From: a virus
DNA length: 49,027 bases
Strand: one strand, 5' to 3'
Virus record (IMG/VR): IMGVR_UViG_3300046525_000039
Span: 1 to 49,027 of that record
The notes under the pieces were generated by a model, which saw nothing but the letters and a program-made list of their open reading frames with translations, did not search any database and was not told where the DNA came from. The translations under genes and the position numbers were made by a program. Positions 1 to 49,027 of this stretch are shown here, piece after piece. Every line of letters starts with the position of its first letter. The first letter of the stretch is position 1.

Positions 1-127
1 ACCGGCATCGTGGCCGGGCAACCGCTGTTCATCGCCAAGCGCCATCGGTCTTCGGATAACCACCGGTCGATCACATTCGGAATCAACGGCGTGCTGGTGT
101 CGATCGATGCGACGGCGGCCAAGACGC
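1..127. repeat. Terminal direct repeat, left copy (contig circular)
   Basis: Bases 1-127 are identical to 48901-49027. The repeat lies inside a coding region, and the reading frame is continuous when the ends are joined. I read it as the overlap an assembler leaves on a circular contig (127 is a common k-mer size), so the real unit is 48,900 bp. A true packaged terminal repeat is less likely because it would sit in the middle of a tail gene. Confidence 0.95.
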
Positions 128-309
128 TGGCCAACCCAATGCGCAAGCTGGCGCTGGGCAATGCGCACCTCGTCGGCACGAACTTCTACGGCGCGCTGGA
201 GGCGTTCGCCTATGCCGCTGCGGCGGGATACCAGTCCGACGATCAGGTGGCGCTGGCCTACCAGCGGTTTGCGTTCGACCTGGGCGAGCGTGGCGAGCGG
301 TTGCAGTGA
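1..309 (+). CDS. Tail/appendage protein, C-terminal part (starts at 48229)
   Basis: This is the last 102 codons of the gene that begins at 48229. Joining the ends gives one frame of about 326 residues. The part seen here is a beta-rich segment (QPLFIAKRHRSS, then ITFGINGVLVSID) followed by an alanine-rich helical end. That pattern suits the concanavalin-like C-terminus of a phage appendage protein. It closes the tail gene cluster, and its TGA overlaps the GTG start of the first lysis-region gene. A role in the distal tail is inferred from position only. Confidence 0.75.
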   Translation, partial: TGIVAGQPLFIAKRHRSSDNHRSITFGINGVLVSIDATAAKTLANPMRKLALGNAHLVGTNFYGALEAFAYAAAAGYQSDDQVALAYQRFAFDLGERGERLQ

Positions 310-740
310 CCGACCCCATCCCCATAGCCGTCTCTGCCCACGGCTTCAGTTGGACTGCCGCAGGGGCCTGGGCGACGTTTCTGGCGCTGCTCAGCGCCCT
401 AGGCGTCATCGTGCGCATGATCGGTCCATGGAAAAAGCAAACCACAGATGCGGAAGACAAATTGCGCAAAGACCTGATGGTTCGGGTGGAAAATCTCGAA
501 AAGAAGCTGGAGCATAAGGACGCGATCCACGCCGCTGAGCGGGCGCTTGATCGCCACAAGATCCGCAACCTCAACCAGTGCCTCGATGCGGTGCTGATGA
601 TTCTGGAAACCGCGCCGGAGAAAACTGTCGAGGTGGTCGGGAAAGTCCGCGTCATGCGCGAGGCGCAGTTGAAAGCCGAGGCGGCCGAGGCCGCTGCCAT
701 TCATGCGGCCGAAATCGCGGCTGCCGGAGGTGAAGCATGA
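306..740 (+). CDS. Membrane-anchored coiled-coil protein of the lysis cassette
   Basis: The 144-residue product has one hydrophobic segment at about residues 17-39, then a basic patch (PWKKQ), then a long charged helix predicted to form a coiled coil (about 45-75 and 105-140). It starts with GTG inside the stop of the upstream tail gene and ends in an ATGA overlap with the endolysin, so it is translated with the lysis genes. The topology, one N-terminal membrane anchor and an alpha-helical body, would suit an inner-membrane spanin or a holin accessory. I cannot assign a family. Confidence 0.75.
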   Translation: MTDPIPIAVSAHGFSWTAAGAWATFLALLSALGVIVRMIGPWKKQTTDAEDKLRKDLMVRVENLEKKLEHKDAIHAAERALDRHKIRNLNQCLDAVLMILETAPEKTVEVVGKVRVMREAQLKAEAAEAAAIHAAEIAAAGGEA

Positions 741-1285
741 ATATCGACAGCCTGATTGACGAGGTGATCGGCCGTGAAGGCGGTTATGTGAACCATCCGA
801 ACGACCGCGGCGGCCAGACCAATTGGGGCGTCACGCAACAGGTTGCCCGCGCTTATGGCTATACTGGCGACATGAAGGCGCTTCCCCGATCCACGGCGGC
901 GGCCATCTACAAAGAGCGCTACTGGACTGCACCGAAGTTCGACCTGCTCGCCGCGGTATTTCCCCAAATCGCGCATGAGATTTTCGACACCGGCATCAAC
1001 ATGGGCACCGCGTCCGCGGCGAAATTCGTCCAGCGTGTTCTCAATGTCTGCAACCGTGGGGCCGTGGATTATCCCGACATCGCCGCAGATGGCGTGGTCG
1101 GCAGAATGACGATCGCCGCGGCGAATGGCCTGAAGGCGAAGCGAGGTGCCGCCGCGGGCGAAGTTCTGCGCAAGGCGATCGACGGCCTCCAGGCGGCTCG
1201 CTATGTCGAGATTGCCGAGAACAGCTCCAGCCAAGAGAGTTTTGCATATGGCTGGTTGGCGAGCCGGGTTGGGGTGCTGGCATGA
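737..1285 (+). CDS. Endolysin, glycoside hydrolase family 108 N-acetylmuramidase
   Basis: The 182-residue protein cleaves the glycan strands of peptidoglycan at the end of the lytic cycle. The GH108 signature is at the N-terminus: catalytic Glu14 in the REGGYVN motif, followed by the DRGGQTNWGVT stretch. The C-terminal half has the GVVGRMT segment typical of the peptidoglycan-binding domain of this family (ZliS type). The length is normal for GH108 endolysins. There is no signal peptide, so export must rely on the holin-like neighbour at 1282. ATG overlaps the previous stop by 4 bases (ATGA), and its own stop overlaps the next start in the same way. Confidence 0.93.
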   Translation: MNIDSLIDEVIGREGGYVNHPNDRGGQTNWGVTQQVARAYGYTGDMKALPRSTAAAIYKERYWTAPKFDLLAAVFPQIAHEIFDTGINMGTASAAKFVQRVLNVCNRGAVDYPDIAADGVVGRMTIAAANGLKAKRGAAAGEVLRKAIDGLQAARYVEIAENSSSQESFAYGWLASRVGVLA

Positions 1286-1626
1286 AAAACGACTGGCTCC
1301 CCGACCGCGCTGTCCTGTTCACGGTCGGCGCTGGCCTGATCGCGGTGCTGCTCGCCCTCGTGATCGGCATATTCAATGTGAAACCTGTAGGCGCCGGACA
1401 AGCGGGCATCCCGAATTGGGCTGAAAACGTGCTGGTTGCGGTGGCAACTGGCGCGCTGCTCAAGATCGGTGATGTCATATCGGCCGTCGTCACCCTGTCG
1501 AGCAACCGCCAGGTCGAGCGGCTGGGCAACCAGTTGGGGCAATCAGCGCCAGCATCCGATTCTCCGCAATCCGTGACGATCGACCAGCCGGCGAACAAGC
1601 CTGTTCCAGTAGAAGAGCATCCATGA
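1282..1626 (+). CDS. Holin-like small membrane protein
   Basis: The 114-residue protein has two hydrophobic segments (about residues 10-31 and 46-67) and a polar, Pro/Gln-rich C-terminal tail. Two-helix proteins of this size directly after an endolysin are usually holins, which permeabilise the inner membrane and release the muramidase. The start overlaps the endolysin stop (ATGA). No family motif is recognisable. The call rests on topology and position, and the protein at 306 is an alternative holin candidate. Confidence 0.65.
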   Translation: MKNDWLPDRAVLFTVGAGLIAVLLALVIGIFNVKPVGAGQAGIPNWAENVLVAVATGALLKIGDVISAVVTLSSNRQVERLGNQLGQSAPASDSPQSVTIDQPANKPVPVEEHP

Positions 1627-1697
1627 TTTACGCTGGCATCTTCGCCGCCGGCTTCATCACGTTCCCGCTGACGGTGATCGCGATCGCCGCGCCATGA
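1623..1697 (+). CDS. Very small hydrophobic peptide (24 aa)
   Basis: An ATG in ATGA overlap with the holin-like gene opens 24 codons ending at 1697. The peptide is almost entirely hydrophobic (MIYAGIFAAGFITF at the start), consistent with a single membrane helix. The exact overlaps on both sides (the next possible start, 1694, overlaps its stop) suggest real translation, but the length makes the call tentative. Confidence 0.4.
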   Translation: MIYAGIFAAGFITFPLTVIAIAAP

Positions 1698-1726
1698 GCT
1701 TATCGGCACCTGAGGGACGCCGCGAA

Positions 1727-1867
1727 ATGGTGACCCGCCTCATCCCCTTCGCCCTGCTCACCCTCACCGGATGCGCGCACAACCTTGCCACCTGCGACAA
1801 TGCGCGCAAGGTGGCGACGGCGGCAACGGTGGTCATGGCGCGGATTTGTCCGATGGCGGTGCGTTAG
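1727..1867 (+). CDS. Small lipoprotein, possible outer-membrane spanin
   Basis: Forty-six codons begin with a basic residue and a hydrophobic stretch, and then a lipobox (LTLTGC) puts the lipidated cysteine at residue 15. Two more cysteines follow. I chose ATG 1727 because GAGGGA lies about 10 bases upstream. An upstream in-frame ATG at 1694 overlaps the previous stop and would add 11 residues. A tiny lipoprotein at the end of a lysis cassette fits the outer-membrane subunit of a two-part spanin, with 306 or 1282 as possible partner. This is inference from position and lipobox. Confidence 0.6.
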   Translation: MVTRLIPFALLTLTGCAHNLATCDNARKVATAATVVMARICPMAVR

Positions 1868-1894
1868 CGTCGAAGCCGGGCAGGCCTAACCAGT

Positions 1895-2101
1895 TCACTT
1901 CCCGTCAGTCTCCCGGCGCTCAAGCTCACGCTCTACGGCCTCACGGATGAAGTCCGATCGTTTTTCCTTGTCGGCCAGCTTTGCGTCGATACGCGCTAGC
2001 GTTCCATCCGCGAATCGCGCCGGTGTCTGCTCGCCGTTGATCCGCTTCCGTCCCACGCGGGCGGCGCTACCTGATATCACCAATTGAGTCGAGCTTGTCA
2101 T
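1895..2101 (-). CDS. Ribbon-helix-helix (CopG-like) regulator
   Basis: The 68-residue protein has the RHH pattern in its second half: a short strand (QTPARFAD), helix 1 (TLARIDAKLA) and helix 2 (KRSDFIREAVERELERR). Such proteins bind DNA as dimers and usually repress their own promoter. Four GATATCA-containing sites surround its start. One covers its Shine-Dalgarno sequence (AGGTGA) and another lies inside its first codons, so autoregulation is likely. It is divergent from the gene at 2175. No toxin partner is evident next to it. Confidence 0.75.
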   Translation of the reverse strand: MTSSTQLVISGSAARVGRKRINGEQTPARFADGTLARIDAKLADKEKRSDFIREAVERELERRETDGK

Positions 2102-2160
2102 TTGTTGATATCACCTATTGACGCCTTAGAAGATATCACCTATTTAGATGATATCAGATA
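2073..2160. promoter_or_regulatory. Cluster of four GATATCA operator-like repeats
   Basis: Sites at 2073 (GATATCACCAATTGA), 2107 (GATATCACCTATTGA), 2132 (GATATCACCTATTTA) and 2150 (GATATCAGATA) share a core with decreasing spacing of 34, 25 and 18 bases. They fill the divergent control region between the RHH gene and the plus-strand gene at 2175. The natural reading is that the RHH protein binds them to control both genes. Confidence 0.75.
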
Positions 2161-2174
2161 CGGAGGCAAGACCG

Positions 2175-2441
2175 ATGACGAATCTCAACCAACCGAAGCT
2201 TTCCAACCGCGCGCAGCAGGCTCTCGATTTGCTTTCGAATGGCGGGGAACTGACTTATCTTCTGGAACGCAACAGCTTCACTGGGCGCGAGCAGTTTCAG
2301 ACGCGATTCAAAATTCACGGCAGCGCTGTTAAGGGTCTCGGTCATGCTACGCGGCATGAACTGGAGCGCGCCGGTTTCCGCTTCAAGACGGTCCATCGCT
2401 ACTCGACCGGCGAAATCATGAAGCTGGATCACACGGCATGA
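2175..2441 (+). CDS. Conserved phage protein, copy A of a duplicated gene
   Basis: The 88-residue protein is basic and mainly helical; I do not recognise a family. I chose ATG 2175 because GGAGG lies 8 bases upstream; an in-frame ATG at 2148 has no such site. It is nearly identical over its whole length to the product of 16576-16836 (one Ile/Arg, a Thr/Ala and the first few residues differ), although the DNA differs at many silent positions. Conserved stretches include PKLSNRAQQALDLLSNGGE and HATRHELERAGFRFKTVHRY. It is controlled by the RHH operator cluster and overlaps the zinc protein downstream. Confidence 0.8.
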   Translation: MTNLNQPKLSNRAQQALDLLSNGGELTYLLERNSFTGREQFQTRFKIHGSAVKGLGHATRHELERAGFRFKTVHRYSTGEIMKLDHTA

Positions 2442-2722
2442 GCGCCCGCAGCGCTCACTGCTGCCTCTGCGGGGAGGTTCGTCGCCCCACACAGGCTCCA
2501 GTCGAAGGCTTCAGCAATGATAGCCGCATCATCCAAATGGCCGAGCATCGCGAGATGAAAGAAGGCCGCTGGGAAGTCAGTCCGCAGATGATCGTGAGCG
2601 TGATGCTCTACCGGAATGGCGGGACCGCACCCGGTCAAACGCACATTTGCGACGGCTGCATTCTGATCGGACTACAGCAGGCCAAGAAGTTCGTGGATGA
2701 ATCAATCGCAGCGCTAAGTTGA
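2438..2722 (+). CDS. Small zinc-ribbon-like protein
   Basis: The 94-residue protein has an N-terminal pair (HCCLCGE) and a C-terminal pair (HICDGC) of cysteines, the arrangement of a structural zinc site. The start overlaps the stop of copy A (ATGA), so the two genes form a two-gene unit. Function is unknown. It ends 59 bases before the convergent end of the leftward array. Confidence 0.7.
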   Translation: MSARSAHCCLCGEVRRPTQAPVEGFSNDSRIIQMAEHREMKEGRWEVSPQMIVSVMLYRNGGTAPGQTHICDGCILIGLQQAKKFVDESIAALS

Positions 2723-2780
2723 TCGAAGGGACGCCCTCCCTTGGGCTATTTGGGTAAGCCCCTTCCGGCGTTCCATTTGT
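2723..2780. terminator. Convergent intergenic gap with weak hairpins
   Basis: This is the only space between the plus-strand gene ending at 2722 and the minus-strand gene ending at 2781. It contains AAGGGA..TCCCTT and GGGCT..AGCCC short inverted repeats but no clear U-tract. It may hold weak terminators for both directions. Confidence 0.3.
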
Positions 2781-3035
2781 TCAGCATCCCGGCCTCATAT
2801 GACTACGTTGCGTGTCGCGGGCCGACTCCCAATACCAGATGGCTTGCTCGGTCGCATTATCAACCGCATCTTGCGGGTTGTCACCTTTGCCGCTCCAGCG
2901 GGGATTTGCGCCGCCATCCGGGAAATGCAAATCCACCTCGGCCTCCCACTGATCGCCAATCTTACGATAGCGCCACATCCACGCCATCTTGCGCGAATCG
3001 GCGTAGGCTATCAGGCGGGAGGCGTCGGGAGGCAT
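2781..3035 (-). CDS. Hypothetical protein, last gene of the leftward array
   Basis: The 84-residue protein has no recognised family; it contains WRYRKIGDQWEAEVDLHF and AIWYWE. I placed the start at 3035 to avoid overlap with the nuclease gene (stop at 3074). A longer version from 3122 would overlap that gene by 49 bases. It is the last gene of the minus-strand b-region. The plus-strand ORFs across it are antisense shadows. Confidence 0.6.
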   Translation of the reverse strand: MPPDASRLIAYADSRKMAWMWRYRKIGDQWEAEVDLHFPDGGANPRWSGKGDNPQDAVDNATEQAIWYWESARDTQRSHMRPGC

Positions 3036-3073
3036 GCCGGTTGTTCGCGTATTGTTCGCGAGTCGGTCAAGAG

Positions 3074-3454
3074 CTATCGGGCCGCCCTGCACTCCCGCGC
3101 CAAGCGCCGTCCATTGTCCCACTTCGCCACGTACATAGCCATCCCGGCGCGCAACTGCTCACAAGCGGCATTCTTGCTGCCAGCATAAACCTGCGCAACA
3201 GTCCGCCCATACCTGTCCCGCGTAATCGGTGCGATCGTCACGCCGCCGCGTATCAGTTTGGCCAGATGCGCCTTGCTCTTTACCGGGTCGCCGGGTGCGC
3301 AGGCGCGGCCTTTGCGGCAATGTCCTGGCAGTTCCGGCGCGTCGATGCCGAGCAGCCTGACGCGCTCGTTACCGCAGCGTAGGGTGTCGCCGTCGATCGG
3401 AGCGCATTGCGTGGTCGGCGTCCAGATGGAGAGCAGGAGGATGGGGACGATCAT
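3074..3454 (-). CDS. Secreted thermonuclease-family (SNase) nuclease
   Basis: The 126-residue protein matches the staphylococcal nuclease fold. The metal-binding DGDT motif is at residues 21-24, RVRLLGIDAPE at 31-41 carries the catalytic Arg, Asp and Glu, and DRYGR at 80-84 supplies the second catalytic Arg. A short hydrophobic N-terminus (MIVPILLLSIW) resembles a signal peptide, so the enzyme may act in the periplasm or outside the cell on DNA or RNA. It overlaps the membrane protein gene upstream by 4 bases. As cargo beyond attP it might degrade incoming or environmental DNA; that role is speculation. Confidence 0.87.
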   Translation of the reverse strand: MIVPILLLSIWTPTTQCAPIDGDTLRCGNERVRLLGIDAPELPGHCRKGRACAPGDPVKSKAHLAKLIRGGVTIAPITRDRYGRTVAQVYAGSKNAACEQLRAGMAMYVAKWDNGRRLARECRAAR

Positions 3455-3717
3455 AGCGGACGCCCATGCACGCCGTAGCTGGCGCGGTAAAGCGCGTCAT
3501 CTTCCTCCGCCTGCCATGCGTCACGGTCGCCTCTTGATCGCCAAGAATCCCATAGCATCACAGCAACCAACACCGGCGGGAATAGGGCGAGAACGAGGAT
3601 CGTTGCGGCCAGTTGAACATAGAAGACGGTGGTCGACCAAATGTACGATTTTCCGCGAACAAACTGCGCTATCCGACCACTTTTAATTGACTTAGCATGG
3701 TCGACAACGACGCTCAT
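3451..3717 (-). CDS. Single-pass membrane protein
   Basis: The 88-residue protein has one strong hydrophobic segment (about residues 33-56), a basic N-terminal half and a charged C-terminus rich in Arg, Asp and Glu. The ATG at 3717 shares a base with the preceding stop (TGATG), and a GTG one codon earlier is also possible. Its stop overlaps the nuclease start. Function is unknown; pairing with the exported nuclease is only suggested by coupling. Confidence 0.65.
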   Translation of the reverse strand: MSVVVDHAKSIKSGRIAQFVRGKSYIWSTTVFYVQLAATILVLALFPPVLVAVMLWDSWRSRGDRDAWQAEEDDALYRASYGVHGRPL

Positions 3718-3992
3718 CACCCCTCCCCCAAATTGCGGATGGCGGCGGCGATGGCATGTCCAGCATCATGACTTCTCCGCTCATCATGCTCGGCTTCGAC
3801 ATATTCTTTATCAGACAAATGGCCCCAAGAGGCCGCCACCTTGGCCGCCCTCTCCATCGCGTCGGCTTCGAAGCGGGCGAAGGCTTGGACGGCGCGCGAC
3901 ATGTATGGTTCGCAGTCAGACGCCTTCACATCGATCAGCATCAATTCAGCCGCCTCTCTCGCCCTTTGCGACACAGCGATAGGGTCAGTCAT
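3717..3992 (-). CDS. Hypothetical helical protein
   Basis: The 91-residue, alanine-rich, mostly helical protein has the pattern seen in many phage early proteins of unknown role (RAVQAFARFEADAMERAAKVA). The start lies 8 bases inside the end of the previous gene, and the stop overlaps the next start by one base. I do not recognise a family. Confidence 0.65.
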   Translation of the reverse strand: MTDPIAVSQRAREAAELMLIDVKASDCEPYMSRAVQAFARFEADAMERAAKVAASWGHLSDKEYVEAEHDERRSHDAGHAIAAAIRNLGEG

Positions 3993-4329
3993 GGGCGGGT
4001 TCCTTCTGTCTGCGATCAGCCAGAACGCGACGGGTTTCGTAGGGGCGCATCTTCATGGATGGCTCATGGGTCACGCCGTCGCTGGTGTATGGATTTGGCG
4101 TTAGCCCAAGGAAGTCACCCCATGTGTCGGCTTCGATCAAAGCCCGGTCCCGCGCTTCTTCCAACGTCAAACCTTCGAAGTTGGTGTAAACGCTCCCTGT
4201 GCGATGGGATGCGACCGTGATGGTGAATCCTTCCGATGAGACAAGGTCCACATAGAACGTCGTCCGCTGACAACTTTCGTGCATCGAATACATGCGGATA
4301 GACTCGATGCGATGCGCCTCCCGGCTCAT
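3985..4329 (-). CDS. Hypothetical protein
   Basis: The 114-residue protein begins at ATG 4329, chosen because it forms an exact ATGA overlap with the upstream gene's stop; an in-frame start at 4371 would overlap that gene by 46 bases. The centre is predicted beta-rich (TFYVDLVSSEGFTITVA) followed by a helix (LEEARDRALIEADTW). No family is recognised. Confidence 0.62.
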   Translation of the reverse strand: MSREAHRIESIRMYSMHESCQRTTFYVDLVSSEGFTITVASHRTGSVYTNFEGLTLEEARDRALIEADTWGDFLGLTPNPYTSDGVTHEPSMKMRPYETRRVLADRRQKEPAHD

Positions 4330-4523
4330 TCGCCCGAACCTCCCTGCTGGAGGGTGCGACAGTCCCTGCATTGCTCGAAATCCAAATCGCCATGCTCGCA
4401 GGGTGTGGTCATCGCGCGCACGAAACTTTCTCGTTGCAATCTGCGATGGTCTGCCTGTTGCTCGGGTGACAAGGCATTGAAGCGATCCATGGCATCCTGA
4501 ACTGTTTTCGCAAGGCTGCTCAT
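4326..4523 (-). CDS. Small protein with a CxH..CxxC zinc-like motif
   Basis: The 65-residue protein has an N-terminal helix (AKTVQDAMDRFNALSPEQQ) and a C-terminal cluster CEHGDLDFEQCRDC that could bind one zinc ion. It overlaps both neighbours by 4 bases. Function is unknown. Confidence 0.65.
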   Translation of the reverse strand: MSSLAKTVQDAMDRFNALSPEQQADHRRLQRESFVRAMTTPCEHGDLDFEQCRDCRTLQQGGSGE

Positions 4524-5284
4524 GCCTTCCCCTCCCCGCTCTGGAGGGCGGCGCGCAACCCGCGCTCGATCAGGTCATAGGCTTCCGGGTTGTGGAACGG
4601 ATCGAAGCCGGGGCCATAGAACTCCTTCGCGAAAGCCACTGCGATCGTCTGGAATTTTTCGTCGCCGATCTGCACCGCCTTCGGGTCCGTTCCATCATCG
4701 CCCATGGACATTGTCTGGTGAGCGTGCACGACTGCGCGTTCAAGCCCATCAACCTCACCCGCCCCGGTGCCAGCGGATGCGAGGGCATCATCAACGAATG
4801 CTGTAACGATCCGGTCAAGTGAGTTGTAGTTGATCGTGCCGACGATCTTGTGGCCTTCGTAAATCTCCAGCGGCACAGCCTCCGCTGCGCCCCGATAGCC
4901 GCATGTCGCTTCGGCCACTGCTTCGCGCAATTGCTGAAAGCCGCAGCGGCCACCCGATCCCATGCGCGAATATACAAGGCCCCCCGCTTTATCCTTGTCA
5001 GGTGCGGACTTCGCAAACGCGCGCGCCTTCTGCCTCACAGCCTCGACCGCTGCCAATTGGTTGGGATGCAATTCCCCCTCTGCGGCTGGCTCTTCAGGAA
5101 GAGGGAGGGCGCGAATTGCCTGCGAACACCCGCGTGCGACGTTTGTGGCGACTTCGATCTGATCGCCAGTTAGGCCATTAACCTCAGCGATGATGCGCTT
5201 GTTCGGGTCAAGCCAAGCGTCGCACACAGCCGCAGCCGCCTCCCGCATAGCCGCCACATCGCCGTTGCGCGTCACTTCGTCCAT
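4520..5284 (-). CDS. Hypothetical phage early protein (254 aa)
   Basis: I chose ATG 5284 because a strong GGAGG stands just upstream; the frame is open to 5368 but that would overlap the next gene by about 97 bases rather than 13. The protein mixes helical segments (MREAAAAVCDAWLDP, AAVEAVRQKARAFAK) with a short beta section (IVGTINYNSLDRIV). It looks like a patchwork of the small modules common in phage b-regions, and I cannot name a domain. The C-terminus (YDLIERGLRAALQSGEG) resembles the end of the neighbouring 5272-6522 product's internal modules only loosely. Confidence 0.68.
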   Translation of the reverse strand: MDEVTRNGDVAAMREAAAAVCDAWLDPNKRIIAEVNGLTGDQIEVATNVARGCSQAIRALPLPEEPAAEGELHPNQLAAVEAVRQKARAFAKSAPDKDKAGGLVYSRMGSGGRCGFQQLREAVAEATCGYRGAAEAVPLEIYEGHKIVGTINYNSLDRIVTAFVDDALASAGTGAGEVDGLERAVVHAHQTMSMGDDGTDPKAVQIGDEKFQTIAVAFAKEFYGPGFDPFHNPEAYDLIERGLRAALQSGEGKA

Positions 5285-6522
5285 TGTGCCACCTCCGTTG
5301 CAGTCATGGGCCGCGTCTGGCGACAATCGACGCAAGACATTTGGCCGGTCATCATCATTGCGGACCACCTATGAGCGCAGGGGCCGCCGATAATCTGGAT
5401 GCTCGGACCCACCCCGGCATCGTCCGTTCGCGCTGGGGTGGCGAGGGCTTTTTCGGCCATCTTGAGAATGCGGCCAATCGCCCACGGATCGCGTTCCGTT
5501 CCGTCGGATGAAGTAGCGGACGATGCTTCGGCGCGGATAGCAGCGATGATATCCCGCAGCCCAACCGGCTCAGCGGCGGGAGGGTGGGTCTGCATGGCCG
5601 TGATAGCGTCACGCGCCCGTTCCATGCTGGCATTGCGCATATCATCGATCCTGCTGTCGAAGTTGGCAGTACCTTTGTATCCCCACCAATGATCGATAGT
5701 CGCCCAATCGCTAGGGTCTATTGCGCGTGCGATTTGCTCGACATCCGCCTCCTGTCCGAGTGGGCGGTTCGTGTGATGCGCGAGGTCGCGAAGCATTCCC
5801 ACAGTCAGGTCTGCGCCGTAACGAGACATCAGGAGGTAGTCATCGGCCATATGCGCGCACTGGCCGATGAACTTCAAAACAGGCTTGGCATCTTCACGAG
5901 CGCCCAGAACATCATTCCCAAAAGCGCCACTATCACCGCCAAGTCTGTTAATCTGCCGTCGCCCTTCATCGCCAGCCTCCCGTGCCTCTATTTCTTGGTC
6001 GTCCACCACCTCCCCGGCCTTTGCGTTTTCTGCGGGTTGGGCGAGGGCGGCATAAGCCTCCATCACAGCGCGAAATTGCGAAGGGCCGAACCAGTCGACT
6101 ATCCGTTCGCGGCAACCAGTTACGCCATCATCGTTCCAGCCGCTGTCATCGACATTGCGTTGCGCCCATGACGCAAACGGCTCCAGCGCGCTCCGCAAAT
6201 CCTGCGCAACCTCGCCAGCGGGCATCCGGGCGGCGGGGGTGGAAAGGGCGGTAGCGTCACGATGGTTGAAGCCTCGCAACATCAACAGTTGTGCGAGCGC
6301 CAAACCAGCAAGCGATAGAATCGCCTCATCAGCTTCTTCCCGAACATCCGCTCCCAAATCTCCATCCGGGTTCTGATCAAATACGTCCTGATAATCACAT
6401 AGAGACTGGCCCATGCGTCCGAGAAAATCGGTTTGAGTTCGGGCCATATCGTGCTGTGCAGACATGATAACGGCGTCCAGCGCAGCCGCCAGCGCGGGTT
6501 CGGTGGGGGTGGTCGAGGTCAT
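5272..6522 (-). CDS. Large mosaic phage early protein (416 aa)
   Basis: This is the longest gene beyond attP. It looks modular: an N-terminal helical part (1-90), a segment with SGWNDDGVTGCRERIVDWF, a central part with MSRYGADLTVGMLRDLA, and a C-terminal CAHRW...CVDC motif that may bind zinc. Similar collages occur in lambdoid Ea22-type proteins of unknown function, but I do not see a firm match. It overlaps a 56-aa gene upstream by 4 bases and the next gene by 13. Confidence 0.68.
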   Translation of the reverse strand: MTSTTPTEPALAAALDAVIMSAQHDMARTQTDFLGRMGQSLCDYQDVFDQNPDGDLGADVREEADEAILSLAGLALAQLLMLRGFNHRDATALSTPAARMPAGEVAQDLRSALEPFASWAQRNVDDSGWNDDGVTGCRERIVDWFGPSQFRAVMEAYAALAQPAENAKAGEVVDDQEIEAREAGDEGRRQINRLGGDSGAFGNDVLGAREDAKPVLKFIGQCAHMADDYLLMSRYGADLTVGMLRDLAHHTNRPLGQEADVEQIARAIDPSDWATIDHWWGYKGTANFDSRIDDMRNASMERARDAITAMQTHPPAAEPVGLRDIIAAIRAEASSATSSDGTERDPWAIGRILKMAEKALATPARTDDAGVGPSIQIIGGPCAHRWSAMMMTGQMSCVDCRQTRPMTATEVAQWTK

Positions 6523-6689
6523 TGGGTGGGTTCCTTGATCCTGGCTTTGAATTTCGGGGCCGCGGTAAAGCAGGCTTGGATCTTGGCGTTCACTCGCCCG
6601 ATCGAATCCGCCAGCAGATCGCGACGCGGTTGCAGCGTGTAGTTGGCTGGCTCTTGGCGGCAGCGGGTGCCATCAATCCACTCGCTCAT
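6519..6689 (-). CDS. Small basic hypothetical protein (56 aa)
   Basis: Fifty-six codons fit exactly between two genes with 4-base overlaps at both ends, and GGAGG lies 8 bases before the ATG. The product is basic (pattern RRDLLADSIGRVNAKIQ) with two cysteines. The precise coupling supports real translation; function is unknown. Confidence 0.6.
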   Translation of the reverse strand: MSEWIDGTRCRQEPANYTLQPRRDLLADSIGRVNAKIQACFTAAPKFKARIKEPTQ

Positions 6690-6871
6690 GCCCGACCTCC
6701 AAAATATCCCGCACGATCCAGGCGCTCACCCAGAAGCGCGACGACCAAAAGGAAACCCATGCCGAGCACGGCGGCGGTGTGGGCGGGTCTGGCGTCGGTC
6801 AACCATCCGAGTTGAGACAAGACGGCGACAGCCAGCGCGGCGTCGAGCGCTTTGAAGAGATTGCGGTTCAT
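6686..6871 (-). CDS. Two-helix membrane protein (61 aa)
   Basis: I took the internal ATG at 6871, which makes the standard ATGA overlap with the previous stop; the frame also has an ATG at 6886. The product has two hydrophobic segments (about residues 12-26 and 34-48) around a short polar loop. Function is unknown; it is the second membrane protein among the b-region genes. Confidence 0.62.
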   Translation of the reverse strand: MNRNLFKALDAALAVAVLSQLGWLTDARPAHTAAVLGMGFLLVVALLGERLDRAGYFGGRA

Positions 6872-7431
6872 GCGTAGAACCCCCATGCCTTAGTCTCGTC
6901 CACCCCAAACAGGTTGAGGCGAAGGCGCAGCAGTCGAGCGCTTTTCCGACGCCCGGCCGCATCGCTCGGGTATTTGCGGTCCATATGCGCGTTCATCTCA
7001 TGATCGGTTTCCAGATCATTGAGCCAGTCGCGCTCCATCCTTCCGAGCGGCTTCCGGTTATGTCCAAGTACCACGACCTCCCGAAACATCTTGCCCCGGA
7101 AACCTCCGCACTTCCGGCACCATCCCGCGCCATTGGTGTAGGTCGAATGGCCGGGGCGATTGCGGCCCCAGAGGTGGTTGCAGGCGACATCGCGCTGGTA
7201 CTTCTCGAACGCCTGCCGCTCGGCGTCAGCTATCGTCTCACCCTCTCCCCGGATGAATGTGCCACGCGGGAAGGCTTCGAAGAACGGGACGGCAGGGACA
7301 ATCCCATGTCCCCATTGGACGGTGCAATCGTCGGGCCACGCACAGGCAGGCGCGTAATCGGGGCTGGAGTGAAGCATGGACGATAAGCGATGTTCCGGCG
7401 TCCCGGCGATGTGATGTGCCGCGATCTTCAT
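6868..7431 (-). CDS. Hypothetical protein with a zinc-knuckle-like centre
   Basis: The 187-residue protein carries several Cys/His residues (CNHLWGRN, WCRKCGGFRG) that could form a zinc site around residues 84-110, followed by a basic helical tail with many Arg and Lys. This could be a nucleic-acid-binding protein. Overlaps on both sides are ATGA. Family not recognised. Confidence 0.65.
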   Translation of the reverse strand: MKIAAHHIAGTPEHRLSSMLHSSPDYAPACAWPDDCTVQWGHGIVPAVPFFEAFPRGTFIRGEGETIADAERQAFEKYQRDVACNHLWGRNRPGHSTYTNGAGWCRKCGGFRGKMFREVVVLGHNRKPLGRMERDWLNDLETDHEMNAHMDRKYPSDAAGRRKSARLLRLRLNLFGVDETKAWGFYA

Positions 7432-7736
7432 GCGGCGCCTCCGTTGAGGCTGGCGGGCGTACTGACATCGATCGCGTAGACCATGACCGGATCATCCCCG
7501 AAATGCGGGTGCGTGATGGTGCGGATCATCTCGCCACGATACTGCCGGGTCAGGCGCGTCTTGCCTTCCACGCCGCCGCCCTTGGGATATCCGCGCAGGA
7601 GGATGATGCGGTCATAGGTCCGGTTGCGCAGGCGAGCGATCCAGTAATCGGTGACAAGCCGGTATTCCTCCAGCTTCTCGCCGTCGCGAATCTGGTCGAA
7701 GTAGATGCCTTTGATCGGGATGATGAGGTCAGCCAT
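7428..7736 (-). CDS. ASCH/PUA-like domain protein
   Basis: The 102-residue protein resembles the ASCH fold. It opens with LIIPIKGIYFDQIRDGEK, then the EYR motif that in ASCH proteins lines the binding cleft, a strand (YDRIILLRGY) and a final strand (MVYAIDV). ASCH domains bind RNA or nucleotides and can have nuclease or amidohydrolase activity. Small ASCH proteins are frequent in phage accessory regions. The substrate cannot be told from sequence. Confidence 0.72.
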   Translation of the reverse strand: MADLIIPIKGIYFDQIRDGEKLEEYRLVTDYWIARLRNRTYDRIILLRGYPKGGGVEGKTRLTRQYRGEMIRTITHPHFGDDPVMVYAIDVSTPASLNGGAA

Positions 7737-7983
7737 GGGCCGCCTCCCCGTTCAAGCGGGCGTTCCAAGCCTCTGCCGCATCCGCCGCGCTGTGCTTGAT
7801 CGGCCCCTTCGCGCCGCACTTGGTGCAGCGGATCAGATAGTTGGATGTGTCACGCTTCTCGCGTTCCATCTGCTTCTTGAGGAAGTAGCCTTTGGCGCGG
7901 GTGTTCGTGTGGAATTTCGTGCCGCCGCAGAACGGGCAGGCTTTCAAGGCGATTCCGCCTGCGGTATTGGTGTCAGCATCCAT
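7729..7983 (-). CDS. Lar-family zinc-ribbon protein (restriction alleviation-like)
   Basis: The start at 7983 is set by a GGAGAC site upstream; the frame is open to 8085. The 84-residue product has the Lar-type pattern: ACPFCGG, a basic linker, IRCTKCGAKGP and a closing AAEAWNARL. Rac-prophage Lar eases type I restriction of incoming DNA, but many phage proteins with this ribbon are uncharacterised. It is the first gene on the far side of attP, so it would lie at the end of the integrated prophage. Confidence 0.72.
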   Translation of the reverse strand: MDADTNTAGGIALKACPFCGGTKFHTNTRAKGYFLKKQMEREKRDTSNYLIRCTKCGAKGPIKHSAADAAEAWNARLNGEAAHG

Positions 7984-8076
7984 GGCGATGTCTCCATCAT
8001 CGTGTTGGTCAGGCCCCGGCGCGATGCCACTCGCGTTCGGGGCCGATTTTTCGATGTGAAGATGAACCACCGCCCT

Positions 8077-8291
<215 letters not shown>

Positions 8292-8293
<2 letters not shown>

Positions 8294-9269
8294 AATAAGT
8301 CAATGCCTCAGCCGCGTTGGCGAGGAATGATGGTGAAAATCTTCCATAAACGCGCTCGGTGATTCGGCTATCAGTGTGGCCAAGAAACTGAGCAATCTGA
8401 GAAAACGGCGTGTTTGCCTCTGCCATCCAGACGGCGGCACTGTGTCGCATCATGTGTGGCGTGGCCTTCAAGCCTGCCCGGCGCGCGGCGGCCGCAAATC
8501 CGTTTTTGATCGATGCAACCCTTTCCCTACCATGCTCGACTACAAAGTCAGACATCGCGCCTGATTTAGCATCTTCCAAGGCGGCGCGAAGCTGCGCATT
8601 CATCGGCACGGTCGCCCGGTATTTACTCGTCTGGACGCGCTCATGCGGATTGAGGATGATGACGTTGCGGTCGAAGTCCACCCGGTCCCAAGTCAGATCC
8701 AACAGCGCATTGGTGCGCGCGCCGGTGCCGACCGCCAACTGGAGGAAAAGCCGAATGTGCGGGGCCTGTGCATTATCCAGGAGTCTCCGAAATTCCGCTT
8801 TGCTCAGGTGCCCAACCGTCGATGACGGGAAGGCTGGCATTTTGATGAAAGGTGCCTTGCTTATCAGCTTGGCCTTTTCCGCCCAATTGAGGGCCGCCCG
8901 TATCACCGCCAGTTCGTTGCGGACTGTGATCGGCTTGCAGTGCGAGCGCTTGGCCCGGTAGTCGTCTGGCGTCTTGCCATCGACGCGCGCAACCGGGAGG
9001 TTGCCCCAGAACGGTTTCGCCGCCTTCCACGCGACCGTTGCCCGCTTGATCGAGAGCATCGACGCCTTCTCAGCCAGATATGCGTCAACCGCCTCGCCCA
9101 CCGTATGTGCCTGCCCGCCTATTGACCGGCGTTGCCAGAATGAACGAGCTGCGGCCTCTGCCGACGCTCGATCAGCCGTTCCAAGCGAATGTCTGTGGCG
9201 TCGTCCCTCCTCATCTGTCCAGACGATGGCGAGCAGCTTTCGGTATCGTTGCAGGGTGTAGTCTCGCAT
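8292..9269 (-). CDS. int: Tyrosine-recombinase integrase
   Basis: The 325-residue enzyme performs site-specific recombination between attP and the host tRNA-Thr. It has an N-terminal arm/SAM-like part (to about 150) and a catalytic domain with Arg185 (GTGARTNALLDL), His272-x-x-Arg275 (PHMMRHS), His298 (FLGHTDS) and the nucleophile Tyr308 (RVYGRF). The length is normal for phage integrases. It ends immediately at attP, and its start lies 151 bases inside the excisionase gene in another frame. Confidence 0.96.
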
Positions 9270-9424
9270 TCAAATCGTTCCACTTCGTCCGCCCTGATCC
9301 GCAAAAGCTTGCCGCCCAACTTGAACGCCCGGAGACTTCCGCCCCGAATCAGGGAGTAGACGGTATCTGTTCCACAGCCCCAGTGCTCGGCAAGGCTGGC
9401 AACGCTGAAAACCTGCACACCCAC
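9119..9424 (-). CDS. xis: Excisionase-like winged-helix DNA-binding protein
   Basis: The first 55 residues form an AlpA/excisionase-type helix-turn-helix (VASLAEHWGCGTDTVYSLIR, then a wing FKLGGKLLRIRADEVERF). Such proteins bend attachment DNA and direct the integrase toward excision. The start is GTG at 9424, sharing its base with the previous stop. The last 50 residues, rich in Cys, Arg and Ser, are encoded in DNA that also encodes the start of int in another frame, so that tail is probably unconstrained. Confidence 0.83.
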   Translation of the reverse strand: MGVQVFSVASLAEHWGCGTDTVYSLIRGGSLRAFKLGGKLLRIRADEVERFECETTPCNDTESCSPSSGQMRRDDATDIRLERLIERRQRPQLVHSGNAGQ

Positions 9425-9813
9425 TACCCTTCCTCCCCCCGCAAAGCAGCGTCGATCATGGCGCGGTAAACCAGAACCGCCCGTGTCCCTTTGCTTGGCA
9501 CATGGTCCAGATTCTTCATTTCAGGCTCATCGCGAAGCCATTGAGGTATTTCATACCCAGACCTCTCAAGATGCTTAAATAATGCCCGTGGCGTTTTTGG
9601 CTCCATATCCATCCACATGATGATTTGGCGCGCAAGCCCATCCCATTGGGCCTCGGTTGGCTCTTGCATGGCGTTAATAGCAGCGCGGGCGTGTGAAATA
9701 TTGCAATGCCAGTTTGGTTTTGGCCAATCTGAAAATGTGCTGGCTTGCACGTCAGGGTCAATTCCATTGACGGTGGTAATCGCCCGCGCCACCCTTTCAA
9801 TCATCTCGCTCAT
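9424..9813 (-). CDS. Hypothetical protein, 'ERVARAI' family
   Basis: The 129-residue protein opens with IERVARAI and closes with VYRAMIDAALR. The same ends occur in the 88-residue late-region protein at 31532, so the two belong to one family found repeatedly in phages of this host group. The middle (ALFKHLERSGYEIPQWLRD) is helical. Function is unknown. It overlaps neighbours by 1 and 4 bases. Confidence 0.68.
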   Translation of the reverse strand: MSEMIERVARAITTVNGIDPDVQASTFSDWPKPNWHCNISHARAAINAMQEPTEAQWDGLARQIIMWMDMEPKTPRALFKHLERSGYEIPQWLRDEPEMKNLDHVPSKGTRAVLVYRAMIDAALRGEEG

Positions 9814-10220
9814 GGGGTGTCGGCCTTCTGCTGGGCTGGCGGAAGCCGATAATGTCCTGCTTCTGCAAGCCTGATACGGTCGGCCATGATTGCGAAAACT
9901 TCCTCAGCGGAGCGGTATTCAATGCCTTTGATCGGTCGTCTCATGTCGAGGAAGTCGATAGCCCTCTCCCCCGCCTCCACCCGATCCAGCAGGGCTTCGA
10001 TGCTGTTGCGCATGGCGACGATGAGGGCATAATCAACATCGCGGGCTTTGGCTGCCCCATCATGACCGAACGCAACTCTCGTAAAGCCAACCTGCTCCGC
10101 TCCATTTTCAGAAATACGATTGTATGGAGCGCGAACACTGCCGCCGCCAGACCAGACGCGCCAAGGCCCGCCCGTCGCCTTCGCCAGCAGCGCGCGCAGT
10201 TCTGCGATGGTGTCAGTCAT
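9810..10220 (-). CDS. Hypothetical phage early protein
   Basis: I chose ATG 10220 (MTDTIAELRALL), which overlaps the upstream gene by 8 bases; the frame is open to 10298. The 136-residue product has the layout of the common phage 'ead/Ea22-like' N-terminus: a helix, then ATGGPWRVW, a beta section and DVDYALIVAMRNSIEALLDRVE. That pattern is frequent in early operons, with no established biochemical role. Confidence 0.68.
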   Translation of the reverse strand: MTDTIAELRALLAKATGGPWRVWSGGGSVRAPYNRISENGAEQVGFTRVAFGHDGAAKARDVDYALIVAMRNSIEALLDRVEAGERAIDFLDMRRPIKGIEYRSAEEVFAIMADRIRLAEAGHYRLPPAQQKADTP

Positions 10221-10608
10221 GGCGTGCCATCCTCTCGGTTTCGCGTTTGCGCGACTGCTCGATCGACCATTCCCACATCCGTTTGCGCTCTTCTTCATGC
10301 TCGCGGATACGCTCGGCGGTAATGTTCATGCGCGCGGCGACGGTCGGATATGTCTCCAGCAACCATGGCCATTCATCGGCTTCCAACTCATGCAGCCCGG
10401 TAAACTCATCTGCATATCTGTCAGCCATCTTGTTCCACGCCAACTCGGCTTCTCGGCAATCGGGATGCAGCGAGAACGAACCGAAGTCGCCGTCAAACTT
10501 GCCGGAATAGGTCAGCGCTTCATCGCCTTTGCTGAGCATAGTGCCGCAACCATCACACCTTCGAGGCTTGCGAACCTTGACCACCTTTTCGCTGTAGAAT
10601 TCAACCAT
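10213..10608 (-). CDS. Hypothetical protein with CxxC zinc motif and acidic/basic helix
   Basis: The start at 10608 is fixed by a GGAGGT site 7-8 bases upstream; the frame is open to 10734. The 131-residue product has RRCDGCGTMLSKGDEALTY near the N-terminus and HPDCRE further on, a likely single zinc site, then a long charged helix (ERIREHEEERKRMWEW). It could bind nucleic acid. No named family is recognised. Confidence 0.68.
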   Translation of the reverse strand: MVEFYSEKVVKVRKPRRCDGCGTMLSKGDEALTYSGKFDGDFGSFSLHPDCREAELAWNKMADRYADEFTGLHELEADEWPWLLETYPTVAARMNITAERIREHEEERKRMWEWSIEQSRKRETERMARHD

Positions 10609-10774
10609 GCCCCACCTCCACCACCCGCAGCGGCAACGGAGGCCGCGATGCCGGGTCAACATCATCCACCATCCTGTCAGCATAAAGCGCCTCATGCTCC
10701 GGGCAGACGAGGCGGTGATTGGCGGGCGCGCCACACTCGACGCAAGCGTCAGCCCCTTTTTGCTGCCGGCTCAC
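10601..10774 (-). CDS. Small zinc-binding-like protein (57 aa)
   Basis: I placed the start at GTG 10774 because it gives an exact GTGA overlap with the upstream stop; a TTG at 10795 is also in frame. The product has CVECGAPANHRLVCPEH, four ligands spaced like a zinc finger, and an acidic C-terminus. Function is unknown. Confidence 0.58.
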   Translation of the reverse strand: MSRQQKGADACVECGAPANHRLVCPEHEALYADRMVDDVDPASRPPLPLRVVEVGHG

Positions 10775-10920
10775 GACATCACCCGATGCTTGCAATCCGC
10801 GTTCGGCCGCTCGAAACCAGTGACCGCGCGCGGACGATGCAGCACGATAGGCGGGTTCCGGTCGCCCATCGCATGGATGTTGCGCCAGCGGGTTTCTTCG
10901 GGGCGTTGGGGGCGGGTCAT
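10771..10920 (-). CDS. Small basic protein (49 aa)
   Basis: Forty-nine codons lie between two 4-base overlaps (ATGA with the upstream gene, GTGA with the downstream one). The product is very basic (MTRPQRPEETRWRNIHAMG at the start). The exact fit supports it as a real coupled gene, although no motif is recognisable. Confidence 0.52.
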   Translation of the reverse strand: MTRPQRPEETRWRNIHAMGDRNPPIVLHRPRAVTGFERPNADCKHRVMS

Positions 10921-11132
10921 GCTGGCTGGCCTTCTGTTGTGTGGGCGTGAGTCTGGTGGACAGGCATATGGATGCCGTAGATCGCCATGCCGAGAATATC
11001 GGCCAGATTGGGTTCCGCCATCAGCACGCCGATGACGCGTGATCCGATAGCCGATGTGTCGCCACCCATTTTGTGCAGCGTATCGAAAAGCTGGTCGGTG
11101 TGGACCTCAAAGGTGACAGTTCGCGTCGCCAT
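10917..11132 (-). CDS. Hypothetical protein (71 aa)
   Basis: The product begins with a beta segment (RTVTFEVHTDQLFDTLHKM) followed by a helical part and a His/Thr-rich end. It is preceded by a 94-base gap without a gene, GC-rich with no clear promoter. Function is unknown. Confidence 0.55.
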   Translation of the reverse strand: MATRTVTFEVHTDQLFDTLHKMGGDTSAIGSRVIGVLMAEPNLADILGMAIYGIHMPVHQTHAHTTEGQPA

Positions 11133-11226
11133 CTCAAAATCTCCCGCATCGGCAATTTCTCCATTTCGCCGATGCTATGCTGCCCGTGTCCGCGTCAGGG
11201 GTTCGCCGCGGGTGGAGGCGTGGGGA

Positions 11227-11493
11227 TCAGTAAGGAATGGCCTCGCGATCAGCCTTCGCCGCAGCCCGCTTCGCCGCACTGGCAGCGGTGGCGCGACGAC
11301 GGCCTTCTTCCTGGGCGAGAGCGCGGGCTTTGAGCGGGGCGAGTTCGGCCAGTAGCCGCCCCTTGTCCTTGATCAGCCGACCGATCGCCTCGCGTTCCGC
11401 CTGCATTTCCTTGCGCCACTTGGTGCGCTCCTCGGACTGGATCGCCAGTATCCGCGCAATCCGTGCCTCATGCGTCTTCTTCAAAACAAACAT
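11227..11493 (-). CDS. Charged coiled-coil protein (88 aa)
   Basis: GAGGAG lies 6-7 bases before ATG 11493. The product is nearly one continuous helix rich in Lys, Arg, Glu and Ala (for example ARILAIQSEERTKWRKEMQ), consistent with a small coiled-coil or a nucleic-acid-associated helix. No family is recognised. Confidence 0.65.
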   Translation of the reverse strand: MFVLKKTHEARIARILAIQSEERTKWRKEMQAEREAIGRLIKDKGRLLAELAPLKARALAQEEGRRRATAASAAKRAAAKADREAIPY

Positions 11494-11505
11494 GCTAATC
11501 TCCTC

Positions 11506-11904
11506 TCAGGCCGCGCGGGCCAATCCGCCTTCGCGCAGAATGTGGTCCAGCATGATCCGCTTCGCCTCTGCGGCCGGCAGGTGCTGGTTCTTCATCAGCC
11601 GGAAATATTCAGATCGCAGGCGCGGCGGACACCACGCCATCTTGCGGCTTTGGTAACTGGCAACACGCTTGCGGATGGCGTCGGGCGTGGCGCAGGCTTT
11701 GGTGGCGATCATCTTAGCCAGCCCATCAGCCTGACGCGCACGCTCCCGCTCGATGAAGGCCGGGTCTTCACGCAACTTTGCTAGCGTGCGGGCATTTGAC
11801 CGTGCCTTGTTCGCCCGGAAATGCGGGTCGGCCCATTGCGCCTTGCAGTTGCAGGACCGGCAGCGCTTTGCCTTGGCGCTTTTTGGGTGGGGGCAGTCGG
11901 TCAC
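11506..11904 (-). CDS. Hypothetical basic protein with Cys/His cluster
   Basis: The 132-residue protein starts with GTG in a GTGA overlap with the ATPase stop. The N-terminus has a compact cluster (CPHPKSAKAKRCRSCNCKAQW) likely to bind zinc, followed by a helical Arg/Lys-rich body. Next to recombination genes, a DNA-binding role is plausible but unproven. Confidence 0.68.
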   Translation of the reverse strand: MTDCPHPKSAKAKRCRSCNCKAQWADPHFRANKARSNARTLAKLREDPAFIERERARQADGLAKMIATKACATPDAIRKRVASYQSRKMAWCPPRLRSEYFRLMKNQHLPAAEAKRIMLDHILREGGLARAA

Positions 11905-13031
11905 GCAGCCGCCGCCATCGCATTGGTTTCCTCACGCGCACGCTGCGCCATGGCTTCGGCTTCCGCGTCGTTGAACGCCTCGCCGCGCTGCTCGTCCGCC
12001 GGGCCTTCGCCGAACGGGTCTTCGTCGGACTGGTCGGCAGCACGATCGGCGTCAGCGGCAATCTGCTGGATTTCGTCCATGATCGGCCGCAGTGTCTGCC
12101 GGGCCGCCTTGCCTTCGTCCGTCGCCCACCACTTCTTGAACGCCTCGGCACCGCCGCGCGCCTTGTCGCGGGCAAGGTCCATCAACTCCTTCTGGCGCTG
12201 CGCCTCGCCCTCGCCTTTCGCCCATTCGGCCATGGCGGCTCCGGTGGCTTCGCCCATGGGGCGGCGCGGGTCGAACAGGTTCTTGAACTGGTCCGACACC
12301 TTGATCTGATGGACAGGGCAACCGGGTGCCACCGGATCGAGGATGATCATCGCCGTCATTTCGAACATCAGGTCGCCGTCGCTGGCCGGATCCCACGGAA
12401 CATCCTTCCGCCGGGTCTTGGTCGCGCGCGCGTTCTCGATGTTGTTGCCGAAGCCCTTCTGCATGACCGGCTTGGCGCGGGTGCAGATGATGATGTTGGT
12501 CTTGGCGCGAACGATCCGATCAATCAGGCGGCGATACTTCGGCTTCACCTCGGCCCATGCCAACTGGCCGAACTTCGAGGGGTCTACTTCATAGCGACCA
12601 TTCGCCCGCTTCTGCGCCTGCTCTACCAGGCGGTCTAGCGCCTTGGCCTGCTCGTCCAGCACGCCGCCGACGCCCTCCCATGCGTGCGAGAAGCTATCTA
12701 GGATGACGACTGGCAACTTCGCCGCCTCAGCCGCGTCAATGACTTCGATCCAGCGGTCCACGCCAAACCCGATCAGTTCGCCATCGTCGTTGATGGCGGT
12801 GAAGTCGAAGTGCAGCATTTCCGGGAATGCTTCCTTATAGTGCAGCGCCCGCTTGTTCTCGGTGTCAACATAGCCGATCGGGGCGCCCTTCTTGCCGGTC
12901 ATGCTTTCGGCAATGCCGCGCGCCACGCGCAGGGCAGTGAACGTCTTGCCGGTGCCGGACCCGCCAGACAGGCCAAGGGCGATCGTGCGCGGCTCCGTGA
13001 TTTCGTGGACGGGAATGAACCTGATAGCCAT
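11901..13031 (-). CDS. RecA-fold ATPase of the phage recombination module
   Basis: The 376-residue protein has a Walker A (GGSGTGKT, residues 23-30) and Walker B (LPVVILDSFSH, Asp112) in the layout of phage AAA_24/Sak4-like ATPases. Sak4-type proteins help single-strand annealing or strand exchange, and this gene directly follows a RecE-like exonuclease, the usual partnership. It is longer than a minimal Sak4 core: a helical C-terminal third (from about 250) ends in an acidic tail. AGGAGG precedes the ATG, which overlaps the exonuclease stop (TAATG). Confidence 0.85.
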   Translation of the reverse strand: MAIRFIPVHEITEPRTIALGLSGGSGTGKTFTALRVARGIAESMTGKKGAPIGYVDTENKRALHYKEAFPEMLHFDFTAINDDGELIGFGVDRWIEVIDAAEAAKLPVVILDSFSHAWEGVGGVLDEQAKALDRLVEQAQKRANGRYEVDPSKFGQLAWAEVKPKYRRLIDRIVRAKTNIIICTRAKPVMQKGFGNNIENARATKTRRKDVPWDPASDGDLMFEMTAMIILDPVAPGCPVHQIKVSDQFKNLFDPRRPMGEATGAAMAEWAKGEGEAQRQKELMDLARDKARGGAEAFKKWWATDEGKAARQTLRPIMDEIQQIAADADRAADQSDEDPFGEGPADEQRGEAFNDAEAEAMAQRAREETNAMAAAA

Positions 13032-13999
13032 TAAAATTCCTCCTCAAATTCGCGTTCGACAAGCCACGCCGGGGCATCGACTTCGTGCATGCCGATCGGG
13101 TAGCCGGGCCAGTTGTTGGCGGTGATGCAGTCAGACCAGATTTTTCGGGCGCGGGCGGCGCGGCGCTTGGCCATCGCCTCGAATGAACCGGAAAGCCGAA
13201 TCAGCGTGACTTCGTGCGGCTTGGGCTTTTCTTGGAAAATGAACACGAACGGGCGAATTTCGCCGGTCGCAGCCCACCAGACAGCGCGGTAATGCTCCTG
13301 CTGGATATCGTAGCCGTAATTCAGGATGGCGCGCATGCAGGCGTCGGGGCTGGCGTCCTCGATCGTCTTGAAATCGTAGATGGGGCCGCGGATATCGGCG
13401 TCCACATTGTCGAACATCGTCCGGCACCACACGCCCTCGACCTGGGCGATCGCGCACAGTTCGGAACGATCCGGGTCTAGCGTTATCCCATGTTCCAGCA
13501 AGCGAGCCGCGGCGATATCGCGCATAGACTCGATCTGCTCAACCTCGGCGGCCTGCAACGGCGTCTGCCCGCGCTTGCGGGTGTCAGCGATGAAGTCTTT
13601 GGCCGCCGTCGTGCTGGCCGCACCATTCTTCGCCAGCACAGCTTCGGGAATTTGCACATATTCGTCGCCGAAGCCCAGCACCGCCCGATGCGCGGCGCGG
13701 CCGATATCGAACGTCTTTTTGTTGACCGCCTCCCATTCGGGGTTGAGGCGTGGGCTGGCATGCCATGCGTGTTTCGGCGAACGCTTTATCAGCAACTTGG
13801 CGAGCGTGGCCGACAGGCTGGGTTCGGGCGCCGGGTCGGAATGATACGCGGCACTTGGCAGGCGTATTACTTCGCCGACAGAAACCGGCGCGGGCTTTGG
13901 CGTGACAGGTGCAGGCGCTTCACGGTCGAACGCCTCATAGATGTCGCTATGCTCCTTCGCGGGTTCGCGATAGTCGAGGGCGAAAGGGTTGTCCGTCAT
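13031..13999 (-). CDS. RecE-like / PD-(D/E)XK exonuclease
   Basis: The 322-residue protein resembles the C-terminal nuclease domain of RecE (DUF3799 group). The first about 60 residues are a proline-rich linker. The nuclease core contains FDIGRAAHRAVLG, the acidic region SELCAIAQVEGVWCRTMFDNVD and the hallmark IYDFKT (Asp209, Lys211), then a Gln/Tyr helix (QQEHYRAVWWA). These enzymes digest one strand from double-strand ends to start recombination. The ATPase downstream is its likely partner; no separate annealing protein is apparent. Confidence 0.88.
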   Translation of the reverse strand: MTDNPFALDYREPAKEHSDIYEAFDREAPAPVTPKPAPVSVGEVIRLPSAAYHSDPAPEPSLSATLAKLLIKRSPKHAWHASPRLNPEWEAVNKKTFDIGRAAHRAVLGFGDEYVQIPEAVLAKNGAASTTAAKDFIADTRKRGQTPLQAAEVEQIESMRDIAAARLLEHGITLDPDRSELCAIAQVEGVWCRTMFDNVDADIRGPIYDFKTIEDASPDACMRAILNYGYDIQQEHYRAVWWAATGEIRPFVFIFQEKPKPHEVTLIRLSGSFEAMAKRRAARARKIWSDCITANNWPGYPIGMHEVDAPAWLVEREFEEEF

Positions 14000-14001
14000 G
14001 G

Positions 14002-15150
14002 TCAGAACCTCAGCGAGACGTTGGGAACATCGCCGGCCTTGATCAGCAGCACGATCTTGCGGGCGGTTTCTTCGTCGGTGCCGCAGGTCATGATGGCTTC
14101 CTTGGCGGCCTTCATGACGGCAGTCCGATGCGCCTGATCAGCGTCACGCTCGGCCTTCTCGGCGGCGATCCGATCAGATTCCGCCTGACGATCCGCTTCG
14201 ATTTTCGCGATGCGATCGCGCTCAGCCTGCGCTTCCGCAAGCTGGGCAGCATGTTCGCGGTCGCGACGGTCCTGCTCAGCGCGCGCGGCCTGCTCGGCTT
14301 CACGCTGCGCCCGCTCGGCAGCTTCGACCTTGGCGCGTTCGATACGCTCTGCCTCTGCCTTTTCGGCGGCGACACGGCGTTCCTGTTCAGCCTGCGCGCG
14401 CTCCGCAGCTTCTTGAGCGGCGCGCTCGGTAGCGGCTTTCTCGGCTTCGATCCGCGCCGCTTCCTGACGGTCAGCTTCCGCCTTTTCGGCAGCGATGCGA
14501 TCAGCTTCTGCGCGCTCTGCCGCCGCCGCTCGCAACGCCTCCAATTCGGCGCGTTCGGCCTCTTCCCGCGTCAGTCTGGCAAGCGCGGCCTTGAGGACAT
14601 CAATGGCAGCATCCTTTGCGGTCTGCGCCTCATCCACCATGTCGCGGAACTCTTCCGGGTCAAGCGCCGTGCCATGGACAGCGGTGCCACGCTCGCGGAT
14701 AGTCAGTGACGTATCGTCCAGCGTCACGACCGACGACGCCTTGAAGCTATCGATAATTGTGCGGCAGTTGAGAACCCGCGCCTTCTCCGCCTCTTCCCAC
14801 TCAGTAAGCGGCTTGCGAACCGACTTCGCCAGTTCCTCCAGCGTCTCGCGGGCATCACGACGGGCAGCATCCACGACGCTGATCTTGGCGCGCGCCTCCT
14901 CGTTCAGCTTCTTACCGGCGTCATCGATCGCCGTCTTCGTGCGGGTGATCTTAAAGGCGAACGACTTGATCGCATCACGCCCCTTCGCGGTGGACACGTC
15001 CGGCTCGAAAGCCTCGATCTCCCGCTTGATATGGGCGAACAGGTCGTCGCGTTTACTGGCATCCACCAGCACAAGTTGCGGCGTCTGCGCGACGATGACG
15101 GCGATATCGCCAGCGGTCGCGGACTGTTCAATGGTGGCATCACTAGCCAT
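14002..15150 (-). CDS. Long coiled-coil protein (recombination-module associated)
   Basis: I take ATG 15150 rather than TTG 15156. The first about 180 residues form a globular helical region (TPQLVLVDASKRDDLFAHIK, then FAFKITRTKTAIDDAGKKL). The following about 160 residues are a near-continuous Ala/Glu/Arg coiled coil of repeats like RIAAEKAEADRQEAARIEA. Proteins with this plan (DUF1351-like) often stand next to phage exonuclease/recombinase genes. TolA-like similarity would only reflect composition. Function is not established. Confidence 0.75.
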   Translation of the reverse strand: MASDATIEQSATAGDIAVIVAQTPQLVLVDASKRDDLFAHIKREIEAFEPDVSTAKGRDAIKSFAFKITRTKTAIDDAGKKLNEEARAKISVVDAARRDARETLEELAKSVRKPLTEWEEAEKARVLNCRTIIDSFKASSVVTLDDTSLTIRERGTAVHGTALDPEEFRDMVDEAQTAKDAAIDVLKAALARLTREEAERAELEALRAAAAERAEADRIAAEKAEADRQEAARIEAEKAATERAAQEAAERAQAEQERRVAAEKAEAERIERAKVEAAERAQREAEQAARAEQDRRDREHAAQLAEAQAERDRIAKIEADRQAESDRIAAEKAERDADQAHRTAVMKAAKEAIMTCGTDEETARKIVLLIKAGDVPNVSLRF

Positions 15151-15152
15151 AT

Positions 15153-15293
15153 TCAAAAACCTTTCGGATTAGGCACGAGCAGCAAAAGCCCGCCGCCGAT
15201 GACGATGATTGCGATGGCCGCGACGATGATGACGCCCATGGGCCAGTGTTCGCGGGGCGCGTCTGGTTCGCGGGGTGGAGCGCGGAGGATCAT
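15153..15293 (-). CDS. Small single-pass membrane protein (46 aa)
   Basis: The ATG at 15293 forms an ATGA overlap with the upstream gene's stop. The product has a Pro/Arg-rich N-terminus and one very hydrophobic helix (MGVIIVAAIAIIVIGGG). Function is unknown. Confidence 0.55.
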   Translation of the reverse strand: MILRAPPREPDAPREHWPMGVIIVAAIAIIVIGGGLLLLVPNPKGF

Positions 15294-15613
15294 GGGCAGC
15301 ACCTTGGCGACCCGCCGCACATGTTTTCGTGCGCACCCGGCTCAAAGTCGGCTACATCAGCAGGCCATTCCGACCATCGACCGCATGAGTTGCACTCGAA
15401 CTCAATTACGCCGCCACGCTCACGCAGGCCGTCCGGCATCCAGTCACGGTCGTAAAGCTCCACCTCATCCAGCAATGGATGTTTGAACGGCTTTTCGCCA
15501 CGATCCTTGGCGACTTGGCTTAGAAGGTCATACGCCTGCCCAATGCGGCCATCTCTCCATCCGCCATCGCCTTCGTATGATTGGCGTGACGGGATGCCCG
15601 GAACGTCGCTCAC
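15290..15613 (-). CDS. Hypothetical protein with cysteine cluster
   Basis: The 107-residue protein contains a helix with AYDLLSQVAKDRGE, an acidic patch and a C-terminal group FECNSCGRW...CGGSPRCC that may hold zinc. Overlaps of 4 bases on both sides place it in the coupled early array. No family is recognised. Confidence 0.65.
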   Translation of the reverse strand: MSDVPGIPSRQSYEGDGGWRDGRIGQAYDLLSQVAKDRGEKPFKHPLLDEVELYDRDWMPDGLRERGGVIEFECNSCGRWSEWPADVADFEPGAHENMCGGSPRCCP

Positions 15614-16002
15614 GACACCACCTCTAGACCGCGCGCCGCCCGCATAGCCTTCACAGCCTGAGCTGGCGGGACATAAGGCACATAGATCCCAGACCGCGAA
15701 ATGCGCTCGACCTGCTCAACCAGCGTATCCACCCGAGACAGCCGATCGTTCGCGCCGAACTGGCCGCAGATGTCCGCGCCATCCGCGTCAACGCGATCGG
15801 TCAGCGCCAGATAGCCCCGGCGCGCGTCATTCAGTCCATGCCGAACTGCGCTGAACGTCATCGGCCCGCAGCGGTGGCGATTGCCCTCCAGCATGGAGAT
15901 CGCCGCGTCTATGCGGGTCACCGTCCGCTTAATGAGGCCTGCCGCGCGGACAGACGCATCAGCGTGATATTCCGCGCTTGTGGCGCAGTCGGAGCGGGTC
16001 AT
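15610..16002 (-). CDS. Hypothetical protein (130 aa)
   Basis: ATG 16002 is preferred because it overlaps the upstream stop by 4 bases; the frame is open to 16068. The product is mainly helical (VRAAGLIKRTVTRIDAAIS, LSRVDTLVEQVERISRSG). Unknown function. Confidence 0.63.
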   Translation of the reverse strand: MTRSDCATSAEYHADASVRAAGLIKRTVTRIDAAISMLEGNRHRCGPMTFSAVRHGLNDARRGYLALTDRVDADGADICGQFGANDRLSRVDTLVEQVERISRSGIYVPYVPPAQAVKAMRAARGLEVVS

Positions 16003-16313
16003 GACTGCGCACCGGTGGCGCGGGCATAACGAATGTCCCAACCCTTGCCGCACAGCCAATAGCCGCAACCTTGGAGAGAATTGTCATCCTCGCTCGTGAG
16101 GTGGCCGAAAGCCGCATATCCTTTGTCCCGCAGGCTGCGGTGGATTTTGTTGACCTTGCGCGGAGTCCAACCGGCATCCGGCTGATCGTGGTTCAGGTCA
16201 GCAGAAATCTGCGCAGCGCTATATGCAAGATCGCCGCTCATCTGCATGATGACGGACAATTCCTCAGCGGTGACGTCCGCCGCGATATCGCCCTGCTTCA
16301 ACTCGGTGGACAT
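15999..16313 (-). CDS. Hypothetical protein, possible winged-helix
   Basis: A clear GAGGAGG precedes ATG 16313. The 104-residue product has a segment WTPRKVNKIHRSLRDKGYA followed by FGHLTSEDDN, which reads like the recognition helix and wing of a winged-helix domain, and a final strand-rich end. It may bind DNA as an early regulator; the call is tentative. Confidence 0.65.
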   Translation of the reverse strand: MSTELKQGDIAADVTAEELSVIMQMSGDLAYSAAQISADLNHDQPDAGWTPRKVNKIHRSLRDKGYAAFGHLTSEDDNSLQGCGYWLCGKGWDIRYARATGAQS

Positions 16314-16375
16314 AAATCCTCCTCACAAAACTAAACTGAGCCGCGCGGCGGATCGAAACCCGCCGTCTGGGCAGG

Positions 16376-16579
16376 TTAGGCGGTGGTAGTGATCCGCTCG
16401 GGCGAGCAATTCGCCCAGATGCGCTTCTTGAGTTCGGCATGATCTTCGCCGGTGCGCTCGGCTTCCGCCTGCGTGAGGAGGTCGAAAGACTGACTCCCCA
16501 ATCCGATGAGGTAGGCCAATCGACCGTCGTACTGGACCTGCCGAAGCAGGTGCAGGACAGCTTTCTCCGCTGCGCTCAT
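16376..16579 (-). CDS. Hypothetical protein (67 aa)
   Basis: The start overlaps the stop of copy B by 4 bases, making it the second gene after PL. The product is helical (EKAVLHLLRQVQYDGRLAYL). Function is unknown. A 62-base gap follows before the next gene, with a GCC/GGC-rich weak hairpin. Confidence 0.62.
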   Translation of the reverse strand: MSAAEKAVLHLLRQVQYDGRLAYLIGLGSQSFDLLTQAEAERTGEDHAELKKRIWANCSPERITTTA

Positions 16580-16836
16580 GCCGCGTGATCCAGCTTCATG
16601 ATCTCACCGGTCGAATAGCGGTGAACCGTCTTGAAGCGGAAGCCAGCCCGCTCCAGTTCATGTCGGGTGGCATGGCCCAGACCCTTTACGGCGCTGCCGC
16701 GGATCTTGAAGCGCGTCTGAAACTGTTCGCGACCGGTGAAGCTGTTGCGCTCCAGCAGATAGGTCAGTTCACCACCATTCGACAGCAGATCAAGGGCCTG
16801 CTGAGCGCGGTTGGAAAGCTTCGGCTGATTTTCCAT
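16576..16836 (-). CDS. Conserved phage protein, copy B of a duplicated gene (first gene after PL)
   Basis: The 86-residue product is almost identical to the protein at 2175-2441, while the DNA shows many silent changes, so both copies appear to be under strong protein-level selection. GAGGGA stands 6 bases before ATG 16836; a TTG two codons earlier is less likely. It is the first gene of the leftward early transcript, with a leader of about 70 bases after the proposed PL start. Position alone would fit an early regulator, but the sequence has no domain I recognise. Confidence 0.8.
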   Translation of the reverse strand: MENQPKLSNRAQQALDLLSNGGELTYLLERNSFTGREQFQTRFKIRGSAVKGLGHATRHELERAGFRFKTVHRYSTGEIMKLDHAA

Positions 16837-16906
16837 CTTCAATCCCTCATCATGCGGAGCGGGTGGCTCCTGATGCCGGGTCTGCGCTGGAGGCTCACCG
16901 GCTGAT

Positions 16907-16942
16907 GGGGCTATGTTTGCGCCTTGCTAACTTCTTCGTCAA
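16907..16942 (-). promoter_or_regulatory. Leftward early promoter PL
   Basis: On the minus strand, TTGACG (16942-16937), a 17-base spacer and CAAACA (16919-16914) resemble -35 and -10 elements, with a start near 16907. The -10 and spacer are covered by operator 16915-16931, so repressor binding would block polymerase. The -10 is a weak match, so its exact place is uncertain. Confidence 0.6.
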
Positions 16943-16966
16943 GGAAAATGTTTGCGTTGTGCTAAC
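16915..16966. promoter_or_regulatory. OL: two 17-bp repressor operators
   Basis: GTTTGC-N5-GCTAAC occurs at 16915-16931 and again at 16950-16966, 35 bases apart. The half-sites form an imperfect palindrome (GTTTGC against GTTAGC). The same 17-bp element occurs twice at OR, also 35 bases apart, so these are the paired operators of the lysogeny switch. Confidence 0.85.
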
Positions 16967-16983
16967 TTTGTGCAGCAGGCACG

Positions 16984-17015
16984 AAAAACCCCGCCGCGAC
17001 GGATCGGGCGGGGTT
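16984..17015 (-). terminator. Rho-independent terminator after the P63C gene
   Basis: On the minus strand a 9-bp stem (AACCCCGCC with GGCGGGGTT) is followed by a run of five T. It lies 18 bases after the P63C stop and separates the immunity transcript from PL. Confidence 0.88.
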
Positions 17016-17032
17016 GGGGTGGGCGTTAGCGG

Positions 17033-18016
17033 TTAGGCGGCAGGAAGCGCGGGCGGCGCCAGTGTGGCGATAGCTAACTGAGCTACCGATGGCGGCAACT
17101 CACCCTTCTTCACCTTCGTGGCGAGATAACCGCTGAACTTTCCACCTTCCAGGTACTCGTCTTGCAACCAGTTGCGAAAGACGCCCAGCGCATCGACGGG
17201 GTAACACCAAGATTCTTGGGGATTGGACTTCGCCTGCGGATGGCTGTCGGGATAGTGATGAGGATATTTGGCGCGATCGGAGTATTTGACCGAAAGCTCT
17301 TTCGCTTCCCAATGCTTTGACCAGTGGCTTCCGATCGATATATCGACAATGAACTTTTCACCAATCTCCGCACCAGCCTGTATCAGCTCGTAGATTATGG
17401 TGTTGGCTTCGTTGAACACATGGAAATAGCCTTTAGGCGCTGACTGAAAATTAAGCGCTATGCGTTCATGCCACTTAACAAAACGGTCTGCGCCCGTTGG
17501 GTCGTATCCAACTTGACTATAGATCATCTCGCGCAGCTTCGATCCTGCGAGAAGACGAAAATTGTCTCTGGCTTCGGGCTGGCAGTTCGATCCCGCGTCG
17601 AACGCGTAATACTCAAGCACAGATAGGCACACCTCTGCCGGATAGCAGTAGTGAGTTCGCCCACCGTGGGTTATCTCGATATGCGCTGCGGCAGCATAAT
17701 AGCCAGCCTTTGCAAGCGTTCCCTTGATGGACTTTATGCGAGGCTTTTCATCCTCTTCGTTCCACTGGGAACTTATCGTGCCGATATGGGCGTTTTTAAC
17801 GCCGCACAAGGCCGCGAGTCCGCGCTGATTAAGATATGGCGTCCCATCGGACAGCACGCCCATCCCGATCTCGCCAATGTCAGCATTTTTCTCGATGCCA
17901 AGGCCTAGTACGCCCTGAGGATTACTGATTTCCTCTGACGCCGTTTTTGACGCCAACACCTTGATTTTTCTAGCGTTTAGACTGATTTCCTTTGACGGTT
18001 TACGCGGCGAACTCAT
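17033..18016 (-). CDS. P63C-domain protein in the rex-like position
   Basis: The 327-residue protein has an N-terminal part with YLNQRGLAALCGVKNAHIG, a middle section, and a C-terminal P63C domain recognisable from GYFHVFNEANTIIYELIQAG, then IGSHWSKHWE, the KYPHHYPDSHPQAKSNPQES motif and a Trp/Tyr-rich end. P63C (named for a phage P1 relative) is widespread in prophages, with no established activity. The gene lies between OL and OR, downstream of cI, like rexAB in lambda, so expression in the lysogen is plausible. Its SD (GGAG, 10 bases before ATG) lies in a stem-loop, and a leader ORF overlaps its start. It has its own terminators on both sides. Confidence 0.87.
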   Translation of the reverse strand: MSSPRKPSKEISLNARKIKVLASKTASEEISNPQGVLGLGIEKNADIGEIGMGVLSDGTPYLNQRGLAALCGVKNAHIGTISSQWNEEDEKPRIKSIKGTLAKAGYYAAAAHIEITHGGRTHYCYPAEVCLSVLEYYAFDAGSNCQPEARDNFRLLAGSKLREMIYSQVGYDPTGADRFVKWHERIALNFQSAPKGYFHVFNEANTIIYELIQAGAEIGEKFIVDISIGSHWSKHWEAKELSVKYSDRAKYPHHYPDSHPQAKSNPQESWCYPVDALGVFRNWLQDEYLEGGKFSGYLATKVKKGELPPSVAQLAIATLAPPALPAA

Positions 18017-18095
18017 ATAAAGAAAACTCCAAGTAGCTTCGCTTGGAGGCCTTGACGACGGCGCTACAAAGGCACATACGCACGCATACAGACAT
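18000..18095 (-). CDS. Leader peptide (31 aa) overlapping the P63C start
   Basis: GGGAGG, a 7-base gap and ATG at 18095 open a 31-codon frame that passes through the stem-loop hiding the P63C ribosome site and stops 17 bases after the P63C start codon begins. The peptide begins MSVCVRMCLC. The arrangement is that of a regulatory upstream ORF: a translating ribosome would melt the hairpin and could couple translation. It has not been seen to be expressed; the call is inference. Confidence 0.5.
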   Translation of the reverse strand: MSVCVRMCLCSAVVKASKRSYLEFSLYEFAA

Positions 18096-18111
18096 TACTG
18101 AGCCTCCCAAG
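18027..18111 (-). promoter_or_regulatory. Competing stem-loops before P63C (translation attenuator)
   Basis: Three segments on the minus-strand RNA can pair alternatively. Segment 1 is CTTGGGAGGC (18111-18102), which contains the leader SD. Segment 2 is GCCTCCAAG (18050-18042). Segment 3 is CTTGGAG (18033-18027), which contains the P63C SD. Segments 2+3 form a 7-bp stem that hides the P63C SD; segments 1+2 form a 9-bp stem with one bulge that hides the leader SD instead. Confidence 0.6.
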
Positions 18112-18122
18112 CTTCAGTTGCG

Positions 18123-18161
18123 AAAACGCCGGCGGTGAACCTTCCAAGTTCCGCCGGCGTT
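18123..18161 (-). terminator. Terminator between the cI unit and P63C
   Basis: A perfect 11-bp inverted repeat (AACGCCGGCGG and CCGCCGGCGTT) is followed on the minus strand by TTTT. It would end the cI transcript before P63C. The plus-strand side has only a broken T-run (TTCTTGTT), so it is mainly a leftward terminator. Confidence 0.8.
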
Positions 18162-18199
18162 CTTGTTATAGTCCGTCTTAGGCTATTCTGGAATACCCT

Positions 18200-18339
18200 A
18201 TCGTTACGATACGGTTAACGATCCCGCACCCCACTTATCCCCAGTAAAATCCCGATAGGAAACACGACGAACCGTTTTCCTATTTCCTACACGCCCCGAC
18301 TCGCGATAGAACAAACGTAGAACAGAACGAGTCGAGGCG
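18200..18339. repeat. Three nested inverted repeats in the immunity region
   Basis: ATCGTTA (18200-18206) pairs with TAACGAT (18216-18222). ATAGGAAA (18255-18262) pairs with TTTCCTAT (18276-18283). CGCCCCGACTCG (18292-18303) pairs with CGAGTCGAGGCG (18328-18339), 11 of 12. The last loop contains GAAC-N7-GAAC, the form of an alphaproteobacterial LexA box. The stretch is less GC-rich than its surroundings. Confidence 0.6.
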
Positions 18340-18398
18340 TTGGTGATGACCATACTTGCTGAACCCGCATGTGACGTGGGATGTCGCACCTGCCTCAT
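18204..18398 (-). CDS. Possible small basic protein coupled to cI (64 aa)
   Basis: An ATG overlaps the cI stop (ATGA) and the frame stays open to 18204, just before the terminator. The product is basic (SVLRLFYRESGRVGNRK) with no family. The overlap favours translation, but the same DNA is full of inverted repeats, so the ORF may be fortuitous. It could equally be a structured untranslated tail of the cI message. Confidence 0.35.
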   Translation of the reverse strand: MRQVRHPTSHAGSASMVITNASTRSVLRLFYRESGRVGNRKTVRRVSYRDFTGDKWGAGSLTVS

Positions 18399-18856
18399 GG
18401 GTTGCGCGATTCTGCCCGCTCGCCTTTCTTGGTGGGAGCGCGAGATTGAACGGCTTTGCCGGGAACGGTCGGCTCGCCCTGGCTCGACCGAAATCCGCCG
18501 ACAGCTTTCAACTGCGTTAGCTGCGCATGAAGGCTTGACGCGACAACACGCTGATAGTCCTCGTTCGTTGCCCCAACCGGCAACTCGCGCATCGCGATCC
18601 CGACCATCTCCTCCAGTTCATCAGCACTAGGAAGCGGGACGCCTTCTTGAGCGCCGTCAATTAACTCGCCTGGCGACCGGCCAAGCGCTTTAGCAATGGC
18701 CGCCAGAGTTGACTGCCTCGGCCTGCGCTTGCCGCTCTCATACTGGCTGATCATGCCTTTCGATGATGGCGGATCCATAGCAGCAACGAGTTGTTCCATC
18801 GTCAATCCCGCCGCCAAACGGCAAGCTGCTATCTGATTCTTCCATCGCTCTGTCAT
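18395..18856 (-). CDS. CI-like repressor (XRE helix-turn-helix, no protease domain)
   Basis: I take ATG 18856 (MTERWKNQIAACRLAAGLTM), since the longer frame to 18997 would run through OR and the cro start. The 153-residue product has an XRE-type helix-turn-helix (residues 8-63: RLAAGLTMEQLVAAMD, then GMISQYESGKRRPRQSTL, IAKALGRSPGELI). The C-terminal half is helical and lacks the S24/LexA autoproteolysis motifs, so induction must work otherwise, for example by an antirepressor. It is divergent from the Cro-like gene across the OR operators. Confidence 0.85.
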   Translation of the reverse strand: MTERWKNQIAACRLAAGLTMEQLVAAMDPPSSKGMISQYESGKRRPRQSTLAAIAKALGRSPGELIDGAQEGVPLPSADELEEMVGIAMRELPVGATNEDYQRVVASSLHAQLTQLKAVGGFRSSQGEPTVPGKAVQSRAPTKKGERAESRNP

Positions 18857-18890
18857 GTTTTCGTTTTGACGGAAGCGCGAGGCAATTGCG

Positions 18891-18942
18891 TTATGCGCTG
18901 CGCTAACATTTGGCCTTGAATAAATGTTAGCACTGTGCAAAC
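18891..18942. promoter_or_regulatory. OR: two 17-bp operators between cI and cro
   Basis: TTATGC-N5-GCTAAC at 18891-18907 and GTTAGC-N5-GCAAAC at 18926-18942 match the OL element (the second in inverse orientation). Their spacing is 35 bases, the same as at OL. They lie between the divergent repressor genes, as expected for the switch. Confidence 0.85.
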
Positions 18943-18945
18943 TAT
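18916..18945 (+). promoter_or_regulatory. Rightward promoter PR
   Basis: TTGAAT (18916-18921) and AAACTA/AACTAT (18939-18945), 17-18 bases apart, resemble -35 and -10 elements. Operator 18926-18942 lies between and over them. The predicted start is at or next to 18951, the ATG of the Cro-like gene, so the message may be leaderless. Confidence 0.55.
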
Positions 18946-18950
18946 GCGGC

Positions 18951-19169
18951 ATGCAAGAGGCTCTCACCCCAACGTCACTGAGCAATGCCGCAGGCATTAG
19001 CGTCCCCTACGCCAGCCAAATCCTTGCGGGGAAGAGGCAACCATCGCGGGAAATCGCGCTGAGCATCTACAAGGCGACCGGTCGCAAGTTCGGTCATCTT
19101 TCGAGCCTCAGCGACCGTGACGTTAAGGCGCTGGCTCGCTTGGAAGCCAAGACGGCGGCGGCGGCATGA
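18951..19169 (+). CDS. Cro-like helix-turn-helix regulator
   Basis: The 72-residue product starts at ATG 18951 just beyond the operator; an in-frame start at 18924 would lie inside it. The HTH is SLSNAAGISVPYASQILAGK followed by QPSREIALSIYKATGRKFG. It is the first rightward gene opposite CI, so it is expected to repress cI and early promoters during lytic growth. No SD is visible before the ATG, consistent with leaderless translation. Confidence 0.82.
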   Translation: MQEALTPTSLSNAAGISVPYASQILAGKRQPSREIALSIYKATGRKFGHLSSLSDRDVKALARLEAKTAAAA

Positions 19170-19324
19170 CCCTCGCCCTCATCGCAAAAATCATCGGCGC
19201 GGGGTTTATCCTCGGCCACTCGATGTTCGCCAAGAGGCGCGCGGACGCCGGTGAGTTTGGTGACGCGATCGTTCATGCCATCACCGCGATTGGCTGGATG
19301 CTTGTTTCGGGGTTTGCGGCATGA
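19166..19324 (+). CDS. Small membrane protein (52 aa)
   Basis: ATG overlaps the Cro-like stop (ATGA) and the stop overlaps the next start (ATGA). The product has two hydrophobic segments (LALIAKIIGAGFILG and AIVHAITAIGWMLVSGF) around a charged loop. Function is unknown. Being second in the PR operon, it is made early. Confidence 0.6.
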   Translation: MTLALIAKIIGAGFILGHSMFAKRRADAGEFGDAIVHAITAIGWMLVSGFAA

Positions 19325-19671
19325 GCGCGCCAAACGACTTCCGAGCCAAGCTCATAAAGTTGATGCCGGGCTATGACTGGACCGTCCACAAAGCGGCAAA
19401 GGGCGCGACCAAGCTCGTCGCCACGGGCATCCAAAGCAGCGGCTTCAACCGGCTCTCCACGCTGGAGGTCACTTGGACTGCGCGCGAGAACGGCGACTGG
19501 TTTACCGCTCGATCGGCTGGCTTCGGCAAGCGCGCGCCGTGGCTGCTCGATAATGGGGATACCACCCTCGCTCGCGCTCTTCGTGGTTTGCAGGACCGCT
19601 ACAGGCAGACCGCCGCGACTTATGCCGGTCATGAGCGCGCGCTCCAAAATGGGCGGGAGGTGGCGCAGTGA
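19321..19671 (+). CDS. Hypothetical early protein (116 aa)
   Basis: The product contains MPGYDWTVHKAAKGATKLVA and a beta-rich middle (TLEVTWTARENGDWFTAR) and ends in a helix. This pattern recurs in phage early regions without known function. The gene overlaps both neighbours by 4 bases. Confidence 0.66.
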   Translation: MSAPNDFRAKLIKLMPGYDWTVHKAAKGATKLVATGIQSSGFNRLSTLEVTWTARENGDWFTARSAGFGKRAPWLLDNGDTTLARALRGLQDRYRQTAATYAGHERALQNGREVAQ

Positions 19672-19913
19672 CCTCCCCCCTCACCGAATTGCAGGCGCTT
19701 GGTCAGGCGTTTGATGGTGGCTGGCGGGATTGCCGCATAGGCTCCTGCCATCGCCATCAGGAGTGCATGTACGTGCGCTGTCGGGTTGCGGCTCCCGCCG
19801 ACGACGTCGACGCCTGCGCAACCTGCGGCGAAATCGTCTGCAATCATTCCGACGCTGACTATCAGGGCTGGAGTGATTGTGCGGCTGGGCTTGCTCCGGT
19901 GGAGGGCGAGTAG
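19668..19913 (+). CDS. Cysteine-rich small protein (81 aa)
   Basis: GTG start in a GTGA overlap. Eight cysteines and three histidines (DCRIGSCHRHQECMYVRC, then ACATCGEIVC) suggest one or two zinc sites. It stands directly before the C5 methyltransferase, separated by no bases. Function is unknown. Confidence 0.63.
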   Translation: MTSPLTELQALGQAFDGGWRDCRIGSCHRHQECMYVRCRVAAPADDVDACATCGEIVCNHSDADYQGWSDCAAGLAPVEGE

Positions 19914-20663
19914 GTGGAGAAGCTGCGCGTACTCGATCTTTTCAGCGGCATCGGAGGGTTCAGCCTTGGGCTTGAACGCACTGGCGGCTTTCAGACGGTC
20001 GCCTTCTGCGAGATCGAAGAATTCCCGCGCCGTGTGCTGGCGAAGCACTGGCCCGATGTCCCCTGCTATGATGATGTTAGGACGCTGACCTGTGACCGAC
20101 TTGCTGCCGATGGAATTGCCGTCGATGCCATCTGTGGCGGATTCCCCTGCCAGGATCTTTCGGCGAGCGGTTCCGGCCTTGGCCTTGAAGGAGAACGAAG
20201 CGGACTGTGGTGGGAATTTTTCCGCCTCATTTGCGAGCTTAGACCGCAATGGGTTGCGCTGGAAAACAGCCCAGAGCTGTTGGATGGATGGCTCGGCCAC
20301 ATTCTCGGAGCGCTGGCCTCGATCGGGTACGATGCGGAGTGGGACTGCATTCCAGCGTTCGCCGTTGGTGCCCCTCACCGACGTGACCGGACATGGCTTG
20401 TTGCCTACCCCAATGGCGTCGGACAACCGGGACCGGGGGGACTTGACCTCGCCGTGCATCCAGCGCCGCTTTCGTTTGGGGAAGCAAACGCACTTGTCGC
20501 ATCGGTTCAAAGGAATGCCGTGCCCTTCGTGTGTGGAAGGCATGATGGGGTTCCCGCTAGGCTGGCTAAAGATCAGCTCCACGCCCTCGGAAACGCGGTA
20601 GTCCCGCAGATCCCGGAGCTGATCGGCCGCGCCATCCTCAAAAGCATGGCGGAGGCGGCCTAG
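19914..20663 (+). CDS. DNA (cytosine-5) methyltransferase
   Basis: The 249-residue enzyme transfers methyl groups from SAM to cytosine in phage DNA, probably to evade restriction. Motif I is DLFSGIGGFSLG (8-19), motif IV is GGFPCQDLS with the catalytic Cys79, motif VI is ENS (117-119), motif VIII is RRDRTWLV (156-163), and motif X is ALGNAVVPQIPELIG near the end. It is short: the target-recognition stretch between motifs VIII and IX is only about 50 residues. GTG start with GGAGGG upstream. A second conserved-looking ORF (20125-20601) lies inside it in another frame. Confidence 0.93.
   Translation: MEKLRVLDLFSGIGGFSLGLERTGGFQTVAFCEIEEFPRRVLAKHWPDVPCYDDVRTLTCDRLAADGIAVDAICGGFPCQDLSASGSGLGLEGERSGLWWEFFRLICELRPQWVALENSPELLDGWLGHILGALASIGYDAEWDCIPAFAVGAPHRRDRTWLVAYPNGVGQPGPGGLDLAVHPAPLSFGEANALVASVQRNAVPFVCGRHDGVPARLAKDQLHALGNAVVPQIPELIGRAILKSMAEAA
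20125..20601 (+). CDS. ORF fully inside the C5-methyltransferase gene, +1 frame
   Basis: The 158-codon frame starts at ATG 20125 (MPSVADSPARIF; also open from 20092) and overlaps the catalytic-to-C-terminal part of the methyltransferase. Its product has patterns I associate with stand-alone phage proteins: ERWPRSGTMRSGTAF, SPLVPLTDVTGHGLLPTPMA and MMGFPLGW. From memory such proteins often accompany C5 methyltransferases. It may be a real overprinted gene, or those database proteins may themselves be shadows. Evidence is pattern recall only. Confidence 0.35.
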   Translation: MPSVADSPARIFRRAVPALALKENEADCGGNFSASFASLDRNGLRWKTAQSCWMDGSATFSERWPRSGTMRSGTAFQRSPLVPLTDVTGHGLLPTPMASDNRDRGDLTSPCIQRRFRLGKQTHLSHRFKGMPCPSCVEGMMGFPLGWLKISSTPSETR

Positions 20664-20666
20664 CAC

Positions 20667-20855
20667 ATGCCTCACAGCCTCCCCAATCCACACACCCGCG
20701 CCACCCGCATCGGGAGCCATAGCTTCCCGTTCCTCGCGCAATTCATCCCCATAGCCGCCGCCCCTAGCGACGGTGACGGCGGGCGTCCTGCCAAGGTCGC
20801 AGGTGGTTCGCTCGCCACAGTTTCCGATCATCATCATGAGGTGTCAGGTAAATGA
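20667..20855 (+). CDS. Possible small protein (62 aa)
   Basis: The ORF fits between the methyltransferase stop and the next start (ATGA overlap at its end). The product is rich in His, Pro and Ala and has no recognisable motif or good SD. It fills the only gap in this stretch, so it may be translated, but an untranslated spacer is possible. Confidence 0.38.
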   Translation: MPHSLPNPHTRATRIGSHSFPFLAQFIPIAAAPSDGDGGRPAKVAGGSLATVSDHHHEVSGK

Positions 20856-21352
20856 CCCGCAACCCGCAAATCCACGGCAGACGGTCCAGCTTTTCCGCGA
20901 GTGTTGCACTTGCACAATTGGGCGACGACCTGACCGAGATAAAAAAACAGGACGGTTTGACGTGGAAAGACGTTGGCCGGGTGCTGGGCAAGAGCGAAGA
21001 TCGGGCCAGCAATTACGCAACTGCACTCGCCGAAATGCCGGTGTCGTCGTTCCTGCTCGGATGCCGCGAATGGAATGGCCGGTTCGCCAATGGGGTCCTG
21101 TCGCTGATCGGCATGAAGCTGGTCGAAATCAACGCTGATTCCACGACCGATGGCGAGAAACTTTGCCATATCCTCAAGCTGGCGCACCTCATCAGCGCGG
21201 CGATGACGGACCTCGAAACGCCGGGTGCGATCGATGATGGCGAGCTGCGCGAGATCGGGGCCGATGCGCTGGACGAGGCTACGCGGGCTATTGATGCGCT
21301 GCGGGCGCGGCTTGCTCGGTTGGATGGGCCTAAGCTGGCGGGGGTGGCATGA
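20852..21352 (+). CDS. Hypothetical protein with N-terminal HTH
   Basis: The 166-residue product contains a possible helix-turn-helix (ALAQLGDDLTEIKKQDGLTW then KDVGRVLGKSEDRASNY) and a helical C-terminal region (ELREIGADALDEATRAIDAL). A DNA-binding early role is likely; no named family. It lies between the two methyltransferase genes in one coupled run. Confidence 0.68.
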   Translation: MTRNPQIHGRRSSFSASVALAQLGDDLTEIKKQDGLTWKDVGRVLGKSEDRASNYATALAEMPVSSFLLGCREWNGRFANGVLSLIGMKLVEINADSTTDGEKLCHILKLAHLISAAMTDLETPGAIDDGELREIGADALDEATRAIDALRARLARLDGPKLAGVA

Positions 21353-22053
21353 CCTACCAGCGAAAGGAAATCATCGGCAACGCCACGCTGTATCTGGGGG
21401 ATGCGCGCGAGGTTACGCCAACCCTGACCGGGATAGATGCTGTCGTAACCGATCCGCCATACGAGTTCGTCCCCATGGGTGGCGGCATCGGCGGTAAGCG
21501 TCAGGTCTATAAGGATATCTATGCCGAAAAGCTGCATGAAGGATTCGATCCCGACATGCTGCTTGGCGTCGCGCCATCGCTAACTGTCTTCTGCGCCAAA
21601 GCTCAAATCCGTCGGATGATCGAATTTGCCGAAACCAACGGGTTTCGCTGGAACCTTACAACTTTCAATAAGACCAATCCGACCCCGCTATGTGGCGCGA
21701 ATTACCTGCCCGACACCGAGTACGCTTTTCACTTTTGGAAGGGTGTTCGCATCGGCGGCACCTACCACGACAAGAGCCGTTTCTGGGTGTCGAAGGCGTC
21801 GGGCGATAGCAAGATTCATCCCACGGTGAAGCCGGTCGACCTGATGATCAAGCTGGTCCGCTGCGCAAGTGACTTGCCTGATCCACTCATATTGGACTGC
21901 TTCATGGGCAGCGGCACTACCGGCATTGCCTGCCACCGCGAGGGCAAGCGGTTTGTGGGGATCGAGGCGAACCCGGCGCATTTCGATACAGCCTGCCGCC
22001 GCATCGAGGATGCCCAACGCCAAGGGGACATGTTCGCGGAGGCCGCCGCATGA
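21349..22053 (+). CDS. DNA N4/N6 methyltransferase (DPPY type)
   Basis: The 234-residue enzyme is an N6-adenine or N4-cytosine methylase of the class in which the catalytic motif comes first: TDPPYEF (residues 34-40), then HPTVKPVDLM (157-166) and the SAM-binding ILDCFMGSGTTGIA (181-194). It would modify phage DNA together with the C5 enzyme 700 bases upstream. DPPY is more typical of adenine methylation. No restriction partner is present. ATGA overlaps at both ends. Confidence 0.93.
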   Translation: MTYQRKEIIGNATLYLGDAREVTPTLTGIDAVVTDPPYEFVPMGGGIGGKRQVYKDIYAEKLHEGFDPDMLLGVAPSLTVFCAKAQIRRMIEFAETNGFRWNLTTFNKTNPTPLCGANYLPDTEYAFHFWKGVRIGGTYHDKSRFWVSKASGDSKIHPTVKPVDLMIKLVRCASDLPDPLILDCFMGSGTTGIACHREGKRFVGIEANPAHFDTACRRIEDAQRQGDMFAEAAA

Positions 22054-22190
22054 AGCCCCTCACCACAGAGCAGGCCATGGCCGAAGCGGGGCGGAAGGCG
22101 AGGCGGGATAGTCCGCCGCAATACAACCGCCTGAGAGATCGTGCAGGACATGCGCTGGCTGACAAGGCTGTGCGGGAGAGCGGGAAGTGA
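22050..22190 (+). CDS. Small basic protein (46 aa)
   Basis: ATG overlaps the methyltransferase stop and TGATG joins it to the next gene. The product is highly charged (EAGRKARRDSPPQYNRLRD), possibly DNA-associated. No family is recognised. Confidence 0.58.
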   Translation: MKPLTTEQAMAEAGRKARRDSPPQYNRLRDRAGHALADKAVRESGK

Positions 22191-22363
22191 TGCGCTCATT
22201 CCTCGCCCGCTGGCTGATGCCTGCCGAGCCGTCGAACCCGGCCCGCGATCTGGCGCTGATCCAGCATCAACAGAACCGTGACGCGGTGAAGGCCAAGGCG
22301 CGACTGATGCGCGAACAGCTTGGCCTGCCGCCCCTCTCCATTCTCAACCACGAAGGAAACTGA
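22190..22363 (+). CDS. Small helical protein (57 aa)
   Basis: ATG shares a base with the previous stop (TGATG). The product begins hydrophobic (MRSFLARWLM) and continues as a charged helix (DLALIQHQQNRDAVKAKARL). Function is unknown. It ends one base before the HNH endonuclease start codon. Confidence 0.55.
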   Translation: MRSFLARWLMPAEPSNPARDLALIQHQQNRDAVKAKARLMREQLGLPPLSILNHEGN

Positions 22364-22364
22364 A

Positions 22365-22868
22365 ATGTCCGTTCGTGAAGTCTGGATGCCCGTACCTGAG
22401 TATGACGGCATCTACGAGGCCAGCAATCTTGGGGCGATCCGCCGCGTCGGCTCCGAGCAGCCTTTAGTTCAGGTGGATGGCGGCAACGGCTATCTGGTTG
22501 TGAGCCTTTCGAGGGATGGCGCTACCCGCATGTTTCGGGTCCACCGCATCATCCTCACGGCCTTCTGCGGCATGGAGCCTTTTGAAGGCGCCGTGGCGGC
22601 CCATAACGATGGCGTCCGCTCGAATTGCCGCCTCACAAATCTGCGCTGGGCCACACCCATTGAGAACCAAGCCGACCGGAAGCGCCATGGCACGCACATC
22701 TGTGGTGCCGATGTATTCGGGGCAAAGCTGACGGACGATCGCGTCCGTGAAATCCGCGCGCTGATAGCCAAGGGCTATCGAGGCCCGCAGATCGCAAGGT
22801 CATTCGGCGTGTCCGTCTCGACCATCCACCTCATCCGCAACAATCGTATTTGGAGGCATGTAGCATGA
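22365..22868 (+). CDS. HNH endonuclease with NUMOD4 domain (homing type)
   Basis: ATG 22365 is preferred over 22320 because AAGGAA stands before it and it avoids overlap. The 167-residue protein has an N-terminal NUMOD4 DNA-binding motif ([20 protein letters not shown]), an HNH_3 nuclease core ([42 protein letters not shown]) and a C-terminal helix-turn-helix ([19 protein letters not shown]). Such free-standing endonucleases cut a specific site and spread by copying themselves. It may have entered as a mobile gene, but it is coupled to its neighbour by ATGA. Confidence 0.9.
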
Positions 22869-23107
22869 GCGAAAGTAACGTGGCGGCAGATCGTCTGCTT
22901 CTTCTCATCGAGAGAATTGAACGACTTGAGTCCGAGAAGAAGGGCATCAGCGACGATATCAAGGATGTCTATCTGGAGGCCAAGGCGACCGGTTACGACG
23001 CCAAGATCATGCGTGAAATTGTCCGCCTGCGGAAGATGCAGCCCCATGATCGCCAGGAGATGGAATCCATACTCCAGACTTATCTGTCTGCGCTCGGCAT
23101 GGAGTGA
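22865..23107 (+). CDS. GapR-like (DUF2312) DNA-binding protein
   Basis: The 80-residue product closely follows the GapR family: [54 protein letters not shown] and a closing YLSALG. Cellular GapR of alphaproteobacteria encircles overtwisted DNA and helps topoisomerases ahead of replication forks. A phage copy next to RusA and replication genes could manage supercoiling of phage DNA or imitate the host protein. The start at 22865 overlaps the HNH stop by 4 bases. Confidence 0.93.
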
Positions 23108-23164
23108 CCGCTGGCTTCACCGGACCCCGGAGTAATCCGGGGCGAGGATGAAACCAGTGAGTGC

Positions 23165-23521
23165 ATGATGATCCTGTCGCTACCCTATCCCGACAAGCTG
23201 CTGTGGCCGAACGGTCGCACACGCAGCCATCACGCCAAAGCGCGCGTGGTGAAGAAGCATAAGTCTTGGGCGCATACCGCTGCGCTTGCTGAGCGTGCCG
23301 CCGCGCCGGTGGGCGATCGGTTGCAGCTTGTCGCCACCTTTGCCTGCAAGCCTGCCGGGCCGTTGCCAGACCGGGATAATGCGGCGGCCAGCCTCAAGGC
23401 ATATCAGGATGGCATTGCTGCGGCGCTTGGTGTCGATGATCGGCATTTCGCGCAGCCGCTGGTGGTGTTCGGTACGCGGTCTAAGCTCGGCGGCGTTGTG
23501 GTGGAGGTTCGCGCGCTGTGA
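23165..23521 (+). CDS. RusA-family Holliday-junction endonuclease
   Basis: The 118-residue enzyme resolves four-way DNA junctions formed in recombination or replication. The family hallmarks are the PDRDN acidic motif (Asp69, Asp71), the Lys78 helix (AASLKAYQDGIAAALGV) and further acids at 82 and 91-92. The length matches RusA (about 120). The N-terminus (LSLPYPDKLLWPNGR) is also typical. Two adjacent ATGs (23165, 23168) are possible starts. A 57-base gap with no gene lies before it. Confidence 0.93.
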   Translation: MMILSLPYPDKLLWPNGRTRSHHAKARVVKKHKSWAHTAALAERAAAPVGDRLQLVATFACKPAGPLPDRDNAAASLKAYQDGIAAALGVDDRHFAQPLVVFGTRSKLGGVVVEVRAL

Positions 23522-23871
23522 GCATCCGCGTCACCCGAATGTCTGGGAAACGGAAGCAGAAAGCTTTTGACTTTATCGCGGCGCGCGACGGCTTGTCGTG
23601 TTCCGTTTGCGCGGTCGGGCATCGGGCGATTTGGCGCAGGATGGGCCTGTGGTCTGGCGACCAGTGGGGCGACGACGCATGGGAGCGTTTTCGTTACACC
23701 AAAGTCAACCGATCATCGAACCTTGAAGTTGAGCACACCATCCCTCTCAGCGAGGGAGGGGGTAACGATTACCGTAATCTGCGGTTGATGTGCTGCGACT
23801 GCCATAAAGCCAAGACTTCGGCCGAACGATCCGCACGGCTCAAGCGCCTTTTCGCGGAGGCGCGCACATGA
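23518..23871 (+). CDS. HNH endonuclease
   Basis: The 117-residue protein has an N-terminal CSVC, the HNH core LEVEHTIPLSEGGGNDYRN and a second CCDCHKAK pair: a zinc-stabilised HNH fold. Small HNH enzymes next to terminase support packaging in cos phages, but here several replication genes intervene (terminase starts at 26989), so a recombination or host-DNA role is equally possible. GTG start in GTGA overlap with RusA. Confidence 0.85.
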   Translation: MSIRVTRMSGKRKQKAFDFIAARDGLSCSVCAVGHRAIWRRMGLWSGDQWGDDAWERFRYTKVNRSSNLEVEHTIPLSEGGGNDYRNLRLMCCDCHKAKTSAERSARLKRLFAEART

Positions 23872-24722
23872 GTTTCGACGCGTTGGCCTGGGCCGCAAAA
23901 CAGAAGCCCGGAAATCTTGCAGCTAAGATGGTACTGCTCGCTTTGGCAAACTACGCCAATGAGGCGGGTGAAGCGTATCCGTCGACGGCCGCAATCGCTG
24001 AATTTGGCGACATGAACCACAAGACAGCGACTGTGGCGCTCGATCGCCTTGAGGCCTTGGGGATGATCGCTGACACAGGGAAGAAGCAGGGCAAATCAGG
24101 TCAGATCAAGGTTTACCGCCTGAATCTGCAAAGCATCCCAAAAACGGAAGCCTCCCAAAAAAGGGAGCCTCCCAAATTTTCCATAGAAGACCCCCAAAAA
24201 CGGGTGACGGATACAGTCAAGGAACCAGTTTCCTCAGAAGCTAAAGCTTCTTCGGAGAAACGCGCGAAGCCTTCCAACGAGAATTGGCATCGCCTTCCTG
24301 ATGGCTGGATGCCGACCAAGCCATTGCCCGCCGAACTGGCTGCGAAGGTGGCGCAGTGGCCGCCTGGCAAGATCGAAACCGAATTGAGCGCCCTGCACGA
24401 CTGGGCAGCGAACGCCAGCAACGAACGCGGCAAGGGCCGAAAGCTGGATTGGGACAAGGCATATCATGGCTGGCTGCGGCGAGCCGACGAAGATTGGAGA
24501 CGGCGCAATGGATCAGGACCACGACCAGTTCAGCAAGCCCCAGACGGACGCGCCATGGGACGAACAGAGGCGGCAGCACGCCAGGCTCTTGCGCGGTTCC
24601 CTGATGGAAGAAATCAGCCGTTGGGAGGCCAAGCTGGCCCCGCGACCGATCGAAGAGATCATGGCGGAACTCTCGCGCTGCCTGACCCTAACCGCCCCCT
24701 CCGGCATGTCGCAGGAAGATAG
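23868..24722 (+). CDS. Replication-initiation-like protein with winged helix (O-like)
   Basis: The N-terminal 90 residues form a winged-helix domain like those of phage O/DnaD-type proteins (AYPSTAAIAEFGDMNHKTAT, ALDRLEALGMI). A flexible Lys/Ser-rich linker follows (100-140). Residues 140-210 form a domain ending in KLDWDKAYHGWLRRADEDW, a pattern usual at the very end of such proteins. The remaining about 70 residues overlap the next gene in another frame and look like unconstrained sequence (Arg, Gly, Pro, Ala rich). The stop codon may have been lost. Confidence 0.78.
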   Translation: MSFDALAWAAKQKPGNLAAKMVLLALANYANEAGEAYPSTAAIAEFGDMNHKTATVALDRLEALGMIADTGKKQGKSGQIKVYRLNLQSIPKTEASQKREPPKFSIEDPQKRVTDTVKEPVSSEAKASSEKRAKPSNENWHRLPDGWMPTKPLPAELAAKVAQWPPGKIETELSALHDWAANASNERGKGRKLDWDKAYHGWLRRADEDWRRRNGSGPRPVQQAPDGRAMGRTEAAARQALARFPDGRNQPLGGQAGPATDRRDHGGTLALPDPNRPLRHVAGR

Positions 24723-25047
24723 GCTGGAATGGCTCACGGTCGCTGCGATGGAGTTGCTGACGGTACCGTCGAGCATTTTTGCGGACGCCTGCGCGTTGGC
24801 CCGCGGCACATGCGATCATCCGTCGAAGATCGTGCCGACCATCAAACGATATGAGCCGAGCCATTACCTGTCCGAGGGGTTCATGCGCAGTCAGTTGGCG
24901 ATCGCTCGCGCCAGGCTGGCAAATATTGATGCACCACGTCTTCGCCAGGCTGAGGAAGGCCCGGAAGAACGGCGTGGAGTTGCAACCGCCATGGGCGAAC
25001 TACTCCGCGAGTTGCAGGCCAAAGCCGCTGCGCAGGGGCAGATCTGA
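24508..25047 (+). CDS. Hypothetical replication-region protein (possible helicase-loader position)
   Basis: I chose ATG 24508 (MDQDHDQFSKPQTDAPWDEQ) with GGAG upstream. The 179-residue helical product contains MEEISRWEAKLAPRPIEEIM and FADACALARGTCDHPSKIVP. In position it matches lambda P, after an O-like gene, but no AAA or P-like motif is visible, so a loader role is only suggested. It shares 215 bases with the preceding gene. Confidence 0.68.
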   Translation: MDQDHDQFSKPQTDAPWDEQRRQHARLLRGSLMEEISRWEAKLAPRPIEEIMAELSRCLTLTAPSGMSQEDRLEWLTVAAMELLTVPSSIFADACALARGTCDHPSKIVPTIKRYEPSHYLSEGFMRSQLAIARARLANIDAPRLRQAEEGPEERRGVATAMGELLRELQAKAAAQGQI

Positions 25048-25166
25048 TGGCCAAGATCAAAGAACTCGAATGCCTCTGCGGCGCAAGGGAACGCGACACC
25101 GGGCAGCAGCGGCCGCGGCTTTGCTGGAGCTGTAAGCGCAACACCATGGGGGAGTATCCACGATGA
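25047..25166 (+). CDS. Tiny zinc-finger-like protein (39 aa)
   Basis: ATG shares a base with the previous stop (TGATG) and ends in ATGA. Four cysteines (LECLCGARE and RLCWSCKRN) fit one zinc knuckle. Function is unknown. Confidence 0.6.
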   Translation: MAKIKELECLCGARERDTGQQRPRLCWSCKRNTMGEYPR

Positions 25167-25552
25167 ATTATCGCAGACTGGCCCTTCTCGCCACATCTGG
25201 CGCCATCGGCCTTGGCGGCCGCATCGCGATCATGGCCGCCGATAACTCGCCAAGGTGGTTGATCGCAGCTGGCGGCATCCTCGGATTGGCTGGAGTGACC
25301 GCCACATTCGCGATCGGTTTGATCGCATGGGTGTTGATTGCTGAAAATCTCACTGTCAGGTTCAGGATCGGTAAGCCGGAAAACTCGCTGAGCCTTTCAC
25401 AAAATGAGCCAGCCCTGATCGGCAATGTCCGCCTTCGCCAGTACGCGGTCGGCCGCTGGGGCGTGGTTGTCATCAACAACCGCTTTCTGTTCGGCTTCAT
25501 GACGCTTGGATCGCCTGAGTATCACAGCTTCAAGAAGGACGGCGCAGCATGA
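25163..25552 (+). CDS. Two-helix membrane protein (129 aa)
   Basis: Two hydrophobic helices (about residues 6-24 and 33-60) are followed by a soluble, beta-rich C-terminal region (NLTVRFRIGKPENSLSL, RWGVVVINNRFLFGF). Function is unknown. Early membrane proteins in this position sometimes act in superinfection exclusion, but nothing in the sequence shows that here. Confidence 0.65.
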   Translation: MNYRRLALLATSGAIGLGGRIAIMAADNSPRWLIAAGGILGLAGVTATFAIGLIAWVLIAENLTVRFRIGKPENSLSLSQNEPALIGNVRLRQYAVGRWGVVVINNRFLFGFMTLGSPEYHSFKKDGAA

Positions 25553-25583
25553 TCCGGGCAAGGTTCTTTTGGGGGTTGGAGTG

Positions 25584-26144
25584 ATGGGGAGTGTGGAAAT
25601 TCTAACACTGGAAGCAACGCGGGAAATTTCTATCCCAGCAACAGCCTCGCTAGACCAATGGATCGAAGCCGGACGCCATCTGGCGAAGATGAAGAAGCGC
25701 CTGGGCTTCATGATTGGCGATTGGGTCAATCATGGCCGTGAGCATTTTCCGGATCAGATGGAGCTTGCTTTGGACAGCGCGGACATTGATCCGAAATTTG
25801 CGCTTAAGGCCGCCAATGTCGCACGCATGTTCCCGGTTCATTGCCGCGCTGATGACCTTTCGTTTGATCATCATCGGGCGCTGGTGAAGCTGCCAGCCGA
25901 TGAACGCCTTGGCCTGTTGCAAGAGGCGCGCAAAGGCCATTGGGATGTTGGCGAGGTCAAGGAGGCTGTGACGCAATGGCGATATGAGCATGGCCAGCTT
26001 TTCGATGACGAGGATATCGACACACACCTTTGCACGTTGATCGTGAAGGCGTGGAACCGGGGGACGCCGGATGCCCGCAAGTTGTTCATGGAACTGGCGA
26101 CGATAGCAAAGACGGGGGTGATCGATGAAGACGAAGCAGCCTGA
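25584..26144 (+). CDS. Hypothetical DNA-metabolism protein (186 aa)
   Basis: ATG 25584 has GGAG at normal spacing; the frame is open to 25506. The helical product includes LDQWIEAGRHLAKMKKRLG, ALKAANVARMFPVHC and a ParB-like segment (DHHRALVKLPADERLGLLQE). Its last 20 bases overlap the next gene. No named domain is recognised; DNA binding is a guess. Confidence 0.62.
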   Translation: MGSVEILTLEATREISIPATASLDQWIEAGRHLAKMKKRLGFMIGDWVNHGREHFPDQMELALDSADIDPKFALKAANVARMFPVHCRADDLSFDHHRALVKLPADERLGLLQEARKGHWDVGEVKEAVTQWRYEHGQLFDDEDIDTHLCTLIVKAWNRGTPDARKLFMELATIAKTGVIDEDEAA

Positions 26145-26367
26145 TAGGCGAGGTCGCCGCTTGCCGACATCGGTGCCTATCGATGTGGATGAGCAGTTTA
26201 TAGATAAGTTCATGGAGGGTGGATGGAAGCGGGTACAAAGCATGTGGGGAAAGCGCGCTGATGTATGGATCAGGGTGATTGGCAAGACCAAGCTCCAGGC
26301 CATGCGGCGGGAGTATCTGGCGCAAAAGGCGCAGGCGGCTACAGGCAAGCGGAGGGTTGAGTTATGA
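26125..26367 (+). CDS. Small basic protein (80 aa)
   Basis: The product is Lys/Arg-rich at both ends with a central VPIDVDEQFIDKFMEGGWKR. It overlaps the previous gene by 20 bases and the metallopeptidase gene by 4. Function is unknown. Confidence 0.58.
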   Translation: MKTKQPDRRGRRLPTSVPIDVDEQFIDKFMEGGWKRVQSMWGKRADVWIRVIGKTKLQAMRREYLAQKAQAATGKRRVEL

Positions 26368-26987
26368 GGCCCTATCCCCCCGAAGACCTCGCCACCTTTT
26401 CCGACATGGAGATGATGGACCGCTTCATCCCGGCGCACGATGTGCTGGACTGGCTGCGGGATACGTTTCTGGACGAGGCAAGCGACCTGTTCAATGCCGA
26501 CCATGCGCATCTGCGCGATGGGAAATTTGGCGTCCTCTGGACCAACTGCGACAACAGCCGGAACATGCGCAGCGTCATCGGCCAGGCGGAATTGATGCCG
26601 CCGATGGCCATGGGGAAATGGCAGCGAGCGCGGGCGATCCAGCAGGTTGAGGAATGGTTTGGGATGATGCCGGACTTCCTGCTGACGTTCAGCGCACCGG
26701 CTGCGCATGGCATGGATGATGCGTCGTTTTGCGCGCTGGTTGAGCATGAGCTTTACCACTGCGCGCAGAAGGTGGACCAGTACGGCATGCCGAAATTCAA
26801 GGAGGATGGTTCGCCATCGTTCGCGATCCGTGGGCATGATGTGGAAGAGTTCGTCGGCGTCGTGGCCCGTTATGGCGCGATCGATCCCGGCGTTGCTGCG
26901 ATGGTCGAAGTGGCAGGTCGCCAACCGCTGATGCGCGCTGCATCGATCGCCGGGGCGTGTGGCACTTGCGGATTGAAGGCGGCTTGA
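26364..26987 (+). CDS. Putative phage zinc metallopeptidase
   Basis: The 207-residue protein has the zinc-protease signature HELYH (residues 128-132, in CALVEHELYHC) with the downstream acidic region HDVEEFVGVVARYG that could supply the third ligand. The family (called 'putative phage metallopeptidase', DUF-like) often stands just upstream of the terminase, as here. Its substrate is unknown. Confidence 0.82.
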   Translation: MRPYPPEDLATFSDMEMMDRFIPAHDVLDWLRDTFLDEASDLFNADHAHLRDGKFGVLWTNCDNSRNMRSVIGQAELMPPMAMGKWQRARAIQQVEEWFGMMPDFLLTFSAPAAHGMDDASFCALVEHELYHCAQKVDQYGMPKFKEDGSPSFAIRGHDVEEFVGVVARYGAIDPGVAAMVEVAGRQPLMRAASIAGACGTCGLKAA

Positions 26988-26988
26988 G

Positions 26989-27471
26989 ATGGCAGCGAAT
27001 ATTCCAGCCATGACAGACGAGGTGAAAGCCTTTGTGGTGCAAGGGCTTGCGTCATTCGATAGCCCGTCCCAGGTCGTGGAAGCGGTCAAGGCTGAGTATG
27101 GTCTGGCGCTCACCCCCCAAGGCGTGCAGCTTTACGACCCGACCAAGTATGCCGGGCGAAAGCTGGCGGCGAAATGGAGAGTGATGTTCGACAAGGCGCG
27201 CAAAGCCTTTATCGATGATTCCTCCAGCATCCCGATCGCGCACCGGTCCACCAGACTGCGGGCGCTACAGCGCATGGCGGCGAAGGCTGAGGCCAAGGGC
27301 AACTATCCGCTGGCCGCCGCGCTCAATAAGCAGGCCGCCGAAGAGATGGGCAACGCCTACACCAACAAGCGCGAGATCACCGGGAAGGATGGGAAGGATT
27401 TGCCCGTCGCCGCGCCTGCCGTCGCTATCTTTGCACTGCCGGATAATGGGAGGGATGGCCCGGCCTCCTGA
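26989..27471 (+). CDS. terS: Terminase small subunit (DUF2280)
   Basis: The 160-residue protein matches the DUF2280 family used as small terminase subunit in related phages. The N-terminal DNA-binding part has IPAMTDEVKAFVVQGLASF and QVVEAVKAEYGLALTPQGVQ, then the DPTKYAGRKLAAKWR motif, and the C-terminal half is helical (ALQRMAAKAEAKGN). It recognises phage DNA and loads the large subunit. It starts 2 bases after the metallopeptidase stop and overlaps terL by one base. Confidence 0.88.
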   Translation: MAANIPAMTDEVKAFVVQGLASFDSPSQVVEAVKAEYGLALTPQGVQLYDPTKYAGRKLAAKWRVMFDKARKAFIDDSSSIPIAHRSTRLRALQRMAAKAEAKGNYPLAAALNKQAAEEMGNAYTNKREITGKDGKDLPVAAPAVAIFALPDNGRDGPAS

Positions 27472-28901
27472 TGAACGCCCATGCCACGATCACCCCTGCC
27501 ATAGGGCATAACGGCGGGCCTCCCATTGGCCCTGAGACGATCAAGCCCCAACCCGGCCCCCAAACCGCGTTTTTGAGCAGTGCGGCCGATATCGCAATCT
27601 ACGGCGGCGGCGCGGGCGGTGGAAAGACGTGGGGCTTGCTCATGGAGCCGCTGCGCCATGTCAGCAACCCCGGCTTTGGCGCGGTATTCTTCCGTCGCTC
27701 GACGGTGCAGATTCGCAACGAAGGCGGCCTGTGGGATGAAAGCGCGATCCTATATCCGCAGATCGGCGGCGACCCGAAAGAGCATACGCTGTCATGGGCC
27801 TTCCCAACCGGCTCGTCCGTCAGCTTCGCCCATCTTGAACACGATAAGACCCGTTTCAATTGGCAGGGTTCGCAGATCCCGCTCATCTGCTTTGACGAAC
27901 TGACCCATTTCAGCGCGGTCCAGTTCTGGTACATGGTCAGCCGCAACCGCTCGATGTGTGGCGTCCGGCCCTACATCCGCGCGACCTGCAACCCTGACGC
28001 GGATAGCTGGGTTGCAACCCTGATAGCATGGTGGATCGACCAAGATACCGGCCTGCCAATCCCTGAACGTGCCGGCAAGCTGCGCTGGTTCGTCCGCGTC
28101 GGCGAAGACTTGCGGTGGGCCGACAGTCCCGCCGAGCTTGAGCAATACACCATGCTCAACGACGCGGGCGAGAGCGTGCCGATACCGGCGAAGTCGCTGA
28201 CGTTCATCCCGGCCAAGCTGACCGACAACAAGGCGCTGATGGCGGCCGACCCCGGCTACATGGCGTCTCTGCTCGCCCTGCCGCTTGTCGAGCGTGAGCG
28301 GCTTCTGGGCGGCAACTGGAAGATCAGGCCTGCCGCTGGGCTGTATTTCCAGCGGTCATGGTGCAAGGTCATTGATGCTGTGCCTGCCGGAACCGTGTTT
28401 GGGCGCGGTTATGACTTGGCTGCGACGCCCCCGACGCCGGACAATCCCGACCCTGATGCAACTAGCTCGACTCGAATAGGCCGATCGCCTGATGGCCGTT
28501 ACATCGTCGTGGACAATCGCAAGATTCAGGCTGGGCCGCATGGGGTAGAAAAATTCATTCTCAACACCGCTTCGCAAGATGGCAAGGAAACAACCATATC
28601 GCTGCCGCAAGACCCAGGGCAGGCGGGCAAGAGCCAGGTCAAGGCGCTGACGCTGATGCTTTCGGGCTATACCGTGCGATCCTCGACCGAAACCGGGGAT
28701 AAGGTGACGCGGTTCGGGCCATTCTCGGCCCAGGCTGAGGCCGGCAATGTTGATGTGCTGTCTGGGGCATGGAATGATGCGTGGTTCAGTGCCTTAGAGG
28801 GATTCCCTGCCGCTAGGCACGATGACGATGCCGACAGCACTTCCCGCGCGTTCGGCGTGGTAGGGCTGGCCAAACGCTACAACATGAACAACCTCCTCTA
28901 A
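27471..28901 (+). CDS. terL: Terminase large subunit
   Basis: The 476-residue motor pumps DNA into the prohead and cuts it. Walker A is GGGAGGGKT (45-53), Walker B is IPLICFDE (Asp142, Glu143), and a C-terminal nuclease part begins with the RGYDLAAT motif (first catalytic Asp). The length is typical of TerL. The stop is followed at once by the first copy of the late motif (28903). No terminal repeat or cos site is identifiable, so the packaging type is open. Confidence 0.95.
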   Translation: MNAHATITPAIGHNGGPPIGPETIKPQPGPQTAFLSSAADIAIYGGGAGGGKTWGLLMEPLRHVSNPGFGAVFFRRSTVQIRNEGGLWDESAILYPQIGGDPKEHTLSWAFPTGSSVSFAHLEHDKTRFNWQGSQIPLICFDELTHFSAVQFWYMVSRNRSMCGVRPYIRATCNPDADSWVATLIAWWIDQDTGLPIPERAGKLRWFVRVGEDLRWADSPAELEQYTMLNDAGESVPIPAKSLTFIPAKLTDNKALMAADPGYMASLLALPLVERERLLGGNWKIRPAAGLYFQRSWCKVIDAVPAGTVFGRGYDLAATPPTPDNPDPDATSSTRIGRSPDGRYIVVDNRKIQAGPHGVEKFILNTASQDGKETTISLPQDPGQAGKSQVKALTLMLSGYTVRSSTETGDKVTRFGPFSAQAEAGNVDVLSGAWNDAWFSALEGFPAARHDDDADSTSRAFGVVGLAKRYNMNNLL

Positions 28902-28902
28902 G

Positions 28903-28916
28903 CTGAGGGGTATAAA
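28903..28916 (+). promoter_or_regulatory. Late motif copy 1, before the portal gene
   Basis: CTGAGGGGTATAAA, 31 bases before ATG 28948. It is identical to the copies at 32014, 36931 and 45089, and the copy at 38585 matches over 13 bases. TATAAA could serve as a -10 element; no -35 is conserved. CCCCTC follows and could fold back on GAGGGG. Confidence 0.75.
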
Positions 28917-28947
28917 CCACCCTACCCCCTCGCCCTACCCTTCCGCC

Positions 28948-30441
28948 ATGACTGGTGGCCGCATTCGCTCTGTTCGCTTCAAGGATGGCTACACGGTCGA
29001 TGGCCTGAGCGCCGCGATTGGGGCAGCGTCAAACCCATATGCGCGAGCAGGAGGGCAAGGCGCCATCCTCCCCGGCATCTTCACGCACCAGCTCGCCATC
29101 GGGGCCTACATGGCGTCGGGCATGATGCGGAAGGTCATCGCGATCCCCGCTGAAGACCGAGTGCGCGAATGGCGAGACTGGCAGGCGGACGCTGACCAGA
29201 TCACCGCGATCGAAGCGGAGGAAAAGCGGCTCGACCTGATCGCCAAGGTGCAGGAGGCTGAAACCCTGCGTGGCGTCGGTGGTGGTGCGCTGGTCATCAT
29301 CACCGCGGGCAATCACGATCAGGAATTGAAGCCTGAGCAGATCGGGCCGGGTAGCATCGTCGCCATCAACGTAGTGTCGCGGTGGGAAATCACCGGAAAG
29401 GACTGGATCAAAGACCTCGCCAGCCCGCGCCATGGCCAGCCCAGGATGTGGGAGGTGAGCGGTGGCAACGGCAAGGATGCAGCCAAGAACATCCACCCCA
29501 GCCGCGTCATCTGCTTCCGTGGCCCTCGATTGCCTGCTGGTGCCACAATCTCCGACGAAGAGAAGTTCTGGGGCGATAGCAGGCTGCTGCGCGTCTATAC
29601 CGAGGTTTGCCGCTCCGATGAGACGCAGGGGTGGTTCGCGGCGCTGGTGCGCAAGGCCAAGCTGCTGCGGTTTGGGATTCCAGACCTTGATGACCGCGAT
29701 CAGGACCAGCTAGACAAGCGCATTGCCGTCATCGCGCAGGGCGAAAACTCGCTCAATGCAACGGTGTTTCGCTCGTCGGGAGGCGCGGATGATCCCGGCG
29801 AAACGATCACCGACTATCAGGTAACTTGGGCCGGCATCCCGGCGATGATGGATGCCTTCGATCAGCGCGTTTCGGCTGTTTCAGATATCCCTTTCACCCG
29901 ACTTATGGGCCGTTCGCCTGCTGGCATGAATGCCACTGGCGCCTATGATGATCTCAATTGGGTCAAGACCGTCACCACCGGCCAAAAGCTGGAGACGCGG
30001 CCATGCCTGGAGACGCTTGACCCCTTCCTGCTGCGCTCCGCTGGTGTCGATCCGGCGAAGGTGACGTGGGCGTTCGCGCCCCTATCGGTACCGACCGAAA
30101 AGGAAACCGCTGATACGTTCAAGACCACCATGGATGCAGTCGAAAAGGTGCAGGCGACGGGCGCCATCCCAGAGCAAGCATTCTCGGAGGGCTTCCAAAA
30201 CCTGATGATCGAGCGGGAGTATATGCCTGGCCTTGAGCAGGCGTTGAAGAAGATCCCCGAAAACGAGCGTTATGGCATTTCGCCAGATGGTGACGGCACT
30301 GACCCGTCCGCATTGCAGGCGACCGAAACCGACAACGGCGGAAAGGAGGCTGATCCAACATCTCCCACGGCGCGGATGCCTAGCGTAAGTCGGGCATCCG
30401 CTCGTGCGGCAAATGACGGGAAACAAACGGGGGCGGAATAA
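28948..30441 (+). CDS. Portal protein (DUF1073 family)
   Basis: The 497-residue protein forms the DNA entry ring of the head. It matches the DUF1073 portal family through GMMRKVIAIPAEDRVREWRD, the VGGGALVIIT core and the hallmark FTRLMGRSPAGMNATG near residue 320. The C-terminus is a poorly conserved acidic/Ser tail. Some databases label this family after a fused anti-CBASS domain; I see no extra domain here. It is the first gene after late motif 1. Confidence 0.93.
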   Translation: MTGGRIRSVRFKDGYTVDGLSAAIGAASNPYARAGGQGAILPGIFTHQLAIGAYMASGMMRKVIAIPAEDRVREWRDWQADADQITAIEAEEKRLDLIAKVQEAETLRGVGGGALVIITAGNHDQELKPEQIGPGSIVAINVVSRWEITGKDWIKDLASPRHGQPRMWEVSGGNGKDAAKNIHPSRVICFRGPRLPAGATISDEEKFWGDSRLLRVYTEVCRSDETQGWFAALVRKAKLLRFGIPDLDDRDQDQLDKRIAVIAQGENSLNATVFRSSGGADDPGETITDYQVTWAGIPAMMDAFDQRVSAVSDIPFTRLMGRSPAGMNATGAYDDLNWVKTVTTGQKLETRPCLETLDPFLLRSAGVDPAKVTWAFAPLSVPTEKETADTFKTTMDAVEKVQATGAIPEQAFSEGFQNLMIEREYMPGLEQALKKIPENERYGISPDGDGTDPSALQATETDNGGKEADPTSPTARMPSVSRASARAANDGKQTGAE

Positions 30442-31277
30442 TGCCCGGCTTCAATCTCGCCACCCTAGCCCGCCGCCAGCGCAACATCCGTCGCGCGTCG
30501 ATCGTCATCCGCGACATTGTGCCCCCGTCAACGCTCGCGGCAAACCTCTACCGATCATCCTATCTCCCGGTCGTCACCGCATGGTCCGCCGCCATCCCAG
30601 CCATCATGGCGGAATACGAGCGCACCCTGTCCAGCATGACGCAGGACAGTCCCGCCGACGTTCAGGCGCAGATCGATGCGGCCGATGGCGCGTTGCAACG
30701 TCTCCTGCTCCTGCTCAGCCCCGAAATCCGCGATTGGTCGTGGTCGATCGAGCGCTGGTATCGCGGGCGCTGGCGTGGCGCTGTGCTGGCTGCGACCGGC
30801 GTGGATTTGCAGACCATTATCGGGCCGGAGGGCGCACAACAGCCGGTGGAAACGGCGATCCAGTGGAACGTCAATCTGGTGGCTGATGTTTCCTCCCAGG
30901 TGAAGCAGCGGATCAGCAATGCCGTGTTCGACGGCCTGCGGAACCGGACGCCTGCGCGAGAGGTGGGCAAGGCGATCAACGAAGCGGTTGGATTGGGGCG
31001 TGATCGCAGTCAGCGGAACGCGGCTGACCAGCTCACGAAGTTGACCAACTCGCTGGCCGATGAGCGCAGGCGAGAGGCTGGCATTGACACATGGAAGTGG
31101 CGATGGAGCCGCAAGCTACATGGCCGCAAAGAGCATATTGCCCGCGATGGCAAGGAATATGCTGATACGGCATCGGGGGCGGACGAGGCGCAGGACATAT
31201 TGCCACCGCCGAAGGATAGGCCGGGGCAGTTGCCATACTGCGGGTGCCGTTCGCAAAGCGTGGTGCGGTTCGACTAG
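30441..31277 (+). CDS. Minor head protein (Mu F / SPP1 gp7 family)
   Basis: The 278-residue protein has the C-terminal signature of phage head morphogenesis proteins (WKWRWSRKLHGRKEHIARDG and then RPGQLPYCGCRSQSVV). Such proteins sit inside the head near the portal and may be ejected with DNA. It overlaps the portal stop by one base. The gap after it (31278-31361) holds a hairpin GCGGTG..CACCGC without a T-run. Confidence 0.88.
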   Translation: MPGFNLATLARRQRNIRRASIVIRDIVPPSTLAANLYRSSYLPVVTAWSAAIPAIMAEYERTLSSMTQDSPADVQAQIDAADGALQRLLLLLSPEIRDWSWSIERWYRGRWRGAVLAATGVDLQTIIGPEGAQQPVETAIQWNVNLVADVSSQVKQRISNAVFDGLRNRTPAREVGKAINEAVGLGRDRSQRNAADQLTKLTNSLADERRREAGIDTWKWRWSRKLHGRKEHIARDGKEYADTASGADEAQDILPPPKDRPGQLPYCGCRSQSVVRFD

Positions 31278-31361
31278 CAACGACTCGCCGGGAATGCTAG
31301 GTTACGGGCCAGCGGTGTTAGCGCACCGCCGACCCTGACCAACACCGCATTGGAGTGCGAT

Positions 31362-31535
31362 ATGGCTTGGACTGCATTTAGCGCAGAAGCGATCGACCTG
31401 AAACTGAAAGTCCTGAAGCTGGAGCGTGAAGGGCGCTTGAGCGAAGCGACGGACGCGATTTGCACGGCGCTTGAAAAGGCGCGCCGCGAAGGACCATCCG
31501 GCGAAACTTACGAAGAGTTCGAGGCGCGCGCATGA
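31362..31535 (+). CDS. Small helical protein (57 aa)
   Basis: GGAG stands 6 bases before ATG 31362. The product is helical and charged (AIDLKLKVLKLEREGRLSEA). It belongs to a three-gene block inserted between head genes. Function is unknown. Confidence 0.6.
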   Translation: MAWTAFSAEAIDLKLKVLKLEREGRLSEATDAICTALEKARREGPSGETYEEFEARA

Positions 31536-31798
31536 CTCCTATCGAGCGCGTCGCGCGGGCAATTTGTCGGGAGCGTGACCCTGATGACATTGGCGGAGGC
31601 GCGCACCCGATGGGCCAATGGCTTGATGAGGGTGAGCTATGGTGGACCGGCTATGCGGATACTGTCCGCGCCGTCCTCACCGCGATCCGCGAGCCGAGTA
31701 AGGCGGTGGAGAAAGCTGGCATGGACGCTGCTGGCGGAGACGGCGCTGTTTTGGCTGGATACGAAGCCATGATCGACGCCATGCTGGATGAAGGGTGA
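31532..31798 (+). CDS. Hypothetical protein, 'ERVARAI' family (88 aa)
   Basis: It begins IERVARAI and ends YEAMIDAMLDEG, like the early-region protein at 9424-9813. Occurrence of one family in both the early and late arms is unusual. Function is unknown. It overlaps neighbours by 4 bases and 1 base. Confidence 0.65.
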   Translation: MTPIERVARAICRERDPDDIGGGAHPMGQWLDEGELWWTGYADTVRAVLTAIREPSKAVEKAGMDAAGGDGAVLAGYEAMIDAMLDEG

Positions 31799-31992
31799 TG
31801 GGTTGCAACCACATTAGCGCCAGTGAGCGAGATCGACGCCGCGCTATAAGGGGTGAGATGTTCGCTGCACTGAATAAAGAGAGGCAAGCCGAAATTCGTC
31901 AAGTCCAACGTGACAAGCGATTTGCGATCTTGGCGCTTTTGAGTTCGCTTGGGTGTATCGCGATCAGTATCATCGCCATCTGCCTCCCGTAG
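31798..31992 (+). CDS. Small protein with C-terminal membrane anchor (64 aa)
   Basis: ATG shares a base with the previous stop (TGATG). The N-terminal part is charged (RAIRGEMFAALNKERQAEIR) and the last 20 residues form a hydrophobic helix (ALLSSLGCIAISIIAICL). This tail-anchored layout suggests attachment to the inner membrane. It may be a moron product; function is unknown. Confidence 0.6.
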   Translation: MGCNHISASERDRRRAIRGEMFAALNKERQAEIRQVQRDKRFAILALLSSLGCIAISIIAICLP

Positions 31993-32013
31993 AGCCTTAC
32001 CCTAATCCATTCC

Positions 32014-32027
32014 CTGAGGGGTATAAA
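32014..32027 (+). promoter_or_regulatory. Late motif copy 2, before the DUF2213 gene
   Basis: CTGAGGGGTATAAA, 32 bases before ATG 32060. CCCTC follows directly, so GAGGG..CCCTC could form a small hairpin with TATAAA in the loop. Confidence 0.75.
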
Positions 32028-32059
32028 CCCTCTCGCCTGCCCTGCCTATCGTGCGGGCC

Positions 32060-33187
32060 ATGTTGTTTTCGGACGCCCTCACTCTTGATGCACCGCGCCG
32101 CACCAGTGACGGCTATATGGCTGTCCGTGCAAAGGCCGCGCGCACTGGCGTCTATCAATATGGCGGCCGTGAGGTCGATCCAGACAACAAGCACGGCCTG
32201 CGCGACACAGATGTTGTGCATGTCCTGCGTGATGAGGAAGCCGTTTTCGACAAGAAGGCTGCGCATAGCTTCATCGGCAAGCCGATCACCGACAACCATC
32301 CATCGGTAGCCGTCAACGCCTCCAACTGGCGCGATCATGCGCGCGGTGTGGTCATGGGCGCCATCAAGGAGGGTGACTATCTCGCCTTCGACCTGATGCT
32401 GACCGACGCAGCGACGATCGATGCGGTGAGCAACGGCAAGCGCGAATTGTCCAACGGCTATGCGGCTGAACTGGAGTTCGGCTCCTTCACCGCGAACGAC
32501 GGCACGGTCTGTCAGGCCCGCCAAGTGTCGATCGCGGGCAACCATGTGGCGATCGTTGACAAGGGGCGGGCTGGATCAGCCTGCGCCATCAGTGATTCCG
32601 TCGCCCTCTGCGATTCCCTCCCCTCAAACATCATCGATTCCCTCACCAAGGAGAAGCCCGTGAAGACCATGCTGATCGACGGGCTGACCGTCGATGTGTC
32701 CAATGCCGATACGGCAATGGCGACCATCACCACCCTCATTGCTGCGCGCGACGCTGCCACCGGCAAGGTGGCCGGCCTGGAAACGCAGGCTGTCACGGAC
32801 GCCGCCGCGATCGTCGCGAAGGACGCGGAAATCGTAAAGCTGACCGCCGACCTCGCCGCTGCCAAACCGACGCTCCAGCAGCTTCGGGACGCTGGCAAGG
32901 CGTTCGCCGTGATCGAAGGCAAGGCCAAGGCTGTTGGCGTGGCCGTCACCGACGCGATGGACGAAACCGCCATCATGAAGGCTGTCGTGGACAAGCAGAT
33001 GCCCGGCAACACCTATGTCGGTGACCACATCAAGATCGCGTTCGACACGCTGACCAAGGATGTGAAGGTCGCGGATCAGGTGGTGCAGCCGCTTGGGACG
33101 CCTACCTTCGCCAACGACGCCGCCTCGATCGAGGATGCCGCCTATCAAAGCATGGTCGCCCGCCTCACCGGCAAAAAGACCGCATAA
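32060..33187 (+). CDS. DUF2213 prohead protease/scaffold-type protein
   Basis: The 375-residue protein (ATG 32060; GTG 32051 also possible) has an N-terminal DUF2213 domain (GVYQYGGREVDPDNKHGLRD, HSFIGKPITDNHPSVAV, ELSNGYAAELEF, GNHVAIVDKGRAG). Its helical C-terminal half (AATGKVAGLETQAVTDAAAI) resembles a scaffold. In this gene order it likely matures the capsid and is fused to its scaffold. An internal GTG near 32660 could give scaffold alone, as in other protease-scaffold fusions. Confidence 0.85.
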   Translation: MLFSDALTLDAPRRTSDGYMAVRAKAARTGVYQYGGREVDPDNKHGLRDTDVVHVLRDEEAVFDKKAAHSFIGKPITDNHPSVAVNASNWRDHARGVVMGAIKEGDYLAFDLMLTDAATIDAVSNGKRELSNGYAAELEFGSFTANDGTVCQARQVSIAGNHVAIVDKGRAGSACAISDSVALCDSLPSNIIDSLTKEKPVKTMLIDGLTVDVSNADTAMATITTLIAARDAATGKVAGLETQAVTDAAAIVAKDAEIVKLTADLAAAKPTLQQLRDAGKAFAVIEGKAKAVGVAVTDAMDETAIMKAVVDKQMPGNTYVGDHIKIAFDTLTKDVKVADQVVQPLGTPTFANDAASIEDAAYQSMVARLTGKKTA

Positions 33188-33200
33188 GGAGGATTGAGCC

Positions 33201-33653
33201 ATGCCCCCGCTACAGACCGTTTTCACCGATCGCCCTGCCGCTTATGCAAAGGGTCGCCGCGTCAACATGGAAGAATGGAACACTCTGACCGGGCTTGCCC
33301 AGGTGGCCGGCATCGGCATCGGAGAGCCGGTCCAGGACGGCACGACTGGCGAGCAGGTTGCTCCGTTCACGTCCGGCAAGTTTCGCGGCATCACGGAATG
33401 GACGCCCGATACAACCGAGGCGGGCGGCTTCCCCATCAACGCCAATACGCCCGTTTGTGAAAGCGGCGTGATCGGCGGCGCTGCATACCAGACCTGCACC
33501 AAGCGGACGCCGGTATACTGGAATGCCGCCAACAAGGGCTACACCAGTACGGTCGGGTCCAACACGCTGATCCCCAATGCCGAGTTCGACGCAACCGTGT
33601 CGGCAGGCGGGATTGTCCCCATCCGCGTCCGTCGCATCCCGCCCGCCGCGTAA
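33201..33653 (+). CDS. Head decoration / structural cement protein
   Basis: A perfect AGGAGG precedes the ATG. The 150-residue, beta-rich protein (AQVAGIGIGEPVQDGT, SGKFRGITEWTP, VSAGGIVPIRVRRI) stands between the protease and major capsid genes, the usual slot for decoration proteins. Family resemblance is to DUF2190-like proteins but is not certain. Confidence 0.75.
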   Translation: MPPLQTVFTDRPAAYAKGRRVNMEEWNTLTGLAQVAGIGIGEPVQDGTTGEQVAPFTSGKFRGITEWTPDTTEAGGFPINANTPVCESGVIGGAAYQTCTKRTPVYWNAANKGYTSTVGSNTLIPNAEFDATVSAGGIVPIRVRRIPPAA

Positions 33654-33668
33654 TCGGAGTCCTAATCG

Positions 33669-34652
33669 ATGAACATCAACATGCAGGACGCGGCGCAGGT
33701 CTTCAGCTTCGCCACCCAGGCAAGCCGACTGGTCAACACCCGCGTCTATGAGATCGAATATCCCGAAATGGATATTGCATCCCTCGTGACTGTCGATACC
33801 AGCCTACCCGAATGGGTGAGCGGCATTGACACTCTGATCGGCGATAAGCTCGGCAAGGCTGAATGGCAGTCGGGTTCGGCCAAGGATATCCCGCTGGCCG
33901 AAGTCAACCTGAACAAGGTGGGCCTCGACTTCGACATGTATGCGATCGGCTATCAGTGGAACATCGAAGAGCTGGGCAAGGCGCAGTTTCAGGGCTTTCC
34001 ACTGACCGAGCGCAAAGCCGCCGCTGCGCGCTTCGGCTCGCAGGTGTTCATGTGGGACAACCTGCTGATCGGATCTGCCGTCAAGGGCTGGACTGGCCTG
34101 GTCAACAGCACCTACGTCACGCCGACTGCGCTGCCCGCCGATGGCACTGACACCACTTCGGCGTGGGTGCTGAATAATGGCGCCGGCAACAAGACTCCGG
34201 TGCAGATCGTGCGTGATGCCAATATCCTTCTGCTCGGCGCACCTGGTCCTGGCCGCGTCATCAAGAACACGCTGCTTCTGCCTGACGCTGCGCTGGATTA
34301 CATGGTCGCCACTCCGTTCGGCGTGACCAGCCCGAACATGTCGATCATGCAATATCTGATGGCGAACAACGAATATACGCGCCGGACTGGACAGCCGCTC
34401 GTCATTCGCTCGCTTGACGAATTGAAGAACAAGGCGACTGTCGGGATCGCTGGTGGTGGTCGCGCGGTCGCCTACCGCAACGACCCCGACATGCTGAAAC
34501 TGTGGATGCCGATGCCCTACCGCTTCCTGCCGACCTATCAGGATGGCCCGCTGAACTTCACTGTTCCCGGCATTGCTCGCACCGGTCCGCTGGATATTCA
34601 GCGTCCCAACGCGATCAGCTATGGCGATGCAGTCACGCCGGTTCCTGCCTGA
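33669..34652 (+). CDS. Major capsid protein (DUF2184 family)
   Basis: The 327-residue protein matches DUF2184 capsid proteins, which have the HK97 fold: EIEYPEMDIASLVTVDTSLP, then SAKDIPLAEVNLNKVGLDFD, the helix LTERKAAAARFGSQVFMWDN and the C-terminal MPMPYRFLPTYQDGPLN. It is placed between decoration and connector genes and followed by a strong terminator, consistent with a very abundant message. Confidence 0.94.
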   Translation: MNINMQDAAQVFSFATQASRLVNTRVYEIEYPEMDIASLVTVDTSLPEWVSGIDTLIGDKLGKAEWQSGSAKDIPLAEVNLNKVGLDFDMYAIGYQWNIEELGKAQFQGFPLTERKAAAARFGSQVFMWDNLLIGSAVKGWTGLVNSTYVTPTALPADGTDTTSAWVLNNGAGNKTPVQIVRDANILLLGAPGPGRVIKNTLLLPDAALDYMVATPFGVTSPNMSIMQYLMANNEYTRRTGQPLVIRSLDELKNKATVGIAGGGRAVAYRNDPDMLKLWMPMPYRFLPTYQDGPLNFTVPGIARTGPLDIQRPNAISYGDAVTPVPA

Positions 34653-34676
34653 TATTTCGACAGTCGGAGCATCTGA

Positions 34677-34705
34677 GGCCCGCCTTTAATCGGGCGGGCC
34701 TTTTT
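34677..34705 (+). terminator. Rho-independent terminator after the capsid gene
   Basis: An 8-bp GC-rich stem (GGCCCGCC with GGCGGGCC) is followed by TTTTT. It lies 25 bases after the capsid stop. It would make capsid mRNA more abundant than that of the genes beyond. Confidence 0.93.
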
Positions 34706-34719
34706 GTTGGAGCGGTGAA

Positions 34720-34902
34720 ATGCACGAAATCAAAAACCTGACCAATTCTCCATATGACCTCGAAACGGCCAATGGATCAGTGCGACTACCAGCCATGGGG
34801 TCAATCAAGGAAGAGTTCAGCCCAGGATATCTGGAAGCCCTCAAAAGCGCTGGAATGTTTGTGGTGACCGAGGTTGTCAGCAAGAAGCCAAGCAAGCCGT
34901 GA
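34720..34902 (+). CDS. Small head-tail protein (60 aa)
   Basis: The product is beta-rich (EIKNLTNSPYDLETANGSVR, FVVTEVVSKK) and contains the FSPGYLEALKSAG motif seen in small proteins following capsid genes. It probably assists capsid or connector assembly. It joins the next gene by TGATG. Confidence 0.65.
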   Translation: MHEIKNLTNSPYDLETANGSVRLPAMGSIKEEFSPGYLEALKSAGMFVVTEVVSKKPSKP

Positions 34903-35297
34903 TGCCCTACGCCCGCCTCCCCGTCGCCAATTTCAAGGCGCTCTATCCGCAGTTCTCCACCTTGACGGACGCGCAGTACGACGCCTGGGCGGCCAAGATC
35001 GAACCGAAAATAACCGATCGCTTCGGCGACGACTGGCAGGACGCGACGGAATTGTTTCTGGCCCACACGCTGGCGATCAATGGCGTTGGCACTGGCGCGG
35101 CGGGCGGCATGGCGCTGAATGGCGCAACCTCGTTCGATAGCGGCGACTTCAAAATCCAGCTTTCCAATGACATCGTTTCCGGGCGCGCCAAGGGCGGATT
35201 GAAGACCACGGTCTACGGCCAGCAGTTCCTCGCCCTGCAACGGAAATACGTCGACACGATCCGGCTCGTCGGCTTCATTGATCCAGGCTGTTGCTGA
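34902..35297 (+). CDS. Head-tail adaptor (DUF4054-like)
   Basis: The 131-residue protein begins YARLPVANFKALYPQFSTLT and contains ELFLAHTLAINGV and YGQQFLALQRKYV, the pattern of DUF4054 adaptors that form the ring under the portal. Gene order agrees. Confidence 0.83.
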   Translation: MPYARLPVANFKALYPQFSTLTDAQYDAWAAKIEPKITDRFGDDWQDATELFLAHTLAINGVGTGAAGGMALNGATSFDSGDFKIQLSNDIVSGRAKGGLKTTVYGQQFLALQRKYVDTIRLVGFIDPGCC

Positions 35298-35677
35298 TGG
35301 ACTTTTCCGGCCTCTACAGCCAGTTCGCCACGATGTTCGCTGAGGATGGCGATGGTCCGTTCTGGCCCGCCCGCATCCTGTCGCAGGGCAAGATGGCGTT
35401 TGACAACGGCGGTTCGATCATCCCGTCCCAGACCAGCCCATGGCTGCGCGATTGCGTGGTTCAGGTCGATAGCGCCGATACCGCCATGCGTTCGCAGCAG
35501 GGATTTGCGGAGACGGATCGCCGCATGATCGTGCCTGCCGGGTCGATCCAGGGGCCGATCAGCACCGACATGCGCATTGAAGTCCGTAGCGGGCCGTTCG
35601 CCGGGATGTGGAGCATTGAGGCGATGGCGCAGAATGCCGCAGCTTCTCAGTGGGTTTTGCGGGGTAGGAAGGGGTAG
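35297..35677 (+). CDS. Head-tail connector protein
   Basis: The 126-residue product (ATG 35297, TGATG overlap) is beta-rich with RMIVPAGSIQGPISTDMRIE and FAGMWSIEAMAQNAA. The position between the DUF4054 adaptor and the gp10-like gene suits the stopper. No firm family. Confidence 0.7.
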   Translation: MDFSGLYSQFATMFAEDGDGPFWPARILSQGKMAFDNGGSIIPSQTSPWLRDCVVQVDSADTAMRSQQGFAETDRRMIVPAGSIQGPISTDMRIEVRSGPFAGMWSIEAMAQNAAASQWVLRGRKG

Positions 35678-36105
35678 TGGCTCGCTCCCGCATGATCGGT
35701 GCTAAGGCGCACATCGCCCGCCTACGCAAACTCTCTGGTTCGGACATGGAGCGCGCGGTTGGCAAGGCACTATTCGCTGCGGGCGAGGCAATACAGGTCA
35801 AGGCGCAGGTTTCCATCACCAGCGGGTCGGTATCTGGCAGGAACCACGTGCCGTCAAAGCCCGGCGAGCCGCCTAACCAAGACACCGGCACTCTCGCGAA
35901 CAATATCGAAACGGTCCAGCTTAAGCCGCTATTGGTCGAAGTCAGCAGCAACGCGCCGTATTCAGCGGCGCTGGAGTTCGGATCGAGCAAGGTTGCGGCC
36001 CGCCCTTTCATGGTCCCGGCCCGCGATGCCAAGCGGAAAGAGGCCGAACAACTAGTCAAGAACGCCGTCGCGGCTGTCGTGCGGCGCAGCAGGACGAAAG
36101 GATAA
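35677..36105 (+). CDS. HK97 gp10-like tail-completion protein
   Basis: The 142-residue product has the gp10 family features: a basic N-terminus, HVPSKPGEPPNQDTGTLAN, VSSNAPYSAALEFG and ARPFMVPARDAKRKE. Such proteins connect the tail to the head. GTG start sharing a base with the previous TAG. Confidence 0.9.
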   Translation: MARSRMIGAKAHIARLRKLSGSDMERAVGKALFAAGEAIQVKAQVSITSGSVSGRNHVPSKPGEPPNQDTGTLANNIETVQLKPLLVEVSSNAPYSAALEFGSSKVAARPFMVPARDAKRKEAEQLVKNAVAAVVRRSRTKG

Positions 36106-36108
36106 GCT

Positions 36109-36348
36109 ATGCCCTGGATAACGATAAAAGAGCCTTGGACCCATGTCGAAAGCATCATGCAGACGACGGTTTACCAGCCCGGCAAGCACAATGTGACGGC
36201 TGATATCGAGGCCGCTTTCAAAGCAAGGACGAATAATGGCGACGCTGATCATCCCGACCAGGCGAGTGGTTCTATCAGCGTTGAAGGGGGCGACGGCGAT
36301 CACAGCGATAGTGCCAGCGAAGGACATCTATCCACAGACGACGCCTGA
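36109..36348 (+). CDS. Hypothetical protein overlapping the tail-completion gene
   Basis: The first 43 residues (WITIKEPWTHVESIMQTTVY, then GKHNVTADIEAAFKA) look like a real compact protein. The remaining 36 residues lie in DNA shared with the gene at 36236 in another frame and are Asp/Ser/Gly-rich. Probably a short protein whose tail is an overlap extension. Function is unknown. Confidence 0.55.
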   Translation: MPWITIKEPWTHVESIMQTTVYQPGKHNVTADIEAAFKARTNNGDADHPDQASGSISVEGGDGDHSDSASEGHLSTDDA

Positions 36349-36688
36349 TGACCATGGCTGGCCGTTCATTCGATGGGACGGCCCGTCATCAATCCCGCTA
36401 AAGGCCGCGTGCGTCGATGGTGCGCAGGTCCGCTTCATGATCCATGCCTTCGCAAAGCCGCGCTATCAGCGGATCGGCTTTGACGGCGAAGGCGCCATGA
36501 TTGAAACCGCGGAGGACCATTGCGGCCGGATCATGGAAGCTATCAGCCCGATCGTGTCGGGGAATAACTTCGCTAGCCAAGGCCGAAAATTCAGGGTTCG
36601 CGTCACCTCCGAAATGCTGATGCGCGATGGAGATGAGGCCGATGCGTATCATGGCATTCTGAATTGCGTTGCGAGGGTGCTAGCCTGA
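36236..36688 (+). CDS. Tail completion protein (DUF3168-like)
   Basis: The 150-residue product begins RRVVLSALKGATAITAIVPA and continues with IYPQTTPDDHGWPFIRWDGP and RFMIHAFAKPRYQ, the pattern of DUF3168 tail-terminator proteins that cap the tail tube. It follows the gp10-like gene, as expected. The first 113 bases overlap the previous ORF. Confidence 0.83.
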   Translation: MATLIIPTRRVVLSALKGATAITAIVPAKDIYPQTTPDDHGWPFIRWDGPSSIPLKAACVDGAQVRFMIHAFAKPRYQRIGFDGEGAMIETAEDHCGRIMEAISPIVSGNNFASQGRKFRVRVTSEMLMRDGDEADAYHGILNCVARVLA

Positions 36689-36703
36689 CGGTATCGTGCG
36701 CCG

Positions 36704-36934
36704 ATGGCCGATATCTCCGAGCGCATGTTGGGCGCATTTCTGATCCAGATGATGCGAACCGGTGCGGTCGATGAGACTGATATAGCGGAGGCCGCTGAGG
36801 CACTGGACGCCAAGGGTGATGAAGACGCGGCCCATGCCATGCGGTGCCTGATCCTGCGGGCGAACGAGACGCCGGATTCAGAATGGCAGGCCCAGCAGCG
36901 CCGCGACCGTTTCCGGGTAATCGATCCAGACTGA
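36704..36934 (+). CDS. Hypothetical protein (76 aa)
   Basis: A helical acidic protein (ERMLGAFLIQMMRTGAVDET, DIAEAAEALDAKGDED). It lies between tail-completion and tail-tube genes. Its TGA is the TGA inside late motif copy 3. Function is unknown. Confidence 0.62.
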   Translation: MADISERMLGAFLIQMMRTGAVDETDIAEAAEALDAKGDEDAAHAMRCLILRANETPDSEWQAQQRRDRFRVIDPD

Positions 36935-36944
36935 GGGGTATAAA
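36931..36944 (+). promoter_or_regulatory. Late motif copy 3, before the tail tube gene
   Basis: CTGAGGGGTATAAA, 53 bases before ATG 36998. The TGA in the motif is also the stop of the upstream gene. CCCCT/CCCTC pyrimidine runs follow downstream. Confidence 0.75.
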
Positions 36945-36997
36945 CGGAAGCAGCGCTATCCCCTACCCTCCCGCCTTATCCACGCGGGAGATTTTGC

Positions 36998-37447
36998 ATG
37001 TCGCTGCCAACCGAAGCCGATTTCGCCGTCATTAAGGTAGGTAACGGCGCCACCCCAACCGAAGTCTTTGCGGCTGTCTGCGGCATTGAAAATGTGTCGG
37101 CCAACAAGGTCGCCAACGCCAACGACCGCTATCGCCGAGACTGCACCAAGCTGGGTCAACCAGCGATCCGCAAGAATCGCGTGATCGGCAAATCGCTGAC
37201 AGTGACCGGCTCTGGCGCGATGAACATCGCCAATTTCGAGCAGTTCGATGAACTGCTTGGCGTCCCCAATAATTATCAGATCGAATTTCGCCAGGCCGAT
37301 GGGACCGATGGCGGCGTACTGCTTGGAACCTATGGCGGCTCCTATGTGATGGTCGCCGATAATGTCAGCACCGACATCAACGGCGAAAGCAGCGGCGAAC
37401 TGACGCTGAACAACGAAGGGCCGTGGACCTGGACGCCGGCACCTTAA
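36998..37447 (+). CDS. Major tail tube protein
   Basis: The 149-residue, beta-rich product (GNGATPTEVFAAVCGIENVS, KSLTVTGSGAMN, GGVLLGTYGGSYVMVADNVS, SGELTLNNEGPWTWTP) resembles siphovirus tail tube proteins, which polymerise around the tape measure. It stands before the frameshifted chaperone and has its own late motif, consistent with high expression. Confidence 0.87.
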   Translation: MSLPTEADFAVIKVGNGATPTEVFAAVCGIENVSANKVANANDRYRRDCTKLGQPAIRKNRVIGKSLTVTGSGAMNIANFEQFDELLGVPNNYQIEFRQADGTDGGVLLGTYGGSYVMVADNVSTDINGESSGELTLNNEGPWTWTPAP

Positions 37448-37450
37448 CCC

Positions 37451-37885
37451 ATGGACACGTTCATCGTCCGTGATTTCGGGCCGGGGAAATTCCGGTTCGG
37501 GTTCAATCTACCGCAGGTTTTCGAACTGGAGCGCGGGCCGGATGCGTTCCGCCATTCTGGCATTTATCCCAAGCCGATCGGCCAGATGTATGAGCAGCTT
37601 TGCAAGGCCGTTGGACTGCAAGGCGAAGATCAGACGCCGGTATGGCTTGGCGGCGCTGATATCCTCGTTCAGGACGTGCGTGAGATCATCCGCCTTGCTC
37701 TGATCGGCGGCAACTCCTGCCTGATCGACGGGCAGGAAAGCGATGTGGGACCAGCGCGGGCCATTGATCTGGTCAATACCTACGTCTTTCCGGTTCGCCC
37801 ATTGGAAGAGGGCGTGATGCTCGCTTGGGCAATCCTTTACGCTGCTCACAAAGCCATCATCGTAAAAAAAAACGTAACGGGATAG
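37451..37885 (+). CDS. Tail assembly chaperone, short (G-like) form
   Basis: The 144-residue product helps load tail tube subunits onto the tape measure. It begins TFIVRDFGPGKFRFGFNLPQ and contains MYEQLCKAVGLQGE. It ends just after a run of nine A where ribosomes can slip -1 into the next frame, giving a longer form (to 38094). The arrangement equals lambda G/GT. The gene resembles the GTA gp10-type chaperone of alphaproteobacteria. Confidence 0.85.
   Translation: MDTFIVRDFGPGKFRFGFNLPQVFELERGPDAFRHSGIYPKPIGQMYEQLCKAVGLQGEDQTPVWLGGADILVQDVREIIRLALIGGNSCLIDGQESDVGPARAIDLVNTYVFPVRPLEEGVMLAWAILYAAHKAIIVKKNVTG
37867..37873 (+). promoter_or_regulatory. -1 ribosomal frameshift site A AAA AAC
   Basis: In the zero frame the codons read GTA AAA AAA AAC, so the heptamer A-AAA-AAC is in the canonical X-XXY-YYZ phase. 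Slipping -1 continues into RNGIGSADPVPLDKG and on to the stop at 38094. The zero frame stops 10 bases later at TAG. Confidence 0.85.
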
Positions 37886-38094
37886 GCAGCGCTGATCCGG
37901 TGCCGCTCGATAAAGGGCGCACGATCGTCAATTGTGGTGAGATGGGGCTAGATTATCGCACAGCCACGATGGGCGATTATTTCGAGGCGGTGGAGGCCAA
38001 GATCGAAATGAACGACCCCAAGAGCGCGAACAAACCTATGGCGTCTCCGGGCGGGTCTGAGATGCTCAGGCGGGCTATGGAGGCGGTGAGTTAG
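37874..38094 (+). CDS. Tail assembly chaperone, -1 extension (T-like)
   Basis: These 73 codons are read after the slip and make a fusion of about 214 residues from 37451. The extension contains MGLDYRTATMGDYFEAVEAK, typical of the T domain that contacts tail tube protein. An independent ATG at 37825 exists in this frame, but its first residues are the shadow of the G gene, and no SD supports it. Confidence 0.82.
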
Positions 38095-38097
38095 GGA

Positions 38098-38154
38098 CTA
38101 GTCACGCTCCAGTCCTTTCTCGACCAAGCGGCGTATGGCTTCGGATCTGCCGCC
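38098..38154 (-). pseudogene. Possible remnant of a ribbon-helix-helix gene
   Basis: After the TAG stop of the minus-strand gene at 38155, the same frame continues for 18 codons as GGRSEAIRRLVEKGLERD and then stops. RSEAIRRLVEKGLE is the helix-2 pattern of CopG/Arc-type repressors. No strand or helix 1 is found upstream in any frame. It could be a decayed antitoxin, or a readthrough extension of the gene before it. Confidence 0.4.
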
Positions 38155-38361
38155 CTATTCTCTTATGCCTCGAATGACGTTGCGCGCGGTAGTTAGAGCT
38201 GCGCGATAAGCCGGTTCTACGGCGGGCCGACTTGCAAGCTCTATCATGTATTGATCGATCCGATCGGCAATACCCTCACCGCCAGGGCTGCGATTCAACA
38301 GGTCGATCAGCGCCGTTACCAACATGAGTGCAGCCGCGCCGTCGTGCTGATTCTCGTCCAT
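38155..38361 (-). CDS. Small helical protein on the opposite strand (68 aa)
   Basis: It is oriented against the tail operon. The product is helical (AAALMLVTALIDLLNRSPGG, ADRIDQYMIELASR). It follows the membrane protein at 38363 by one base, so the two form a minus-strand pair. Function is unknown. Its frame continues after the stop into an RHH-like stretch. Confidence 0.6.
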   Translation of the reverse strand: MDENQHDGAAALMLVTALIDLLNRSPGGEGIADRIDQYMIELASRPAVEPAYRAALTTARNVIRGIRE

Positions 38362-38362
38362 T

Positions 38363-38575
38363 TTAATCCTTCCGCATGGCCGCTAAATGGTCGTTGATAG
38401 AAATCAACACCGCCGAAATGCCAGTTACACCGACCGTCATGGCGATAATCACCAGCGCCGCCAATGGCCCTTGGCCGCCTGCGTCAATCAGCACTGCAAC
38501 CACGGCGAGCAGCGCGCCGATCACGAACGCAAAGCCGATCATCCCTCGATAGAAATCGACAATCAACTTAATCAC
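38363..38575 (-). CDS. Two-helix membrane protein on the opposite strand (70 aa)
   Basis: GTG 38575 is preceded by a perfect AGGAGG with a 6-base gap, the best ribosome site of the region, which decides the start; the frame itself is open to 39130. Two hydrophobic helices (FAFVIGALLAVVAVLIDAGG and ALVIIAMTVGVTGISAVLI) are followed by a short charged end. Together with 38155 it is a moron-like insert between the chaperone and tape measure genes. Confidence 0.72.
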   Translation of the reverse strand: MIKLIVDFYRGMIGFAFVIGALLAVVAVLIDAGGQGPLAALVIIAMTVGVTGISAVLISINDHLAAMRKD

Positions 38576-38584
38576 GCGCGCCTC

Positions 38585-38597
38585 CTGAGGGGTATAA
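38585..38597 (+). promoter_or_regulatory. Late motif copy 4, before the tape measure gene
   Basis: CTGAGGGGTATAA (the 14th base is T instead of A), 32 bases before ATG 38630. It abuts the reverse-strand SD of the membrane gene (38582-38587), so the two features share bases. CCCTC follows downstream. Confidence 0.72.
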
Positions 38598-38629
38598 TGA
38601 CCGGTATAGCGCCCTCGTAGCATGGGGCT

Positions 38630-40999
38630 ATGCCGGAAATCGACCCTGTAACAGTCCAGCTTCGCGCTGAGTTTGCGAAATATCGCGCGGACATGGAGCA
38701 GACCGCCCGGCGCGTAGAGGCCAGCCTTAACCTTCAAGAGCGATCCATCATCCGCCTTGAAGGGCAAATGGACAAGGGTTTTACGCGGATCGGTGCGCAT
38801 GCCGCGCGCGGGGCAGCGGCAATAAGGGGCGCTATTGGATCGATCGGCCTTATCGCATTGGGCGCTCAGGCGGTTGAGACGGCTCTTCGATTTCAGCGGT
38901 TTGAAAAAGGATTGGAGATTGCGACGGGGTCCGCGTCGCAGGCGGCTGATGAAATAAAGTTCCTGCGCGACATGGCCGATACTCTCGGCGTCCGGTTCAT
39001 CACCTTGGCAGAGAATTTCACGGGACTCGCCGCGGCTGCGCGCGGGACCGCGCTGGAGGGCAAGGCCACTCGCGATGTTTTTGAGGCTGTAACCAAAGCC
39101 ATCGTGGCCACGGGCGGATCGACCGAGCAAGTCAACGGCGCGCTGTTGGCTGTCCAGCAGATCATGTCAAAAGGCACCGTTTCGGCAGAAGAATTGCGGG
39201 GCCAGCTCGGCGAGAGACTGCCAGGCGCATTCCAGATTGCCGCGCGCGCCATGGGCGTCACTACCGCGGAATTGGGCAAATTGCTGGAAAAGGGTGACGT
39301 AGCCTCCACCGACTTCCTGCCCAAATTTGCAGATCAGCTAGGCAAGGAACTGCCGGCCAATCTGCAAACGGCCGACGCCGCATTCCAGCGCTTCCAGACC
39401 GCCTTGGACGATGTAGCCAATAGCACGGCGGACGGCTTCATGAAGGAGTTGGGCGACGCAACCGACGACCTCACGCAAACCCTTAAGGAAATGCAGCAGA
39501 GCGGTGCACTGGAGGCTATCGGTTCGTTCCTTGGCGAAGTCATCCGGCTTGGTGGTGGTGCGGCGAGCGCCATAGGTGATTTGGCCTTGGCCTGGAAGAA
39601 ATGGCGTCTTGAAGTAGGTGTAAGGCAACAGCAAAATATTGAAAGCGGATGGCTTACATCTGCGGCTGATAAGGATCAGGCTCGCCGCAACCGGAGCGCG
39701 CTCGAAGCCGAACTTATCCGCATGTCGGGCAAGGCCAAGCCATCGTTCGCGCAAGGCTCGCTGGATTACTTGGACGCCATCATAAAACGGCAAGGGGCTG
39801 GCGGTGGCGTGGCGGCGTCATCCTCTGGCGCAGGGAAGAAAAAGAGTGGAGGGACCAAGAAGTCCCCTCTCGATCCCGAAGCGTTCGCGCGCGAGGAAGC
39901 CAACCTCAACGACCAAATCCTGCGCCTCAAATCAGACGATGCGCAGACTGCGGAACAGCGCGCAGAGGTCGAGAATACCCGTGTCGAACAGGCCCGACTT
40001 GCCGCCAACGCCGATGTTGAAGCGGACAAGCGCTATACCAGTGCACAGAAGCAGAAGATCGTTGCCCTGAACGATCAGGTGGCCGCCCTTGAGGTGGCCA
40101 AGATTGCCTATGAGCGTGACGCTGAAATCGCCAAGCGCACATATGAGCTGGAGTCGGACGCCAACCGCAACGCGCAGGATCTACTCCAGAGTCAATCAGA
40201 CATAGCCACTACCCGATCGCAGCAGTTCGAGATTGAGAAGCGCATCCTGAAATTGCGTCAGTCTCAGGAGCGCGCTGAATATGAGCTTCTGCTGAAAAGT
40301 AGGGACGCGCCCGATCGTGACCGGGGCCGCGCTGGCTTGGCGCAGATCGACAAGAAATTCGCCAATCAGAATGAGGCGCTGGACCGCAAATATGAATCGC
40401 CTCTGGCAGCTTACTCCCGGCGCCTGAACGAGGCCGATGTTCCCGATCTGGTCGAGCAGTATGCGGTGCAGCAGTTGGATTACGTCCACGACACCTTGCG
40501 CGACGCCATCACGAAGAAGTTGGGCATCAAAGACCCGTTCTTGGCCGGAATCATCGATCTGTTCATTCAGCAGGCGATCATAAAGCCATTAGCGAATGCG
40601 ATGTCGCAGGCGGGTGGTGGAGGCGGCGGGATCGGAGGCCTCCTCACCAGCGTCGGTACCGCGATCTTCGGGCGAGCATCTGGTGGGCCAGTAGCGCCGG
40701 GGCAATTGGTCCGCGTCAACGAAGCTGGGTCAAGCGGAAGGGTGGAAGGCTTCCGTCCATCTGGCGGCGGCGACATCATCCCACTTGGGCGGATGAATGC
40801 AGCTTCGCGCGGCACCACCACCACAATCCAGCCCATAATCCAAGTAGACGCCCGCGGTGCGGTCATGAACGACCAGTTCGCGAAGATGATCCTAAGCCAA
40901 GCGAACCAGGCTGCGGCCGGGATGGTAGGAGCAGGCGCGAAGGCCATCAACGCCAACATCCCGAACCGCCTGTCTCAATATAGCAGGGACGGCACCTGA
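38630..40999 (+). CDS. Tape measure protein
   Basis: The 789-residue protein sets tail length. The N-terminal half has the tape-measure domain (FQRFEKGLEIATGSASQAAD, EIKFLRDMADTLGVRF, GTVSAEELRGQLGERLPGAF). The C-terminal half is coiled-coil (AQTAEQRAEVENTRVEQARL) and then a Gly/Ala-rich end with a hydrophobic patch. By the usual about 0.15 nm per residue the tail would be near 120 nm. It is the longest gene and has its own late motif. Confidence 0.93.
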   Translation: MPEIDPVTVQLRAEFAKYRADMEQTARRVEASLNLQERSIIRLEGQMDKGFTRIGAHAARGAAAIRGAIGSIGLIALGAQAVETALRFQRFEKGLEIATGSASQAADEIKFLRDMADTLGVRFITLAENFTGLAAAARGTALEGKATRDVFEAVTKAIVATGGSTEQVNGALLAVQQIMSKGTVSAEELRGQLGERLPGAFQIAARAMGVTTAELGKLLEKGDVASTDFLPKFADQLGKELPANLQTADAAFQRFQTALDDVANSTADGFMKELGDATDDLTQTLKEMQQSGALEAIGSFLGEVIRLGGGAASAIGDLALAWKKWRLEVGVRQQQNIESGWLTSAADKDQARRNRSALEAELIRMSGKAKPSFAQGSLDYLDAIIKRQGAGGGVAASSSGAGKKKSGGTKKSPLDPEAFAREEANLNDQILRLKSDDAQTAEQRAEVENTRVEQARLAANADVEADKRYTSAQKQKIVALNDQVAALEVAKIAYERDAEIAKRTYELESDANRNAQDLLQSQSDIATTRSQQFEIEKRILKLRQSQERAEYELLLKSRDAPDRDRGRAGLAQIDKKFANQNEALDRKYESPLAAYSRRLNEADVPDLVEQYAVQQLDYVHDTLRDAITKKLGIKDPFLAGIIDLFIQQAIIKPLANAMSQAGGGGGGIGGLLTSVGTAIFGRASGGPVAPGQLVRVNEAGSSGRVEGFRPSGGGDIIPLGRMNAASRGTTTTIQPIIQVDARGAVMNDQFAKMILSQANQAAAGMVGAGAKAINANIPNRLSQYSRDGT

Positions 41000-41559
41000 T
41001 GGCCGTCTATCGCGAAAGCTTCATCGCTTATATTGACTGTGACCCGCCTGCTTTGCTGCACGGCGGGTTCGGGCCGCTGATGGTCCCTGCCGATGCCATC
41101 ATTCCCTCGGACACGATCGCGCTAGGCGGCGGTGAGCTGGTGGCGGTCCCAGACTGGCAAGTTCTGGTCAACGGGACGACCGAACGCATCGACCTAACCC
41201 TGAGCGGAGTTTCAGATGAAATCGCCCGGCTAGTTATGGAGGACGCGCCGTCCGTCCGCGGGGCAGATGTGGATGTCGGGATTATCCGCTATGCGCAGGA
41301 CTGGAGCATCGCGAGCATATCCTGGGAAAACAGGTTCGAAGCACGCTCACTGACCATCAGCCGGCCGCAAGAGCAGAATGGTTCGGTCATCCGCTCGATC
41401 ACGCTTTCGATCGTTCATGGTGACAGCGCCCGCGCTCGCTCGCCCAACAGCTATTTCACCGATGCGGACCAGCGCCGGAAGCATCCGACCGATGCCATAT
41501 TCAGCAATGTCGGTGGCATGATGGCGGGGACCAGTCGCCGGTTCGGGCCAAGCGAATGA
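40999..41559 (+). CDS. Tail protein downstream of tape measure (distal tail type)
   Basis: The 186-residue protein contains LIVNG-like beta segments, SISWENRFEARSLTISRPQE and the C-terminal RSPNSYFTDADQRRKHPTDA with SNVGGMMAGTSRRFGPSE. This pattern is common in sphingomonad phage tails, and gene order suggests the distal tail ring. Overlaps neighbours by 1 and 4 bases. Confidence 0.75.
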   Translation: MAVYRESFIAYIDCDPPALLHGGFGPLMVPADAIIPSDTIALGGGELVAVPDWQVLVNGTTERIDLTLSGVSDEIARLVMEDAPSVRGADVDVGIIRYAQDWSIASISWENRFEARSLTISRPQEQNGSVIRSITLSIVHGDSARARSPNSYFTDADQRRKHPTDAIFSNVGGMMAGTSRRFGPSE

Positions 41560-41960
41560 TCCATCTAGGCCAATGGTTGCGCGAGAATGCCACGCGCGTT
41601 CGGGATGCTGGCGCATGGGATTGCAGCACATTCCCCGCGGCCTGGGTGATGGCCAACGGACTGCCTGATCCGATGGCTCAATGGCGCGGGCGCTATGACA
41701 CAGAGGAAGCGGCGCTTGCCCTGATCGACGGGCAAGGCGGATTGCCTGCGCTGTTCAGCAGGGCGATGTCGGGCATCGATGCGCCCCTCAATCGCGGTGA
41801 ACCTGTGGCTGGCGATATCGGCCTGGTCGCCATTTACGGACTGGAGGCCGGCGCTATCTTCACCGGGAAGCGTTGGGCCTTCGTGACGGATCGCGGCATG
41901 GCCTTCGTCACCATCGCGCCGGAACATATAGTCGCGGCATGGAGCCTCCCCCATGGGTAA
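41556..41960 (+). CDS. DUF6950 / NlpC-P60-like tail tip protein
   Basis: The 134-residue protein has WDCSTFPAAWVMANGLPDPM with a possible nucleophilic cysteine (Cys23), RYDTEEAALALIDGQGGLPA and VAGDIGLVAIYG, the DUF6950 pattern related to NlpC/P60 peptidases. In tails such proteins may open peptidoglycan at infection, but the catalytic His is not obvious. Confidence 0.75.
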   Translation: MIHLGQWLRENATRVRDAGAWDCSTFPAAWVMANGLPDPMAQWRGRYDTEEAALALIDGQGGLPALFSRAMSGIDAPLNRGEPVAGDIGLVAIYGLEAGAIFTGKRWAFVTDRGMAFVTIAPEHIVAAWSLPHG

Positions 41961-43926
41961 GGCTTTGGGTCGCATCGTCGCCGTTGTCACGTCGCCTTTG
42001 ACGCTGATCGACCGCGGGCTAGGTAACTTGGTCCGACAGGTAGGCTTCATGGTGGTGGGCAACGCGATCGGCGGCCCAATCGGCTCGGCAATAGGCGGCG
42101 CAATCGCTGGTGGCATCGCGTCCATCACCGCGCCGCCGCCACCTAAGCCGGAAGCGGCGTCAACCTCGCTTAAAACGTCTCGCCCATCGCGCATCGGCGG
42201 TTATGGTCGTTCGCGGCTGTACGGTGCTCAAATCCTCTATGAGACGGGACCGAACGGCGCGGCCATCGATGGCTTTGCGGTCCACGACGGAATGATGACC
42301 GCACCTGTCACCTTCTATATTGGCGACGACAAGGTGACGTGGAAGGGAGGCGTCAGCTATCCGGGCGGCTACGTCAACGGGCTGGACGACGGCCGCTATG
42401 GCGACGACACGACTCGCTTCTACTACACCGATGGGCGGACCCCTGGCACGACCGTCCCGCTGATCGAGAGCGAACTACCCGGCGTTTGGACGAGCAATCA
42501 TCGTGGCGATGGCGTCTGCCTGATCTACACCCGATTCGCCTCGGTCAAATCCAAGAACTTCCTCAAGCGCTTTCCGAACGGTGCGGCAATTCCGTCGATC
42601 GTCGCCGACTGGCAGAAATGTCCAGATCCTTGGGCGGCCGATCCTTGCGACGATGGCGAATGGACTTGGACAGAAAACCCCGTCCGCCAGCTCATGCACT
42701 ATATCCTTGTGCGTGAGGCTCCAAAGCCGACCGTCAATCACGACGATCCGGGCTATGCCGCCGAATTGATGGCTTTGCGGATCGCCTATTACAACCGCAA
42801 GATCGCCCCTTCCCTTTCGACCTGGCGGGCGGCCTCCGATGTCTGCGATGAAGCCGTTGCACTGAAAGCTGGCGGCACGGAGGCGCGCTATCGGTCGTGC
42901 CTATCCCATTATCTCACCTCTCCGCATGGCGAGGTAAAGGCGGGCCTGCTGGCGCTGTGCGACGGCTGGATGGCAACGCAGGCAGACGGCTCGCTGGCAA
43001 TCTATGCAGGCAAATATACCGATCCGACTGTCACCATCGGACCCGACCATATCATTTCCTACGAATGGCAGGGGGTTGGTGTTGATGACGACAGCGCGGT
43101 CAATGAAATCGTCTGCTCCTATGTCTCTGACGCCCACGACTATAACAGCGTCGAATGCGATGCGTGGCGCGATGAGGATGATATTGCAGAGCGCGGGACG
43201 CTACTCTCCGACACGCTGGACATGCAAACGCCTTCCTGGGGCCAAGTGCGCCGGATCGCAAAACGCCGCATGGGCCGCACAAATGCGGCGTTTCGCGGGA
43301 CGGTAACAACAAATATAGCGGGCCGGATCGCTCGCAACCAGCGCTATATCAATCTGCTTATCGAAGAAGCGGGCGCGACATTTTTTGATGGCGTTGCAGA
43401 AATCATATCGGTTTCGCGAGATGCTGGAACGGGCGGCATAGCCTTCTCATGGATCGCCGCAGACCCGAACATAGACGCCTGGAACCCGGCAACCGAAGAA
43501 GGCAATCCGGCAGCGGTGGGCGATCGCGTCGCCCCTACTCCGCTGGAAACGCCGACGATCACCAGCGCGGAACTGGACTATTCGGACAGCAGCGGAACCG
43601 ACAGCGCCGGCGCGCGCGTGCGCATCATCGCAGCCGGCCCGGATCGCGAAGACCTGACATGGTACGCGCGCTGGAAAACCTCCACCGGATCAGTCTGGAA
43701 CGAGCAGGAATATAGCGACACAGACCCCGGCGCAGCGGTCGATTTGCTGACCGGCTTCGTCCCGACCGACGCTATGATTGATGCCGAGGTCGCCTATCAG
43801 GTGGGCGACGGCCGCGTCTCCGACTGGTCCACCACGGCGACCGTGGATACCACCCTTATCACCCTTGTCGCTGACGATGGCGACACCCTCCTTGCCGGTG
43901 ACGGCTCCATTCTTTTGGCGGGATAA
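41953..43926 (+). CDS. Tail tip / host-specificity hub protein (J-like)
   Basis: The 657-residue protein begins with a Gly-rich hydrophobic region (MVVGNAIGGPIGSAIGGAIA) and then SRIGGYGRSRLYGAQILYE and VTFYIGDDKVTWKGGVSY, typical of tail tip hubs in GTA-like phages. The middle has a tail-tip domain with RTPGTTVPLIESELPG, and the end is made of beta/fibronectin-like repeats (TITSAELDYSDSSGTDSAGA). It links the tail tube to the receptor-binding proteins. Confidence 0.85.
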   Translation: MGKALGRIVAVVTSPLTLIDRGLGNLVRQVGFMVVGNAIGGPIGSAIGGAIAGGIASITAPPPPKPEAASTSLKTSRPSRIGGYGRSRLYGAQILYETGPNGAAIDGFAVHDGMMTAPVTFYIGDDKVTWKGGVSYPGGYVNGLDDGRYGDDTTRFYYTDGRTPGTTVPLIESELPGVWTSNHRGDGVCLIYTRFASVKSKNFLKRFPNGAAIPSIVADWQKCPDPWAADPCDDGEWTWTENPVRQLMHYILVREAPKPTVNHDDPGYAAELMALRIAYYNRKIAPSLSTWRAASDVCDEAVALKAGGTEARYRSCLSHYLTSPHGEVKAGLLALCDGWMATQADGSLAIYAGKYTDPTVTIGPDHIISYEWQGVGVDDDSAVNEIVCSYVSDAHDYNSVECDAWRDEDDIAERGTLLSDTLDMQTPSWGQVRRIAKRRMGRTNAAFRGTVTTNIAGRIARNQRYINLLIEEAGATFFDGVAEIISVSRDAGTGGIAFSWIAADPNIDAWNPATEEGNPAAVGDRVAPTPLETPTITSAELDYSDSSGTDSAGARVRIIAAGPDREDLTWYARWKTSTGSVWNEQEYSDTDPGAAVDLLTGFVPTDAMIDAEVAYQVGDGRVSDWSTTATVDTTLITLVADDGDTLLAGDGSILLAG

Positions 43927-43931
43927 AGACC

Positions 43932-45092
43932 ATGGCTGCTGCCTTCTTCACGACCGAATATCCCAAACTGGCGGCGATCAACTCGCTGACATGGGCGGCG
44001 AACAAGTTCCTGTTGTTCACTGGCGCAGGCGACGTTGCGGCAGGCGATATAACGGCAGCGGGCCTGGCGCTTCTGGACGATGCTGATGCAGCCGCTCAGC
44101 GTGTGACGCTAGGCGCGCTTGGGAGTAGTGGCGGGCAGAAGATCAGCGTGGCCGGCTCGCTCACAGATCCAGGCTTCGGCCTGTCCATCCTCAGCAATGC
44201 CAATGTGAACGTTGGCACGGTATCGGACGGCGGAAATCCATCCATCCGGGCTGATGCCTATGGTGGCGGAATCCCATCGCTGCGTATCTATCGGGCGACC
44301 GGCACCCAAGCCAGCCCTGCGGACATAACCACCAATGATGTGTTCGGCGATGTCAGCGGATATGGCTGGCGCGATGGCGGGTTCGTCCAGCTATCCCGCA
44401 TCCGCTCGACCTTCACCAGCGCCAGCCCAAGCTCGACCAATCGCGCTGTGTCGGTTGGCATATCAGGTTGCCGCGACGGGAGCGCATCGCTCGCTACGTT
44501 CATGAACATCACATATCTCCAGACGACTTTTTCCGGGTCGCTGGCGCCGATGACGGACAACGCGAATACGAATGGCTCGGCGTCCTTCCGCTGGTCGGTG
44601 GTCTATGCTGGAACCGGCACGATCAACACCTCCGACGAGCGGGTGAAGCGCGACTTCTCTGCCATCTCTGATAACCTGCTCGACGCCTGGGCGGGCGTTG
44701 AGTGGGTGCAGTATCGCTTTTCCGATGCCTACGAGACGAAGGGCGATCAGGCGCGCTGGCACATGGGGTTGGTCGCGCAGCATGTCCGTGACGCGATCGA
44801 CAATCAGATGGGCGAAGGTTCCGCCGTCCGACTAGGCCTCGTATGCTATGACCAATGGGACGCGCAGGACGAGGTGACGCAGCCCGTCATCGCCGAACGC
44901 GATGTCAAAGTGGGGCGCGGCAAGAAGGCCAAGTTCGTCACCGAAAGCTATGACACCGGCGAAGTGGAGGTGATCCAGGCCGCGCGCGAGGCCGGCGACC
45001 GTTGGGGCCTGCGCTACGAGGAATGTTTTGCCGTAGAGGCGGCCTATCAGCGCCGACGAATGGACCGAATAGAGGCGCGCATGGCGGGCTGA
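43932..45092 (+). CDS. Tail fibre with S74 intramolecular chaperone
   Basis: The 386-residue fibre has a beta-rich body (QKISVAGSLTDPGFGLSILS) and a C-terminal peptidase-S74 domain: INTSDERVKRDFS with the self-cleavage Ser234, then YRFSDAYETKGDQARWHMGL, VAQHVRDAI. The chaperone folds the trimer and cuts itself off. The gene ends in the TGA of late motif copy 5. Confidence 0.92.
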   Translation: MAAAFFTTEYPKLAAINSLTWAANKFLLFTGAGDVAAGDITAAGLALLDDADAAAQRVTLGALGSSGGQKISVAGSLTDPGFGLSILSNANVNVGTVSDGGNPSIRADAYGGGIPSLRIYRATGTQASPADITTNDVFGDVSGYGWRDGGFVQLSRIRSTFTSASPSSTNRAVSVGISGCRDGSASLATFMNITYLQTTFSGSLAPMTDNANTNGSASFRWSVVYAGTGTINTSDERVKRDFSAISDNLLDAWAGVEWVQYRFSDAYETKGDQARWHMGLVAQHVRDAIDNQMGEGSAVRLGLVCYDQWDAQDEVTQPVIAERDVKVGRGKKAKFVTESYDTGEVEVIQAAREAGDRWGLRYEECFAVEAAYQRRRMDRIEARMAG

Positions 45093-45102
45093 GGGGTATA
45101 AA
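45089..45102 (+). promoter_or_regulatory. Late motif copy 5, before the appendage gene at 45135
   Basis: CTGAGGGGTATAAA, 32 bases before ATG 45135. The TGA is the stop of the fibre gene. Unlike the other copies, no CCCTC follows, so the hairpin is not a constant part of the element. Confidence 0.75.
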
Positions 45103-45134
45103 GCAGTGCCGCCGATAAACCTACGTTTGCGGCC

Positions 45135-45815
45135 ATGCATATCGTCCCCGCGCACCTCTGGAACCCTGACCCCGTTCGCGCCGGGGTTCAGGCGACGACG
45201 ATCAGCGGCGGAACTTCGCTGGTAGGCGACGAGACGGTTATCCAGACCGATGGCGGCGGCCGGATAGAGATCACCTATGGCGAGTTCGACCTTGACGAGG
45301 AATTGCCGCGTCGATCCTGGGGGGCGTGGCAGGACTATCTAGCAGGCGGGGCGCAGATCGTCCTGGCGCCCGTCCTGAAGCTGGAGCATGCACCTGTCCC
45401 GGTCGGCGCGGCGGATCGCCCGTTCCTCACCAATGACGACTATTTCCCCACCTCGGCCGCATTTCAGACGCCCTATGTCATCGCGGCGACGGTGGGCAAT
45501 GCCGCCCTACGCGCCACCACCATAACCATCGCCGTGATCGAAGGGGCAGCGCTCAAGCCAGACACTTGGCTCGGATTTACCCGGCGCGCGCACAAGATCA
45601 GACGCATTCTTTCCGTGGTAGGCAACCAGTATACGGTCGAAATATCCCCGCCTCTTCGGCATTCGGTAGCGGGCGGTACTTCGCTCAATTTGGATTGGCC
45701 CGTTGTCCAGTGCAAGGCAGTGCTGGGGCAAGACCTGATACCGGCCATTTCGCTCGGCAAATATGGCTCCATGACCGTCGCCTTCGTGGAAGACTTCACG
45801 GAGGACGTGCCATGA
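45135..45815 (+). CDS. Virion appendage protein (226 aa)
   Basis: A beta-rich protein (GGRIEITYGEFDLDEELPRR, TTITIAVIEGAALKPDTWLG, KIRRILSVVGNQYTVEISPP). It starts a four-gene block of appendage proteins behind late motif 5. Probably a baseplate-like connector for the tailspike. No family is recognised. Confidence 0.7.
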   Translation: MHIVPAHLWNPDPVRAGVQATTISGGTSLVGDETVIQTDGGGRIEITYGEFDLDEELPRRSWGAWQDYLAGGAQIVLAPVLKLEHAPVPVGAADRPFLTNDDYFPTSAAFQTPYVIAATVGNAALRATTITIAVIEGAALKPDTWLGFTRRAHKIRRILSVVGNQYTVEISPPLRHSVAGGTSLNLDWPVVQCKAVLGQDLIPAISLGKYGSMTVAFVEDFTEDVP

Positions 45816-46153
45816 TCGTCGCGATTTACGAGTTCAAGCGCGGGTCCATCATCGCCGTTCCGCTCGATTTCACCGCCGACGATGGCGAGGTTTTGGCTGA
45901 TGTGACCGGCATGTCGGCATGGCTGCGGTTTGCCGGATTCCGACCATCCGAAGTGACCGATGACATGCCCAAGGTCGCGGAGTTCGCGATCGAGCAGCGC
46001 GGCAATAACGAGGGCTGGATACTAACCATAGACGCAGATGCCTCGGCCGCGCTGGATCCGGGATTTCATGTGACCGACATTCGGGTTGGCGACCAGATCA
46101 GCCCGGTGACGGCCATCATCAACATCACTCTGCCGGTCACGGGGGGCGCATGA
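45812..46153 (+). CDS. Small appendage protein (113 aa)
   Basis: ATG 45812 overlaps the previous stop (ATGA); the frame is open upstream to 45566 but lies over another gene there. The beta-rich product (IAVPLDFTADDGEVLADVTG, GWILTIDADASAALDPGFHV) ends INITLPVTGG. The overall layout resembles small baseplate upper-protein-type connectors, but there is no firm match. Confidence 0.7.
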   Translation: MIVAIYEFKRGSIIAVPLDFTADDGEVLADVTGMSAWLRFAGFRPSEVTDDMPKVAEFAIEQRGNNEGWILTIDADASAALDPGFHVTDIRVGDQISPVTAIINITLPVTGGA

Positions 46154-48225
46154 CCATCTATATTCGCTTCGCCGGGGAGCCAGTCTTTGGCAATCAGGCT
46201 ATCGCCGCGATCATTGGCCCGCGAGGCTATGGCGCCGCTCAACAGCTTTACGATGAAAATATCATCGACGCCCCCACAGTCGAAGCCATGAACGCCTATC
46301 TCGTAGAGCAAGGCGCTATCGCCGGTGCGGCCGCTGCCGAACCATTCGCCCAGGCGGCGGAAGGATTTGCGGATCAGGCCGCCCTCCAACGCTCAGCCTC
46401 CGAACAAGCCGCCATCCAGGCCGCCGCGCAAAAAGACCTCGCCCTGAGCGCCGCCCAAACGGCGATGTTCAATTCGCCGACCTACGACACGGTAGCCGCT
46501 GGACTTGCCGCGACCGCAGAGGGAATCGACTTCCTAGTCTACGGCCCGCAGCGCGCTTTCGTCACCCGCTACCGCAAGATCAACGGCAGCGCGGTCTATC
46601 AGGACGACGTTGCGAACGGCACCCGCGTCAACGACACGATCTTTTCCCTTGGCGGCCTGGCTGATCGGGCCATGTCGCAATGGGTCCACAAGGGTGCCGG
46701 TGACTATATCCCGATCGTCACGGCCCCCAGCGCGGACGGCACTGGTGACGTTATGCTGATCGGCATCCGGCGCAGCGATGGGGCTTATGTCAGCTTCGCC
46801 ACGCTCGACGGGCCGGGCATGACGACGGGCGTCGTCAACAACCTGCGCGGCTATATCAACGACTGGCAATATGCTGGCGAAGGCACCAAGATTCCGGTGA
46901 TCGCTCTCGGCAAGCACATGGTGATCTACTTCGACACCGTGCGGGGGCGGCTGGTGTCGTGTGACATGCTGATCGAGGGCGATAGCGGCGTCAGTGGCGG
47001 TGGCAGCGCCGCGCCGACCTGGCCTGCCATGGTGCCCTACAGCGAGGCCATCAATGCCGTCATCGGCTATGGGCAATCCAACAGCGTGGGTGCCGGTGGT
47101 CAGCCCGCCCTTTCGCTGACCCAGCCCTTTTCCAACATCACCTTCACTGGTGGCGTTAAGAGCAGTTCGCCGTCCGACATGGCCGGCTTCGGCCCGCTGA
47201 TCGAGAACAACCTGGGCGAGGACAATGCCCCCGTTTCCATTCGGGGTGAGACAATCCTGTCGGTTGCCTGCAATTATGCTGTTCATCTCGCAAGCGCTTA
47301 TGCCGGCGTCGATCCTTCGGATTTTCGTATCTTCGCCTGCACCGCTGGTCAGGGAGGAACCGCGATTGCCGGATTGGTCAAAGGCACCGCGCCCTATAAT
47401 CGCTTGCTCGCTCAGGCGACGGCCGCGCGCGACAACGCGGTGGCGCTGGGCAAGAAGCTGGTCATTCAGACTGTGCTGTGGATACAAGCCGAAACGGACT
47501 GTGACCAAGGCACAAGCACCGCCGCCTATCTGGCGCATATGCTTCAGCTACCGATCGACCTGAACGCGGACTTGAAGGCCATCACAGGCCAGAAGTCTGA
47601 TGTTCACATCCTTCTGACGCAGCCGGCTTATAAGGCAGCGACGAACGGCGGCGCGGTCCAACTGGCGCAATTCTATGCCGTCCAGCGGTCCCCGCTGATC
47701 CACTTCGTCAGTTCGACGCAGCATTTCGACTATTATTCCGACTGGCTGCACCTGGCGAACACAGGCCATCAGCAACTGGCGGGCTATTTCGGCCGCGCGA
47801 TCTACCAGTTGCTGATCGAGCAGCGTGTTCCAGACTGCCTGTGGCCAATCGAGGCGACGGCGGCGGGGCAGCAAGTCCGCCTCCGCTTTGATGTGCCCGG
47901 CAACCCGGTGGCGGTGGATCTCGCCAATCTGGCATCTACGCTCAATCGCGGCATCAAGATCGTGGACGATACTGGCACGCCCGGATTGTCATCTATCAGC
48001 GCTGTTGGCGATGTGGTTACGATGACGCTTGATCGCGACCTCGGCGCCAACCCCTTCCTCCGCTACGCGATCGACTATCGCGGCACCGGTCTGGGCATGA
48101 GCGGCGGTGGCTCCGGCAACCTGCGGGACAGCACGCCGGGCACCATCATCACGGACGGTATCGAAAAGCCGCTGTGGCACCTCCCGCCGCACTTCAAACT
48201 CCCCATCCTCAAGCTGATGAGCTGA
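46150..48225 (+). CDS. Tailspike with SGNH-hydrolase (O-acetylesterase-like) domain
   Basis: The 691-residue protein has an N-terminal helical/coiled section (SASEQAAIQAAAQKDLALSA), a beta middle (AFVTRYRKINGSAVYQDD), and an esterase domain with VIGYGQSNSVG (catalytic Ser310), block GWI-type LWIQAETD (444-450) and DWLHLANTGH (Asp531, His534). This arrangement is that of SGNH carbohydrate esterases, so the spike likely removes acetyl groups from capsule or sphingan polysaccharide on binding. The substrate is inferred from host type. Confidence 0.85.
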   Translation: MTIYIRFAGEPVFGNQAIAAIIGPRGYGAAQQLYDENIIDAPTVEAMNAYLVEQGAIAGAAAAEPFAQAAEGFADQAALQRSASEQAAIQAAAQKDLALSAAQTAMFNSPTYDTVAAGLAATAEGIDFLVYGPQRAFVTRYRKINGSAVYQDDVANGTRVNDTIFSLGGLADRAMSQWVHKGAGDYIPIVTAPSADGTGDVMLIGIRRSDGAYVSFATLDGPGMTTGVVNNLRGYINDWQYAGEGTKIPVIALGKHMVIYFDTVRGRLVSCDMLIEGDSGVSGGGSAAPTWPAMVPYSEAINAVIGYGQSNSVGAGGQPALSLTQPFSNITFTGGVKSSSPSDMAGFGPLIENNLGEDNAPVSIRGETILSVACNYAVHLASAYAGVDPSDFRIFACTAGQGGTAIAGLVKGTAPYNRLLAQATAARDNAVALGKKLVIQTVLWIQAETDCDQGTSTAAYLAHMLQLPIDLNADLKAITGQKSDVHILLTQPAYKAATNGGAVQLAQFYAVQRSPLIHFVSSTQHFDYYSDWLHLANTGHQQLAGYFGRAIYQLLIEQRVPDCLWPIEATAAGQQVRLRFDVPGNPVAVDLANLASTLNRGIKIVDDTGTPGLSSISAVGDVVTMTLDRDLGANPFLRYAIDYRGTGLGMSGGGSGNLRDSTPGTIITDGIEKPLWHLPPHFKLPILKLMS

Positions 48226-48228
48226 ACC

Positions 48229-49027
48229 ATGGCCAGCACCCTCTTCACGCGCCTTCCCTTCGCGGTTTCGCTACCGAACGCCCCGGTCATCAACGCGGCC
48301 GATGTGTCGCGCCTCGTCCCGCTGCCACCGCTGCCGGTCGATGGCTACTGGCTGTTCGGCAACGACAATGCCGGGCTGGTCGATCAGATTTACGGCCACG
48401 CGCTGGCGCAGAATCTGTCGATCACGATCACGAACCAAGGCGCTGGCTATACTGTCCGCCCGACCGTCTCTCTGGTCGGCGGCGGCGGGACCGGCTGGGT
48501 GCTGGAAGCGATCCGAACTGAGGACAAGATCACCGGCGTCACCGTCGTTACGCCCGGCACGCCGTTCACGTCTGCGCCCACCGTCGTCCTGACTGGCGGC
48601 AACTATACGACGATCGCGCAGGCCACCGCCTCGATCGGCTCCGCGCCGGTCATCAATCCGACATCGCTGACCATCCCGTCGAGCCTGACCGCCGTGCGCA
48701 ATGGCCTGCTCACCCCGTTCGATGACAGCCGCGATCAGACCGAATATGCCGTGATCCGGGCCTTTGCTCCGAACGCGACCGAAAACAGCGTCATCATGGG
48801 GTCCATCGGTGCGAGCAGCGAAGGCGGCGACGGCATCTTCTATCAGACGAGCAACTATCGCGTGACGACGCGCCCGAACGCTGCCGCCATCCTGTCACCA
48901 ACCGGCATCGTGGCCGGGCAACCGCTGTTCATCGCCAAGCGCCATCGGTCTTCGGATAACCACCGGTCGATCACATTCGGAATCAACGGCGTGCTGGTGT
49001 CGATCGATGCGACGGCGGCCAAGACGC
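48229..49027 (+). CDS. Tail appendage protein, N-terminal part (continues at base 1)
   Basis: This is an open frame to the end of the window. Joined with 1-309 it gives about 326 residues. The N-terminus (LFTRLPFAVSLPNAPVINAA) is followed by a Gly-rich beta section (VSLVGGGGTGWVLEAI, VTVVTPGTPFTSAPTVVL), then RVTTRPNAAAILSPTGIVA and the lectin-like end. It starts 4 bases after the tailspike stop. Probable receptor-binding or cap protein of the tail tip. Confidence 0.8.
   Translation, partial: MASTLFTRLPFAVSLPNAPVINAADVSRLVPLPPLPVDGYWLFGNDNAGLVDQIYGHALAQNLSITITNQGAGYTVRPTVSLVGGGGTGWVLEAIRTEDKITGVTVVTPGTPFTSAPTVVLTGGNYTTIAQATASIGSAPVINPTSLTIPSSLTAVRNGLLTPFDDSRDQTEYAVIRAFAPNATENSVIMGSIGASSEGGDGIFYQTSNYRVTTRPNAAAILSPTGIVAGQPLFIAKRHRSSDNHRSITFGINGVLVSIDATAAKT
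48901..49027. repeat. Terminal direct repeat, right copy
   Basis: Identical to bases 1-127. See the left copy; this stretch should be removed when the genome is circularised. Confidence 0.95.

Follow-up and report, generated by a model that had tools for sequence, protein, structure and literature searches.

The five identical 13-base words in the late region of this temperate phage are probably the upstream elements of five activator-dependent late promoters, four of them predicted to give leaderless mRNAs. The window, by which we mean the whole 49,027-base virus record analysed, contains CTGAGGGGTATAA as an exact match five times and on the plus strand only (Table 1), as an earlier note on this DNA had reported, and a further A follows the word in four of the five copies. 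No other 13-mer has five plus-strand copies in the window, and 60 order-1 Markov sequences contained no 13-mer in more than three copies, in keeping with the earlier view that so many copies are not expected by chance. Counted from the final base of the word, the start codon's A lies 33, 34, 55, 33 and 34 nt further on at the successive sites, with ATG 32060 taken as the protease start. The gene assignments made in the earlier note also hold: the words precede the genes for the portal, the head maturation protease (its DUF2213 gene), the major tail protein, the tape measure and a distal-tail-type protein.

Table 1. Predicted promoter elements, the late genes that follow them, and the two candidate recognition proteins (window coordinates).
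Feature	Position	Strand	Remark
Upstream word, portal promoter	28903..28915	+	exact CTGAGGGGTATAA
Upstream word, protease promoter	32014..32026	+	exact CTGAGGGGTATAA
Upstream word, tail-tube promoter	36931..36943	+	exact CTGAGGGGTATAA; includes TGA stop of gene 36704-36934
Upstream word, tape-measure promoter	38585..38597	+	exact CTGAGGGGTATAA
Upstream word, distal-tail promoter	45089..45101	+	exact CTGAGGGGTATAA; includes TGA stop of gene 43932-45092
-10-like hexamer TACCCT	28936..28941	+	6 nt before ATG 28948
-10-like hexamer TATCGT	32047..32052	+	7 nt before ATG 32060
-10-like hexamer TACCCT	36964..36969	+	28 nt before ATG 36998; leader with GGAG
-10-like hexamer TAGCAT	38618..38623	+	6 nt before ATG 38630
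-10-like hexamer TACGTT	45122..45127	+	7 nt before ATG 45135
Portal gene	28948..30441	+	predicted leaderless; no Shine-Dalgarno
Head maturation protease gene	32060..33187	+	start ATG 32060 preferred over GTG 32051
Major tail (tube) gene	36998..37447	+	leadered, Shine-Dalgarno GGAG before ATG
Tape-measure gene	38630..40999	+	predicted leaderless
Distal-tail-type gene	45135..45815	+	predicted leaderless
A186, ParB/Noc-type HTH-like protein	25584..26144	+	neighbour of B80, possible partner
B80, 80-aa three-helix protein	26125..26367	+	best candidate for word-reading late activator

The word does not stand alone. Exactly 20 nt beyond its last base lies a second element, TAnnnT, which the first reading of the sequence overlooked and which is present at all five sites: in every copy T stands at base 21 after the word, A at base 22 and T again at base 26. 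The combined pattern TATAA-N20-TAnnnT occurs in the window five times, at precisely these sites, against an expectation of 0.07, and none of 100 shuffles reached five. The hexamer ends 6-7 nt before the start codon at four sites and 28 nt before it at the tail-tube site. These properties agree with those of sigmaA promoters in Zymomonas, a member of the Sphingomonadales, where the -10 element is TANNNN, the -35 element TTGNNN and the modal discriminator 6 bp, and where leaderless transcripts occur (PMC7566282). A -35 TTG some 17 nt upstream of the -10 is absent, TAAACC-like bases occupying that place, and a consensus scan recovers none of the five sites; there is instead a conserved box in place of the -35 element, at fixed spacing from the -10, as in MotA-dependent promoters. 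Because the downstream hexamer fits the alphaproteobacterial sigmaA -10 (TANNNN), a placement of CTGAGGGGTATAA across the -35 region, from about -45 to about -33, fits the sequence. The TATAA within the word, which the earlier note had taken for the -10, would thus be displaced from that role by the TAnnnT 20 nt downstream.

In the mechanism we propose, TAnnnT would serve as the -10 for the host's RNA polymerase and its housekeeping sigma factor. A phage DNA-binding protein on the 13-bp word would make up for the absent -35 contact, in the manner of MotA at the middle promoters of T4. For the portal, protease, tape-measure and distal-tail genes the transcript would begin on the ATG or about one base away from it, as a leaderless late mRNA that alphaproteobacterial ribosomes would translate, and the tail-tube promoter would yield a short leader with a Shine-Dalgarno sequence. 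The likely recogniser of the word would be B80, whose gene lies just upstream of the terminase genes.

Leaderless transcripts are proposed because Shine-Dalgarno sequences are absent and because the -10 lies so close to the ATG; the start codon, or a base beside it, appears to be the 5' end of the mRNA at four sites out of five. Among the relatives, a Shine-Dalgarno match of at least 4 nt precedes none of 45 promoter-led portal genes and 8% of the protease genes; the corresponding frequency in background sequence is 26%, and it reaches 100% at the tube gene and 52-87% at the capsid gene. In Caulobacter, 375 leaderless messages are on record (PMC4117421). For the protease, ATG 32060 is chosen over GTG 32051 on the strength of the promoter distance and of the relatives. 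With +1 at the ATG, as predicted, transcripts from a given promoter would not include its word.

A search with the portal protein led to 73 related loci, and a search of related phages for the motif had been among the checks suggested in the earlier note. The layout proved to be conserved and the word to be re-spelled by lineage, a different word standing at the same place in most of the 73 loci; this lends support to the earlier idea of a late-transcription signal recognised by an activator or some other protein of the phage. Among the 45 portal promoters that were scored, the word-to-TA distance is 20 in all but one, and every ATG begins 32 or 33 nt beyond the word. One such word, GACRGCGGTAA, has 55 plus-strand as against 2 minus-strand occurrences in a set of 57 loci. 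De novo clustering of the words lying 20 nt before TA, with none of the known words supplied, recovers the lineage words, including ACGACGGTAA, CTGACGGAGGTAA and ACCAGCCGTAA, whose TA lies at +20 or nearby. Locus G001 carries four copies of the window's own site (word A) ahead of the same kinds of gene, L187 and L188 have ACCAGCCGTAA, and the L189 group has CCGTCCGTAG. A weak -10 is seen throughout the L189 group's sites, and also at the portal promoter of 'Synechococcus phage' Ssp-JY40, whose word is GCGGCGGGAA. An exact 14-mer scan of viral contigs gave mostly chance matches in AT-rich contigs and was useful only for G001 and L062; four matches from a genome pattern scan were judged, from their low GC and context, to be chance.

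A degraded relative in a Novosphingobium replicon (Sphingomonadaceae) retains related late genes and a GACGGCGGTAA-type site before the tube gene, and a sphingomonad host is consistent with the data for this reason. The records L225 (PP438430.1) and OM868076.1, labelled as Synechococcus phages, encode relatives of the portal protein and of A186 that belong to this alphaproteobacterial-type group. Among these phages Ssp-JY40, which is 62.8% GC and contains an integrase gene and repressor-like genes, also has B80 and promoters with its own word; the Synechococcus host label may reflect a co-cultured heterotroph.

Could a phage-encoded alternative sigma factor, like gp47 of phage 7-11, read both elements? 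The late promoters of 7-11, GTAAtg-(16)-aCTA, are read by a phage sigma factor; the commonest layout among our relatives, GTAA-N20-TA, has their geometry, and phiEco32 and 7-11 promoters are likewise conserved in place and not in sequence (PMC8948821). In contrast to those phages, the words here diverge within one family, and no sigma or RNA-polymerase domain was found among the window proteins scanned against Pfam, although a diverged sigma factor could escape such a scan and some small ORFs lay outside it. Moreover, a TAnnnT followed by 6 nt of discriminator is already consistent with the host sigma factor. We regard a phage sigma factor as unlikely, the result of the domain scan being our reason for preferring an activator that works with the host sigma.

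Which protein, then, reads the word? That it is encoded by the phage we infer from the spacing, which is kept while the word changes among related phages. Two non-structural families are widespread upstream of the terminase genes, among the families compared, which comprise part of all genes: A186, in 41 loci, and B80, in 50, the latter including word-bearing loci without detected A186. The predicted structure of B80 consists of three helices (mean pLDDT 78.6, core near 90). Since no significant family or fold match was found for it in Pfam, PHROG or solved structures, it is the three-helix model that suggests DNA binding. No match to a B80 profile was obtained in 385 alphaproteobacterial genomes, in a scan that had no positive control, and single-protein scans for close relatives of B80 and A186 confirmed none.

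Natural mosaics favour B80 as the reader of word A. When the window is compared first with G001, which has the same word, and then with L147, which has a different one, the values are 0.35 and 0.34 for the N-part of A186, 0.60 and 0.62 for its C-part, and 0.72 and 0.43 for B80. G001 had been predicted from its word-A promoters to carry a word-A-type B80, and does so; G001 and L062 are nearly identical in this region and are not independent. A186 is itself mosaic: between G001 and the L189 group, identity is 96-97% in the N-part and 34-42% in the C-part; the junction is seen in L228, L189, L190, L192 and L193. The two tests of covariation are less favourable to B80. Controlling for portal distance lowers its Mantel correlation with the word from r 0.15 to 0.04 (p 0.31), and CTGACGGCGGTAA is common to loci with very different B80 helices. 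In the nearest-neighbour comparison B80 outperforms TerL (p 0.013) and the protease, and does not differ significantly from the portal, MuF or A186.

It is doubtful, on the other hand, that A186 recognises the word, alone or together with B80. The A186 model matches ParB, Noc and SopB DNA-binding domains (probability up to 1.00, E about 0.08), and with portal distance controlled its Mantel correlation with the word, 0.225 (p 0.017), is better than that of B80. Against this, A186 is undetected in promoter-bearing loci of word types C and B', and its HTH part is 97% identical in G001 and L189, whose words are unrelated. Because the Mantel test backs A186 and the nearest-neighbour test ties the two, we put the chance that B80 is the late activator reading the word at about even.

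The resemblance of A186 to ParB, and the overlap of some words with gene ends at mosaic module borders, might suggest sites of another kind, namely parS-like partition sites, recombination boundary sequences or RNA-processing hairpins, but this is very improbable, since the 20-nt spacing to TAnnnT, the distance to the ATG and the single orientation, fixed across lineages, are properties of promoters. The partition-site reading is disfavoured on these grounds. Partition relies on a ParB with a CTPase domain and on a palindromic parS; A186, at 186 aa, shows a ParB-HTH-like fold only, and the word is by inspection not palindromic. The CCCTC that the earlier note proposed to pair with GAGGG is present after several copies, but lies in a C-rich spacer or in the TACCCT hexamer, and a hairpin or RNA-processing role is discarded because relatives re-spell the word and retain TACCCT, so that the pairing is lost.

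The activator-dependent promoters that we favour are well known as a kind, and the earlier description of the signal as novel stands for this family in the literature searched. Small phage activators such as Mu C, P2 Ogr and similar proteins turn on several late promoters; unlike these, B80 matches no family. As in the MotA/AsiA-dependent middle promoters of T4, a phage box in the -35 region is combined with a -10 for the host holoenzyme (PMC6755090), but the MotA box is centred at -30, and here the genes are late, the starts are predicted to be leaderless, and no MotA or AsiA homologue was identified. GafY/GafZ of the Caulobacter GTA cluster likewise provide an alphaproteobacterial phage-like activator that works with RpoD at a degenerate -35; GafY differs in that it binds far upstream (about -123 to -113), needs IHF, and serves a single main promoter with a long leader (PMC11150451).

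Other genes in the window may be mentioned here. On the minus strand are a BstA-like abortive infection protein (17033-18016; phrog_6287, E 8e-83) and a Lar-type restriction alleviation protein domain (7729-8085; PF14354). On the plus strand are C-5 cytosine and N6/N4 DNA methyltransferase domains in the early region (19914-20663 and 21349-22053) and a GapR-like DNA-binding protein (22850-23107; PF10073), which also occurs in 17 related loci.

Finally, the layout offers a readable late-promoter code for a large and almost unstudied group of alphaproteobacterial temperate phages, and one that corrects gene starts. Leaderless mRNAs for virion genes, if confirmed, would be notable in that phage structural genes are mostly assumed to be initiated through Shine-Dalgarno sequences. 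The related loci also provide natural activator/operator pairs in which to see how the specificity of a regulator and its many operators change together. A bolder reading, to which we give somewhat less than an even chance, is that B80 founds a hitherto unrecognised family of small phage late activators, in which DNA specificity diverged repeatedly while the layout, with its leaderless structural mRNAs, was kept; each lineage would then have rewritten the word before its portal, protease, tube and tape-measure genes.
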